A stretch of 64,000 bases of DNA from Siphonodentalium dalli (taxonomy: Eukaryota > Mollusca > Scaphopoda > Gadilida > Siphonodentaliidae), in NCBI GenBank assembly GCA_032622095.1, contig CP136061.1, forward strand, positions 81,876,324-81,940,323, read 5' to 3'. Shown piece by piece: positions 1 to 64,000 of this stretch; the first letter of the stretch is position 1, and each line of letters starts with the position of its first letter. Under the pieces are notes generated by a model. The model was not told where the DNA came from. It saw only the letters and a program-made list of their open reading frames with translations, and made no database searches. The position numbers were made by a program, and so were the translations under genes.

Positions 1-880
1 TTTGTGAACATTCATTGATAATCGTGTACATGTAGTATAGGTCAAAATATTTTAGTCTGAATATAATTTTCTGAACAATGTTAAATTGTTTTAACTTTTT
101 ATAATGTTTACCGTGAAGTTTTTATTATATAATTAATGTGGTATGAAAATAAAAACAAAGTCACTCTATCTTCTGATGCACTTGTTGATGATGGTTGTTT
201 TAGTTGCTCTAATGGTGTATTCTCAGACACATACATGTGTAACATGAGATATATAACATTTGTACAAGGTTGTGTGCACATATTACACAGCAATACAAAT
301 AATTACAAATTAACCGAAGTCACGACTGAACGCAAGTACATAAGTGCCAGTGTAAACCTGCAAGGAAATGTCAATCAATTTCAAGTATAAGTAGTAATAA
401 CACAGTGTTATTTAATTTCATTGATCTTAAGCCCCTTCGTGATATCAATTGACAGTTTCTTCGTTGTATTCTCGTTAGTGTCATTGAGAAGGTCATAAAA
501 CGCTTCGTAGGAGCCAGTTTTCCATATAATTTCAAGTATGTATCGGGTTATTAGCTCATGCAGTTTAGTGCACAATGAAATTCGTCTCCGCGTTCATGTT
601 TAAAAGTAAGGCATAATCCACTATCGGTTTGTATTGTGCTTTTCTTTTTCTTCTTTTTCCATTTGCTCACCTCAATGGCCAATATGTGGTTAGCATTTCT
701 TAATTTCTGTATGCTAATATAAATATTAAAGGGCAGATTATAATATGCTGATAGGGAAGGTAAATGCTCACCACGCGTCGATTTCTCAACATCGTTTTTG
801 TCGATGGGATTTGTGTTCCCAGGTTCGACTGAATCCAATCTCCGATAAAATTGATTTGTATTGTTCTATTATTGGTGGTA
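1..880. other. Upstream flank, nothing recognised
   Basis: AT-rich sequence with only short open frames lacking any recognisable domain. No RNA gene or repeat was identified. Confidence 0.4.
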
Positions 881-1184
881 TTTCTCCAGACTGATATGTT
901 ATTTCGCATGAACCACGGTTTCTCCCGACTGATATGTTATTTCGCACGAACCACCGTTTCTCCAGACTGATATGTTATTTCGCATGAACCACGGTTTCTC
1001 CAGACTGATATGTTATTTCGCACGAACCACCGTTTCTCCAGACTGATATGTTATTTCACATGAACCACGGTTTCTCCAGACTGATATGTTATTACGCACG
1101 AACCACCGTTTCTCCAGACTGATATGTTATTTGTATTATTGGTGGTGTTTCTCCAGACTGGTATGTTATTTCACATGAACCACT
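881..1184. repeat. 38-bp minisatellite, alternating as 76-bp dimers
   Basis: About eight units of TTTCTCCAGACTGATATGTT plus ATTTCGCAYGAACCACSG. Early units alternate between the ends CATGAACCACGG and CACGAACCACCG, giving a two-unit higher-order repeat. The last units are degenerate. Confidence 0.9.
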
Positions 1185-1273
1185 GCGAACTTCTTTAGTC
1201 CGTCCCTTTAAAACAAATAAAATTTCCAGGCCAAAGTTTGGAGTTTGGGATGATACCCGGGAAAATTTTAAAG

Positions 1274-1648
1274 GGCTGTCAGCCCTCTCCTGTAACCCAC
1301 GTTTGGCTGTCAGCCCTCTCCTGTAACCCACGTTTGGCTGTCAGCCCTCTCCTGTAACCCACGTTTGGCTGTCAGCCCTCTCCTGTAACTCACGTTTGGC
1401 TGTCAGCCCTCTCCTGTAACCCACATTTGGCTGTCAGCCCTCTCCTGTAACCCACGTTTGGCTGTCAGCCATCTCCTGTAACCCACATTTGGCTGTCAGC
1501 CCTCTCCTGTAACCCACGTTTGGCTGTCAGCCATCTCCTGTAACCCACATTTGGCTGTCAGCCCTTTCCTGTAACCCACGTTTGGCTGTCAGTCCTCTCC
1601 TGTATTAACCCACGTTTGGCTGTCAGCCCTCTCCTATTACCCACGTTT
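1274..1648. repeat. 31-bp minisatellite (GGCTGTCAGCCCTCTCCTGT...)
   Basis: About 12 tandem units containing the inverted triplet GGCTGtCAGCC, so each unit has a small hairpin. ACGTTT and ACATTT variants, and CCCTC and CCATC variants, are interspersed. Confidence 0.92.
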
Positions 1649-2763
1649 GGATTATGTAATTCCGCCGAAGAGTGCTTGTAGCGTTTTTGAGTTTGTAAGT
1701 AGATTACTATCTGCCCATGGACAGTAGATGTTTGCCTACAATAACCGTGCATGGGGTGGATGCCACCACAGCAAGAAGCAAAGACCCTCCCATTCCGAAC
1801 CTTGGCGGCGATGAAGACTTACCTTGTTTTCTTTTATGAATTTTGTGTGTTGATATATATATGGTTGTAATTTAGTCTCCTATTTTGTGCTTGCATGGAG
1901 CCATATACTCCTGTTACCTTAGTCTGTTGTATTCCGGGCTTGTACAACGGACTCAACGCTATAATAGGAAGAGGGTGCAATACCAGTCGGTTGACTTAAG
2001 GTCGGTCGGGGCTCCTCAACTATATTGATGATGCAATGCCCGCCTTTCACTCCTATGTGAGGGTATCACCCATCCCCCTGAATCCTGAATACCAGTTAAT
2101 TGGGGGGGGGGGGGGGTGAATCATAAATACCAGTTAATTTTGGGGGGTGAATCCTGAATACATGTTAAGAAATAAAATGCGATATATGACATACAAATTG
2201 ACTGTTTTAATATTAGACAGATACAAGCAGAAGTGCCGGTCACGTTATGGGCGTTATGGGGCCGTTATGATACGATTAATGATACTTTATGATGGCATGG
2301 TTGTCGAATATGCCCAAGAAGCTATTCTACCCACTCATTCATTGAGATAATTAGCACAAACAAAATATTATTTTGCGCCATCAAAACCTGCGTCCAAGAT
2401 GTTTTTCTTGAACCCGAATACCAGTTAATTCGGAGGTATGAATCCCGCGTACGGCTTCAAAACACCCTGAATCCCGCGTACGGCTTCAAAACACCCTGAA
2501 TCCCGCGTACCGAAAGGGGGGTGGTACCATCCTATGTGAGTGTCAGAACCCGTAATAAAATTACCAGCTGTAGAACAACCATTTTAACACTGTGCCCGCC
2601 CATTGTCGTGGTTGTTCTTACTGCACTAATAACATTCCCACTGCTAGACATCAACAGTACTATATACAATGTGTCTTGGTCGAGTTTGTGGTGGGCCTCA
2701 TTTTGAGACAGTCAGTCTCCTATGACCATTCAGAGTTGCTTCTGATTTAGCTTTAACGTGCAG

Positions 2764-2812
<49 letters not shown>

Positions 2813-2884
2813 CTCATGTGATTTTGGCAATGGCCTGATATTACCGTCTTCAAACATGCATTCTGATTTTATGTCGCTATTTCA
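1649..2884. repeat. Upstream flank with short degenerate repeats, a G15 run and an (AT)23 tract
   Basis: Degenerate 'TGAATCCTGAATACCAGTTAA' duplications at about 2080-2165 and 2412-2437, a 15-base G run at 2102-2116, two exact 29-bp units AATCCCGCGTACGGCTTCAA... at 2442-2510, and (AT)23 at 2765-2810. No gene was seen here. Confidence 0.7.
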
Positions 2885-2885
2885 G

Positions 2886-2967
2886 AGGAGTTATCGGTTC
2901 CGCTATAAGGACAGGAAATAGCTGGTAAGGACGGAAAATAGCTGATAAGGACGGGAAAATAGCCGCC
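2886..2967 (+). other. Probable 5'UTR segment of the SLC22-like gene with 3 x 20-bp repeat abutting the start codon
   Basis: A pyrimidine-rich stretch ending TATTTCAG at 2885 is a plausible acceptor for an upstream non-coding exon, which was not located. Positions 2908-2967 are three successive 20-bp units of the form AGGACGGGAAAATAGCYGNY. The third unit ends in GCCGCC, so the repeat itself supplies the strong Kozak context of the ATG at 2968. No promoter element could be identified upstream; the (AT)n tract at 2765-2810 should not be read as a TATA box. Confidence 0.4.
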
Positions 2968-3354
2968 ATGCATATCGACGATGTATTAGAAGCCGTCGGC
3001 GAGTTCGGCCGCTATCAGCGGATCCGTTATGCAGTGCTCGTGGCATTAAGCACGTGGTGTTCCCTCCAGATATTCAGCATGATATTCTTGGCTTCAAAGA
3101 CGGACTTCCGGTGCCACGTGCCGGAAAACAACCTCACGTCCGGATATAACTACTCATTGAAAGTAGCAGTATTATCTACGAAGTCTCCGTGTGAAATGTA
3201 CGAGTGGGAAGGCGCCATGGATATATACAATTCGAGCCACGCCCACAACGAGAGTGATTTCAGGCGACGGGTGGCGAATCTCGACACGCATAAGTGTCCC
3301 TATGGATACGATTACTTCAACATGGGCGAACATCGTACCACCATAGTTTCAGAA
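2968..3354 (+). CDS. SLC22-like transporter, exon 1 (residues 1-129)
   Basis: Encodes the cytoplasmic N-terminus (MHIDDVLEAVGEFGRYQRIR), TM1 at about residues 21-42, and most of the large extracellular loop. The loop has cysteines at 49, 75 and 110 and N-X-S/T sequons at N55, N61, N88 and N94, as expected for the glycosylated first loop of SLC22 proteins. The ATG is in a GCCGCCATGC context and 'DDVLEAVGEFGRYQ' is a typical family N-terminus, so the start is well supported. The exon ends in phase 0 at TCAGAA before the donor GTAAGT (3355-3360). The open frame runs 66 bases into the intron, which explains the longer apparent ORF. Confidence 0.93.
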
Positions 3355-3526
3355 GTAAGTGCAACAAGAATATTAATTTTCAATAGCATTCTATACTCAT
3401 GCAGAATTACTGCTGGATAATGTATGAAACACTACACATATAGGTATACGGTTAACAATACTGCTCTTCTATTATGTTGTCCTATCGTTCTTCAAACCTT
3501 AGCCGTGGAATATATAAAAAATACAT

Positions 3527-3865
3527 ACAGTTTGTGTTTGAATATATACCGAAATATCTCATGAGTGTCTGGAAAGAGAAAATTCGATACATTTCTTTCC
3601 AGACACGAATGGGATGTTTCAGATATTCAAACACAAGCTGTATAGATATTCTTTCTATTCTATGCGCCTCGTTAATGCTCAAGTTGTTAAATTATGCGAC
3701 ATGTTCACTTTTAATAGTTCAACAAATTGCACAGATGTTTTAGATATCCAAACACAAGCTGTTTAGATATTCTTTTTATTATATGCGCCTCGTTATTGAT
3801 CAAGTTTGTTAAATTATTCAGCATGTTCACTTTTAATAGTTCAAAAAATTGAACATTACAGTCCG
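3527..3865. repeat. Hairpin element with ~121-bp tandem duplication in intron 1
   Basis: Inverted arms around 3527-3640 (CAGTTTGTGTTTGAATATAT and, inverted, ATATTCAAACACAAGCTG) enclose TCATGAGTGTCTGGAAAGA and its complement. The right arm plus following sequence is duplicated at about 3629 and 3750. The same family appears at 48995-49310, where an internal 31-bp unit is amplified. Confidence 0.7.
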
Positions 3866-3917
3866 AAAGAAAGAGACCAGTATATGTATTTATTCGCGCT
3901 CGAGTAAACCGCCGGCA

Positions 3918-4012
3918 AGCTACATTGAAATAACGGAAGCTACAGTGAAATAACGGAAGCTACAGTGAAATAACGAAAGCTACAGTGAAATAACGAAATA
4001 GTATTTCACTGT
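3918..4012. repeat. 20-bp tandem repeat (GCTACAGTGAAATAACGGAA)
   Basis: About four and a half units, with GGAA and CGAA variants. It lies just upstream of a TTAA-flanked MITE. Confidence 0.85.
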
Positions 4013-4061
4013 CGCTTCTAAGAGATACACACGATAATCTACGTTCAGCTACAATCAGTAT

Positions 4062-4410
4062 TTAAAGGTACTCAATCCGATTCTACGGTCCCCATATAAT
4101 CAGATTCCAACAACAACAACATTTTTTGAAATTCCGTTTCAGTTATCAGAATCGATTAATTGCCCAAAAATAATGCTAACCACAGTCAACTATAGTATAA
4201 AATTGCCTAAAACCTGTTATTTATCAACGTTTTGTTCAACGTCGACAGTTTACTGGGTCACTTAAAATTAATATAATAGATTTCAAACATCGATATCTGA
4301 TCACTCCTAGCTTTGGTGGGTGGGTTCCTCGACTCGAATAAAATATTTTTTACTCCCGAAGCCAAGGGAATAGTAATTTGCGAGCGTTAATTCGGATTGA
4401 GTACCTTTAA
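4062..4410 (+). mobile_element. TTAA-flanked MITE, copy A (349 bp)
   Basis: Both ends read TTAAAGGTACTCAATCCGA as perfect 19-base inverted repeats that include the TTAA. Flanks outside differ from the other four copies, so TTAA is probably the target site, as in piggyBac and Kolobok superfamilies. No transposase is encoded. It carries internal CAACAACAACAAC and a CCCGAAGCC...TAGTAATTT block shared with copies at 15169, 18301, 26238 and 33741. Confidence 0.85.
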
Positions 4411-4454
4411 GTCAACTGCATTTATTGGAAGAATTTGGAATATAAAAGAACAAG

Positions 4455-4745
4455 GTCCAGAACTGGGTGTTTTCGGATAGAAACTGCTGGTGTTTTCGGA
4501 CAGAACTGTGGGTGTTTTCGGACAAAACTGTGGGTGTTTTCGGATAGAACTGTGTTTTCGGACAGAACTGTGGGTGTTTTCGGACAGAACTGTGGGTGTT
4601 TTCGGACAGAAATGTGGGTCTTTTCGGACAGAACTGTGGGTGTTTTCGGACAGAACTGTGGGTGTTTTCGGACAGAACTGTTGGTGTTTTCGGATAGAAC
4701 TGTGGGTGTTTTCGGACAGAACTGTGGGTGTTTTCGGATAGCCTA
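4455..4745. repeat. 22-bp minisatellite (TTTTCGGACAGAACTGTGGGTG)
   Basis: About 13 units with single-base variants. The unit and its complement contain few stop codons, so the array is open in several frames on both strands and produces artefactual ORFs of 80-140 codons. Confidence 0.93.
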
Positions 4746-5394
4746 TGTATGCAGAAATTCGGTGCCATAATTGTGGACTCGAGCATGGCAGTGTATTATA
4801 TTGGGTCAAAAGATGGAACTGTTCGAAATCTCATTAGCCGTTTATGAAGTTCACCTTTCGATGACCTTTAAATACTGTCAGAAAACTAGTGCCGGTAATA
4901 TTAAAGGGGCCCAAGGCCATGGCGTGAGAGGAACGTATTATATACATATTTTATAAGAGATTATTGTTGCTGGCGAATGCCATTAAAAATAAATGATATA
5001 CCCCGAGACAAAATAGGTGTGTATGTGATACTTACGATGTTATTATATGCTACCACGAAAATCTGTTAGACCATGTCATAGCAGCGGCAACAAGTTCTCA
5101 TCTCCGTCTCCTTGCGCTACTAACATTGTTTCCAAAAAGAACCACAACTCTATAATATATAACGTACTGTCGACTAAATAACGGATTTGTCTGATACATT
5201 TTAGAACAGCACAAGTGAGAAATTTGTTTTAACTTCGCTTTTTAAACTAGCTTCTTCGAAATTAAAAAAAAAGCTATTTAAAAGAAAATCATTTTAAAAA
5301 ACAAACATGCCTTTAAAATGGTAACAATGTTTGTGGTGCCAGCAGACGGAGATCGGATCTCAAGCTGCAAAGATCATATCTTGTTAGGGATGTC
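4746..5394. other. Intron 1 sequence, nothing recognised
   Basis: Unique-looking AT-rich sequence with a run of A at about 5260 and no supported gene or repeat. Confidence 0.4.
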
Positions 5395-6010
5395 GGGGCC
5401 TACCATTCTAAACAGGTTAACGATGGTAGCGCATAATATCGCACGGATCGGGTGTTAACGCTGCCAGGGCCTAACATTCTAAACAGGTTTATGTTATCTT
5501 GTTACCGCTGTCGTGGCCTACCACTCTGAACAGGTTTACGCTATCTTGTTACCGCTGTCGTGGCCTACCATTCTAAACAGGTTTAAGCTATTTTGTTACC
5601 GCTGTCGGGGCCTATACCATTCTAAACAGGTTTACGCTATCCTGTTGCCGCTGTCGTGGCCTACCATTCTAAACAGGTTTACGCTATCTTGTTACCGCTG
5701 TCGTGGCCTACCATTCTAAACAGGTTTACGCTATCTTGTTACCGCTGTCGTGGCCTACCATTCTAAACAGGTTTAAGCTATCTTGTTACCGCTGTCGGGG
5801 CCTATACCATTCTAAACAGGTTTACGCTATCCTGTTGCCGCTGTCGTGGCCAACATTCTAAACAGGTTTACGCTATCTTGTTACCGCTGTCGGGGCCTAC
5901 CATTCTAAACAGGTTTACGCTGGCATAGCGCATACCACTGTGATGATCTGGTGTTAGCGCTGTCGGGGTCTACCATTCTAAACAGGTTTACTCTGGCATA
6001 GCGCATAACA
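5395..6010. repeat. 47-bp minisatellite (GTTTACGCTATCTTGTTACC...)
   Basis: About 12 units ending CCTACCATTCTAAACAG. Outer units diverge to GGCATAGCGCATAACACTG, and the central units are nearly identical. A three-unit block (47 + 47 + variant with CCTATACC) recurs, which suggests higher-order duplication. Confidence 0.9.
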
Positions 6011-6112
6011 CTGTAAGGATCGGGTGCACATGTGAGTGAGGATCTCCTAGATTATTCCTTATTTGTGGTGTAACGCCGGTTTTCTTATGTAGCATTTTAT
6101 AAGTTGAGGATC

Positions 6113-6250
6113 TACAACAAGTCCCCAGTTTATAGCGGAATTTACATAACGAGTCCAGTATATTAAGTCTGGACCGAGCCTTTGGCGAGGCCCATACCTA
6201 ATTTACGGGACGAGTTTTGTAAATTCCGTTATAAACTGGGGCGAGTTGTA
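6113..6250. repeat. 138-bp inverted-repeat element (short MITE)
   Basis: Arms TACAACAAGTCCCCAGTTTA... and GTAAATTCCGTTATAAACTG...GTTGTA are about 40-base imperfect complements around a GGACCGAGCC/GGCGAGGCCC core. Confidence 0.75.
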
Positions 6251-7285
6251 TATTCTATTCATTGAATAATCCAAAACCTCGAAAAAATCAACAAATGGGA
6301 CGCGAAACTAACATCGGCTTCTATAAGGCATGCGATGACGCGTCACGTAACTATATGCGTTGTTTGCCGGCGTATAGAAATAGTCCCAGATAAATAAAGA
6401 CTCTTTGGTGTATTTAATGGCGTATATTTAATGACATATTTTCAAACTCTTCATTAATTATAGTTTGTTGGAAAAATATTGGAAGCCAAAGTATTTTGAG
6501 ACGTGGCGTACGGAATGTAAACAGACGACAGACCGGAAGTCAAAGGTCACCTGGCACTATATTTCCTGTTATTAAACGAACGTTTAATATCACAATTTAT
6601 AGAATGAGTTTATTGAATGGAATAAGGGTAGGATCATGTAATAATTATGTTGGCCGGATTGTGTCTGTTTCCTGTATAGATGTTCGAAGCCAATCATTTT
6701 AGACAGTGCGGTTGACATTTCTGAAGTCTAGCATTGCTCTTCCGTTTCATATTACTGTATCACTTCTTGGAAATTTAACTCTCTAGACCCGTTTCCACCC
6801 ACCTCTACTTCGCTATTGCAGTCCTTAGATGATGATCATTTTAAATTTTAACGTATAATGTAAATATTGAACACCGCATGTCACCATACAAAGAACTGAA
6901 TAGCAAACGCCACATGTGAGCCATTAATGGATGTAAAACCATTTTGCGCATTTATAGAATGGCTGTTGCGCAGATAAGGATAATTGTTTGATGTTTGAAC
7001 GCATTTAATGTGACCCACATATACATGGACTATTTTGTACATAACATACTTTTATACACAATGTGTGGGTGCACATGGGAGCACGGAACACAAGTTACTC
7101 GACTTAGTGAAGCTCCTCCCTCTAATATCGTATATAGTATAAGGATCATTACAGTCGTTTGGAGACAACCGATGGCGTAGCCATCCCCACATTGAAGGTT
7201 CTATACCTACATGGGTGTACATGGCTATTTATGTGCTCTATAATAGTTCTAAAATCGGTCTTTCCAGAGAAGATGATGCCTAAGC

Positions 7286-7384
7286 AGAATGAGGTCCCCA
7301 GATGATGAATTTAGTGAAGCTAGCCCGCTATACGGGATAGCGTCACTAAATTCACCCTCTGGAGAGTGGAGACCCCATTCTGCA
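7286..7384. repeat. ~100-bp palindromic element, copy 1
   Basis: AGAATGAGGTCCCC...GAATTTAGTGAAGCTAGCCC pairs with GGGATAGCGTCACTAAATTC...GGGGTCTCCA-type right arm. The same palindrome occurs at 17904-17993, with a half copy at 17635-17692. Confidence 0.8.
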
Positions 7385-7467
7385 AATAACAAGCAGGCAC
7401 ACTAAACTCAGACTTGATTACAGATATGTGCTAATCAGAGATATCTCCAAATATCTTAGTACATGTC

Positions 7468-8106
7468 AACCCTTCCATGATTGGAGCTTCTTGAAATTTT
7501 GTGAAAACCCTGTGCCAATGCATTCTCTTATATATCGAGTCTCCCATAGGGAGCCTCACGTATATAAGAGAATACATTGGCCTAACCATATTTACCTTGA
7601 CCTTGTAGGCCAGTGCATTCTATAGTTATGCAAGTCTCCCACATGGAGCCTCACATATATAAGGAATGTACTGGCTTGCAAGTTCAATGTAAATATAGTT
7701 AGGCCAATGTATTCTATATATATGCAAGTCTCCCATATGGAGCCTCGCATATATAAGGAATGTATTGGCTTGCAAGTTCAAGGTAAATATAGTTAGGCCA
7801 ATGTATTATATATATATATGCAAGTCTCCCATATGGAGCCTCACATATATAATGAATGTACTGGCTTGCAAATTCAATGTAAATATAGTTAGGCCAATGT
7901 ATTATATATATGCAAGTCTCCCATATGGAGCCTCACATATATAAGGAATGTACTGGCTTGCAAGTTCAAGGTAAATATAGTAACGCCAATGTATTCTCTT
8001 TTATATGCGAGGTTCCCTATGGGAGACTCGCATATATAAGATAATGCATTGACAGGGTTCTCGCAAAAAAAAAAATCAACCAGGAAGCTCCAGTCATGGA
8101 AGGGTT
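7468..8106. mobile_element. Inverted-repeat element made of tandem palindromes (~640 bp)
   Basis: Outer arms AACCCTTCCATGATTGGAGC and its complement ending TCATGGAAGGGTT bound the element. Inside are about five units of a self-complementary segment, GCCAATG(C/T)ATTCTCTTATAT...CATTGGC, each centred on CTCCCATAKGGAG. A single such palindrome stands alone at 16228-16295. No coding sequence was seen. Confidence 0.75.
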
Positions 8107-9215
8107 AAGTGATGTAAAACCATTTGCCAAAACTAAAAGGGGCTGTCGCATATATCACGAGTCATCGCAGACGTTAGGAGACATCCTCTGACGTAACCAT
8201 CAGGGTATTCAAGGTTATCCTCTTACTAGGTTATTGTGGAATGACAGCCGTGAATACGGTAACGAGACGAGTGATCATCAAAGAAATAATTCTTATCAAG
8301 GCTACCGCTAATATTAGATCAAGCATAAAAAGCTATCGATGCTGCTCTATGTGCACGAATGATAACCTACTAACCTACATTGATGCACATAATCAGGTTT
8401 AATCGGGATATAAAAGAGAAGACAAAAGAAAAATGCGCAACATGCTTATCAGCAAACGTGAAGATATTGACGTAACTCGATTAATTTGATTTATGTTGTT
8501 TTATTGTTTTGCTGCGTTCACATGCCCTTCACGGCTGCATACCGGGGGTTCCTCGATTTGGCCAATTTGGATGATAACAGTTCATTCTGAATGTTTGACG
8601 GAAAACGATAGTGTAATTCTGATGGTTCTATATTCTATAATATCTGCATTTCCGTGTCCGTCAACTCGCGGCTAATCAATGGGTGAATTCGAACCCCCGT
8701 GTTCTTGTATGTTCGTGAACGACAGATTGGTTACCACAACCATATCTATATAATATTATGCAAAATAGTAGGAGGTCTCTATGTATTCTCCAAGAGCCCT
8801 GGACCGATTTCCACCAAATTTGGTGGAGTGACTTGAGGTACCCCATGTCGTATGGTTTAGCGGCGTTAGTTTTTCGAATTTTTTTATATTTAAATTTTTT
8901 TATTTAATTCTAAAAAAAAGTTGTTAAATTGAGCTTGGGGTTCATTCTAAAAAAATATATTTTTTAATTTGCATTTTAATTTTTTAATATTTTTTTAATT
9001 TAAATATGCAAACGTTCAAAATGTGCTGGAAGCACACAATTGGGCCGCAGGCTCCCCAAAAGATGAATAAGGGCTGCCATAGGGAGCCTGTTTGAGCTAG
9101 TACTAACTAAACTATATAATGGGGACCACTGGCACGTGATGTTCGCGGGTCTAGATTATTGTACGAATACGGGGGAGTAAGAATCTATTCCTTTGGAAGC
9201 CTCGCGCGCATGTAT
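8107..9215. other. Intron 1 sequence with a possible tRNA-derived SINE fragment
   Basis: The minus strand at about 8685-8750 has TGGTTGTGGTAACC followed about 40 bases later by GGGGGTTCGAATTC, resembling the A and B boxes of a tRNA-derived SINE. Stem pairing is poor, so this is tentative. An AT-rich, T-rich low-complexity stretch fills 8870-9010. No gene was seen. Confidence 0.3.
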
Positions 9216-9219
9216 CTAT

Positions 9220-10000
9220 ACTTACTCACTGTGACATTTAAGGTGTGTGTTAAGGTTTATTCACATCTGTGGTCGCGCTCGCGTCTATACGTACTCACTG
9301 TGACGTTTAAGGTTTGTGTTAAGGTATGTTCACATCTGAGTCGCGCTTGCGTCTATTTTACTTACTTAAGGTGACGTTTAAGGTGTGTGTTAAGGCTTAT
9401 TCACATCTGTGGTCGCACTCGCGTCTACACTTACTCACTGACGTTTAACGTTTTTATTAAGGTATATTCACATCTGTTGTCGCGCTCGCGTCTATACTTA
9501 CTCACTGACGTTTAAGGTGTGTGTTAAGGTATATTCACATCTGAGTCGTGCTCGCGTCTATACGAACTCACTGTGACGTTTAAGGTGTGTGTTAAAGTTT
9601 ATTCACATATGTGGTCGCGCTCGCGTCTACACTTGCTCATTGACGTTTAAGGTTTTTATTAAGGTTTATTCACATCTGTTGTCGCGCTCGCTTCTATACT
9701 TATATAAGGTGACGTTTAAGGTGTGTGTTAAGGTTTATTCACACCTGTTGTCGTGCTCGCGTCTATACGAACTCACTGTGACGTTTAAGGTTTGTGTTAG
9801 GGTATATTCACATCTGAGTCGCGCTCGCGTCTATATTTACTTAAGGTGACGTTTAAGGTGTGTGTTAAGGTATATTCACATCTGTTGTCGCGCTCGCGTC
9901 TATACTTACTCGCGGTGACGTTTAAGGTGTGTGTTAAGGTTTATTCACATATGCTGTCGCGCTCGCTGCTATACTTACTCATGATGGCGTTTAATGTGCG
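9220..10000. repeat. ~69-bp minisatellite (GTGACGTTTAAGGTGTGTGT...)
   Basis: About 11 units ending GTCGCGCTCGCGTCTATACT. Indels around TGTGGTCG/TGAGTCG create units of 64-69 bp. The ORFs here are repeat translations. Confidence 0.9.
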
Positions 10001-10179
10001 TGTTAAGTGGACTTTGGTAAGAAATGTCACCAAGTTGTTACAATATACCGATATAACGCTCGCTATTCTTCGCCTCTCAAGATTTAGGTGTTGATATGAG
10101 TCACCGCGAATCACTCTCCTAAAAAATCGCCACGACGTTGAGTGCGTATATATGCGGGCTTAATAAAATTCGACCGCAC

Positions 10180-10870
10180 CGACCGCATACGACCGCACCC
10201 GACGTCACCTCCCCCCAGGGGTCCGAGCGAGATGGGGCATGTATTATCGTCCAAAATAGACCTGTATGTGCCAAAGTTTCAATCCCGTAGTCGATAGCTG
10301 GAGCAGAAACGGCACTGTTGACCCCTAACTTGCGGCCGGTTGTATGAATGCATGCATGTATACGCAAAAGCACCGAAAAATAACGCCCGCCTACCGAACC
10401 GCCACCAGGGGACCGAGCGAGATGGGGCATGTATTGTCCTGTGTATACCAAAGTTCAAATTGCCAAGTCAATTGCTCGAGCGGAAACGGCACTGTTAATC
10501 CTTAACTTGCGGCCACAGGCCCCTGTGGAGCATTACTAAAATATCAATACAGACTATACCAGTATATATAGTCTATATTGGTACTTTAATAATTTTTCCC
10601 AGGGGCCTGTGCTTGCGGCCGGTTCCGTCAGGTACGCAAAAACCAAAAAGGTACTGCATGCATGACCGCACCTCCCCTGGCTGCCTGACTACGGAACTGG
10701 GTATCATATCATACAGAGAATAACCCTCTGCATCCATGTGCGATGGGGCAAGTCTTTGGCTGTAGCGGCAGTGAATAAATTAACCCATACGCTGCTATCG
10801 AATTCACTATGAATGTACGCAACAACAAAAAACGCCCAAAATAACACCCGCATTGTGGCATATATATTTA
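10180..10870. repeat. Degenerate tandem segment (~180 bp units) with nested palindrome
   Basis: GACCGAGCGAGATGGGGCAT and CGGCACTGTT...AACTTGCGGCC recur at about 10215, 10410 and, more weakly, 10735. A 98-bp palindrome at 10514-10611 with ends CACAGGCCCCTG/CAGGGGCCTGTG interrupts one unit. Confidence 0.65.
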
Positions 10871-11151
10871 CGTGCTGATATAAACAAACGCTCGGCTCAC
10901 ACAAAGTGTGTTTTGTGGATAATATAATATCGCATTGATACTATCATATACAATCATATACTATACTATATTAGTATATGCTGGAGGAAATGTTCACAAT
11001 TTTGCAACTGTTATTTCTAAATTATAACGAAGGTCATCCTGGTGTGTTAGTGTCTATTCAATTCCGCGCATGCGCGTGCGTCTGGTCGTGGTGACTGTTT
11101 AGGTGTGGGTGACTGATCGTATCTGTGTCATTATAATAAATCAGCCGGTGC

Positions 11152-11284
11152 TCCACCAGACCCGGTTCCGTGGTTTTAGTGTTACAGTTCAAAGTTCTGG
11201 AGTAGCATTCATAACTTCCATATATGGAAATGCTACTCCATAACTTTGACCTGTAGCACTAAAACCACGGAACCGGGGCTGGAC
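11152..11284. repeat. 133-bp palindrome
   Basis: Arms CCAGACCCGGTTCCGTGGTT...AGTG and CACTAAAACCACGGAACCGG...CTGG are complementary over about 55 bases around CTTCCATATATGGAA. Confidence 0.85.
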
Positions 11285-11527
11285 GAATCTCTGAAAACAC
11301 GGAACGGTGCTGGATGAATCCAATACGTTCGCTACTCAGTGATCTCGCTTATATATAGAGACACGTTATCAACGTTCAGCGACCTGCAATGGCATATATG
11401 CATTTTTAACACACTCTGTACTAAATGGATTCCCCATTCAGTTATAAAAGTATACATTGGAATGGTATATTATTCATACGGAGGGGAAAAATAAGCTGAC
11501 GAATACGAAAAGGATTTCTATTAATTG

Positions 11528-12213
11528 CACTGTAAATAACCCACCGTAATTTTTACGGTAGAGTACCGGCAGCTCAGTTGCCAGTATTCTACCGTATAAT
11601 TGACAGTATACCGTATATTCTACTACCGTATAATTATACAATAATACCGTAAATTATACAGTACACCGTATATTCCACTACCGTATAATTGTACAATAAT
11701 ACCGTCAAATATACAGTACACCGTATATTCCACTACCGTATAATTATACAATACCGTCAAATATACAGTACACCGTATATTCCACTACCGTATAATTATA
11801 CAATTATACCGTCAAATATACAGTACACCGTATATTCCACTACCGTATAATTGTACAAAAATGCTCAATGGTTGATTGTAATTTGGCTGTAAATGGCGCA
11901 ATGACTAAAATTTTAATAATATCATAGAAGCTACCATGATTTCGAACAATGAGCAATAAATTATTCAATACGAAACCTTGACAAACACACTAAGAACAAC
12001 CCAACAACTGTTTTTTTCCCAACGATTGATTAACACACGACTTCACAATCCGAGAAAATGGCGTCGGCGATCAGACGACGCAAGAAAACCCTTCCCAAAA
12101 TACATAGCGCGTGCACGCGCCATTAACAGTATTACCGTAAATATAGATATTACCGTACATACCGTTAAATTAACGGTATTCTACCGTTGAAAATACGGCT
12201 ATTTAATACAGTG
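11528..12213. mobile_element. CACTG-terminated element with internal ACCGTA-rich array (686 bp)
   Basis: Left end CACTGTAAATAACCCACCGT and right end, inverted, CACTGTATTAAATAGCCGTA are imperfect terminal repeats that both run into ACGGTAGA. A 2-bp TG flanks each side. Internally 11590-11865 holds about five 55-61-bp units ACCGTATATTCCACTACCGT... CACTG ends and 2-bp duplications are seen in CACTA/EnSpm-like elements, but no transposase is present, so the assignment is tentative. Confidence 0.6.
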
Positions 12214-12314
12214 TGGTGAGAAATGTTCAGACAATAAGTTATCATTTGAACGTACTCACCCCTGGCCAGGTGGTCCTGCTAATGTGCTATTATCATGTAC
12301 ATGTATGTACGGTT

Positions 12315-12738
12315 GGGTCCTGCTGAATTGCTATGATGATCTTAGGGCAAATTGATGCTGTTAACACAAAGTAGCGTTATATTTTTTTAATTTGTCTTTT
12401 TTCGCGCTGTTCTGATAATCGGAACATCTCCAGGAATATCAAACATTCAAAAACATATTTATTGCGAACTATTTTTAATACTGGTTGTATTAGTTTTTGG
12501 AAATCGACTATAATCAAGATGGTTATTCACATAATTTTAGAAACACCAGCGCAGGCCTTATTATATATTTTCAAAAATAAATATATTCTTGAATGCTTCA
12601 TATACACACTGGTTTTTCTCAAATCGTTCGGATTGACCAACCACCGCGAAAATGACAACTTTAGAAAAAATAACGGTCCTTTTTTATAACGGCATCAAGT
12701 TTGCCCTACCCACATCATAGCAATTAAGCAGGACCACC
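12315..12738. mobile_element. Non-coding inverted-repeat element (~424 bp)
   Basis: GGGTCCTGCTGAATTGCTAT...AGGGCAAATTGATGC at the left pairs with the complement of GGCATCAAGTTTGCCCTACC...CAATTAAGCAGGACC at the right. A partial extra copy of the left end lies at 12271-12290. The 300-bp interior has no recognised coding sequence. Confidence 0.7.
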
Positions 12739-15168
12739 AACATCAAAGTATGGTAGCAGAACAACTTGACCCGGGTAGATACTTTACCAGATGAGAGGCA
12801 AGCATTTGAAATCTTCAAAACATGGATGGCCATTGAGCGGTTCGACCAAACTCCAGGCAGAGTTATCTCCCATCGCTCCGCTGAAATATCACTGCCATAA
12901 GGACATTTGGTAAGGATTTCTTACGTGTTCTTTGTTCTTATGTTTTAGGATTAAAATTTTCTATAACTGGCTCAGTCTATATTGTTCTTATCAATCCCGA
13001 AAGAATTACCATTATTGCAAACTTTTGGTGGTAAAAATAGGTGACTAAATATAGTTCCGACGATGTGTAAAAATAGATGTATCGGTCCGCAAAGTACCAT
13101 CCGCAGTGCTATATCGCAGTGATATAATGTATATGGCGCTGCATGGAGTTTGCCGTTCGACCTTAAAAGTCACAGCGACTATATATACATGTATATATAC
13201 GCACGCGGTCTGCTGATTCGAATAGCACGTTAATCAGAAAACACCATGCAGAGGCCAGATTGACTTCGAGGTGAAATTACTTTTTCTGGTAATCAGCAGT
13301 AACAACATAACATGTATAGACCTGACGTATAGAGGTGTTATCTACACATACGGGTATACATATTAGTCTCACGAATATTTAGTCATTAACTCGGTTAATA
13401 TGGACTGTCACGTGAGATTTAGTGATGAGATCAATATCGCTATTTTGTACTCGTCATCGTAACCATAGAGACAACCCGGATGTTCGCGTGACGTAATACT
13501 ACGTATATATATATATATATATATATATACGACCTAATTTAAAAATAAACATTTTTACGTGCGCTCGCGCAACAGTATGGCGATCAGACAGATTCGTAGG
13601 TTGGTGTCACCCTACTCCGTTTCACTCCATGACGTCACCAAAAACGACGTAAAACCTCGTGGCGTTCTGACATTTTTACTGTGCCGCGTTTTTGCTATGT
13701 TTATTTTATGTGTTGTTTTCGATTATTTGTTTGTCGCCGATATCGCCATTTGTCGGGATTCCCTGTTTCTATATTTAAAACTGGCATGCTCGTAGTGAGC
13801 CTCGATTTCGATTTTTTCTCCCAGGTCAAAATACGTCAGAGCTATGACAAAAATAGATTGACCTACATTTTCTCCATCAGAACTCTATATCAAAGAGTCT
13901 ATAGACTCCATTGGGACCTACATAGACTCCTTCATTTTGGGTATTTTTACTTATAATTGGGAAGTTTTATCATTTTTGGTTCATGCGAAGACCTCTTTTT
14001 ATCGTGCGGGAAAAGAGAGACATTCAAAACGCGATTTCGTAATTCGACGCAATAGGCTGAATAGCCTAACCTTCAGCCGAGTTCCGCGTCAAATACGACG
14101 AATGACGTAACACAAAACAAAACGCATTTGTTGACACAAACACCGTTTGAAGAGTTTATTATTGCATAAATGATCGTTATTGATTAATTATTGATTAATT
14201 ATTGATATTTATTGTTGCATATTGGCTGCTATCAATATTTACACAAATGGTATTAATTATTTCTTATAATTGCTCCTTTGGTCAACTTTGACTATCGGAA
14301 AATGAAAATGAAAATATGCCGCGGAAAAAAATGTAATCGATATTAAATTCTCATCCTTTCGGCAACATGGAATTGGTTTTAATTACGTAAATGATTAATA
14401 TAGTAATTTGCCTTTTATCTGTGATGAAATGAGAAATGGTAATTGTCTTTTTTTGCTAACATTAAATTAAATTAAATTAATTAATTAAAATACTGTGAAA
14501 TTATTGTTTATTACATTTTTGCGCACGTTGCCATCTCTCTGAGTGCATTCTAGTTCTAATTACTTTTATGCCACTATTGCCTATCTTGGTGTGTGTATAT
14601 AACACCTATTTTGTAATTTTCACCTTAACACATTACTGTGGGTGTAAATGTTCAAACGTCATTCCATGGGTTAAACGTTTATACCCTTAGTAGAACTACA
14701 TTGTAGTAATAGCAAAATAGTTCTTATCTTACATTCATTTTAAATCGGATGTTGTTGTGAAATACATTAAATATGAGGAATTCAATCAAACGCAGCTTGC
14801 TAGTGTTATATGAACTAGGAAACATTTTCAAAGGAATATCAAGTGACTGATGGCTCAGAAACAGCTTGGTGTCATGACATAAAAGTATGCATCACTACAA
14901 AGAGATGCTCTTTCCTTATAGCATCGTGCTTGTGTCACTCGGTGTGGATACAATCATGTAGACATTAAAAGTAAACATCGGAGTAGCTGAATTCGCGGAA
15001 CGAATCAAAAATAATAAATATGACACAATTAAAGATGTATTATCTCTTTAAATAACAAATTTGAAATAGTGAAATCTATATCAGACACGACACGGACAGA
15101 CAAAAATAAAACTCCAGATTCCGGGACGGGCAATATTTGATGTGCATATGTGAATCATTGTCTCATCA
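12739..15168. other. Intron 1 sequence, no gene seen; (TA)n and TTAAA tracts
   Basis: Contains a (TA)n tract at about 13503-13530, a TGACGTCA site at about 13631 and TTAAA-type low complexity at 14463-14490. The 70-90-codon open frames here show no domain or splice logic. Confidence 0.45.
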
Positions 15169-15213
15169 TTAAAGATACTCAATCCGATCAGACTGTCCCC
15201 ATACCATCAACAT

Positions 15214-15249
<36 letters not shown>

Positions 15250-15655
15250 TTTCTTCAACATACGCTTTAGTTATCAGAACCGATTTATTGCAACAAAATA
15301 ATGCAAACCACTGTCAACTATAGTATCGAATTTCCCAAAACTTGTTATTTATCAACATTTTGTTCAACAAAATATGGTCGTATTATCACTAAAGTATCAC
15401 GAAATTTGACCGTATTACTACTTGATTTTAGAGTTATCCATCTTCATCCGCAATTTATCCGAAACCGTCCGTTTGACCACGTGTTTCTGTGCCACATATA
15501 TTATTACACATCTCCAGAAATATCAAACTTCAAAAATTGATATCTGATCGCTCTGAGCTTTGATGGGTGGGATCCTCGACTCGAATCAAATATGTTTTAC
15601 CCCGAAGCAAAGAAATAGTAATTTAGGAGCGTCTGATCCGATTGAGTACCTTTAA
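15169..15655 (+). mobile_element. TTAA-flanked MITE, copy B (487 bp)
   Basis: Ends TTAAAGATACTCAATCCGAT and, inverted, TTAAAGGTACTCAATCGGAT. It includes an expanded (CAA)n tract at 15215-15249 where copy A has only a few CAA units. This is the longest copy in the window and is in the same orientation as copy A. Confidence 0.88.
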
Positions 15656-15725
15656 CCCTCTATATTGTTTGTCTGATGGATAAACTAGTAAATAAGCGTT
15701 GGAAATTCACAATATTAGTTATATT

Positions 15726-15826
15726 CGGCAATATCGTGGGGTACATGGAGATTTAATACCTGGATGTCGATTTTTCAAAAAGAGACATCCATGTATTATA
15801 TCTCCATGTACCCCACGATGTTGCCG
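15726..15826. repeat. 101-bp palindrome
   Basis: CGGCAATATCGTGGGGTACA...GGATGTC pairs almost perfectly with GACATCC...TGTACCCCACGATGTTGCCG, leaving a loop of about 14 bases. Confidence 0.9.
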
Positions 15827-16227
15827 GAGATAACGATTTTGTCCCCACAGCAATAACACCATGTCTCCTTAATTTAAGAGTGTTTTTCATAGGTTATCCG
15901 ATTAATTCACACCAATAAGAATAATTCAGTTGCTGACCTAATGATCTGGCGTCAGGTGACGTCAAATTCGGCGTGCGAGGGCAACGTCACGATTGGTGGA
16001 AACTGCCCCCGATGTTTCACGATGTTTCACGTGCTCATATACCCCCGATGTTTGGCGCACGTTCGCTTAGGCATGGTGATTTAAACGTGGCGTTGTAGCC
16101 AATCAGATTGCTAGTTACAACCGGATGTGGGGACAATGCACATTCAAAAATCTGTAGCGTTCAAAACTCATATTTATGATTGAAATTTACAAGAAAAAAT
16201 TTATTAAAATTGTAAAAAATTGTTAGG

Positions 16228-16295
16228 CCAATGCATTCTCTTATATATGCGAGGCGACCTATGGTCGACTCGCATATATAAGAGAATGCATTGGC
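16228..16295. repeat. 68-bp palindrome of the 7.5-8.1 kb family
   Basis: GCCAATGCATTCTCTTATAT and its complement flank GCGACCTATGGTCGACT. It is near-perfect end to end. Confidence 0.88.
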
Positions 16296-16797
16296 ACAGG
16301 GTAAAAAAATCCCGACTTCCGACTGGATTTGATAGGTGTCGACTCGGATATTGAAATTTTAAAGTTTTACCTTTTTCCTTAAATTACAAATTTTTAGGGC
16401 TTTTGATTTTACTTATCGTCTTTCGACCAGTACGTTCCAAATTCTTTTCAAAAATCTTTTTAGCCGCTCCGGGACCTTGCTCTCCGGCTCTAAATTTCTG
16501 CCAATAACACGAGGAACACAATATCTGCATGTGATTGGGACTCTGACCCCTTCTTTCATATACTTTGCAGACACTCTCCTCTTGTTCTTGAAATACATTA
16601 AATGTTTGCACCGCCAATATAATGTGGGTAATATGACGAATATGTTTAAGCCATTTTAGTTCTTACTAAAATCTCTGTTGACTAACAAAAAGGCCTTTGA
16701 TCAACATGCCAATGCATTGCTCTGACTTGGTTTCTGTCATTCTTGTGTGCTAGGTTTGGTATTACTTACCCTGGAACTCGTGTTACCTGGTCAGTCA

Positions 16798-16900
16798 CAC
16801 AGGTCCACAGAACAAAAATTGACCCCACCCCAATAATACTTAATTATATAGGATTAAGTATTATTGAGGGTGGGGTCAATTTTTGTTCTGGGGACCTGTG
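16798..16900. repeat. 103-bp palindrome
   Basis: CACAGGTCCACAGAACAAAA...CCACCCCAATAATACTTAA pairs with TTAAGTATTATTGAGGGTGG...GGACCTGTG. It is nearly exact, with an AT-only loop. Confidence 0.92.
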
Positions 16901-17634
16901 GTCAGTCATCCACTTACCTGTATTGGTTACACATAAAAACAATTTACAAGGAATATAGGTGTCTATTATGACTAGATATTGAATATCAAACACACCTCAA
17001 CCATGTACTAGCTGTTGGTATAGCGCTCATACTCCCATTCGCTTATAAGTACAATAACACCTGTAACAAATATCTGGCTCATCCACAGCATGAGTTCCGT
17101 AGCCTTAACCGTCGCTTCATGTATGGCACAATTATACGGATAGCTGAATTTGTAAACAGCAATTTGCAAGGCCATTTATCTTGCTCGGGTGAATGGATGA
17201 AATAAGAAACGTAATTAAATGATTAAATGCGCACGACAGGCATGTTTTGTAAAACTTTAAAGTTGTAAGTATCTATGACAAGTGGGTCTTGAGGGTGATA
17301 AATACCTTTGTATTCGCACGCGCCCCTAATGCGCTTCAATTTTCACACAGGTATTATTGCCTCATCTACTATTATTCATATCAAAACGACAGATAGTTGA
17401 CACAACACCATGGGCTCGGTCCATCATTTTTTACAAAGAATGTCAACGACTCTAACTTAATCACACGATTTGCCTTGTGGTGAAGATGAAAATATAGGAA
17501 CATGATACTTGTGCATTGTGTAAATGTGAAATAGCAAACGTGCACGAGCAATACCAATTAATCTAGTCCGTTAGAGATTTTTAGCAATACTAAAGTGATC
17601 CGGAGCCATATATACATGGACATACAAGCCTGAG

Positions 17635-17993
17635 CGGCCTAGCATCACTAAATTCACCCTCTGGGGACTTCATTCTGTTTAGGCCTCATCTTCTCTGTGA
17701 AGTTTCTTTATTATCAAATTTCTTTAGAAACTTCTTCACACAGATTCTATTTCTTTTTTTAGTTTAGTTTCTCTATATCCGCAAATTGGCAGACGGCACA
17801 TTGCATAATCGAGGTTCCCAAAGGGGGTACATGTACGTCACAATCTTCACTATTTGGAAACTTCAGTCTGAGTGTTATGTCTCCCATAGTAGATGAGGCC
17901 ATGTGGAATGAGGTCCCAAGGGGGTGAATTTTGTGATGCTAGCCCGCTGTGTGGGATAGTGTCACTAAATTCACCCTCTTGGGACCTCAATTT
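17635..17993. repeat. Half and full copies of the 7.3-kb palindromic element
   Basis: A half copy at 17635-17692 (CATCACTAAATTCACCCTCTGGGGAC) and a full palindrome at 17904-17993 (GGAATGAGGTCCCAAGGGGG...CACCCTCTTGGGACCTCA). Confidence 0.75.
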
Positions 17994-18300
17994 GCAAATG
18001 ACTCAGACTTGGATCATTGGATTGTATTAATATACAGAGTATACTGCATGAATATTTGAATTAAGAAAAGGGGACGTGGCCCTGCAGTTGATTGTGATAC
18101 TGAGCAGTTGACCATCTGTAGCTGAAGTGACGCATATTCGACGGCCTCGTGCAACACATTTTACACAAAATACAGGTTGAACCAAAACTCATTCCTAACT
18201 ACCAAATGACGCTGCAAGTTTATTAACATCTCTCTTTATCAAAATTTACACAAGCGACAATGATATATGCTACGAATAATAGCACGTGACGATACCCCGT

Positions 18301-18530
18301 TTAAAGGTACTCAATCCGATCAGACGCTCCTAATTTACTATTTCTTTGGCTTCGGGGGTAAAACATATTTGATTCGAGTCGAGGAACCCACCTATCAAAG
18401 CTCAGAGTGATTAGATATCGATGTTTGAAGTTTGCGAGTTCTCTTGTTTGTGGGACAGTTTTTGCCAGTCAAACGGACGGTCTTGCAGATAAATATGGAT
18501 AACTCTAAAATCAAGTGGTTATTATTACCA
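18301..18530 (-). mobile_element. TTAA-flanked MITE, copy C (one end only)
   Basis: Starts TTAAAGGTACTCAATCCGAT and follows the inverted sequence of copies A and B through the GAGTCGAGGAACCCACC and GATAACTCTAAAATCAAGTG blocks, then loses similarity. The other end is missing. Confidence 0.8.
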
Positions 18531-18689
18531 CTTGTTGCAATCTTCTGCAAACCAACTTTGCCACTATAGTCGGTCGCCAAACCCCCGAAATTCACGAATG
18601 CATGTTTTCGCGTATAAAGTTGTTTTCTCTGCGGATTTTGTAAATTCAGGTATCCGACATAAAAATTTTATCGGCTGGCCATCTGTCAG

Positions 18690-19095
18690 TACAGTCATTC
18701 CATGTATACCATACACATTATCCGTAACCATAAAATCACTCACTATATATCCACACACCCCATCCATGATCATACAGAAAACACATGTACATCCCACCCA
18801 TTACCTTACAGTCACTCCATATATACATAATCAATACATATATGACCATGTAGCTATATCCATACACCACATCAATGTCCATACAGGCACACCGGGTGCA
18901 CCCGCACAGGATACACACAACCATACACAATACAGTCACTCCATCCATACCGATTCACCCCACACCTGACCATGACCACTCCTTGTATACCTATACATCT
19001 CACTATGGGCAACACACTCATAACCATATAGTCACTCTTTGTATACATATTCACATCATTCATGACTCCATGTATACCCATTCACATCACCTATG
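18690..19095. repeat. Degenerate ~40-58-bp repeat (TCACTCCATGTATACCNATTCACA)
   Basis: Loose tandem repeats of CCATACA/ATCACT/CATGACCA motifs. They yield His/Thr-rich reading frames on both strands that are not credible proteins. Confidence 0.65.
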
Positions 19096-20560
19096 ATCAA
19101 AGAGTAACTCCCTGGCTATCATATTGGCATCCATCCTGTATCCAGTTGATATTGGTTTATCATAATGGACCAGAAGAGCCACATATTATGGTTCATCTCA
19201 GTTCCGTCACAAAGTTCTGCCCATTTCCTTTTTCAATAATATGGTCAGAATCACAAAAGAGGTTCTCCGCAAAATTCCATACTTTAAAATGAATTTGCCC
19301 CATACGGAACTGGGACAACCATAATAGAACATTTAGTTGTCAGTTAATTAACTAACACGTATAATAACCAAGTGAGTGACAATTTGCTACCTTTTCGGAT
19401 AACGCAGAGAATAATGTTATATATATAATGTTATAATGATATATGTAAAAAAATCACTTATTACCAATTTGGTTGCCATTTTGGAAGCCATATTGAGCAA
19501 TTTGGTCTATAAACACCGTAGTGTGACACATTTAAGATAGACCAATACAAAAAAAACACCTTTCAATCCAAAGATAGTTACAGTTTACTCGAAAAAACGA
19601 TCCAAACCTGAAAAGTGAATATTTGCCGATATTTATGTCAAGTTTTTGAGAGAAAAGTCCAATATATTTGGTGATGTCAGTGGTGACAACAGTAACTATT
19701 AACCATGGTACAGCAGACATGTTAGTATTCAATGTATAGAAGGCATAATAGCCAATTTTGTACATCAACCACAACTTGTAAGCGATTGCAGGACACCCTA
19801 GGGAAATATTTACCATTTTCCATATTTTGGCAGCCATTTTGAGCCAAAGTAAGAATTTTGGTTCCAGTGAGTTGGAATATTCATAGGTAATGGTATGCCT
19901 CACTTAATTGTAACCTTCTGTTCATTTCTTGTTGAAATATGACTAGAATCCCAGTTGTGAAATATTATACTGCGTTCTGTAAAATCGATTTTTTGAGGGA
20001 TCACAAGCGGATAGGACCCCAATAATTGCATATTTAATTGCTCCAATGATTAGTTAATATACAAAATACAAAATAAAGTCATATTACTCAACCAGTTCCA
20101 AACAGCATGAACTGATCTAGAAGATATTTGTGAAAAAATGTCATATTTTTAACTTCCGGCGGCCATTTTGGTAGCCATCTTGGATGGTGAGTTTCAATTT
20201 TGGCCCAAAATAGTGTCATTATGTCATAGCTTCATGAAAATATATACATTTGTATACATTTTTCTAGATTAGTCATGTGAATTTGCAACAAATTCCAAGT
20301 AACTGTGGCTTTACGTCTGGGAAAAAATGGGGGGGGGGTATACTTTTTAGGGCGCTATAAAATAAATTGCATTTAAAAGTATTTTGCCAAATTGGAACTG
20401 TGTACAAGAAATGGTATAATTTCTTCAAAATATTGAACAATCGTGATTTTCGATCCACAAAACACTGAAAACCGATCCAAAATTTGCTTTTTGGGAAAAT
20501 TATTGAATAGTAGATAATTGTTTATCGAAATAAAAATGGCACGTTTTTCCGGTCTGTCAT
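19096..20560. other. Intron 1 sequence, AT-rich, nothing coding recognised
   Basis: Includes recurring GCCATTTTGG(A/T)AGCCAT phrases at about 19470, 19830 and 20160, which suggest an old dispersed repeat, and a G8 run at about 20330. No gene was seen. Confidence 0.4.
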
Positions 20561-20579
20561 GAACTCGACCACATCTATG

Positions 20580-21131
20580 TTGTTTATGTTCAGTATGACC
20601 TTGTATGTGACCAATCTGCATTGAAGAAACTCTATTTGCTTTCAGTTCGATCTTGAATATATACAAGCAGCATTGAGGAACTCTACCAAATCTCTGTATG
20701 TTTTTTAGTATGACATTCTATGTGACCAAGCTACAGAAACTCTACCAAATCTCTGTATGTTTTAGTATGATCTAGTTTCCGACAAAGCGCATTACGGAAC
20801 TCGACCAAATACCTGTATGTTTTTTCCAGTTTGATCTAGTTTGCGACCAAGCGCATTACGGAACTCGACCAAATCTCTGTATGCTTTTCAGTTCGATCTT
20901 GTATGTGACCCAGCTACTTCGCCGAATTCGACCAAATCTCTGTATGTTTTTAGTACTGCCTTGTATGTGACCAAGCTTCATTGAGGAACTCGACAAAATG
21001 TATCGCTTTTTTCAGTTTGACCTAGTTTGTGACCCAGCTGCATTGAGGAACTCCACAAAATCTCTGTATATTTTTCAGTTTGACCTAGTTTGTGACCAAG
21101 CTGGACAAAATCCATTATTTTTTTCTTTCAG
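20580..21131 (+). repeat. Tandem array of exon-2 acceptor plus exon-2 start (decoy exon copies)
   Basis: About nine degenerate units of 53-64 bp precede the real exon 2. Each carries a TTTT(T)CAG-like acceptor, then TTYGAYCTWGTNTGTGACCA and GCATTGMGGAACTCNACNAAATCTCTGTATG. The two nearest units (starting about 21014 and 21079) translate FDLVCDPAALRNSTKSLY and FDLVCDQAG, against FDLVCDQAALRSTAKSLY in the true exon. No decoy is followed by its own donor. Use of either nearest acceptor with read-through puts exon 2 out of frame. Confidence 0.85.
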
Positions 21132-21235
21132 TTTGATCTTGTTTGTGACCAAGCTGCATTGCGGAGCACGGCGAAGTCATTATATTTTGCTGGGAAGCTG
21201 ATCGGGACGCCTCTGAGTGGGACCCTGGCCGATAG
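21132..21235 (+). CDS. SLC22-like transporter, exon 2 (residues 130-164)
   Basis: Begins FDLVCDQAALRSTAKSLYFA after the acceptor TTTTTTCTTTCAG and ends GTLAD plus two bases of the Arg codon before donor GTAACA. It covers the end of the first extracellular loop and TM2 and contributes the left half of the MFS GxLaDRxGRR motif. The phase-2 end pairs exactly with the single A that opens exon 3. About nine degenerate copies of this exon's first 50 bases, each with an acceptor-like TTTTCAG, lie immediately upstream. This copy is taken as real because it alone continues through TM2 and has a donor. Confidence 0.9.
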
Positions 21236-22290
21236 GTAACATACAGTAATACAGTAATCGCATAAACCATTACAACATGGCCCCATAAGGTAAATTGAAC
21301 AGCAGTCTTTATTGTCCCTACGTAGACATTAGCTCTAGGTTCAGTTACACTTACTGCTGGTGTGTGTCGTCGGAGATGTGGCTATAGGGTCTACGTTGGT
21401 GGTAACACTGGTGTAAATATGGTTCGGAGCGACCTCTAGCGGAGGAAATTATAGTACAGAATAAAATAAATACTAGGACCCCATTGGTCAATAGCCTTGT
21501 GTGTATTTTGCAGAAAAATACATCACACCTCTTGCATATGATTTACTTAGGTAAAATAGCCATTGACATAGGTATAAACCCTATGAAGTTTGTATTTTGT
21601 GGTGTGATCTAAAATATGACATTTATTTTAGTGCGGTTCTAACACTAATTACGAAAACACAAGATTTAAAGGCGAATTCCCTTCTAGTCGGATATGATTT
21701 TAAAAAAAAAATTACCGCCAATGTCAATCTTTCAAATTAAAAACCAATCTGGTCCTGGGAATTATATTGAAAACATGCAGTATACACTAAAACGTTTGCA
21801 CATAGGACTGTGAAACACATTTACGCCAGTGTAACCTTGGTGTATGCATGCACTTGCAATTTCCAACCACTCCTGGAACCAGACCAAATTCCTTATTCGG
21901 AAAAGTCCAATTTCTAATGTGGCTGCTTTGCGAAATAGTCAATACATCCCCCGAAATTATATCTCCAGATCTCGAGATATTATGTCGAGATCCCCGTGAT
22001 AATATTTCGGGAAAAATGTAATTTTCCAATTGTTGGAGATGTCCAACCATACACCCCATTTTGAAAAGTTCCCGTATTATGGTCATTTCTGTCCAATAAA
22101 AAGACCGAACGTATATAAAAAGTATGCGATTCTCTGTCTTACACAATAAATTTCCCATAGCTTCATGTACTGGTAGGAAAATTAAATTACCAGAACAATT
22201 TCAATCTATGTTTGGTGTGAAATGTCCGACTGGCGTTATGTCAATCTTGAAATTCCAAACTGCTGATTTATTTTATCAAAGTTGTTGGTG
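21236..22290. other. Start of intron 2, nothing recognised
   Basis: No gene or clear repeat. A GATCTCGAGATATTATGTCGAGATC-type short inverted segment lies at about 21967-21992. Confidence 0.4.
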
Positions 22291-22919
22291 AGACACCTCA
22301 CAATCCACAGAACCAAGATTCTACGTCACGCGAGACACCCCACAAACCACATGACCAAGATCCTACGTCACTGAGACACCTAACAAACCACAGGACCAAG
22401 ATCCTACGTCACGTGAGACACCTCACAAATCACAGGACCAAGATCCTACGTCACGTGAGACACCTCACAAACCACATGACCAAGATCCTACGTCACGTGA
22501 GACACATCACAAACCACAGGACCAAGATCCTACGTCACGTGAGACACCTCACAAACCACAGGACCAAGATCCTACGTCACGTGAGACACCTCACAAACCA
22601 CAGGACCAAGATCCTACTTCACGTGAGATACCTCACAAACCACAGGACCAAGATCATACGTCACGTGAGACACCTCACAAACCACAGGACCAAGATCCTA
22701 CGTCACAGGAGACACATCACAAAACACAGGACCAAGATCCTACGTCACGTGAGATACCTCACAAACCACAGGATCAAGATCCTACTTCACGTGAGACACC
22801 TCACAAACCACAGGACCAAGATCCTACGTCACGTGAGACACCTCACAAACCACAGGACCAAGATCCTACTTCACGTGAGACACCTCACAAACCACAGGAC
22901 CAAGATCCTACGTCACAAA

Positions 22920-25550
22920 CAAGGAATATATACAACGGGAAGGTTCACTCCGCGCATTTGTGGTAATCACCGGAAGTTGTCATGACGCCATTCTGGTAGG
23001 ATACCCTGGTAGGAACGTACGTCATCGCATCGTTACTTCCTTGTTTACTTTTACTAATAAGTTAAAAGTGTGGGAGTTTGAAAATGATTTACAAATCAAA
23101 GTGGCATCCAGGATATTTGTGGGATCAACATATCGCTGAAGTAGAGGAACTAAAGTGGTAATCCATATCCATATATGATATATTCGAATGGATCGAATTG
23201 AAAATTCATTTAACTTGTATGTCTACCAGTACTAGGAAACAAACTTACTGGGTGGGATTTCTGTGTCAAATACGACTGTCTTTCATAATTTGACTAATGA
23301 CTATGTCCATAACATTACCTGAGTCATGTCTCTAATTAAAAAAAAATTGAGATCTATTATGGAAAAAAATTGAGATCTATTATGGGATCAAAGTTCACAA
23401 CCTTGGTCATTTAAATTAATTGCTTAGAATATAACCACAATTTAAACATGTTTTAAAAGCTCCACCAAGGGCACCATTCAGTAGGGCTTACATTCCAGAT
23501 GCCACTTTTATTATGAAACTGGCATACCAGTTGATATGGGAATAATTATGGAGTCTGAGTACAAGTTAATGCCATTTATATTGAGTCCTGCATACATGAT
23601 ATATTTCACTAATCTCGCATACACTATATGTATGTACCATCAATATATGATGAGTTTACATCAATTACAGGGGTTGGTGGGACACATATACATGCTACCA
23701 GTATACTGTATTACAAATAAATAGTATGTTACACTTTATACACTACATTTCATTATGTTTGCAGTGCCATTTTATCAATCTGAAATACTTGATATTTAAA
23801 AACATCCACCAAATATCAAATCTTTGGGCCATGATATCATAAACTTCCCTGGTCCTATACCTACCCTGATACCCACATACAAAAAACCCCTACCGGTAAG
23901 ACTTACCAGGTAGTAGCAAATATTTCATTTACATTTCATATCCATATTTTGTCCTTATAGTACATAAATTGTCTGTTGGATAGACTATGTATAGTGAATG
24001 GCGGCAGATGTAGGCCTATATTTTTAATTATTTGTGTGATATCTATAGATTTTCAATATCAAAATAACAGTTTAAATATTTAAACCTACCTGCAAGTATG
24101 AGTTAAGTAAAATCGCACATAATATATAGGCCTACCCGCCTACTCTTAAATATAGTCTATGGTATGGGGAAACAATAATTTTAAAGTTCTGTTATTAGCA
24201 TACAGCACTATATAATATTGTGTCATTTTCAGCAAATGGTGTGGTACCGGTACTTACAATGTGATAGACATGTGTCACGCAATCATGATTAATGTACCGT
24301 ATGGTGTCAATCATTATGAGGTGCCATGGAGATACAATCATCCTCTATGTTTTCCAAAAATAACCGATGACATTATGTTCTTATATTCATGGCTACACTA
24401 CATGCCTACTGCTATGTAATATATTGGCAAACATAACTTACAATACCCAGTATTTATTCAAGAATTTATAAATTATAGCATCTCTGGGTCATGTATATCA
24501 TTAATATTAAATATGATGAGTTTATTTGGGAAATTTTGATGTAGTTATAAAAATATATTGCGTTGATGTGTGTGAAAATATCAATCTTTGTTAAATATTA
24601 AAATAAAAAAGAAGCATATGTAGCCTAAATTTCCCAAATTATCATTCTCTGAGTTCTCATATACCATGCACGCAAGGACTAAGCAAGTCTCAACATGAGT
24701 AAAATACATTTATATATAGCCTTAAATGTTTGAACACTCACTAATTAATCTTTCTTCAGAACAAACAAAAAATCACATGTAGCCTATTTATAAATCTATA
24801 AACCTAGTACATAATTAAATATTTGATATTATCAGAATTCTTGTTTTAATGGGTAATGCTTGAAATGACTAAGTATTTGATTCCAAATATTAAATTATTA
24901 ATGTATCAATGACTAAGGGGGTAAGGGTGTGGCTAGTGCAACCCAATGAATGTACATTACCACATAGCAACTACTTGAACTAGCATTGATGTTATTGACT
25001 TGAGAAGCCTCATAATTGTGTAAAATCTCACAGGGCTCCACGGTCCACCCACACTTTGATTTTGACACTTTTGACTCTTCATAGCCGCCAGAGCCAACAA
25101 GCATGGAATTATTCTGTAATGTTTCCAAATGAATTTTATTTTAAGTTTATGTTTCAATATTTGGTACGCCGCATTTTAATTTAAAATTGGCATCATCACA
25201 GTTATGAATTGAATGATCTCAGCCAAAATTTCGACATTGAATAACAAACGAAAATTGGCAAGAAAGACAGCGTAATTTGGTTGAAATAAATACTCATTTG
25301 CTTTAAAATATATTTTTTTCATGTTGGTGGATTAAAGTATGATATATAGTCACAAATGTTGCTTTTTGTCTGATTGTTTATTCTTTTATAGGCCTACTAT
25401 TTCGATTTTGTTTACACACAAGTCGAATAGCGCTGCGGTAACCAATGACGCCATTCGCTCTTCTATCCTACCAGAATGGCGGATGCTGGCGACGTCATGC
25501 ATTACGTTGAGCCAATAGGAAGCGAACCTTCCCGTTGTATATATTCCCTG
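22920..25550. mobile_element. hAT-type DNA transposon, non-autonomous or decayed (2631 bp)
   Basis: The left end is CAAGGAATATATACAACGGG and the right end, inverted, is CAGGGAATATATACAACGGG; both continue AAGGTTC. A second shared block CGCCATTCTGGTAGGATA lies about 65-90 bp inside each end. Flanking it is an exact 8-bp direct repeat GTCACAAA (22912-22919 and 25551-25558), derived from the minisatellite and fitting the hAT target pattern nTnnnnAn. No recognisable hAT transposase or dimerisation domain is encoded. The interior holds a possible small two-exon frame. Confidence 0.85.
23084..24419 (+). CDS. Possible two-exon frame inside the hAT-type element (23084-23157 + 24233-24419)
   Basis: ATG at 23084 opens MIYKSKWHPGYLWDQHIAEV plus EELK, then a donor-like GTAATC at 23158. 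An acceptor CATTTTCAG at 24224-24232 leads, in matching phase, into a frame open to a TAA at 24417 and reading CKWCGTGTYNVIDMCHAIMI, then about 42 more residues rich in W, Y and H. The spliced product would be 86 residues. The CxxC followed by Cys-His is loosely zinc-finger-like, but I do not recognise the family. Both pieces are short and could be chance; the agreement of phase and good splice signals is the only support. Confidence 0.25.
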
Positions 25551-26237
25551 GTCACAAACCACAGGACCAAGATCCTACGTTACAAACCACAGGACCAAGA
25601 TCCTACGTCACGTGAGACACCTCACAAACCACAGGACCAAGATCCTACGTCACAAATTAAGTCTCTAACCCAAAGCGGTTTTTATTTTTAATTCGTTTAA
25701 ACGATATATAAACGTTTGCCTGATGGGATAAACTAGTACATAGGGTGTGGAAATTCACATTCAATGCACATTCAAAAATAATCATTGTTAAAAACTCATA
25801 TTTATTAATAAGAGTTTTCAACGATGACTATTTTTGAACGTGCAACTTAAATTTACAAGGGAAATAGGTGCCGATTTTAAACATGAAACACACCTCAGCC
25901 ATTTACTAGATGTTCGTAAAGTGCACATAATCCGTTTCACGCCTACGTACAATAACTAATGCAATGAATGTCAACTGCATCATGTCCATATGGCAGATAT
26001 TCGAATGTCTGAAGTGACGGTTCATGGCCCCGAACACTGTCGTCATGCCCATACGTGTCACTATTGCCAACGGAAGTCACAATACATCTTTCAGTAAACT
26101 GTTGTGTTTAGCGAGTAGGTTCGAGTAATATAGTTATGTCGTGGGGCTATCCACAACTTAATGACAAGTCAACACGAGATATATATAGATATATACACGG
26201 GCATGTATGTTTAATTGTTTATTTGCACGATAATATA

Positions 26238-26513
26238 TTAAAGGCACTATTTCTTTGGTTTCGGGGGGTAAAACAAATAGTTGATTCGAGTCGATGAACC
26301 CACCCATCAAAGCTCAGAGTGATCAGATATCGATTTTTGAAGTTTGTTAATTTCTCGAGATGTGACACAGCAACACGTGGTCAAACGGACAAATTGAGGA
26401 TGAAGATGGATAACTCTAAATTCAAGTGATTATTATTCGAATCAAATGTTTGTTACCCCCGAAGCCAAAGAAATAGTAATTTAGGAGCGTCTGATCGGAT
26501 TGAGTACTTTTAA
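26238..26513. mobile_element. TTAA-flanked MITE, copy D (276 bp, both ends from one side)
   Basis: TTAA on both sides. The left part is TTAAAGGCACTATTTCTTTG...GATTCGAGTCGATGAACCC, and the right part returns as GATTATTATTCGAATCAAATGTTTGTTACCCCCGAAGCC-type sequence ending GATTGAGTACTTTTAA. Both halves derive from the same terminal region, inverted, so this copy is an internally deleted and rearranged derivative. Confidence 0.75.
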
Positions 26514-27239
26514 CAAAATATTAAAATATTATAAATAACGTATATTACTATCCATCCCATAACTAACATTATTTCCAATTGGGCAAAAGCCGCCACGTGA
26601 TAACCCAGGAAAAAGTCATATTGGACTCCCGAATGTCATATTGGACTCCCAAGTGTGCAATATGACTTTTTTATCGGGACTCTGTGACGTCACGAATTAA
26701 CTATTGCGAAATGAATCGGTGAAATTGTGATGCGCGCGCAACACTTGTGGATTTAGCAGACATTTCACTTCCGCATTGAGTTTTGTTTTCATTTCCGTGT
26801 TTACTGTTCCAAATCATGCTTTCTGATGATAAAATGCAGGCTTTTGTAGAGACTAAGTGCCGACAAATACCAAAAATAACCACTAAAGTTTTATTCCCGA
26901 AATTTGGATAAACATAAAGTTATTATACAACGTTGTGTACAGTATGCGTTTTTTCTTGTACGAGTCCAGGTTTCACCACAACCTACACAACATTGTACAA
27001 GAAAACCATAGTCAGAAATGGTAACGCCACCAAGATCATATTATTAGCCATAAATATAAATTATAATATAATTATAATATAAACTAGCGTTCAAATTTCA
27101 TGTGGGAAATTTGGATACTTCCATATACCACGTTTCCCCGTTTATCGTGTTATACATTACATTCTTCAAGCTGTCTCTGGTGGGCCCGACTTCGTCCGGG
27201 CTGTTCCCATCTGCTTTCCGGCGAAAGGCGCGGTTGGAC

Positions 27240-27475
27240 CTTGAATTGACTATTTTTAAAGTCAAGGTCAAGTCGGGGTCATGATTTGACCCGTCTAAAA
27301 CACTCCCCGGAGAAAAGCATCCCTAGGTATCAAATTTCGTCGAAATCCGTACGTTTTACCCGATTTGACCGTGTATTGACCATTTTGAAGGTCAAGGTCA
27401 GGTCGGGGTCACGATTTGACCCGCCCAAACACTCCCCGGACAAAAATACTCCTAGGTATCAAATTTCGTCGAAAT
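27240..27475. repeat. ~125-bp tandem pair with GGTCAAGGTCA motif
   Basis: Two units of AGGTCAAGGTCARGTCGGGG...TCAYGATTTGACCCG...ACTCCCCGGA...TAGGTATCAAATTTCGTCGA. GGTCAAGGTCA phrases of this kind are, as I recall, common in repeats of molluscan genomes, which is only weak taxonomic support. Confidence 0.7.
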
Positions 27476-28302
27476 CCAACCTTGATTACCACACGATCGC
27501 ATGCTTTCCAAAGTGAGTGGTAATTATCAATATCAGCACATGTGCTAATCTGTGTCGGACTATTTTGTTGAGGATACCGCTTTCGGGGTAACACTACAGC
27601 TTTTAAAGCGACCCATTCGCAGCTTTTACATCGACCTAATCCCGCATAACACCAGTGGATATTATATTTTCAAGCACAGTATACAACGGTGGCGTTAATT
27701 ACAGTACACCAATTATTCTCCACAGGGCACAGGCGACAGTGTTAATGTCCGGGCTATGCTCGATTCCTTGTGAATGCTGGAACTCTCTAACCTAGTCAAT
27801 TGTGAAGAATGACTCTTCGGACCTAATATGACCAACAGAAAAAATAAAAAAATAAAAAAAATAATATGTCCGTGTGCCGTTTCCGTCCTTAAATTTGCCA
27901 CTTTTGATACTACCCTAATTCCGCACAAAATCATCATCACCAAATTTTCAAACAGACCCCATTAAATGCCAGTTTGTGCGTGCGATTAATTATTTCATAA
28001 CTTGGCCACTAAACGCTTTATAATAAGAAATCTCAGAATAAATCGGTCAGAACTGTATATATACCGTAACCAAACCCTGTTTTTCCCCCACTCCAATATG
28101 TAAACAAAACGCGCGATCTTGCGAGATAAATAGCTCCCGTCTACAATGAATCAGAATGTCTATTACCAGGATCAAGGCATCCTACGAGAATAGAAACAAG
28201 ACGCACGTGGTTTTATCGATAAAGCAATTGATAATTATACTGATATCTGTTTGGTTTTAGGACCCAATTTTTTTTGCTCATTCACAGGCTAATATACTAT
28301 AA

Positions 28303-28616
28303 TAGTCCAGTGCATTTATGAGAAAATAGGGCTGAACCTCAAAATAATTGCAAAAAAATCTGATCATGCGAAATGGCCTTTTTGAGGCAAAAAGTGGCGA
28401 AAATGATGAAAAATTGGTGAAAAATGGAGATTAACATTTTTTTTAATAACTCTTGATGTAAACATACAATTGTTATATTTTCATAATGATAAACTGTGGT
28501 TCAGTTGTATCCAAGATTTTGTATCATTTTATTCTTTAAATATTGATTAACTTTTCGAAATTTGGGTCAAAAAGTTGAAAAATTTGCCAAAATTCAGTGA
28601 AAACTGGAAGTCTACA
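28303..28616. mobile_element. Left end of a TAGTCCAGTGC-terminated element, interrupted by a LINE
   Basis: Starts TAGTCCAGTGCATTTATGAG like the ends of the 30147-31613 palindrome. The sequence ATAACTCTTGAT at its inner side is the target duplication of a LINE insertion, and similarity to the surrounding repeat resumes after 29348. Confidence 0.55.
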
Positions 28617-28628
28617 ATAACTCTTGAT

Positions 28629-29336
28629 TTGATTTGAACAAATTTATTGTGACCCACTATATACAATATATATTACACAGATTAGATATAACAATGATGA
28701 TATGAGTGTGGGCACAGAGGATCGGAGCACAAGTTGCCGAACTTATCGGAGCTCCTCTCCCCTGGCATTCAATTACTAATAAATTCAAATATCGGAGATG
28801 GTTTTAATTCAGTTGTATTGTAGAAGTTACTGTTTAAGTGTGGCTGTTGGAGTGGCTGTGGTCTCGCAGAATTGGGGTAAGGGAAACTATAACGAGAAAA
28901 TTCTTATAATTATGAGATTAAGAGAAACGGTCTGTAGATGAGATAAATGATTGTACTGTCTCAAACAGGCGCGCATTTAGCTTTCCGCTGTAGTGTTGTA
29001 CACCAAACAGGAGATCTTTTTCGGAGACAATAGTCACGTTAAGTTCATCCATACGAGCCCACATCCGATTTCTCGCTTCTGCGTACAGAGGACAACTGAA
29101 GAACAAATGGTTTGCGTCTTCACATGAATTTCCACAAGTACAATTTGGATGAGCTGAGATGTAGTTTTCATCTTTATCAAAGTTTAGGTCGCTACAGTTA
29201 TTTCTAAGTCTACAGTGCAAAATATTTAATCTCCTTTGACCTGTATTGAAATATGGTGGGGGTTTCAAAGTCAGTTATTACAGAATGTTCTATACATGTT
29301 ACTTATGATTTCGTCTTTAGTTGGTTCTGATTAGGG
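28629..29336 (-). mobile_element. 5'-truncated LINE fragment with 12-bp target-site duplication
   Basis: On the minus strand, 28918-29268 encodes 116 residues with the C-x-C-x8-H-x4-C cluster (C43, C45, H54, C59) in TCGNSCEDANHLFFSCPLY, typical of the C-terminus of jockey-like reverse transcriptases. It is preceded by LNILHCRLRNNCSDLN, similar to HAKLRLGCSDLN in the LINE at 59743. The exact direct repeat ATAACTCTTGAT flanks it (28617-28628 and 29337-29348). The 3' end lies at the left, with an A/T-rich tail, as target-primed insertion predicts. The RT core is absent. Confidence 0.85.
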
Positions 29337-29665
29337 ATAACTCTTGATGCAGTTGTAAAATTGTTATAACTGGGCTTGGAACTATTGTTATATAGTTATA
29401 TCCACAATTGTGTTGTTACTACAAGCAAATAATCAAAATAATCAAAATATTATAGAGTGAAGAGATGTAAAAATGGCAAGAAATCCGAGCAAAATGGAAT
29501 TTCACATTACATGTTTATGCATTAGAAAATTGCCATAGTTGGAGTTGGACTGTTGTCAGTCAGTTATATATGGGATTTTCCATCAATTTTGGGCCAGGTT
29601 GTGGTATCAATGACACTAAGTTGTCCATATCTTGTGGCAAAATAGTGAACAAATATAGAAATTCA

Positions 29666-30179
29666 TTAAAAAAAATCTAGAATTTTGAAAAAATAATAAG
29701 TCTGGATAGATCGTTCTAATTTTCTGATAAGGCATGTGCACCTATTGCTTTTGCATTCCGTTTTACATTTACAACGAATGATGTTCAGTAGTTCTTTTGG
29801 AGCTGGTGGTTCCTCACATTTGATAGGATTAAGCCGCCCATTCTTAACCTGCCATCCCCAATCAGTTGGTTCCAAATTAAGCCCCTTCCAACACTGCACC
29901 TGGTGATAGTGTATGTAAATGAAATCCTTTTCTACATAAAAGTCTGACACAGCAGGTTACCCCACCTCTGGTCAGCGCTTTGACAACAGTGATAAGCCTC
30001 TGAAACAAGAGGTGTGGGTCGATGTGTACAACGTCATTGTCGATCTTGAGAGACAGAGTACTCATTATTATTGCTTGGGATGTTCGCTTGAATACATAAC
30101 TCATAACATCTTTCCCTCCCATGTTCATAAGGATCTTCATGCCTATTAGTCCAGTGCATTTATGAGAATAAAGTGCCAA
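29666..30179 (-). pseudogene. Decayed mobile-element-associated protein with DWGW and cysteine cluster
   Basis: Two overlapping minus-strand frames together read LKIDNDVVHIDPHLLFQRLI, a frameshift, then a stretch with TDWGW, PPAPKELLNIIRCKCKTECK and SNRCTCL. By recall this order (VHIDPxLLFQR, then PS/TDWGW, PxAxxxLLxxIxCxCKxxC, xCxC) matches the C-terminal part of a large family of multicopy proteins in many invertebrate genomes, generally regarded as mobile-element derived. The frameshift between 29877 and 29950 and the loss of the N-terminal body make this a pseudogene. I cannot name the superfamily. Confidence 0.6.
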
Positions 30180-31613
30180 ACCTCAAACTAATTGCAACAC
30201 AATGTTTCTTAGCAGGAATAAGTCTATTAACCAACCAATTATAAACAACACCCTAAAAATCAAAAAGGATCAAGAAAGGCGAAATTGATAAAAAAAATTA
30301 AGTAAATTTAGTAAAATTTCATAGCTTTTCAAGGATGTTTATAAAAAACTTCTTTTCACATGTGCTTCCATTTATATATCCATTGTTTTGAGTACACAAT
30401 CCTGATTACAGAACAGAAAATATTTTCCAGATACGTTGATAATTTTTCAAGTTATGTGCCTCCAAAATTGGGAGTTTGTCTAATTTCGGAGCCTCAATTT
30501 CTGAATAATTAGCTAAAATCCATATTTTAGGGTCTAGTATTTTAAAAACTAGAGAACAATGAAGGGATATCTGACTGGTGTATTAGTTGCCTCACTATAT
30601 TGTGCACAAAAAATGATTTCTTTATGCATCTATGATCGAGAAGACAAAAATATTCTTAAACAAAATGTGTGTTTCATTGTATGGACTTAGCCAAATTTGC
30701 CTTGTGACACAGAACTGGTGTGATGAAATACCATATTTGAGGTCATACAACTCAATAAATTGATATACATATGCCCTGTATTTCTCATAACCTCTTACGT
30801 ATACTAGGTTAAATACATGTAAACTGTGCTGGAATTGCTAAACACATAAGTGCCATAATCAACTTATGGCCCTATGAATCCTTTGTATTGACTCTTTTCC
30901 AAAAATGCCATTTTGGACTGTTTTGTGGCGCTTTTGTCCATTTTAAAGTTTTTTTGTTTTAAGTTATTTTGAGAAATACAGGGAATATGGATATATAATT
31001 ATTGATTTGTATGACATCAAATATGCTATTTCATCACACCGGTTCTGGACCACAGGCAAATTTGGCTGTCCATACAATGGTGGAACACACATTTTGTTTA
31101 AGAATATTTTTGTCCTCTCAATCATAGATGCATAAAAAAATATCATATTTTGTGCACAACCTAGAGAGGAAATGACTAAAACAACAAGGAATCCCTTCGT
31201 TTTTCTTTATTTTTTAAAATACAAGACCATAAAAAATGGATTTTAACTAATTTTGAGAAATTGAGCCTCCGAAATTAGACAAACTCCAAATTTTGGAGGC
31301 ACATAACTCAATAAATACTGAACGTATCCAGGAAAGGTTTTCTGTTCTGTAATCAGGGTTGTGCACTCTACAAAATGGATATATAAATGGAAGGACATGT
31401 GTAAGGAAGTTTTTTATAAACATCCTTAAAAAGCTATAAAATGAGTATTTTACCAAATTTTGACAAATTTATTTCACAAAATTCATCAATTTAGCATTTA
31501 TTGATTCTTGTTGATTATTAGTATATTATTTGTGATCGGTTAAAGTACTTATTCCCACTGAGAAACTTTGTGTTGCAATTATTTTGAGGTGAAACCATAA
31601 ATGCACTGGACTA
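30147..31613. mobile_element. 1.47-kb TA-flanked palindromic element
   Basis: The left end TAGTCCAGTGCATTTATGAG and right end, inverted, TAGTCCAGTGCATTTATGGT enclose sequence that is an imperfect palindrome throughout. The blocks around 30640-30800 and 30960-31110, with CCATTGTATGGAC, CACAC.GGTTCTG and GAGAAATACAGGG, are inverted partners, and the centre is near 30880. Termini read as GTCCAGTGC flanked by TA, compatible with a Tc1/mariner-type target, but no transposase is seen. Confidence 0.75.
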
Positions 31614-31719
31614 TAATTAATTGGCCATACATCTATGTATAATAATCAAGAACGTTTGACATAAATAAGATAAATAATTTATTAAATATTGCCGTTATCA
31701 ATTATCTTTGTACGAACCA

Positions 31720-32675
31720 CAGGGGCATGTAACGCGCTCCGCTGTCCGCCCCCTTTTGTGCTGCCCATATACGCCGCCTCTATATACGCGCCTGCTTCAC
31801 GTTAATGGTAGTATAATAGAGACAAGGGGAACTGTAATTATTCACCTTTTTACCATCGCTCGGCAATCGGACAAATTTAGCCCATTCACCCCAGTAATGC
31901 TAACGATATAGCCACGGATGTACCGACGAAGAATTCATCTTTCAATCAATACCACAAACTCCCATCAGAACCATTCATATACATAGCATTTGATAAATTT
32001 TCAACCACCGAATATTGTCTCCGGAGGGGGTAAATTTCCAGTTTGATCCGTCTCAGTAGCAATGGCGGATATGTTTCTCTAAATTCACCACCCATACAGC
32101 TTACTATCATTAAAATCGGTCAAACGATCAACTAAACATCTGGAGCTCAGTGATTTCTTGTCGGCTAATAATTTATTTACTCATACAAATCAACACATCG
32201 TCAGGAAACAATTTTTATAGAGGCGAAATCTGTCGATAATTCTAATTTTGTTTTCATTATATTTGTTAACGATCCACCCATGCAGCTCCTCATTTTAATA
32301 TTCATTACGACCTGACCTCGATTCTAATACTGAGCGGTGATTGGCTGTTTCTACTATGGCAGTCATGGAAAGGTCAGGTCATAATGAATATTAAAATGAG
32401 GAGCTGCGTGAATAGTAAACAAAAAATGAAAAAAAGTTGGAATTATCGACAGATTTCGACATGAATTCTTCGCCGATACATCCGTGGCTATATCGTTAGC
32501 ATTACTGGGGTGAATGGGCTAAATTTGTCCGATTGCCGAGCGATGGTAAAAAGGTGAATAACTACAGTTCCCCTTGTCTCTATTATACTACCATCAACGT
32601 GAAGCAGGTGCGTAAATAGAAGCGGCGTATATGTGCAGCGCAAAGGGGGGGGACAGAGGAGCGCGATTACTCCAA
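31720..32675. mobile_element. Inverted-repeat element with ~210-bp arms and nested palindrome
   Basis: The left arm 31729-31938 (GCGCTCCGCTGTCCGCCCCC...GACGAAGAATTCAT) is inverted at 32461-32669. The left end CAGGGGCATGTAAC is hAT-like and reappears inverted at the end of a second copy (about 45335-45838). A separate 126-bp palindrome, GCAGCTCCTCATTTTAATAT...GAGCTGC at 32282-32407, lies between the arms and looks like a nested MITE. It is non-coding. Confidence 0.75.
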
Positions 32676-33740
32676 CAGAACAGGCATGCGCACTACAGTT
32701 AAAATTACCCACCATTCACTTCACTATACCCCAGGGGCTCCCAATGGGTTATAAATTATTTTCAGGCTATCAGTTAATTGAATACTATTTCCTTTTTACT
32801 AAACTAAATAAATAAACTGAAGTAAACTAAATCAAATATAGGACTTACATATTATTTTTTGGCATATCTTATAACAAAAAACCCAAAAATAACCATTATT
32901 GATACCGCATTCGGGGTAAGACTACAGCTTTTAAAGCGACTCATTAGGAGTACCACTTCAGCTTTTACATCGACCTATTCCCCCATTGGACCAGTGGTTA
33001 TTATATTTTCAAGCGCAGAATACACCGGTGGCGTTAATAATAACTTTATATTATTGCACAGGAGCAGCATGACCTAGCCGACCGTATTCATGCTGCCCCT
33101 GAGTGATAGGTACAACATGAACATATGATGACGTATTTACAATTTTACACAGACTACTTGATATTTGGATCATCGGCTGGTGCTTAATTTAAATAATTGA
33201 TATGGACATTTAATCGAGACTGAGTTGAATTTTGAACAATGATGTCCTAGAGATTCTGGACAAGTTCGAAAGATTGTAACACAACCAGTGTAGTGGTCGC
33301 GACAGTCCTGTGTCATATTCACGGACAACGCCATACATGTGACACGTGGCTATATATGGTGTTCAGGGTGATAACCGGAGTACATAATGAGCGACACATC
33401 ATAACACAATAATCGCATCTATAACGTACATCGTTATGGCAACAACACTTTTTCTAGTAAATATGCCATATAACATAACATAACATCGATATTTAATATG
33501 GTAGCCTATCGATAACAGGTATGACAACACATCGCATCTAACATGGAATCACATATAATACATGGCCGGACATCGATACAGAGAGTGGATACATATCGCA
33601 TCTAACATGGAATCACATATAATACATGGCCGGACATCGATACAGAGAGTGGATACATATCGCATCTAACATGGAATCACATATAATACATGGCCGGACA
33701 CAGGTATCGAGTAATGGCTACACAGCTTGTCTTCCTATTG
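32676..33740. repeat. Intron 2 sequence with dispersed repeat and 67-bp tandem repeat
   Basis: The block 32895-33060 matches 27565-27720. Positions 33528-33705 hold about 2.7 units of a 67-bp repeat (ACATCGCATCTAACATGGAA...GGATACATAT). No gene was seen. Confidence 0.7.
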
Positions 33741-34205
33741 TTAAAGGTACTAAATCCGATCAGACGGTCCTACATTACTATTTCTTTGGCTTCGGGGGCA
33801 AACAAATATTTGATTCGAGTCGAGAAACCCACCCGTCAAAGCTCAGAATGATCAGAAATCGATTTTTGAAGTTCGTTATTTCTCGAGATGTGTAATTATA
33901 CGTGGCCCAGAAACACGTGGTCAAACTGATGGTCTCGGACAAAATTCCGGATGAAGATGGATAACTCTAAAATCAAGTGGTAATAAGGTCAAATTTCATG
34001 ATACTTTAGTAATAATACGGCCATATTTTGTTGAACAAAATGTTGACAAATAACAAGTTTTGGGAAATTTTATACCATAATTGACAGTGGTTAGCATTAT
34101 TTTGTTGCAATAAATCGATTCTGATAACTAAAGCGTATTTTGAAGAAATGTTGTTGTTAATTCTTGATGGTATGGGGACCCTCTGATCGGACTGAGTACC
34201 TTTAA
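33741..34205 (-). mobile_element. TTAA-flanked MITE, copy E (465 bp)
   Basis: Ends TTAAAGGTACTAAATCCGAT and, inverted, TTAAAGGTACTCAGTCCGAT, so each has a few mismatches to the family. Its orientation is opposite to A and B. It lies 166 bp before the foldback element. Confidence 0.88.
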
Positions 34206-34370
34206 GATCGGTAATAAATGGAACTTACGCTTATTTTTAAAGCAGGTGTACCTCTTCCGGGCAACAATTACAACAACATCATTTCTATAAACTCCGATTT
34301 CAGCACTATAAATAGCTACTTTGTGAATAAAATACAGATACAACTGAAGACTGGATATATTATTTGTCGA

Positions 34371-34378
34371 TAATGGCA
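34371..34378. repeat. 8-bp target-site duplication, left
   Basis: TAATGGCA, identical to 39568-39575 on the far side of the foldback element. Confidence 0.9.
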
Positions 34379-37300
34379 GGGACATGACAATCTGCGGGAT
34401 GGGATGGGATATGGGACAAAACGACAATCTGCGGGACAGAATTTCAAATTGCGTGGGACGGCCGATATCTCGAGGAATACAGGGCGTAGGGGGCTCATTT
34501 TGGTGTCTAACGAAAGGCCCACATTCGCCCTATCCACACATATTAACTCCGCCACTGACCGGACACCAGAAGTTGCATTATTTGATCGACAACTGACCTA
34601 ACATGGGGTGGAATTTGGGATAGCATGACAATCTGCGGGACGGGATTTTCAAATTGCGTGGGACGGCTGATATCTCGAGGAATACAGCGTGTAGAGGGCT
34701 CCTTTTGGTGTCTCACGAAAGGTCCACATTCGCCCTATCCACACATATTAACCCCGTCACTGACCGGACAACGGAAGTTACATTATTCGGTTGACAACTG
34801 ACCTAACATAAAATGCCACAAACACGAAAAACTGCGTTCGACATTAATGTTTAGAATTTAGATTTCTCGATGAATACGCTAGCAAACAACAAGTTTTGGG
34901 TATCAAATAACACAGTGGAATACTGTGCATTCGTTTTTGACTACAATATGGCTGTTTTAGTGCGAATATTGTAATGGCGAACACGCAAACACGCGCCGAT
35001 AAAACAGCTAAAAATAGACTCGATGTTACACAATTACAGGATCGATTTCAGCTGGTATATTCAATATAATGTGACGTATGGTATATCAAAATGTAGGATT
35101 AGACACAGGGAATGTTTTTTTTTAAATGGGTCCCACCAGGCGGTGAAATTGTTGCAGAAATTCGCTCCAAGATATTCTCACTTATTTTTATTTCAGTTGT
35201 GATTAAAACCCCAGATGCCGGAGCCCAGCGACTAAAAGCCAAGTTACAAAATAGATCAACTGGTTTGAACGAATGAATATGTCAATGGTAAGACTATTCA
35301 AAAGAATATTCAAATCAAATAGTGTTTATAGACTTAAAAACTTATGTGTCCACCATTCATATGCGGTGGAGGTTCTCATATTATCTGCCAGTCATACACG
35401 GGGGAGGTTCTCATATGAACATATTATCTGCCGGTCATACGCGGTGGAGGTTCATATTATCCGCCGGTCATACGCGAGGGAAGTTCTCATTTTATCCTCC
35501 GGTCATACGCGGGGGAGGTTCTGACATGAACATATTATCTGCCGGTCATATGCGGTGGAGGTTCATATTATCCACCGGTCATACGCGAGGGAGGTTCTCA
35601 TATTATCCTCTGGTCATACGTTGGGGAGGTCCTCATATGAACATATTATCCGCCGGTCATATCCTCCCTCGGGTGTGACCGGTGGATAATATGAGAACCT
35701 CCCTCGCATATGACCGGTGGATAATATGTTTATATGAGACCCTCCACCGCGTATGACCGGTGGATAATATGAACCTCCACCGCGTATGACCTGCAGATAA
35801 TATGTTCATATCAGAACCTCCCCCACCTATGACCGAAGGATAATATGAGAACTTCCCTCGCGTATGATCGGCGGATAATATGAACCTCCACCGCGTACGA
35901 CCGGCGGATAATATGTTCATATGAGAACCTCCACCACGTATGAACGGCGGATAATATGTTCATATGAGAACCTCCACTGCGTATGACCGGCGGATAATAT
36001 GTTCATATGAGAACCTCCCCTACGTATGACCGGTGGATAATATGAACCTCCACCGTGTATGACCGGCGGATAATATGTTCATATCAGAACCTCCCCCACA
36101 TATGACCGAAGGATAATATGAGAACTTCCCTCGCGTATGATCGGCGGATAATATGAACCTCCACCGCGTATGACCGGCGGATAATATGTTCATATGAGAA
36201 CCTCCCCAACGTATGACTGGAGGATAATATGAGAACCTCCCTCGCGTATGACCGGCGGATAATATGACCCTCCACCGCGTATGACCGGCGGATAATATGT
36301 TCATATGAGAACCTCCCCAACGTATGACCGGAGGATAATATAAGAACCTCCCTCGCGTATGACCGGCGGATAATATGAACCTCCACCGCGTATGACCGGC
36401 AGATAATATGTTCATATGAGAACCTCTCCAACTTATGACCGGAGGATAATATAAGAACCTCCTTCGCGTATGACCGGTGGATAATATGAGAACCTCCCTT
36501 GCATATGACCGGCGGATAATATGAACCTCCACCGCGTATGACCGGAGGATAATATGTTCATATCAGAACCTCACCCACATATGATCGGAGGATAATATGA
36601 GAACTTCCCTCGCGTATGACCGGAGGATAATATGAACCCCCACCGCATATGACCGGCGGATAATATGTTCATATGAGAACTTCCCTCGCGTATGATCGGC
36701 GGATAATATGAACCTCCACCGCGTATGACCGGCGGATAATATGTTCATATGAGAACCTCCCCAACGTATGACTGGAGGATAATATGAGAACCTCCCTCGC
36801 GTATGACCGGCGGATAATATGAACCTCCACCGCGTATGGCCGGCGGATAATATGTTCATATGAGAACCTCCCCAACGTATGACCGGAGGATAATATAAGA
36901 ACCTCCTTCGCGTATGACCGGTGGATAATATGAGAACCTCCCTCGCATATGACCGGCGGATAATATGAACCTCCACCGCGTATGACCGGAGGATAATATG
37001 TTCATATCAGAACCTCACCCACATATGATCGGAGGATAATATGAGAACTTCCCTCGCGTATGACCGGAGGATAATATGAACCTCCACCGCATATGACCGG
37101 CGGATAATATGTTCATATGAGAACTTCCACCGTGTATGACCGGTGGATAATATGAACCTCCACTGCGTATGACCGGCGAATAATATGTTCATATGAGAAC
37201 CTCCCCAATGTATGACCGGAGGATAATATGAGAACCTCCCTCGCGTATGACCGGCGGATAATATGAACCTCCACCGCGAATGACCGGCGGATAATATGTT

Positions 37301-39567
37301 CATATGAGAACCTCCCCAATGTATGACCGGGGGATAATATAAGAACCTCCCTCGCGTATGACCGGTGGATAATATGAGAACCTCCCTCGCATATGACCGG
37401 CGGATAATATGAACCTCCACCGCGTATGACCGGCGGATAATATATTCATATGAGAACCTCCCCAACGTATGACCGGAGGATAATATAAGAACCTCCCTCG
37501 CGTATGACCGGTGGATAATATGAGAACCTCCCTCGAGCATGACCGGCGGATAATATGAACCTCCACCGCGTATGACCGGCGGATAATATGTTCATATCAG
37601 AACCTCACCCACATATGATCGGAGGATAATATGAGAACTTCCCTCGCGTATGACCGGTGGATAATATGAACCTCCACCGCGTATGACCGGTGGATAATAT
37701 GTTCATATGAGAACCTCCACCGTGTATGACAAGTGGATAATATGAACCTCCACCCCGTATGACCGGCGAATAATATGTTCATATCAGAACCTCCCCCATG
37801 TATGACCGGAGGATAATATGAGAACCTCCCTCGCATATGACCGGCGGATAACATGAACCTCCACCGCGTATGACCGGCTAATAATATGTTCATATCAGAA
37901 CATCCCCCACGTATGACCGGAGGATAATATGAGAACCTCCCTCGCGTATGACCGGCGGATAATATGAACCTCCACCGCGTATGACCGGCAGATAATATGT
38001 TCATATGAGAACCTCCCCTATGTATGACCGGATGATAATATGAGAACCTCCCTCACGTATAACCGGTGGATCATATGAGAACCTCCCTCGCGTATGACCG
38101 ACAGTTAATATGTTCATATGAGAACCTCCACCGTGTATGACAAGTGGATAATATGAACCTCCACCCCGTATGACCGGCAGATAATATGTTCATATGAGAA
38201 CCTCCCCTATGTATGACCGGATGATAATATGAGAACCTCCCTCACGTATAACCGGTGGATAATATGAGAACCTCCCTCGCGTATGACCGACAGTTAATAT
38301 GTTCATATGAGAACCTCCCCATCGTATGACCGGAGGATAATATGAGAACCTCCCTCGCGTATGACCGGTGGATAATATGAACCTCCACCGCATATGACCG
38401 CCGGCAGATAATATGTTCATATCAGAACCTCCCCCGCGTATGACCGGAGGATAATAAGAAAACTTCCATCGCGTATGACCGGCGGATAATATGAACCTCC
38501 ACCGTGTATGACCGGCAGATAATATGTTCATATGAGAACCTCCCCCGCGTATTACTGGGAGATAATATGAGAACTTCACTGCATATATGAATGGTGGACA
38601 CATAAGTTTTTAAGTCTATAAACACTATTTGATTTGAATATTCTTTTGAATAGTTTTACCATTGACATATTCATTCGTTCAAACCAGTTGATCTATTTTG
38701 TAACTTGGCTTTTAGTCGCTGGGAACCGGCATCTGGGCTTTTAGTCACAACTGAAATAAAAATAAGTGCGAATATCTTGGAGCGAATTTCTGCAACAATT
38801 TCACCGCCTGGTGGACCCATTTGGAAAAAATACATTCCCTGTGCCTAATTCTACATTTTGATATACTATACGCCCCATTATATTGAATATACCGGCTGAA
38901 ATCGATCCTGTAATTGTAAACATCGAGTCTATTTTTATCTGTTTTATCGGAGCGTGTTTGCGTGTTCGCCATTACAATATTCGCACTAAAACAGCCATAT
39001 TGTAGCTAAAAACGAATGCACACTATTCCACTGCGTTATTTGATACCTAAAACTTGTTGTTTGCTAGTGTATTCATCGAGAAATCTAAATTCTAAACATT
39101 AATGTCGAACGCAGTTTTTCGTGTTTGTGGCATTTTATGTTAGGTCAGTTGTCGACCGGATAATGTAACTTCCGGTATCCGGTCAGTGGCGGGGTTAATA
39201 TGTGTGGATAGGGCGAATGTGGACCTTTCGTTAGACACCAAAAGTAGCCCTCTATGCGCTGTATTCCTCGAGCTATCGGCCGTCCCACGCAATTTGAAAA
39301 TCCTGTCCCGCAGATTGTCATGCTATCCGAAATTCCACCCCATGTTAGGTCAGTTGTCGATCAAATAATGCAACTTCTGGTGTTTGGTTAGTGACGGGGT
39401 TAATATGTGTGGATAGGGCGAACGTGGGCCTTTCGTTAGACACCAAAATGAGCCCCACACGCCCTGTATTCCTCGAGATATCCGCCGTCCCACGCAATTT
39501 GAAATTCTGTCCCGCAGATTGTCGTTTTGTCCCATATCCCATCCCATCCCGCAGATTGTCATGTCCC
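34379..39567. mobile_element. Foldback-type DNA element with long inverted arms and ~36-bp internal array (5189 bp)
   Basis: Both termini read GGGACATGACAATCTGCGGG inward. The unique arms (34379-35365 and 38580-39567) are inverted copies about 1 kb long, each with a ~210-bp internal direct duplication (CTGCGGGACAGAATTTCAAA...). The arms continue into a shared tandem repeat, GAACCTCCACCGCGTATGAC plus CGGCGGATAATATG, which runs about 330 bp from the left arm and about 2.9 kb from the right, switching orientation near 35672. An exact 8-bp duplication TAATGGCA flanks it. Long arms made partly of tandem repeats are the hallmark of Foldback-like elements. An 8-bp duplication fits hAT, P or Merlin superfamilies, so the source is undetermined. 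No transposase is encoded; all ORFs are array translations. Confidence 0.9.
35370..38590. repeat. Internal minisatellite of the foldback element, with higher-order structure
   Basis: Units of about 31-43 bp alternate between a short form (CTCCCTCGCGTATGACCGG) and a form followed by TTCATATGAGAA. A marker variant with CACCCACATATGATC recurs at about 36570, 37015 and 37605, so multi-unit blocks of about 440-590 bp have been copied. Orientation flips once at about 35672. Confidence 0.9.
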
Positions 39568-41043
39568 TAATGGCATCATAAAGTGGTTTATTTCAAACGT
39601 GAGATCGTGGTTAAACTTTTGTAGAAATACAATTATCCACAATGGCGGCTGCTAAGATAGAGTTGTCCTTCTTTGTACGTTTATGCTCTGAACGTTTTCG
39701 CGAGGATTTTCCCTAAAACTATCCGGCGGATGTGATAAGAAATTCGAAATAAAATGAATATTAATTGATAGGAACTTTTTTCTGACATGAGTGCTATTTT
39801 TTTATACCCCGGAATCAATATAAAGCTTTCTATGTGTCCTCGCGGTTAAAGTGATGTGAAACACTCCGATAGGGTGGTCAAATAGAAATGGAAAATATTC
39901 TTGCTCAGAGTAGTTATTTTTAGGAATGTTAATCCAAATTTACAACACACACACACCGTAATTCTGATATATTAATTAAATGCAATGACTCTCGATGGCG
40001 AAATCATTTGTGTTTGTTTATCGCCGATAGTTGCGTCCCGAATCCAGATGTAAATATTTACAATTGAGCTCAGTTCAGACGATGTTTTCTATGGAATGGT
40101 ATGGTCGATTTCTTTGAAATTTTCAGCGATCTTAGTATAATGCTACATTCCACAGGTAAGCATAGCGCCTGAGTACTACCTTATCACTTTCATACACCCG
40201 AACAAGTCCATAATATGTCTTTAATATATGTTATTTAAAACCCCGACATAAGTATAATAGGCACCGGGAACCTTTCGGGACAGTTTTAGGGCCTATTATT
40301 AGAGGTAGAACTCTATCTTGTTACAACCTCAATCAATGCCTAATTAAATATAACATTTTTTTTATTGAAGTGTTTTGTCAGTTACAATTAATTCTGGTTT
40401 GATCTAGACTACTTTCAAATGAATATGGACAGTTCAGTTTCTCAGAATGATGCAAAATGAATTATAACCTACAAAAGCCTCAAATAAATAAATACGACAT
40501 TTCTTCACATTCCGTGTAGGTGCGGGCAGCGGTAAGTCCTGCGTAGGGGACTGAACTATGCAAGGAGCTTGGAATATTATCTGTGTCGTTCTGAAGGAAT
40601 CAGGGAGCTAAATGTGTTCCAGAGTCGGGGAGCGAGTACACCGTGGAAGGTGAAGGTAACTGAAGAATGACCTTCACCTGATACATGTGACACGTTATTA
40701 AAGGATGACATCGTGTTTATTTTATTTGTACATCATATCTAAATAATTTAAACTGTTGAATTAATGGGGGAATGAATTTTTATGAGTGGGAAATTGATTT
40801 AACTAGTTGCTGTAGTTCTGGGTTTTTCCAGACCAAATTTGGCTGTGGGATAGCCCTGCCGTACACTTGGGGATTTATTTAAAAAGTAAACACATGAACT
40901 ATGATTTTTCTTGCATTTTCGTGATCAACTGGTGTCAATCTAGCTGGGTAAGTACCACTGGTATAGCCTGTAGGCTTCCATTCAGTGAATTCGGTCGAAA
41001 TGTTAACACTGTCGCCTATGGGAAAGGAAACCACGGAACCGGA
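39568..41043. repeat. End of intron 2, with a dispersed repeat shared with the window's right end
   Basis: The block 40360-40570 (GAAGTGTTTTGTCAGTTACA...CAGTTTCTCAGAATG...CATTCCGTGTAGG) recurs at about 62580-63120 and, inverted, at 63885-64000. No gene was seen. Confidence 0.6.
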
Positions 41044-41210
41044 CCTGGTGGATCCAAAATGGCCGCGAGTTAGTGATAGGGCATAAAGAGACGTATTGTG
41101 TTTAAATGGCCGGGAGTTAGTGATAGGGCATATAGAGACGTCTTCACTCTTGTGTTTAAATGGCCGGGAGTTAGTGATAGGGCATATAGAGACGTCTTGT
41201 GTTTGCATGG
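41044..41210. repeat. ~46-bp tandem repeat (AAATGGCCGGGAGTTAGTGA)
   Basis: Three units GGCCGGGAGTTAGTGATAGG plus GCATATAGAGACGTCTTGTG, just before the exon-3 acceptor array. Confidence 0.85.
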
Positions 41211-41229
41211 TTTGTCTTTTATATATTAT

Positions 41230-42296
41230 ACAGATTCGGCCGGAGGAATATATTCGCCAACTGTGACGATATTCGTATGGTGTTTGCATGGTTTATCGTT
41301 CATATTTTTCATAGCTTCGGCCGGAGGAATATCACAGAGGAGCTAGGACACACAGTAGCTGGGAGTACCAATTTTTCACGCTCGTGGTAAACACCACAGT
41401 TCCACTCGTGGTTAACCTAACATCCACTCGTGGTTAATCTAACATCCACTCGTGGTGAAAATATGGTACTCTCGGCTACAATGGGAGTATTCTATATATC
41501 TTTTATATTTTACACGGAGTCGGCCGGACAAATATCTTCGTCATGAATGTCGTCCTACATGCGGTGTTTGAATGGTTTATGTTTTATATTTTAGACAGAT
41601 TCGGCCGGAGGAATATTTTCGCCATGTGTGTCATTCTACAGTCGGTATTTGAATGCATATTTTTATATATATATATATATATTTTACACAGAATCGGCCG
41701 GAGGAATATCATCGCCATGTGTGTCGTCCCACATAAGGTATTTGAATGCATATTTTTATATATATATATATATTTTACACAGATTCGGCCGGAGGAATAT
41801 CATCGCCATGTGTGTCGTCCCACAGAAGGTATTTGAATGCATATTTTTTTATATATATATATTTTACACAGATTCGGCCGGAGGAATATCATCGCCATGT
41901 GTGTCGTCCCACAGAAGGTATTTGAATGCATATTTATATATATATATATATTTTACACAGATTCGGCCGGAGGAATATCATCGCCATGTGTGTCGTCCCA
42001 CGGAAGGTATTTTAATTCATATATTTATTTTTTTTACACAGATTCGACCGTCGATATAACTTCGCCATGTGTGTCGTCCCACATGCGGTGTTTGAATGGT
42101 TTAAGTTTTATATTTTACACATATTCGGCCGGAGGAATATTTTCGCCATCTGTATCATCCTATACAGACGGTATATGAATGCATATTTGTTTTTATATAT
42201 TTTACACAGATTCGGCCGGAGGAATATTTTCGCCATCTGTATCATCCTATACAGACGGTATTTGAATGCTATATTTTTTTTATATAATTTACACAG
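41230..42296 (+). repeat. Tandem array of exon-3 acceptor plus exon-3 start (decoy exon copies)
   Basis: About eleven units, mostly 85-88 bp in the later part, each with TATATTTTACACAG, then ATTCGGCCGGAGGAATAT and a coding-like stretch (FGRRNIIAMCVVPQKVFE against FGRRNIFAICVVLQTVFG in the real exon). The unit then dissolves into TTTGAATGCATATTTTTATA, which supplies the pyrimidine/AT tract of the next acceptor. One near copy at 42123 has lost the AG (CACAT), and one at 42042 is diverged (TTCGACCGTCGATA). The nearest intact decoy acceptor ends at 42209. Confidence 0.9.
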
Positions 42297-42445
42297 ATTC
42301 GGCCGGAGGAATATATTCGCCATCTGTGTCGTTCTACAGACGGTGTTTGGGTTGATCGCCGCGGCTTCCACTAACTCCTATCTCTTCTATGCATTCTACA
42401 CTCTGTTCGGAGCTGCAGAACCATACAGCGTCGTTTTCACATTTG
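42297..42445 (+). CDS. SLC22-like transporter, exon 3 (residues 165-213 plus split codons)
   Basis: Starts with the base completing R164 and then FGRRNIFAICVVLQTVFGLI, the right half of the MFS loop motif followed by TM3, and ends EPYSVVFTF plus one base of the next codon before donor GTTAGT. Both edges lie in tandem arrays: acceptor-side copies of period about 87 bp at 41230-42296 and donor-side copies of period 73 bp up to about 43345. This copy is chosen because it is the only one where the acceptor-side and donor-side parts are joined into one open exon whose phases match exons 2 and 4. Confidence 0.9.
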
Positions 42446-43345
42446 GTTAGTATTTAATGTACGGATGGCTACGCTCTGTTCGGAGCTGCAGAACCATACA
42501 GCGTCGTTTTCACATTTGGTTAGTATTTAATGTACGGATGGATACACTCTGTTCGGAGCTGCAGAACCATACAGCGTCGTTTTCACATTTGGTTAGTATT
42601 TAATGTACGGATGGCTACACTCTGTTCGGAGCTGCAGAACCATACAGCGTCGTTTTCACATTTGGTTAGTATCTAATGTACGGATGGATACACTCTGTTC
42701 GGAGCTGCAGAACCATACAGCGTCGTTTTCACATTTGGTTAGTATTTAATGTACGGATGGATACACTCTGTTCGGAGCTGCAGAACCATACAGCGTCGTT
42801 TTCATATTTGGTTAGTATTTAATGTACGGATGGCTACACTCTGTTCGGAGCTGCAGAACCATACGGCGTCGCTTTCACATTTGATTAGTATTTAATGTAC
42901 GGATGGCTACACTCTGTTCGGAGCTGCAGAACCATACAGCGTCGCTTTCACATTAGGTTAGTATTTAATGTACGGATGGCTACACTCTGTTCGGAGCTGC
43001 AGAACCATACAGCGTCGCTTTCACATTAGGTTAGTATTTAATGTACGGATGGCTACACTCTGTTCGGAGCTGCAGAACAACACAGCGTCGCTTTCACATT
43101 AGGTTAGTATTTAATGTACGGATGGATACACTCTGTTCGGAGCTGCAGAACCACACAGCGTCGCTTTCACATTAGGTTAGTATTTAATGTACGGATGGGC
43201 TACACTCTGTTCGGAGCTGCATAACCATACATCGTCGCTTTCACATTAGGTTAGTATTTAATGTACGGATGGGCTACACTCTGTTCGGAGCTGCAGAACC
43301 ATACAGCGTCGCTTTCACATTATGTTAGTATTAAAGGTACGGATG
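42396..43345 (+). repeat. Tandem array of exon-3 end plus donor, 73-bp units
   Basis: Thirteen units of CTACACTCTGTTCGGAGCTG plus CAGAACCATACAGCGTCG...TTGGTTAGTATTTAATGTACGG, the first being the true exon 3 end. Each unit codes YTLFGAAEPYSV.FT.G and retains the GTTAGT donor. Later copies change TTTCACATTTG to TTTCACATTAG. Read-through of the first donor meets GGT TAG at once. Confidence 0.95.
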
Positions 43346-43549
43346 GCCTTCGCGATGGGTATCTATCTCTATATACTGGTTGACCCCCGTTTGGGTATTA
43401 CCACTTGCGTTGGTGCAAGTGACTTGCGTCAGTGCAAGTGAGTAGGAAGTTGAGTGGATAGTAGTGATCACATTGCCAAGTTAAAATAATATGTACATAT
43501 CAAACCATGTAAAAAAACAAAGGTTGCTTTTGGTTTATGTTTGAAGCTG

Positions 43550-44185
43550 ATAAGCACTCCCCCTGAACTGGTCACGACCAAAGAGCTTGATAGGATCAGA
43601 CGGGAGTTGATTCCAAAGTATAGCCGTGCTTGGGAAGAATGAAAGTCTTAAAATAATTTGGCCCAGTGTGAACTCTACAATAAGTGTCATCGTTGCTATA
43701 TCTGAGTGGTTTATGGAGGTAATATGTAAAAGTGATATCTACTTGGTTATGGACTATTTTATTGAGGAGGGAAAATTTTGAGATGGTTCTTCTGTCCTCA
43801 AGGGGTTTCAGTTTTAATTCTTCCCTAATCTTTGACAGACTTGAGAATCTTGAAAAGTCATTAACATTCCAACTGATGGCCAGAGGGTCTGAACCCTAGG
43901 GTACCCCAGATATGACTAAGACCTCTGGGGATGCATCCACCTCCATGGCAACGACTTGAGTTCTGTTGTTGAGAAAGACTCTGATCCAGTTTAATGCGGT
44001 TTCACCAATGTCATATGTTTCGTGATGTTGGAAGCAATGATGTGCTCAGTTAGTTTACATATGATACATGTAAGGGTGATCGGTCTATAACTTGCCGGGT
44101 TTGTTTTATCACCCTTCTTGTATACAGAACCACGTTACCCTTTGTCCAGTCCTATGGGAGTACATCTCCCTCAAAGTCTTTTTAA
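43550..44185 (-). pseudogene. Jockey-like LINE reverse-transcriptase remnant in intron 3
   Basis: The minus strand from about 44185 reads DWTKGNVV, a frameshift, then KKGDKTNPASYRPITLTCII plus CKLTEHII, the classic LINE RT block (KKGDxxxxxNYRPISLT). After a gap it continues NWIRVFLNNRTQVVAMEVDA and near 43850 SRFSSLSKIREELKLKPLED plus RRTISKFSLLNKI, the RT thumb region. The catalytic YADD segment is missing and frames shift repeatedly, so it is dead. It lies antisense to the transporter gene. Confidence 0.75.
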
Positions 44186-44439
44186 ACGTCACTTTGGTTA
44201 AAAACCGCCATAAACAGAAAGAATATTATAATATAGACATACCTTGTTCTTATACCAATCATAAATGTCGCGTAAATAGCATGTTACCCCAAACTAATAA
44301 TTTTTAACAGTGTAGGCCATATCACGACGTTGTCAGAAAGACAAAAAAGTAGTTACTTTTACCGATAAATCATTCTACTGCCCATAGAGACCACCGACCT
44401 CCAGAAGGCAATTGGAAAACGGATAACTAAATTTATCAG

Positions 44440-44550
44440 GTAACTTTCGCTGTGCATGAATAGACAATCCGCCTCCATCGGTAATCGAACCATGCAGCTT
44501 TGGTCGCGGGTCGGCTGACATCGCTCGGCTATGTGTTCTTACTCACACGG
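44440..44550 (-). repeat. Probable tRNA-derived SINE fragment next to exon 4
   Basis: The minus strand reads ATAGCCGAGCGATGTCAGCC, then CGCGACC, then GGTTCGATTACCGATGGAGG, with good A-box (TAGCCGAGCG) and B-box (GGTTCGAT) matches about 32 bases apart, as in tRNA-headed SINEs. The tail is not recognisable. It ends about 35 bp before the exon 4 acceptor. Confidence 0.5.
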
Positions 44551-44583
44551 CTCACTCTCACAAGAGATAAATTTGTCTTGTAG

Positions 44584-44752
44584 CCACAGAACTGGTTGGA
44601 CGACAGTACCGCATGGCTACCGGGTTCTGTCTGCACATGGCGTTCAGCTTCGGGTGCATCGTGCTCGGTTTACTGGCCTACCTCATTCGAGACTGGCGCT
44701 ATCTCATGTACAGCATTGTGCTTCCAGGCATCCTGCTCTCATTCTCGTACTG
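44584..44752 (+). CDS. SLC22-like transporter, exon 4 (residues 214-270)
   Basis: Opens CC to complete Ala-214, then TELVGRQYRMATGFCLHMAF, covering the TM4-TM5 loop, TM5, the RDWRY turn and TM6 (SIVLPGILLSFSYW). The acceptor is AAATTTGTCTTGTAG and the donor is GTGAGTAAT, splitting the Trp-270 codon. ELVGRQYR corresponds to the conserved E-(F/W)-(V/T)-x-x-x-x-R element of SLC22 proteins. The 3' half and donor are repeated four more times downstream to about 45240. Confidence 0.92.
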
Positions 44753-45245
44753 GTGAGTAATATGGTACCCGGGATTTTGTTGGGGACGGGGTGTTACTGG
44801 TCCACCTCATCTGAGAGTGGCGCTATTTCATGTACAGCATTGTGCTTCCAGGCACCCTGCTCTAATTCTCATACTGGTGAGTAATATGGTTCCAGGGATT
44901 TTGTTGGGGAGGGGGTGTTACTGGCGCTATCTCATGTACAGTATTGTGCTTCCAGGCATCCTGCTCTCATTCTCATACTGGTGCGTAATATGGTACCCGG
45001 GGTTTTGTGGGGGGTGTTACTAGCCCACCTCATCTGAGAGTGGCGCTACATGATGTACAGCATTGTGCTTCCAGGTATCCTGCTCTCATTCTCATACTGG
45101 TGCGTAATATGGTACCCGGGAGTTTTGTTGGGGGGGGGGTGTTACTAGCACACCTCATATGAGTGTGGCGATATCTCATGTACATAATTGTGCTTCCAGG
45201 CATCCTGCTCTCTTTCTCATACTGGTGAGTAATATGGTACCCGGA
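44697..45245 (+). repeat. Tandem array of exon-4 end plus donor, ~105-128-bp units
   Basis: Five units, the first being the true exon: TGGCGCTATCTCATGTACAG plus CATTGTGCTTCCAGGCATCC, TCATACTGG, then donor GTGAGTAAT or GTGCGTAAT and GGTACCCGGG, a G-rich tract, and CACCTCATCTGAGAG. Every unit retains a GT donor. The coding-like part carries SIVLPGILLSFSYW with few changes. Confidence 0.92.
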
Positions 45246-45334
45246 ATATTTGTGTTTGGTGGCGGTCACGTACAGAAGAGAAAAATATAGGAACTTTTTC
45301 AGAATTACCCTATGATTTCTTCGTTATAAAAATA

Positions 45335-45838
45335 GATAACGACGATGTGTTGATTTGTGTAAGAAAATAAATTATTAGCCGACAAAACATCACTGAGAGC
45401 TAGATTTGTTAGTTGAATGTTGATCGATTTTTAACTATATGATAAGCTGGATGGTGGTGAATTTCGAAGAATCTATCCGACATGTTTCTTGAGCCGTTTC
45501 AATCTGGGTTTTTATGCTCTCTGGATACAATATTCGGTGGCCAAATTGTATTAAAATTAATGCAGTCGATAGAAATGGAATGGAGGACGCTTGTGATATT
45601 GATTGAAAGAGGAATCCTTCGCCGACACGTCCGTGCATGGCGACATCGATACCATTGCTCGGATAAAAGGGCTAAATTTTCCCGATTTCCGAGCGATGGT
45701 AAAACGGGGGATTTCCAATGTACCCCTTGTCCTAAATATGATACTATTAACGTAAAGCAGGCACGTATATAGTTTAGGCGTATAGGGCAGTGCAAAGGGG
45801 GTGGGCAGCGGAGGGAGTTACATGCCCTTGTGGTAATA
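45335..45838. mobile_element. Partial second copy of the 31.7-kb inverted-repeat element
   Basis: 45335-45400 matches 32140-32205 inverted (GATGTGTTGATTTGTGTAAG, AAATTATTAGCCGACAA). 45605-45838 matches the arm sequence, ending GGGCAGCGGAGGGAGTTACA plus TGCCCTTGTGG. Only one arm is present. Confidence 0.65.
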
Positions 45839-46437
45839 TGATATCCGGGATTTTATTTACTCTGTCGTCTGTCCCGTAGTCTAGTGGTGAAGATAGAGTT
45901 AGGCCGTGTACAGGAACAAATGAAGAGTCCAGAAGATTTGATAACTTTTATATTTTATAAGTCTCTGTCGATAAGCACAATAGGTGGATAACCAGAGGTG
46001 TTGGTGGTAGCAAGGTTCCAGAACATGTGAGGTCCCCGTTCCCGAGAACGGGTAGTTATTTTCTAGTGTCGGTGGTATCATGTGTCCATATAAGGTCTGA
46101 TATACCATGATACCGTTGTTTATGACGTGTATCATACTATTGTTTACTATAGAATGATACTGGTTTGATTCTCCCCCACTTATACAATGGTAGCTAGCTA
46201 CCAGTCATAACCAATTAAGAATATGATCTTGTTAATTATGCTTGTGTGTTCTTGTACTATATCATTTATATCTCCCATGTATTGTGCTTATCTATACAAT
46301 TAACCCTAGCAGTTACAATCATTGGGGAAAAGAAGTTTATCTTAGATCCGGCAACACATATAACAATAAATATACTATCTTATGTCCTATCGGATACGTC
46401 ACACATGAACAAATCTGAGCCTGTCTGTTATTTTCAG
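45839..46437. other. End of intron 4, nothing firm
   Basis: CCCGTAGTCTAGTGGTGAAG at about 45871 resembles a tRNA A-box but no B-box or cloverleaf follows. No gene was seen. Confidence 0.4.
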
Positions 46438-46680
46438 GATTCTTGACGAACCCATCCGATGGTTGTTGAGTCGGAACAGGGACGAGGAAGCAAATAAGGT
46501 TTTACAAAAGATGTCCCGCATTAACAAGCGAGCTCTCCCAGATGACGTTATATGCCAACTACAAGACGAAATAACCAAAGAAAAAGAAAAAGAAGCGAAG
46601 ATAGACGAAAAGCGGACAATTGTCGATTTATTCAGAAACTGGGTCGTCGGCTGCCTTACAGTGAAAATGTGGTATATATG
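46438..46680 (+). CDS. SLC22-like transporter, exon 5 (central cytoplasmic loop)
   Basis: Codes residues 271-350. ILDEPIRWLLSRNRDEEANK matches the family WLxESPRWLxxRGRxxEA block after TM6, with the usual Ser-Pro replaced by Pro-Ile. A highly charged stretch with KEKEKEAKIDEKR follows, and then IVDLFRNW and the start of TM7. The acceptor is TTATTTTCAG and the donor GTGAGTGT, phase 2, splitting Trp-351. Neither edge of this exon lies in a tandem array, unlike its neighbours. Confidence 0.93.
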
Positions 46681-47064
46681 GTGAGTGTCTCTTAAAGAGA
46701 TTCGTTGCATTTCATTTTCCCTTTTCTGTTATAGATCTTTGTGTTATTTTTATTTCTCATTTTTTTGTGAGTGTCAAAAATCATATTATTGATTGTTTAT
46801 TGGTTATTTGTTAGGGACGAATGAAGGTTTGTTTGTTTATATTTCTATGTAGTTTACGAAATAGCATGGTCGATGTTGTTTAATATTTTGAGAGTATTAT
46901 TCAATTATTCAAATAGATGTAAAATACACGTCTCGTCCAATACAACTTTTTACCACCACCACCTGGACTATAGTGTAAGAAAAACACATACTCTACACAA
47001 CATTGTATATTAACTTTATAGTATTTTCGTATTCGTATGTCTTATTTGACGCGCATCGGCAATA

Positions 47065-48725
47065 GCAACGCGCTATATTACAAAGGTGGTCCGGTCCGGT
47101 CCCCATCACTAAGCAACGCGCAATATTACAAAGGTGGTCCGGTCCGCATCACTAAGCAACGCGCTATATTACAATGTGGTCCGGTCCGGTCCGCATCACT
47201 AAGCAACGCGCTATATTACAAGGTGGTCCGGTCCGGTCCGCACCACTAAGCAACGCGCTATATTACAAGGTGGTCCGGTCCGGTCCGCATCACTAAGCAA
47301 CGCGCTATATTACAAAGGTGGTCCGGTCCGGTCCGCATCACTAAGCAACGCGCTATATTACAAAGGTGGTCCGGTCCGGTCCGCATCACTAAGCAACGCG
47401 CTATATTACAAGGTGGTCCGGTCCGGTCCGCATCACTAAGCAACGCGCTATATTACAAGGTGGTCCGGTCCGCATCACTAAGCAACGCGCTATATTACAA
47501 AGGTGGTCCGGTCCGGTCCGCATCACTAAGCAACGCGCTATATTACAAGGTGATCCGGTCCGGTCCGCATCACTAAGCAACGCGCTATATTACAAGGTGG
47601 TCCGGTCCGCATCACTAAGCAACGCGCTATATTACAAGGTGGTCCGGTCCGGTCCGCATCACTAAGCAACGCGCTATAATACAAAGGTGGTCCGGTCCGG
47701 TCCGCATCACTAAGCAACGCGCTATATTACAAAGGTGGTCCGGTCCGGTCCGCATCACTAAGCAACGACGCGCTATATTACAAAGGTGGTCCGGTCCGGT
47801 CCGCATCACTAAGCAACGCGCTATATTACAAAGGTGGTCCGGTCCGGTCCGCATCACTAAGCAACGCGCTATATTACAAAGGTGGTCCGGTCCGGTCCGC
47901 ATCACTAAGCAACGCGCTATATTACAAGGTGGTCCGGTCCGGTCCGCATCACTAAGCAACGCGCTATATTACAAGGTGGTCCGGTCCGGTCCGCATCACT
48001 AAGCAACGCGCTATATTACAAGGTGGTCCGGTCCGATCCGCATCACTAAGCAACGCGCTATATTACAAAGGTGGTCCGGTCCGGTCCGCATCACTAAGCA
48101 ACGCGCTATATTACAAGGTGATCCGGTCCGGTCCGCATCACTAAGCAACGCGCTATATTACAAGGTGGTCCGGTCCGCATCACTAAGCAACGTGCTATAT
48201 TACAAGGTGGTCCGGTCCGGTCCGCATCACTAAGCAACGCGCTATATTACAAAGGTGGTCCGGTCCGGTCCGCATCACTAAGCAACGCGCTATATTACAA
48301 AGGTGGTCCGGTCCGGTCCGCATCACTAAGCAATGCGCTATATTACAAAGGTGGTCCGGTCCGGTCCGCATCACTAAGCAACGCGCTATATTACAAAGGT
48401 GGTCCGGTCCGGTCCGCATCACTAAGCAACGCGCTATATTACAAAGGTGGTCCGGTCCGGTCCGCATCACTAAGCAACGCGCTATATTACAAGGTGGTCC
48501 GGTCCGGTCCGCATCACTAAGCAACGCGCTATATTACAAGGTGGTCCGGTCCGGTCCGCATCACTAAGCAACGCGCTATATTACAAAGGTGGTCCGGTCC
48601 GCATCACTAAGCAACGCGCAATATTACAAAGGTGGTCCGGTCCGGTCCGCATCACTAAGCAACGCGCTATATTACAAAGGTGGTCCGGTCCGGTCCGCAT
48701 CACTAAGCAACGCGCTATATTACAA
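47065..48725. repeat. 48-bp minisatellite in intron 5, ~35 units
   Basis: Unit GTCCGGTCCGGTCCGCATCA plus CTAAGCAACGCGCTATATTACAAAGGTG. Lengths of 48, 47 and 43 reflect AAAG/AAG variants and loss of one GTCCG. A marker TGATCC at about 47550 recurs at about 48119, with matching neighbours, indicating a ~568-bp duplicated block of 12 units. Minus-strand ORFs are repeat translations. Confidence 0.95.
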
Positions 48726-48994
48726 AGATAATAACATTTATTATATGCTTGCCTATAAAATAACTGAAAATTAACGGAAGTAGATCGTCGAATATTTCAC
48801 TGTAGCTTGACGAATGACGTCATGATTTTGTCATTGAAAGCGGTTTGCTACCTATCAACTAATCTGAGCCAACCAGGTTCATGTTGCTTTCTGAGTGCTG
48901 CTCAATGTGTTGTACTATTAAAATTGAAAATACCGCATAATTTAGCAACTGTGGGCATTAATAAGCCACATATAATAAAAAGAACACCTCAAGT

Positions 48995-49310
48995 TTTTTA
49001 TTGAATATCTGAAACATCTCATGAGTGTCTGGGAAGAAATATAAACATCTCATGGGTGTCTGGGAAGAAATATAAACATCTCATGAGTGTCTGGGAAGAA
49101 ATATAAACATCTCATGAGTGTCTGGGAAGAAATATAAACATCTCATGGGTGTCTGGGAAGAAATATAAACATCTCATGAGTGTCTGGGAAGAAATATAAA
49201 CATCTCATGAGTGTCTGGGAAGAAATATCGAATTTTTATTCATGGCGCTCGTGAAAATTTTATATTTCTTTCCAGACACTCATGATATATATATTTCGAT
49301 GTTCAAACAA
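48995..49310. repeat. Hairpin element with amplified 31-bp unit (intron 5)
   Basis: Seven units of AAACATCTCATGAGTGTCTG plus GGAAGAAATAT, followed by the inverted partner TTTCTTTCCAGACACTCATGA. The arrangement matches the single-unit hairpin at 3527-3640, with the stem's left side amplified. Confidence 0.85.
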
Positions 49311-49356
49311 AACATGTAGGTATTCTCTGTACAACACTACATGTATTATTTTGCAG

Positions 49357-49568
49357 GTTTGTAATCGGAATGGTGTACTTTGGGATGTCTCTTAATACTG
49401 GTAACCTGGGCGGCAGTATGTACGTTAACATAGCGCTGATGGGGCTCTTCGAGATTCCCGGCTATGCGACATGCCTCTACTTCATCAATAGGGTGGGGCG
49501 AAGGCGGTGTTTAGCGACGTCACTCACAATGGCGGGCGTGTTCTGTTGTGCCTCTGGTCTTGCCACCG
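49357..49568 (+). CDS. SLC22-like transporter, exon 6 (TM7-TM9)
   Basis: Codes residues 352-421: FVIGMVYFGMSLNTGNLGGS (TM7), MYVNIALMGLFEIPGYATCL (TM8), the NRVGRRR cytoplasmic turn that is the second copy of the MFS GRR motif, and TM9 with a cysteine pair. The acceptor is ATTATTTTGCAG and the donor GTAAGTTCC, ending phase 1. YFG.SLN and E.P are strongly conserved in SLC22 family members. An unrelated 31-bp array (49016-49230) ends about 125 bp upstream. Confidence 0.93.
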
Positions 49569-50833
49569 GTAAGTTCCAAACTTACAAAGGAAGATGATGA
49601 ACAGTTTCAGACTTCAGCGCGCATATGATTTTCTTATATCGTGTTTGGTATCTAGACAACAACAATGATTAACCCTTTCACGATGGGAGTTACAATATAC
49701 CGTTCCAAATTATCAAGGGGGTCGTCTGTCTGGGATTTGTTCTGCTCCGCACCTCATTTAAAAGCATATAATAGCCAGTAATATCAATATACCTTGGTAT
49801 TTTAGTAGATATTTGTATTATCTCATCCGTGACTACATGGTATTCTATATGAACATGTACCCTGTCGTCACTCATCATATACTTCTAATGTCCACTCAAA
49901 TATGCAGGTAATTCAGGGAAAATAAAAGCAAAAGACAGACAGAAAAAAGATAATACAGAATGATTTATATTCATTGGTGGGAAATGTTCAGTTAAAAAAA
50001 AAAAAAAAAAGATATATGGTCGCTTGTTGAATCTATTATCTGAACAATTCCTATGAGAACTACTCGTCAATGAGTATTTGTATAGAAATGGTTAACACAT
50101 GCGATGCAGACTGGATACAGTGAGTGATAATGTCGTTTTATTGGATTATAGCATTAGAGCATTGTATGATTTTGAATATTATAGGTTTCATATCGAAGTT
50201 GCATGGACACTTTGTAGAAAATTACACATACCAAACCATAGAACATGCTTATGGAATTGGTCACTGCAGTTGTGACATTATCGGCGGTCAATATGCTGAC
50301 ATTACGGACTGACCTCCAATATTCAGTTTTACCAGCTTTTACCTTTGAAACTAAGATATTTCTGGCCAGATAACAATTGTTTCACCTTGATCCATCAGCC
50401 TCCATCTGTTGTTAGTTGCGGATGCCGCCCCTCCTAATTACTTAGTTTAACATCGTCACTAGTTGTGTTAGAACATGTAAACACTCTTGTATTAATGTAT
50501 AGAATTAGGAAATAGCGCAAAATGAGCGAAAACTTAGTGAAAAATTTGCGAAAATTTACTTCGGTCTGCAATATTTGCTACGAAAGCTTTCCAAAGGTAA
50601 GTTTCCTGATATTCGCATAGAACTATATATATATATATATATTAGTTATCAAATACTAATAATCAAATCAGTATTGGGTCCAAGATATCTTTTAATATGG
50701 AGTTGCTAATATAAAACCACCCAGATGGGCTTTTATACTATTTTGTTTTCAAAATCGCCCATCTTCGCTTTTATAATGTCGCGACATGATATGCTTTCAC
50801 ATAGTAGACATCTTGATGTTGTTAGTATATATG

Positions 50834-50930
50834 CCGGCGTTCCTTACATTTTTCATAAATTGAATGGTTGTATATTGAATTTGTTAGCATACCGGCGTTC
50901 CTTCCCTTTTCAGAAATTGAATGGTTGTCT
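50834..50930 (+). repeat. Duplicated exon-7 acceptor region
   Basis: CCGGCGTTCCTT, then a pyrimidine tract, TTTCAT/TTTCAG and AAATTGAATGGTTGT, occurs twice about 58 bp apart. Only the second has an AG and forms the exon. Confidence 0.8.
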
Positions 50931-51022
50931 ATTGCCTTCTCAATGATTGGTAAATTCTTCTCCTGTGGCGTCTTCGGGTCCATATTCCTGTACACCGCCG
51001 AAATCTTCCCGACAGAAATCAG
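50914..51022 (+). CDS. SLC22-like transporter, exon 7 (TM10 and start of TM11)
   Basis: Starts AA to complete Glu-422, then IEWLSIAFSMIGKFFSCGVF (TM10) and the conserved YTAEIFPTEIR block preceding TM11, where related transporters have Y.AE.(F/Y)PT..R. The acceptor is CCTTCCCTTTTCAG and the donor GTAATTAA, splitting Arg-458. The acceptor and the first about 16 coding bases duplicate a segment about 66 bp upstream (50834-50879), whose acceptor-like position reads TTTCAT and so should be dead. Confidence 0.92.
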
Positions 51023-51374
51023 GTAATTAACACTTTCTATACTAAATGGATTCTTCCATTTAGTTATACAAAAACACATTGGTGTGGTCTACTATTCATT
51101 TGGAGGGGTGTTCAGGTAATAAAAGCAGACGACAGGCAGAAAACTACACCAGATAATACAAGTGCAGAATGATTCATATTGATTGGTGGAAATATTCAGA
51201 TAATAATCAACTCTGGTCTTTTGTTGAACTTATTATCTTAACATTTCTTAGGGAACTACTATATATAGATATAATTGTATATATATATATATATATATAT
51301 AGCTATATATATATATATATATATATACCCTGTCTTACGAGATTGAGAAGGAAAAAAAAGTTATTGAAATTTGG

Positions 51375-51611
51375 AAGATGATTATTCATAATGCATTTGT
51401 CACCATCTAAATTACCCACAATGCATTTCCATAATTTGAATTATCTACAGTTCATTTCCACCATATATAAAATTACTCAAGATTAATCTGTTACCAAAAT
51501 TGCCCACAATGCATTATCTGCCATCTAAGTTACTACTGTAATGCATTTCCAATTTCTCAATTACCGATAATGCGGTTTCTACCACCTAAAATTACCCACA
51601 ATGCGTTTCAG
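51375..51611 (+). repeat. Degenerate array ending in the exon-8 acceptor; (AT)n tract upstream
   Basis: About six diverged ~33-40-bp units of CCATCTAAATTACCCACAAT plus GCATTTCC. The last reads ATTACCCACAATGCGTTTCAG and provides the acceptor. A (TA)n tract covers about 51275-51327. Confidence 0.75.
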
Positions 51612-51830
51612 GAATACTGCGATCTCCAGTTCATTTGCTGTGTCGAGATTCGGGAGCGTGATGGCGCCATTTGTGATTGAACTGAGTGTTATTTGGCAGC
51701 CATTACCGCTGTGTGTATTCGGAGGATTCTCTCTCTTGGGTGGCTTGTTCGCAATATTCTTACCGGAAACTAAAGGGCGACCACTTCTCCAAACCATAGA
51801 CGAGATGATGAAAGATCATACATTTTCAAA
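51612..51830 (+). CDS. SLC22-like transporter, exon 8 (TM11-TM12 and C-terminal tail)
   Basis: Completes Arg-458, then NTAISSSFAVSRFGSVMAPF (TM11), a short loop with WQPLPLCVFGG, TM12, and the diagnostic LPETKGRPLLQTIDEMM at about 508-524. The acceptor is ATGCGTTTCAG and the donor is AAA|GTAAGTAAC, phase 2. R470 occupies the TM11 position that by family knowledge is Asp in classical organic cation transporters and Arg in OATs and OCTNs. The acceptor lies in the last unit of a degenerate ATTACCCACAATGC-type array. If the intron is retained, a TAA stop follows at 51832. Confidence 0.93.
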
Positions 51831-51904
51831 GTAAGTAACACACGTGACATGTTCATGGTTCACTACAATGTATAATCAAGGGGAATGCAATGCACATACT
51901 GTAT

Positions 51905-52605
51905 AAGATTGTGTCCTGGGTACAGTAAGAATGTTGTAGAGTTCAGTCCCCTGAGTATAGTAAGAATGTTGTAGAGTTCAGTCCCCTAGGTATAGTAAGA
52001 ATGTCGTAGAGTTCAGTCCCCTGGGTATAGTAAGAATGTTGTAGAGTTCAGTCCCCTGGGTATAGTCAGAATGTCGTAGAGTTCAGTCCACTGGGTATAG
52101 TCAGAATGTCGTAGAGTTCAGTCCCCTGGGTATAGTAAGAATGTCGTAGAATTCAGTCCCCTGGGTATAGTCAGAATGTCGTAGAGTTCAGTCCCCTGGG
52201 TATAGTAAGAATGTCGTAGAGTTCAGTCCCCTGGGTATAGTAAGAATGTTGTAGAGTTCAGTCCCCTAGGTATAGTAAGAATGTCGTAGAGTTCAGTCCC
52301 CTGGGTATAGTAAGAATGTTGTAGAGTTCAGTCCCCTAGGTATAGTAAGAATGTCGTAGAGTTCAGTCCCCTGGGTATAGTAAAAATGTTGTAGAGTTCA
52401 GTCCCCTGGGTATAGTCAGACTGTCGTAGAGTTCAGTCCCATGGGTATGGTAAGAATGTTGTAGAGTTCAGTCCCCTTGGTATAGTCAGAATGCCGTAGA
52501 GTTCAGTCCCCTGAGAATAGTCAGACTGTCGTAGTGTTCAGTCCTATGGGTATAGTCAGACTGTCGTAGAGTTCAGTCCCCTGGGTATATTAAGAATGTT
52601 GTAGA
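51905..52605. repeat. 35-bp minisatellite in intron 8, ~20 units
   Basis: Unit GTCGTAGAGTTCAGTCCCCT plus GGGTATAGTAAGAAT, with GTCG/GTTG and TAAGAAT/TCAGAAT/TCAGACT variants in patterned order. It starts about 75 bp after the exon 8 donor. Confidence 0.93.
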
Positions 52606-53699
52606 GTTAGGGGGAAAAATCCGTTCAATATTTGAACGGAATTGACTTGTGGTAGTGATCGAATGAGCGTTCTGACAGAGAGAACTATATCGTGTAGTTT
52701 GTTCTTTACATTGGGTACACCATGTGCTGTAAACAATAACAAGATAAACCCTTTCAACAATTATAATTGAAAAAAAAATCGAGCCATCTTTCCGATGTTG
52801 TGTCTTTTGATTGGTTTTGAACAACAAGCAGGGCAATTTATCGAGGCCAAAGTACTCAATATTACTTTTTAATCGAATTTTCTCTCTCTAAAACTCGACT
52901 TGTGGTTTGACGAGGGACGGTTTGCGGACGGGTGGTGAGTGCGGCAGATTTCGACATTTTTTGGTATGTGAACAATCCATCGGGTTTGCTCTTTCCAACC
53001 AGAGTTATAGCAATGTTATGTCCGTTAGCGCGATGACTTGCACAAACGTCAACGAATTGTAATCATTTTGGTATATGGATCTTTCACAACAACATCTCGA
53101 TCTAGTTCGAAAACCAGGTTTGTCCGATTTTTTTCACCTGAGTTACGGCTCTTAGTTTATCTATTGTTAAGTAATGTTATGCAATTTTATGTCCTTTGTC
53201 TTTAATAACAAAATTTCGACCATATTCTGAAAACAGTTAGTCAGATTTATAGTTTCTTAGTTCATACAATTTTAATGATTCTCGGTCTGACAGAATCACT
53301 CTTATGGACAGTAAATATCGATGAGCGCCATATTCGGTTAATATATGACGCAATTCTCGCCTTCCACAAAACGTCGGGCAGACGAGAAATAATTCGAAGA
53401 ATTTGGCGATAATTCGATTGTCACAATTCTCACCTCACGTTAAACGTGATACCAGCAGGCGGATAATGGCTCGAAGACTTCACCCGGACGATAATTTGCT
53501 TGTCGGGCAATGGTCAAAATTAAAACAGAAAAAAATAAACGTTTTGCTGTTCAGTCATAAAAAATTGTAATAACATATAACTCAATGTGTTTCCAAATAA
53601 ATTAGAATAATGTAAATGCGAATTTTGGATTGAAGGCTCATATCAGATGCCATTTTGGTCGCCATCGTTTAATATTTGCAAAATGCATTCTTCTTTTAG
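52606..53699. other. Rest of intron 8, nothing recognised
   Basis: AT-rich sequence without a supported feature up to the exon 9 acceptor. Confidence 0.4.
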
Positions 53700-53724
53700 G
53701 AAGCGACGGGATAAAGTAGAGTAA
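53700..53724 (+). CDS. SLC22-like transporter, predicted terminal exon 9 (K-RRDKVE-stop)
   Basis: After a pyrimidine tract ending TTCTTCTTTTAG, the single G at 53700 completes Lys-531 with exactly the phase required. The codons AAG CGA CGG GAT AAA GTA GAG TAA then give a short basic-acidic tail and a stop at 53722. The segment GTAGA|GTAAGT at 53716-53727 also resembles a strong donor, so this could instead be a small internal exon with the true C-terminus downstream. The 538-residue total fits the family, which favours termination here. A weak ATTAAA polyadenylation-like signal occurs at 53810. Confidence 0.55.
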
Positions 53725-53739
53725 GTCATTTTAGTTAGA

Positions 53740-54790
53740 TGAATGCTTGCTTCAATACTAAGCTTTTTAATTACGTGGCTGCTTGGTGTATTTTGGTTAC
53801 GAGTATCTCATTAAATTCACGTAAAATGTAACACGTAGATATCGATAATACTGCTTCACGTTACAAGCAACTGGAGCAATAGAGTTACGCTTCTTGAATT
53901 GAATTACATTCAGAATCAATGTATTTAAAAATGTGTGTTTTTAATAACGTGCAGCTGGGTGCTGTTCATTATAATATCGATATCACATACACACGGTTGA
54001 TATCACACATAGTTACCGGTAATTGTTTATAACATTGATAGCACACACGCATGGTTGATATCACACATCGTTACCGGTAATGGTTTTATATCACACATGG
54101 TTACCGGTAATGGTTTGATATCACACATGGTTACCGGTAATAATTTGATACCAAACATGGTTACCGGTAATGGTTTGATATCACACATGGTTACCGGTAA
54201 TGGTTTGATATCACACATGGTTAGCGGTAATGGTTTGATATCACACATGGTTACCGGTAATGGTTTGATATCACACATGGTTAGCGGTTATCGGTAATGG
54301 TTTATAATATTGATATCACATGCACATGGTTGATATCACACATGGTTACCGGTAATGGTTTGATATCACACATGGTTACCGGTAATGGTTTGATATCACA
54401 CATGGTTAGCGGTAATGGTTTATAATATTGATATCACATGCATATGGTTGATATCACAAATGGTTACCGGTAATGGTTTAGGAGATTGATATCACGTGCA
54501 CATTGTTGATATCACACATGGTTACCGGTAATGGATTATAATATTGATATCATATACACATGGTTGTTATCACACATGCATACCGGTAATGGTTTGATAT
54601 AACATGGTTGTCGGTAATGGTTTGATATCACAATCACATGGTTACCGGTAATGGTTTGATATCACACATGGTTACCGGTAATGGTTTGATATCACACATG
54701 GTTACCGGTAATGGTTTGATATCATACATGGTTACTGGTAATGGTTTTATACCACACATGTTTACCGATAAGGGTTTAATATGATCGTAC
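53740..54790. repeat. Diverged ~190-bp repeat with amplified 30-bp units (GGTTACCGGTAATGGTTTGA)
   Basis: A scaffold of AATAACGTGGYTGCTTGGTG, ATAGAGTTAYGCTTCTTGAA, TTGAA...CAGAATC and TATAATATTGATATCACA recurs. Within it the segment GATATCACACATGGTTACCG plus GTAATGGTTT is amplified to about 25 units at 54040-54780. The same scaffold without expansion lies at 55660-55780 and 59130-59730. Confidence 0.85.
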
Positions 54791-56390
54791 GCTAGCGTAA
54801 TTAACGAACCAAAGCTAAACCACTCACATGAGGGTATATGTAGCATTTAAACCAATTTTTATCAAAATCACATGTATAAGGCTTATATATCGAGGGGTAA
54901 TTATAATTAGTTGTCGAGAGTGGTACTGCAACTAACCATTATATTACTTGGCGTGCTGGGGTAACTCCCCTCTTGAGATACCCAGGCTAGATGGAGAAGA
55001 ATGTCCATTTCATATTGTTCATTTCATTCATAACATGCCATCATGTCGATTTCAACGACAGTCGACAAACAACGTCATCATGTAACTTTCCCCATTGACC
55101 GAATTCGCGTGGAACTGAATGTATCTTCTGCTTTGTTCATTGGTATGTGTTTTCATTCTATTCATGAATATATGATATATATGGATTATCAGATGCAAGT
55201 ATGTGCTATTCAGACTTGTGATAAAAATTAAATCCATATTAAATATTATGTTATTTCCTTTCGCACAGTATAGTCTCTACAGAACCATGCAGTATCAACT
55301 GCTGTGCATCAGTTGGAAAAATAACGCTTTGAGTTCATGTTGTGACTCACGATGAGGCACCTCGCACCGGTGTCAAAATAAGGCTTAATCAATTATGGTT
55401 ATATCATCAAGTAGGGTTATATAGTAGAGATGTGGGTCAAGTAATTTTAGTTTATTAAAAAAATTAAAACTTCCTAGATTCAACTGACCAGAATGTTGCA
55501 CGTCGACTGATTTTGGTTGGCCTCTTGACGGCCGATTGCGACATTAATGCTTTAAGGCTACCGTTCTACTGTGCGACAAAAGTGGTCGCATCACAAAATA
55601 GTTGCTCCTCGTATTATGTAAAAAAATTGGTCACAAAATCAGATGTACGAAACAAAGCTTTGTTTCGTTAATATCACACATGGTTACATTAATGGTTTAT
55701 GGGATTGTGCATTGAGATAAATGAATAGAATTATGCTTTTTGAATTTAATTGAAACTAGAATATGTAATAATAAACAAAAAAAATAATAACTAGAGGTCT
55801 GATTCCATGTAATCAGATATACTTCCATGGTATCGCATTCCATGTGTGTTCTGTGAATAGGTGTGTTCCTCTTCATGCGAATGCATAGTGGTGCTTCGTG
55901 ATCTGATGGTGGACTTGAATTGACATTTCTAAATAAGATATATATTCCAAAGGTTTATGTCATTTTGGTTCGATCCATCGTGGATGGTTAATGACAGTCT
56001 AATGCATCATGGTCCTGACCAACTGAGCCACCGTTCACTCCAGCCAAGCGTTCAGTTTTATTCGGTAGGGATACATTTTAGGGCTAATTACAACACCTCC
56101 TCATGCCGCCCAATCGTGTTCAACGGTCACGAAATTTGGTGTGTCTGATTATATCGTTATCTACATGTAGATCAAAAGTATATAAAGCATATTACTGTAC
56201 CATAACTCTGTAATTTCGCATTTTTTTTATAATTCTTTCAGTTTCGGATTCAGAATATTTTCGAAGTTTTAATGGCGGAGGATTAATTAATACTACATAT
56301 TTCATTGCGTCATCGCTACACAGTCGTTAGCGTCTCTAATAGAGAGTTAACTGTGATCGAGAGATAACTCTATCACAATCGATAACGCTA
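54791..56390. other. 3' flank, nothing coding recognised
   Basis: Contains one scaffold copy of the ~190-bp repeat (55660-55780). No gene was seen. Confidence 0.45.
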
Positions 56391-56394
56391 GCTG

Positions 56395-57420
56395 AGTGCT
56401 CACCCGTCCGCTTTAAAACTTGGAAGATCGCACTAAATGTTGTCCGTGTATACTACCAAACACATTCAGTGTTCAAAATATAAAACACTAGATTCGCGAT
56501 TTTATATTTTTTCCCTTTTACGAGTTTCGGTGGAATTTACCAAATACTTCGACCGTACCCGGGGCGTACGCGCGCTCTTTGTTGGGCAGGTTGCTTTCAG
56601 AGTGCAACGGTGAAACTTTTGGGGCGAACCTACTGTATATCGATGTACCTACTCATGCACGAACCTTGCTCCTTGATAAGCCCGTTTGAATTTGTCGTCA
56701 AGAAGAGTGGGTTTGAATTTGAGTAATATTTATATCACCCGTTAACAACGTTACACGCTACCAGGAGTAAACCGTCCACTCTAAAACTTACAAAATCGTA
56801 CTAGAGTTGCGCGTGGATACTGCTAACCACGTCCACTCGTCAAAAAGTTTTTATCTCAAGGTTTGATTTTTTAAGTAAATTTCTCCATTTGTTTTCGGTG
56901 GATTTGCCAAGTCAGAACCCACCCGACGCAAGCTCTCCGTTGCATTTATAGTAGAGCGGTCAAATGTTGGAGGCGTACCTACAGTATACCGACGTACATG
57001 CTCCTGCATTAAACTAGCTCCTACATTAGTCCGTTTGGGTTTGGGGCTAAAAATAGGTTAGTGGTAGACTTCTTAAGTATGCATATCTATGTTATATAGC
57101 GTTGTCACGAGTAAACCGTTCCATCTGAAAATTAGAAAATCGCACTCTAGATGCGCATGAACACTACCCATCAGATGTACTCGTCTCGATGTTTGAATTT
57201 TGCCTCTTTCGATTTTCGGCGGAATTTTCCAAAAGTCTCAACCCACCCGACTCTATTCTCCGTTGGGCAGGTTTCTTTCAGAGTATAATGGTCAAATTAT
57301 GGGGGCGTACCTACAATATGCTGACGTACCTGCTACGGCATTACCTTGTTCTTATTTAGCCTGTTTGGATTTGGCGAGGAAAATAGGTGCAATTTTTCCG
57401 TACCCCGTATAGCGGAAAGA
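56395..57420. repeat. ~330-350-bp tandem repeat, three diverged units
   Basis: Units begin at about 56395, 56760 and 57105 and share GTAAACCGTCCA(C/T)CTNAAA, TCGCACTAGA.GCGC.TG, TTTTCGG(T/C)GGAATTT.CCAA, CTC(T/C)..TTGGGCAGGTT.CTTTCAGAGT and GGGGCGTACCTACAGTAT. Divergence between units is high, so the duplication is old. Confidence 0.8.
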
Positions 57421-58250
57421 CCTGGGATAAAAAAAAAATTTAACCGGTCCAAATTTGCATGCTCTGCTCCTCTTATTTTCCGAGATAGTAAAATTACATT
57501 TTTTCAGATAAAGGGAGATAACTCCGCAGGGAAAACACGGACAATACTAGTTATGGGTTCAAGACCAAATGAATCAAATAAAAGTTATATTATAGGCATA
57601 CTAGTCCCATATAATCATTTAAGTTATTGTATCGTCGCTAGTCAGTGGGTGGCTTGAGTGTTCTCCCCGTATCATCATAATATTTTAAGCGATCGTGTGT
57701 GCGATCGGTTTAACAATCCAGTATCCCTCAATTAATTTATTTGATTACGGAAATTCGTAATTTAATTGACGCCATTTTATGGCTCCAGTCATAAATTCAA
57801 ATTATTAACTTTTAAATTATAAAATTTTAAGATAGCCTATTAACCTGAGCGTTTACAGTATACATCTTCGACTCAAATTACTTATGTTTCTATATATTAT
57901 CGATATTAGATCGTTGTTGTCACCGGAAATTTAATGAAAATGGCGTACCCCTTTAAGTATAATAATAATAATAATAGGACAATTTTTTTTTTTATTTCAT
58001 TGTGTCAAGAAATGTTGGGCCGAAATCGCGATACCTTCATTTGAGTATCCCTTAGATGCCTACATTCGCTAGAGATTTCACGGTCCTCCTCCCATTAGTT
58101 TCTGAGTATTTCCAATTAAACAGAAAACGGCTGCAGTAGAAAAACAATATACTTCCTTGGTTATACCATGTAAGTATAATGATATCACAAAGGTTTTGCG
58201 ATAATGCTCTAGAAAATTGTGCTTCAGATCACATTAAACTAAATAGAGAG
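57421..58250. other. Flank without gene; short AAT microsatellite
   Basis: (AAT)n at about 57959-57977. Nothing else was recognised. Confidence 0.5.
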
Positions 58251-58400
58251 TAATCAATTGGTTTCGATGATTACGTGACATAATTCACGAGGGGAGCCGG
58301 GCCTGGTAAAACCCGAGTGAGCGGAGCGAACGAGGGTTTTACCAATAGGACCGGCTACCCGAGTGAATTATGTCACGTAATCATCGAAACCAATTGATTA
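58251..58400. repeat. 150-bp near-perfect palindrome
   Basis: Arms TAATCAATTGGTTTCGATGA plus TTACGTGACATAATTCAC match with essentially no mismatch for about 38 bases. An inner GGTAAAACCC/GGGTTTTACC pair forms a second stem. Confidence 0.92.
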
Positions 58401-59742
58401 TTCTGTTTATTACACACTTTCAACCACTAAAAGTTGCTAATTCTAAAGAGAAGGTGTGACAAAATAAGCCCATATCAGCTGAACCCCAACTTACAGAAGC
58501 GTGCAGTTACGCGGATGGACACATAATTTAAATAATTGTGACGTAACGATACCGATTGACCTCATAATTTGATGCGATTCATTTTTTAAAGTTTCGGAAA
58601 TTTTCTGTAAAAATTGTGTTTATTCTGACCGAACAAGCATGGCACTTGGAACGGGATATTGTGAAGATTCTGATGGTGTGTGTAAATAATGTTGGTTCAT
58701 ACAGGAAATGTTTGGAAATCGTGCTAAAAGTAGAAAGATAAGTTTCGAAGTGACGATATTTTAATCATCGACGTAAACAAACTCTCGAAGAGCAACACGT
58801 GGAAATTCAGCTCGGAACTGGATAAATTTATTGTTCACATGGAATTGTTCATAGTTCATTAGACTGGAATATATATGACATCGTCCGAATCATCGGAGTC
58901 GATAATAGGTAAGATTCTTCTTCATTTTACCAGTTTATTAACTGCTTCTGCATCATCGTCAGCAGTTCGTTTCTGTTCAACTTCAACCATGTTTGAGCCG
59001 CAGAAAGTGAAAATAGTTCCGGCGTAGAGCGGAACTGTCCAAAATCGCGTGCTCTCACCGGTGACGTAATTCACAGGTGTGACATTATCACTTTTAACTC
59101 ACCAAGAAATCCTTATAAATCACGTCTAAGTGTGTAATAAACAAATATAATTGTACGAATTGAGCCGAATAAAAAAGGAAAATCTGCATTAAAAATATGT
59201 CTATTTTCTAATAACGTGGTTCCTGTCCACACTTTGGTGCTATCCATTATACTATTGATATTATAAATGGTTACCGATAATGCCGTATTTCTTGTCACAT
59301 GCACATAAAGCAATAGGGTTATGTTTCTTGAATTGAATAACAACCAGAATCTGTATTCAACAACATATATGATTCTAATAACGTGGTTGCTTGCCACACT
59401 TTTGTGATTTTCATTATAATATTGGTATCACAAATGGTTACCGGAAATGCTCCAACCAGCAGATTGTGTTTCAGGTCACATTCAAATAATAATAGAGTTA
59501 TACCTCTTGAATTGATTTTAAAACCAGAAGCTGTATTGCAAAATACTGTAGATCTGTTTTCTGATATGGTTGCTATGACAAATGGTTACCGTTAATGATC
59601 TACCATCATTGTGTTTCATGTCACATTCAACTGACTCAATATAGTTATGTTTCTTGAAAATAAATGGAAACTAGAATATGCATTAAAGATGGTATACCTC
59701 TTTGTAAACATGTGCTATATAGTTACCGGGGTATAAAATATT
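58401..59742. repeat. Flank ending in diverged ~190-bp repeats
   Basis: 59130-59730 holds about three copies of the AATAACGTGGTT...GGTTACCG(A/G)(T/A)AATG scaffold described at 53740-54790. 58401-59130 shows nothing recognisable. Confidence 0.65.
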
Positions 59743-60774
59743 ATGAACGAAAACCCATGTCCAGAAATCGGAGTGGATGGTAACCATGTTAATCCAGTAA
59801 TGTTCTTATGTGATCAACCAGTACAAGAAGTAGATGAACACAAACACATGGGTCTCACTTTCAGTAGGAGTGGAAATTGGGACATCCATATTGACACTAT
59901 TGTCAATAAGGTTGCACCTATGATAAACATATTTAGGAGTTTTAAATATCGCCTATCGAGATCGGCCTTACTGAACATATACAGGTCTTTCATATTACCT
60001 CTATTTGATTATGCAGACTCAGTTTGGGGTAATTGCTCTTTGACAAAATGTACTCAGTTGGAAAATTTACACCTTGATGGTCTTCGCACAATATTTGAGG
60101 CAGTTAGAGGTATCAGTCATAATCTAATATACACTGAAACTGGTTTTGCTCCCTTAAGTTTAAGACGAGAACGTAGAAAAACCATTATGATGTTTAAACT
60201 TGTGAATAGACTTTGTCCACAGTATCTCTATCTGAAGATTCCAAGACTTGTCTCTGATACATGTGATTACTCTTTTCGAGTGGATAAATTAATTGAATTC
60301 GAATGGAATCTGAAAAGTTTCTATAACTCATTCTTTCCTTCTGGTGTGAGACTGTGGAACAATGTGGACACTGATATACTAAATACAAATTCTCTATCTA
60401 AATTAAAATTTGACCTAACTAGATTCAATGCAGTGGTGCCCAAAGTCTATTATGAAGGGAGCAGATGTAACCAAATAATACATGCTAAATTGCGCCTAGG
60501 CTGTAGTGATCTGAATGCTCATAAGTATGAAAGGTTTCTAATTGATGATCCAAGCTGTAGTTGTGGTTATGCTTATGAGGATCCTGAGCACTACATAGTC
60601 TTTTGCCCATTATTTTATAGACAACGTGAATCCTTAGTATTAACATTGAAAGACCTAGATTGTGAAATTTGTATTAAAGATTTTCTTATTGGATTATCCG
60701 ATGTTGTTCCTAATACAAATTCAACAATATGTAATGCACTTCATATTTACTTTGAATCTACTGAGAGACTGTGA
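59743..60774 (+). CDS. Jockey-like LINE reverse transcriptase, C-terminal part (343 codons)
   Basis: EHKHMGLTFSRSGNWDIHID (32-51) is the thumb/post-catalytic block of jockey-like LINE reverse transcriptases (normally KxLGxxxdxxLxWxxHI). It is followed by SRSALLNIYRSFILPLFDYA plus DSVWG (72-96), then RRERRKTIMMFKLVN and WNNV. A C-x-C-x8-H-x4-C cluster (C272, C274, H283, C288) near the end matches the LINE fragment at 28629-29336. The endonuclease and the YADD catalytic region are absent and an in-frame TAA lies at 59734, so the element is 5'-truncated. The intact 343-codon frame suggests a fairly recent insertion. It shares 'LRLGCSDLN' with the other fragment but is otherwise well diverged, and no target duplication could be identified. 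Confidence 0.85.
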   Translation: MNENPCPEIGVDGNHVNPVMFLCDQPVQEVDEHKHMGLTFSRSGNWDIHIDTIVNKVAPMINIFRSFKYRLSRSALLNIYRSFILPLFDYADSVWGNCSLTKCTQLENLHLDGLRTIFEAVRGISHNLIYTETGFAPLSLRRERRKTIMMFKLVNRLCPQYLYLKIPRLVSDTCDYSFRVDKLIEFEWNLKSFYNSFFPSGVRLWNNVDTDILNTNSLSKLKFDLTRFNAVVPKVYYEGSRCNQIIHAKLRLGCSDLNAHKYERFLIDDPSCSCGYAYEDPEHYIVFCPLFYRQRESLVLTLKDLDCEICIKDFLIGLSDVVPNTNSTICNALHIYFESTERL

Positions 60775-61165
60775 TTACATATCAACTGCAGTACACTTTT
60801 TCTGCTTAAGTTTAACTTGCAGATTGATACATGTGGATGTGACGCATCATTCAAATTTATATTCAAATTTATATGGTTATTATATCATCACAACTTTATC
60901 TGAATATTGTATCATTTTAAACTCTAAACTCTTACTCATTGCCATCAACAGTATTTTCAGGATAACCCTGTTTTATTTAATCCTATTTAGTGACTTCATA
61001 CTTAATGATTATTAGGAATTTCCATGATACAAGATATATACACCATTAAATTGTCATGTGTCCTTGTTTGTCAACTTTTTGCATTTTTCTGTTTGGACCC
61101 AATAAAATAGGCTGTGCCTGAGTTTTGGGTCCAATTTCATTCATGAGTTAATGAATAAATGTATT
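60775..61165 (+). mobile_element. LINE 3' untranslated region and tail
   Basis: Follows the RT frame and includes a possible terminal hairpin GGACCCAATAAAA.../TTTTGGGTCC (about 61095-61132) and an AATGAATAAATGTATTTATT tail. The precise end is uncertain. Confidence 0.5.
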
Positions 61166-62613
61166 TATTTTTTTAAATGTCCAGAAATGCTTCTATCGTT
61201 TAATATTGGTTATATTTCGAATATTTTCTTGTCTAAACGTGTGGTTGTTTAGCTAACGGACAAAAGTTGTTACTGTTAACAGAGACCAGAAATTGTATTG
61301 TGTAATTGTGTCACAAATAGACGTTAAATACTCATTATCGTTTACAACTATGGAATACAAGAATACAAATAATCAATCTGGGACATTTTACGTTCGGAGG
61401 GTAGCTTTGGGAACACCGTAATTATCTCTATCACTATATGGTATCGCCTGAATGGTCTGTTCTGAAAATAGAACAATAAAGTGTCCCATTTAATCCTCTC
61501 ATTTTATCATAAAATATTCGAAATAAAGTCAGTATTAAAGACACGGTTGGCCTTGGCGGTAGGTATCCTGTAAAAATATCTCCACCCGTCAAAAACCGCC
61601 ACAAACAGAAAGAACACCAAAATGTAGATAGACTTTGTCCGTATACAAATAAGAAATATCGCATAAACAGTATGTTATGGTCATATGTTTGATCATTGTT
61701 GTGTAAACAAAAGCATAAAAAGTTACTTTTCTGGTGTTTGTTTATATTATGATGGTAAACATAAAGAGCGTTCTTTGTTGGTGAATACCTGATATGGAAC
61801 TAATAAAGAGCGTTTATGCCATTTGTGTGTGATTAGCGAGTACCATGGTGCTGTCTTCTGTAACACAACCAGGCTCTTACTTAGATAAAATATAGTAGGT
61901 CTTTATGATAACATGCTGTTTACGCGATAGTCATGGACTCATGGTATATATGAACGGAACTGTATGCGTTTTAATGTTTTTTCTGTTTACGGTGTTTGGA
62001 ACAAATGTGAATATTTTCGACAATTAAGGCCGCACGTGCCTTTAATTGATAGAAGCGTTTCCTGACCGTGGTTTTCAATTCATATTTTATACCCACGACA
62101 CTATTTCAAATTTGTTATATGAAAAGATAATCCATTTTTAAGAATGATGCCAATTGGTATATTATCTATCCATGACAATCATTGAGCGCTACACGCAAAT
62201 ACACGCTACATACATAAAATGCTGCATAAATGCTACAGTTATGCTAAACATAAATGGGTATCATATATTATGTATGTTTGAACTGGTGTGTGTCTCAATG
62301 GATCTGGGTATTTATATACTGCTGATCGTGTGGACAATATTTGATTAATTTGTGAAAATTATAAAGTTTCAGCTGAGTGAAAAATTGGTAGTCGTGCTTT
62401 TGTTTTACTAAATGGTGTCTCCTTCCAAGCAAACACCATTTGTACCAGGACTGACGTTGGTAGGAACAGGCTTATAAATCATTCCCGTATATGCTTTAAC
62501 CCTATAAGCCCTGCCCAAACTGGTATCACCAGTCACGAATTATATACTTAATTAAATCTAGCATGTTTTTATCTATAAAATTTCCAAATGAACATGAACA
62601 GTTCGGTTTCTTA
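61166..62613. repeat. Flank with a degenerate inverted-repeat element
   Basis: AAAAACCGCCACAAACAGAA...ATCGCATAAACAGTATGTTA at 61592-61680 pairs loosely with AACATGCTGTTTACGCGAT...TTTCTGTTTACGGTGTTTGG at 61911-62000. The left arm also matches 44205-44290 in intron 3 (AAAACCGCCATAAACAGAAA...GTCGCGTAAATAGCATGTTA). No gene was seen. Confidence 0.55.
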
Positions 62614-62981
62614 GGGGCTTGTTACATGAGCCGGGACAACTCGGCTAGCCGGGACAACTCGGTTTGCGGGTGCCTCGGTCGTTTGTGAATTTCTCGCTAA
62701 AATAATGGTGTGCTGTTACATTGACCGAGCCAACTCGGCAACCCGGGACAACTCGGCCCATGTAATATGGAACGTTATACGATTCGTTGTGACTTTCATG
62801 ACGTCAGCCAATAGAATGTTCGCGTCATGTGAGTGACGTATAATGACCACCCACATTACGCCGTGACTCGGTGATTGACAGCTAGTTTTGTGCACGTCAA
62901 ACCGAGTTGCCTCGACTCATGTAACAGCGCGACCGAGTTGTCCCGGCAGACCGAGTTGTCCCGGCTCATGTAACAAGCCCC
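62614..62981. mobile_element. PIF/Harbinger-like MITE (368 bp)
   Basis: Inverted termini GGGGCTTGTTACATGAGCC, followed on both sides by GGGACAACTCGG repeats. It is flanked by the trinucleotides TTA (62611-62613) and TCA (62982-62984). It splits a dispersed repeat whose uninterrupted version, GTTTCTCAGAATGATGC, is at about 40438-40453, which directly shows the empty site. GGG-rich ends with 3-bp T(W)A duplications are typical of PIF/Harbinger MITEs. Left and right TTA/TCA differ by one base. Confidence 0.82.
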
Positions 62982-63463
62982 TCAGAATGGTGCAGAATAA
63001 AAAAAAATTGTAACCGAGAATAGTTTTCAATAAAAAAAAATGCGAGCTGTTCTCACATTCTGTGTACGTGATGGTAGTGGTTGTGTCAGCGTAGCAAAAG
63101 ACTGAACCCTGCCTTGCAGTTTGGGTTGGGTTTAGAGATAGCGCGTAGTGTCGCACAGGGGAAATGAATTAATAGTTTGTAACACCCAACTTCATCATGG
63201 GGCACGTGTTAAAGAATTCAAGCCAGTAATAATCTATCATCGCGCAAATGTTGAACGAAGCAGCATCTCCACCAGAGTCAAACATGATCATGTCCACTCA
63301 CTGTGGGGGTGGGGGTGGAGTGGTTCCATGTCGAAATGATGTCGAGGTGAACCAGATTGAACCACACTGGCTACACACTACTTTAATTGTAAACGTTCTT
63401 AGTTATCAGCTGTGCCCATGTGGTTCATTCGGTGAGGTGAATAGCCCACTACACACAGTGATG
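62982..63463. other. Right part of a dispersed repeat, then nothing recognised
   Basis: 62982-63120 continues the repeat shared with 40441-40570. The reading frames to 63484 show no domains. Confidence 0.45.
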
Positions 63464-63790
63464 TTATTCCGGGGACCCTTCTGAGCTCGAGTGGTACCAA
63501 GATAGCTTCTTTACCATTTGTATGAGTCTAACCCTCCGACGATCAGGTTGAGTGCATAGCGCATTACGTCACAATAAGCCGTCCAGTGATTTTATTTTGG
63601 GGACCCTTTTAGACTCAAGTGTTACCAAGATAGCTTATCTACTATTTGTATTGGACTAATCCTCCTCCGACCAGGTGAAGTGCATATCGCATTACGTCAT
63701 AATATGCCTTCCAGTGATGTTATGTTGGGGACCCTTCTAGACACTAGTGATATACCAAGGTCGCTTCTTTTCTGACAAATGATTGGAGTT
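63400..63790. repeat. 128-bp tandem repeat, ~2.7 units
   Basis: GGGGACCCTTCT recurs at 63471, 63599 and 63727, exactly 128 bp apart, with GTACCAAGATAGCTTCTTTA...CATTACGTCA(C/T)AATA in between. Confidence 0.9.
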
Positions 63791-63884
63791 GCACGTAGAA
63801 TGACTTCGTAGATTGGTGTCCAGCGCCATGTTGAGTTCAGTTCAGTCGCCTGCCACGCAGGACTTTAAAAAAATCATTTATTTA

Positions 63885-64000
63885 TTTGAGACTTTCGTAG
63901 GTTACAATTCAATCTGCATTATTATTAGAAACTTAACTGAAAATTGTCTAGATCAAGCCAGAATTAATTGTAACTGCAAAACACTTCAATAAATGTTTTT
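63885..64000 (-). repeat. Inverted copy of the 40.36-kb dispersed repeat, cut by window end
   Basis: CTAGATCAAGCCAGAATTAA plus TTGTAACTGCAAAACACTTCAATAAA is the complement of 40365-40415. Confidence 0.8.

Follow-up and report, generated by a model that had tools for sequence, protein, structure and literature searches.

The window, by which we mean the whole 64,000-nucleotide stretch of DNA that was analysed, holds an SLC22-like gene that we rebuilt as eight exons on the + strand between positions 2968 and 51830. AG and GT stand at all the junctions placed, and the normal frame is open over 530 codons. Exon 1 (2968-3354) runs from the ATG to its donor and lies far upstream of 20580-51611, the interval described by a first-pass annotation of this DNA. 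It is followed by exon 2 (21132-21235), exon 3 (42297-42445), exon 4 (44584-44752), exon 5 (46438-46680), exon 6 (49357-49568), exon 7 (50914-51022) and exon 8 (51612-51830). Exon 8 is the last exon identified, and a final exon was not located. The encoded core matches the Sugar_tr and MFS_1 families, and the product matches solved SLC22 structures along the MFS core, with OCTN2 as the best match (E=3e-71). By its match over the MFS core, the gene is a predicted SLC22 transporter.

We compared the window with itself at the gene's 16 exon edges, using 90-base probes made of 30 intron and 60 exon bases. Clear local copies were found at four edges: the exon 2 acceptor, the exon 3 acceptor, the exon 3 donor and the exon 4 donor. 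Counting the live exon edge, there are 10 units (several partial), 11, 13 and 5 units at these edges, respectively. Units were compared in register with the real edge, over 12 to 35 intron bases and 50 to 85 coding bases. All the arrays are on the + strand. The exon 2 acceptor array (20583-21103) has nine units with a period of about 62 bp, several of them partial. They copy the acceptor and up to 54 coding bases, the matched parts are 78 to 94% identical to the exon, and AG is retained in 9 of 9. The first 54 or so bases of exon 2 itself are the last unit of this upstream array. Exon 3 carries arrays at both ends. The ten units on its acceptor side (41217-42264), spaced mostly 76 to 93 bp apart, copy the acceptor and about 52 coding bases; AG is retained in eight of them and lost in two, and one extra short fragment lies at 41302-41332. 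On the donor side, 12 further units of 73 to 74 bp (42469-43346) copy the donor and the final 50 exon 3 bases. They are 92.5 to 98.7% identical to the exon edge, and 11 of the 12 retain GT. The donor end of exon 4 also lies inside an array, whose four further units (44794-45253), 104 to 125 bp apart, copy the end of the exon and the donor and all retain GT. The first-pass annotation had described real arrays of 4 to 12 copies at several edges of one gene, and self-comparison bears this out, with 9, 10, 12 and 4 further copies counted at four clear arrays.

Single copies were found at two more acceptors. An old exon 7 acceptor copy of 47 bp (50831-50877, +), 58 bp upstream, is 87% identical to the edge, and its AG has become AT. 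The exon 8 acceptor copy (51409-51457, +) is weak, being 78% identical over 50 bp and near the detection limit. A 20-bp repeat at 2905-2963 adjoins the start codon, stops before the ATG and copies no coding base. The exon 7 and exon 8 acceptors and the start codon had all been noted as adjoining repeats; the two acceptors have one copy each, and the start codon only has a repeat as its neighbor. The local search with the 90-base probes was negative at the other 10 of the 16 edges. These include the edges of exons 1 and 6 and both edges of exon 5, the exon that had been singled out as free of copies. At exon 6 a 31-bp array stops 128 bp upstream, and the edge is excluded from it. Within 49012-49290 the array is followed, by eye, by a single partial copy of its unit in inverted orientation.

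A DNA search of the genome with the exon 2 unit, in which common words were skipped and which leaves the rarity of the unit unproven, gave this locus alone. This result indicates exon 2 itself, and not a dispersed repeat, as the source of the array. A paralogue or a dispersed repeat was considered as the source and rejected, the DNA search having matched only the gene's own locus. Among the best candidates listed, protein matches outside the window are 23 to 45% identical. The copies had been thought special in that they extend outward from the exon and never include a whole exon. We infer that this pattern is geometric, because the unit adjoining the single-copy core is the one taken for the exon, and most units do not reach the length of an exon.

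Other elements are present in the window. A large inverted repeat at 34378-39568, within the intron that separates exons 2 and 3, has arms of 650 nt and 333 nt that are 94 to 95% complementary and enclose a 111-bp satellite-like array. It resembles a mobile element whose ends are long and inverted. A 42-bp minisatellite unit is shared by 22288-22916 and 25554-25650, which flank a stretch of about 2.6 kb, as though the array had been split by an inserted element. By eye, the two ends of this stretch resemble short inverted repeats; no inverted arms of at least 40 nt were found in a search. An open frame of 345 codons at 59737-60774 has a translation that, by eye, resembles the terminal part of a reverse transcriptase from a non-LTR retrotransposon.

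Exon edges are not preferred by repeats within this gene. TRF arrays cover about 24% of the window (24.6%) and hold 3 of the 16 edges, while sets of edges shifted circularly have 3.9 in arrays on average (P=0.70 to 0.71); in this count the TRF array of exon 2 leaves out the exon 2 edge itself. A second test asks whether a nearby copy spans a given point, with 90-mers placed at random or on a grid. It was positive for 26.3% of 1500 random non-exon points and for 27.6% of 2302 intronic grid points of the gene, versus 6 of 16 edges (P=0.26 against the grid). Over both point sets (26 to 28% of points), P for edges against non-exon points ranged from 0.18 to 0.26. Points within 1 kb of the gene's exons had a copy rate of 38%. 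The first-pass annotation had named a shuffled-position control beforehand as the check on its proposal, and by that control arrays occur at edges no more often than expected.

We then sampled exon edges across the genome, which comprises 2.23 Gb in 9 contigs. The mir-2 family is not known outside protostomes. When 60 of 609,197 candidates were scored for it, one match exceeded the cut-off and another fell short, and the genome is therefore probably that of a protostome. The mollusc haemocyanin beta-sandwich family was not found in the genome, and the controls gave no match either. The sample consisted of 120 exon-bearing stretches (SLC22-like, tRNA-synthetase, dynein, myosin and ABC) and 20 fixed-grid stretches. 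We took 40 of 82 SLC22-like matches, 20 of 31 for PF00133, 40 of 96 for PF12774, 11 of 85 for PF00063 and 9 of 48 for PF00664. The exons were hand-picked, mostly from the top of the match lists; the window, some near-duplicates and intronless-looking matches were left out, and housekeeping exons make up a large share. A simple splice score served to place the edges. All 240 entered the count, although only 100 acceptors and 83 donors, of 120 each, passed a quality mark; by eye, the acceptor at the stretch L017 seems to be in the wrong place.

Of the 240 sampled edges, 8 are spanned by a local copy (4 of 120 acceptors and 4 of 120 donors), as are none of the 120 exon middles. A few stretches overlap, so that the points are not fully independent. 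In the intron, at distances of 200, 300 and 400 bp from the edge, 19, 24 and 24 of 240 points were positive (67/720). This is a 2.8-fold deficit at edges (Fisher P=0.002 against all displaced points, P=0.005 against a 24/240 set alone and P=0.046 against the 19/240 set alone). Array coverage was 11.4% in the grid stretches, about half of it contributed by L122 and L123 (2 of the 20), and 0.6% in coding matches. It was 2 to 4% within 50 bp of the matches and 6 to 8% at 400 to 600 bp. Having fewer copies at edges than in introns fits duplications that fall anywhere, with those near exons often purged. Exon edges are thus normally protected, yet edge-spanning arrays occur in other genes.

Four of the eight positive sampled edges are strong. 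Two belong to SLC22 paralogues, with 10 units at the exon 4 donor of L017 and 4 units at a donor of L005. The other two are acceptors, of a tRNA synthetase (L044, 6 units) and a dynein (L076, 2 units). Two further dynein acceptors carry more diverged units, 2 at L083 and 3 at L094, and the donors at L040 and L115 have one short or old copy each; the case at L115 may instead be an exon that was duplicated long ago. The exon in L017 ends at query residue 271, as does exon 4 in the window, and the intron after exon 4 is therefore old. At this same edge the unit length is about 63 bp in L017 versus 104 to 125 bp in the window, so that the two arrays look independent. By eye, the dynein introns at L076, L083 and L094 share a palindromic element whose sequence is near TACAGTAATGCCCT or a close variant, which is probably a foldback MITE.

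Compared with the sample rate of 8/240, the gene has more edges with copies (P=8e-6 for six edges and P=0.0016 for the four clear ones). However, its introns also carry copies roughly three times as often as the sampled introns do (27.6% versus 67/720). When the expected rate is taken as the local intronic rate multiplied by the sample's edge-to-intron ratio, P is 0.066 for four, 0.016 for five and 0.003 for six of the 16 edges. These outlier P values are optimistic, because the gene was picked after the fact as striking. We regard the gene as a mild outlier, given its own dense surroundings and the edge protection in the sample. Protection at its edges seems weaker than usual.

We suggest, with a probability of roughly 0.8, that the arrays are chance minisatellites that straddle splice junctions and are tolerated since the copy nearest the exon core would still splice. 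The gene sits in a minisatellite-rich stretch of a minisatellite-rich genome. In this scenario, new tandem duplications of about 50 to 125 bp would arise throughout and would expand by slippage or unequal exchange, and each array would stem locally from the exon it adjoins. Where a duplication fell over a junction, the unit beside the single-copy exon core would go on giving the normal exon, and the allele would be tolerated. Copies would accumulate on the intron side and then drift, presumably neutrally. The excess of edge copies in this gene over the prediction given above counts against this explanation, as do the copy rate of 38% within 1 kb of its exons and the retention of AG or GT in every copy at exon 2 (9/9) and exon 4 (4/4). 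The patterns of divergence at exons 2 and 4 also count against it and bring in the first alternative.

That alternative is that the arrays were refreshed repeatedly from the live exon end, by re-duplication or conversion, and so record successive states of the exon. Of the changes that separate exon 2 from the consensus of its own array, 8 are synonymous and 3 non-synonymous (synonymous-site share 0.23, P=0.0006), and its copies among themselves have a pN/pS of about 0.31. Variable columns among the exon 4 donor copies fall at third codon positions in 10 of 16 cases (P=0.016). Neither the exon 4 bias nor the exon 2 pN/pS is expected from plain drift of copies. The other arrays argue against repeated refreshing. 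At the exon 3 acceptor only 8 of 27 variable columns are at third positions and pN/pS is 0.85, and at the exon 3 donor the count is 1 of 9. The exon 2 copies alone give 12 of 26 (P=0.12), and the share pooled over the four arrays, 31 of 78, is not significant (P=0.14). The synonymous to non-synonymous counts of exon against consensus at exon 3, 3:2 for the acceptor and 0:2 for the donor, are too few to judge. Moreover, a single old array beside a constrained exon explains the exon 2 consensus equally well, and we consider repeated refreshing unlikely. The simplest reading is that exon 2 has been under constraint since the array was founded, and that the array resembles a fossil of an older exon. 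Constraint since the birth of the array would mean that the gene stayed functional.

We also weighed the proposal that the copied splice sites are decoys kept by selection, either to tune splicing, as the first-pass annotation suggested, or to route some transcripts into nonsense-mediated decay. Retention of AG or GT in 9/9, 8/10, 11/12 and 4/4 copies at the four arrays speaks for it. So does the conservation of the dinucleotide relative to the mean of the other intron columns at exon 2 (1.0 versus 0.90) and exon 4 (1.0 versus 0.95). However, neither exon 3 array has a dinucleotide excess (0.91 versus 0.97 at the acceptor), and three exon 3 copies have lost the dinucleotide altogether. Excess conservation of copied splice dinucleotides across the four arrays therefore gave no consistent signal. 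Use of the distal sites is predicted to give an early stop for 10/10 exon 3 donors tested (of 12 units), 4/4 exon 4 donors and 8/8 exon 2 acceptors tested (of 9), as decoys for decay might. Two of eight distal exon 3 acceptors, in contrast, would leave the frame open. The predicted early stops would fit harm or decay more than useful isoforms. Selection for decoys is, in our view, very unlikely.

In a process directed at exon edges, replication slippage or repair would be primed where exon and intron meet, for instance through co-transcriptional R-loops or template switching with RNA, and edges would be amplified in preference to other sites. It would account for the four clear edges and the two weaker ones of this gene and for the four strong and four older or short cases among 240 sampled edges. 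We find it highly doubtful, because the gene has no excess of copies at edges over introns and the genome sample of 120 exons has a 2.8-fold edge deficit. The units also contain unspliced intron sequence, which argues against a spliced RNA template. Edge-targeted amplification was accordingly rejected: the TRF shifts, the copy-spanning points and the genome exon sample are all against it. An assembly artefact, with repeats expanded or mis-joined, is most improbable, as had been supposed from the start: the 92.5 to 98.7% identity of the exon 3 donor units is in a range that allows a wrong copy number, but the exon 2, exon 3 acceptor and exon 4 units differ individually, none of the 140 sampled stretches contains an N, and like structures occur at other loci.

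About 3% of exon edges have copies in our small sample, and if this rate is representative, very many genes are affected. Each array is a natural test of spliceosome choice among near-identical consecutive sites, and the arrays also test how strictly exon ends are kept free of repeats by purifying selection. They may also provide raw material from which introns slide, exons lengthen or introns are gained, as proposed for lancelet globins in the excerpted text of PMC3087553. We tentatively raise a broader view, which we hold at somewhat less than even odds: that such structures are general in at least one large, probably protostome genome, that the arrays are datable fossils of exon ends, and that the spliceosome reliably picks the core-proximal one of up to 13 near-identical sites.

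The amplification of exon edges had been taken for a phenomenon without description, and in this respect there is prior art. Excerpts of two papers (PMC3087553, PMC3902484) describe the same structure as 'mirages' in the lancelet genes Adh3, the globins BflGb6 and BflGb9, and TnC, and similarly in PGBD5. They cite Canestro et al. 2002, Nucleic Acids Res 30:2871, as the founding paper. In these excerpts both boundary types can be affected, copies often keep AG or GT, and copy number differs between haplotypes in one lancelet globin gene. RT-PCR and Adh3 data from amphioxus suggest that splicing is undisturbed by mirages (PMC3087553, excerpt). As in the excerpted accounts, our arrays consist of minisatellite-like tandem units over 5' or 3' exon-intron boundaries; unit lengths fall within the range of 10 to about 160 bp, the units are partly diverged, and many, not all, keep AG or GT. 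Tandem units span the boundary at all four clear edges of the window. Both acceptors and donors are involved, two clear ones of each in this gene and more at L005, L017, L044 and L076, and the dinucleotide is lost in 2/10 exon 3 acceptor and 1/12 exon 3 donor copies. Judged by sequence structure, the arrays in the window are mirages in the lancelet sense; the name was first given in cephalochordates, but a cephalochordate host is no part of the structural definition. The observation is thus true, its cause is ordinary, and it has been described before.

Among the matches listed, and as far as the excerpts go, the literature on exon-boundary minisatellites as such comprised only the two lancelet papers and one on human segmental-duplication paralogues, which have tandem repeats at exon-intron boundaries (PMC2812944). 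The excerpts of PMC4039745 (intronic minisatellites of C. elegans) and PMC6823432 (the clubroot genome) describe no such structures. Our arrays resemble those of the human paralogues as minisatellites over exon boundaries able to alter gene structure. According to the excerpt, however, the human repeats lengthen exons or may create novel introns, whereas here the normal frame is kept and introns are extended. Intron gain by tandem genomic duplication (PMC4974935, excerpt) likewise involves tandem duplication inside a gene; here existing introns were extended, and no new intron was seen in the gene. Unlike the lancelet cases, the arrays described here affect four to six edges of one gene, reach 13 units and lie in a genome that is probably not a lancelet's. 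What is new is a different, probably protostome genome, a case with several affected edges in one gene, and a rough rate with a control.
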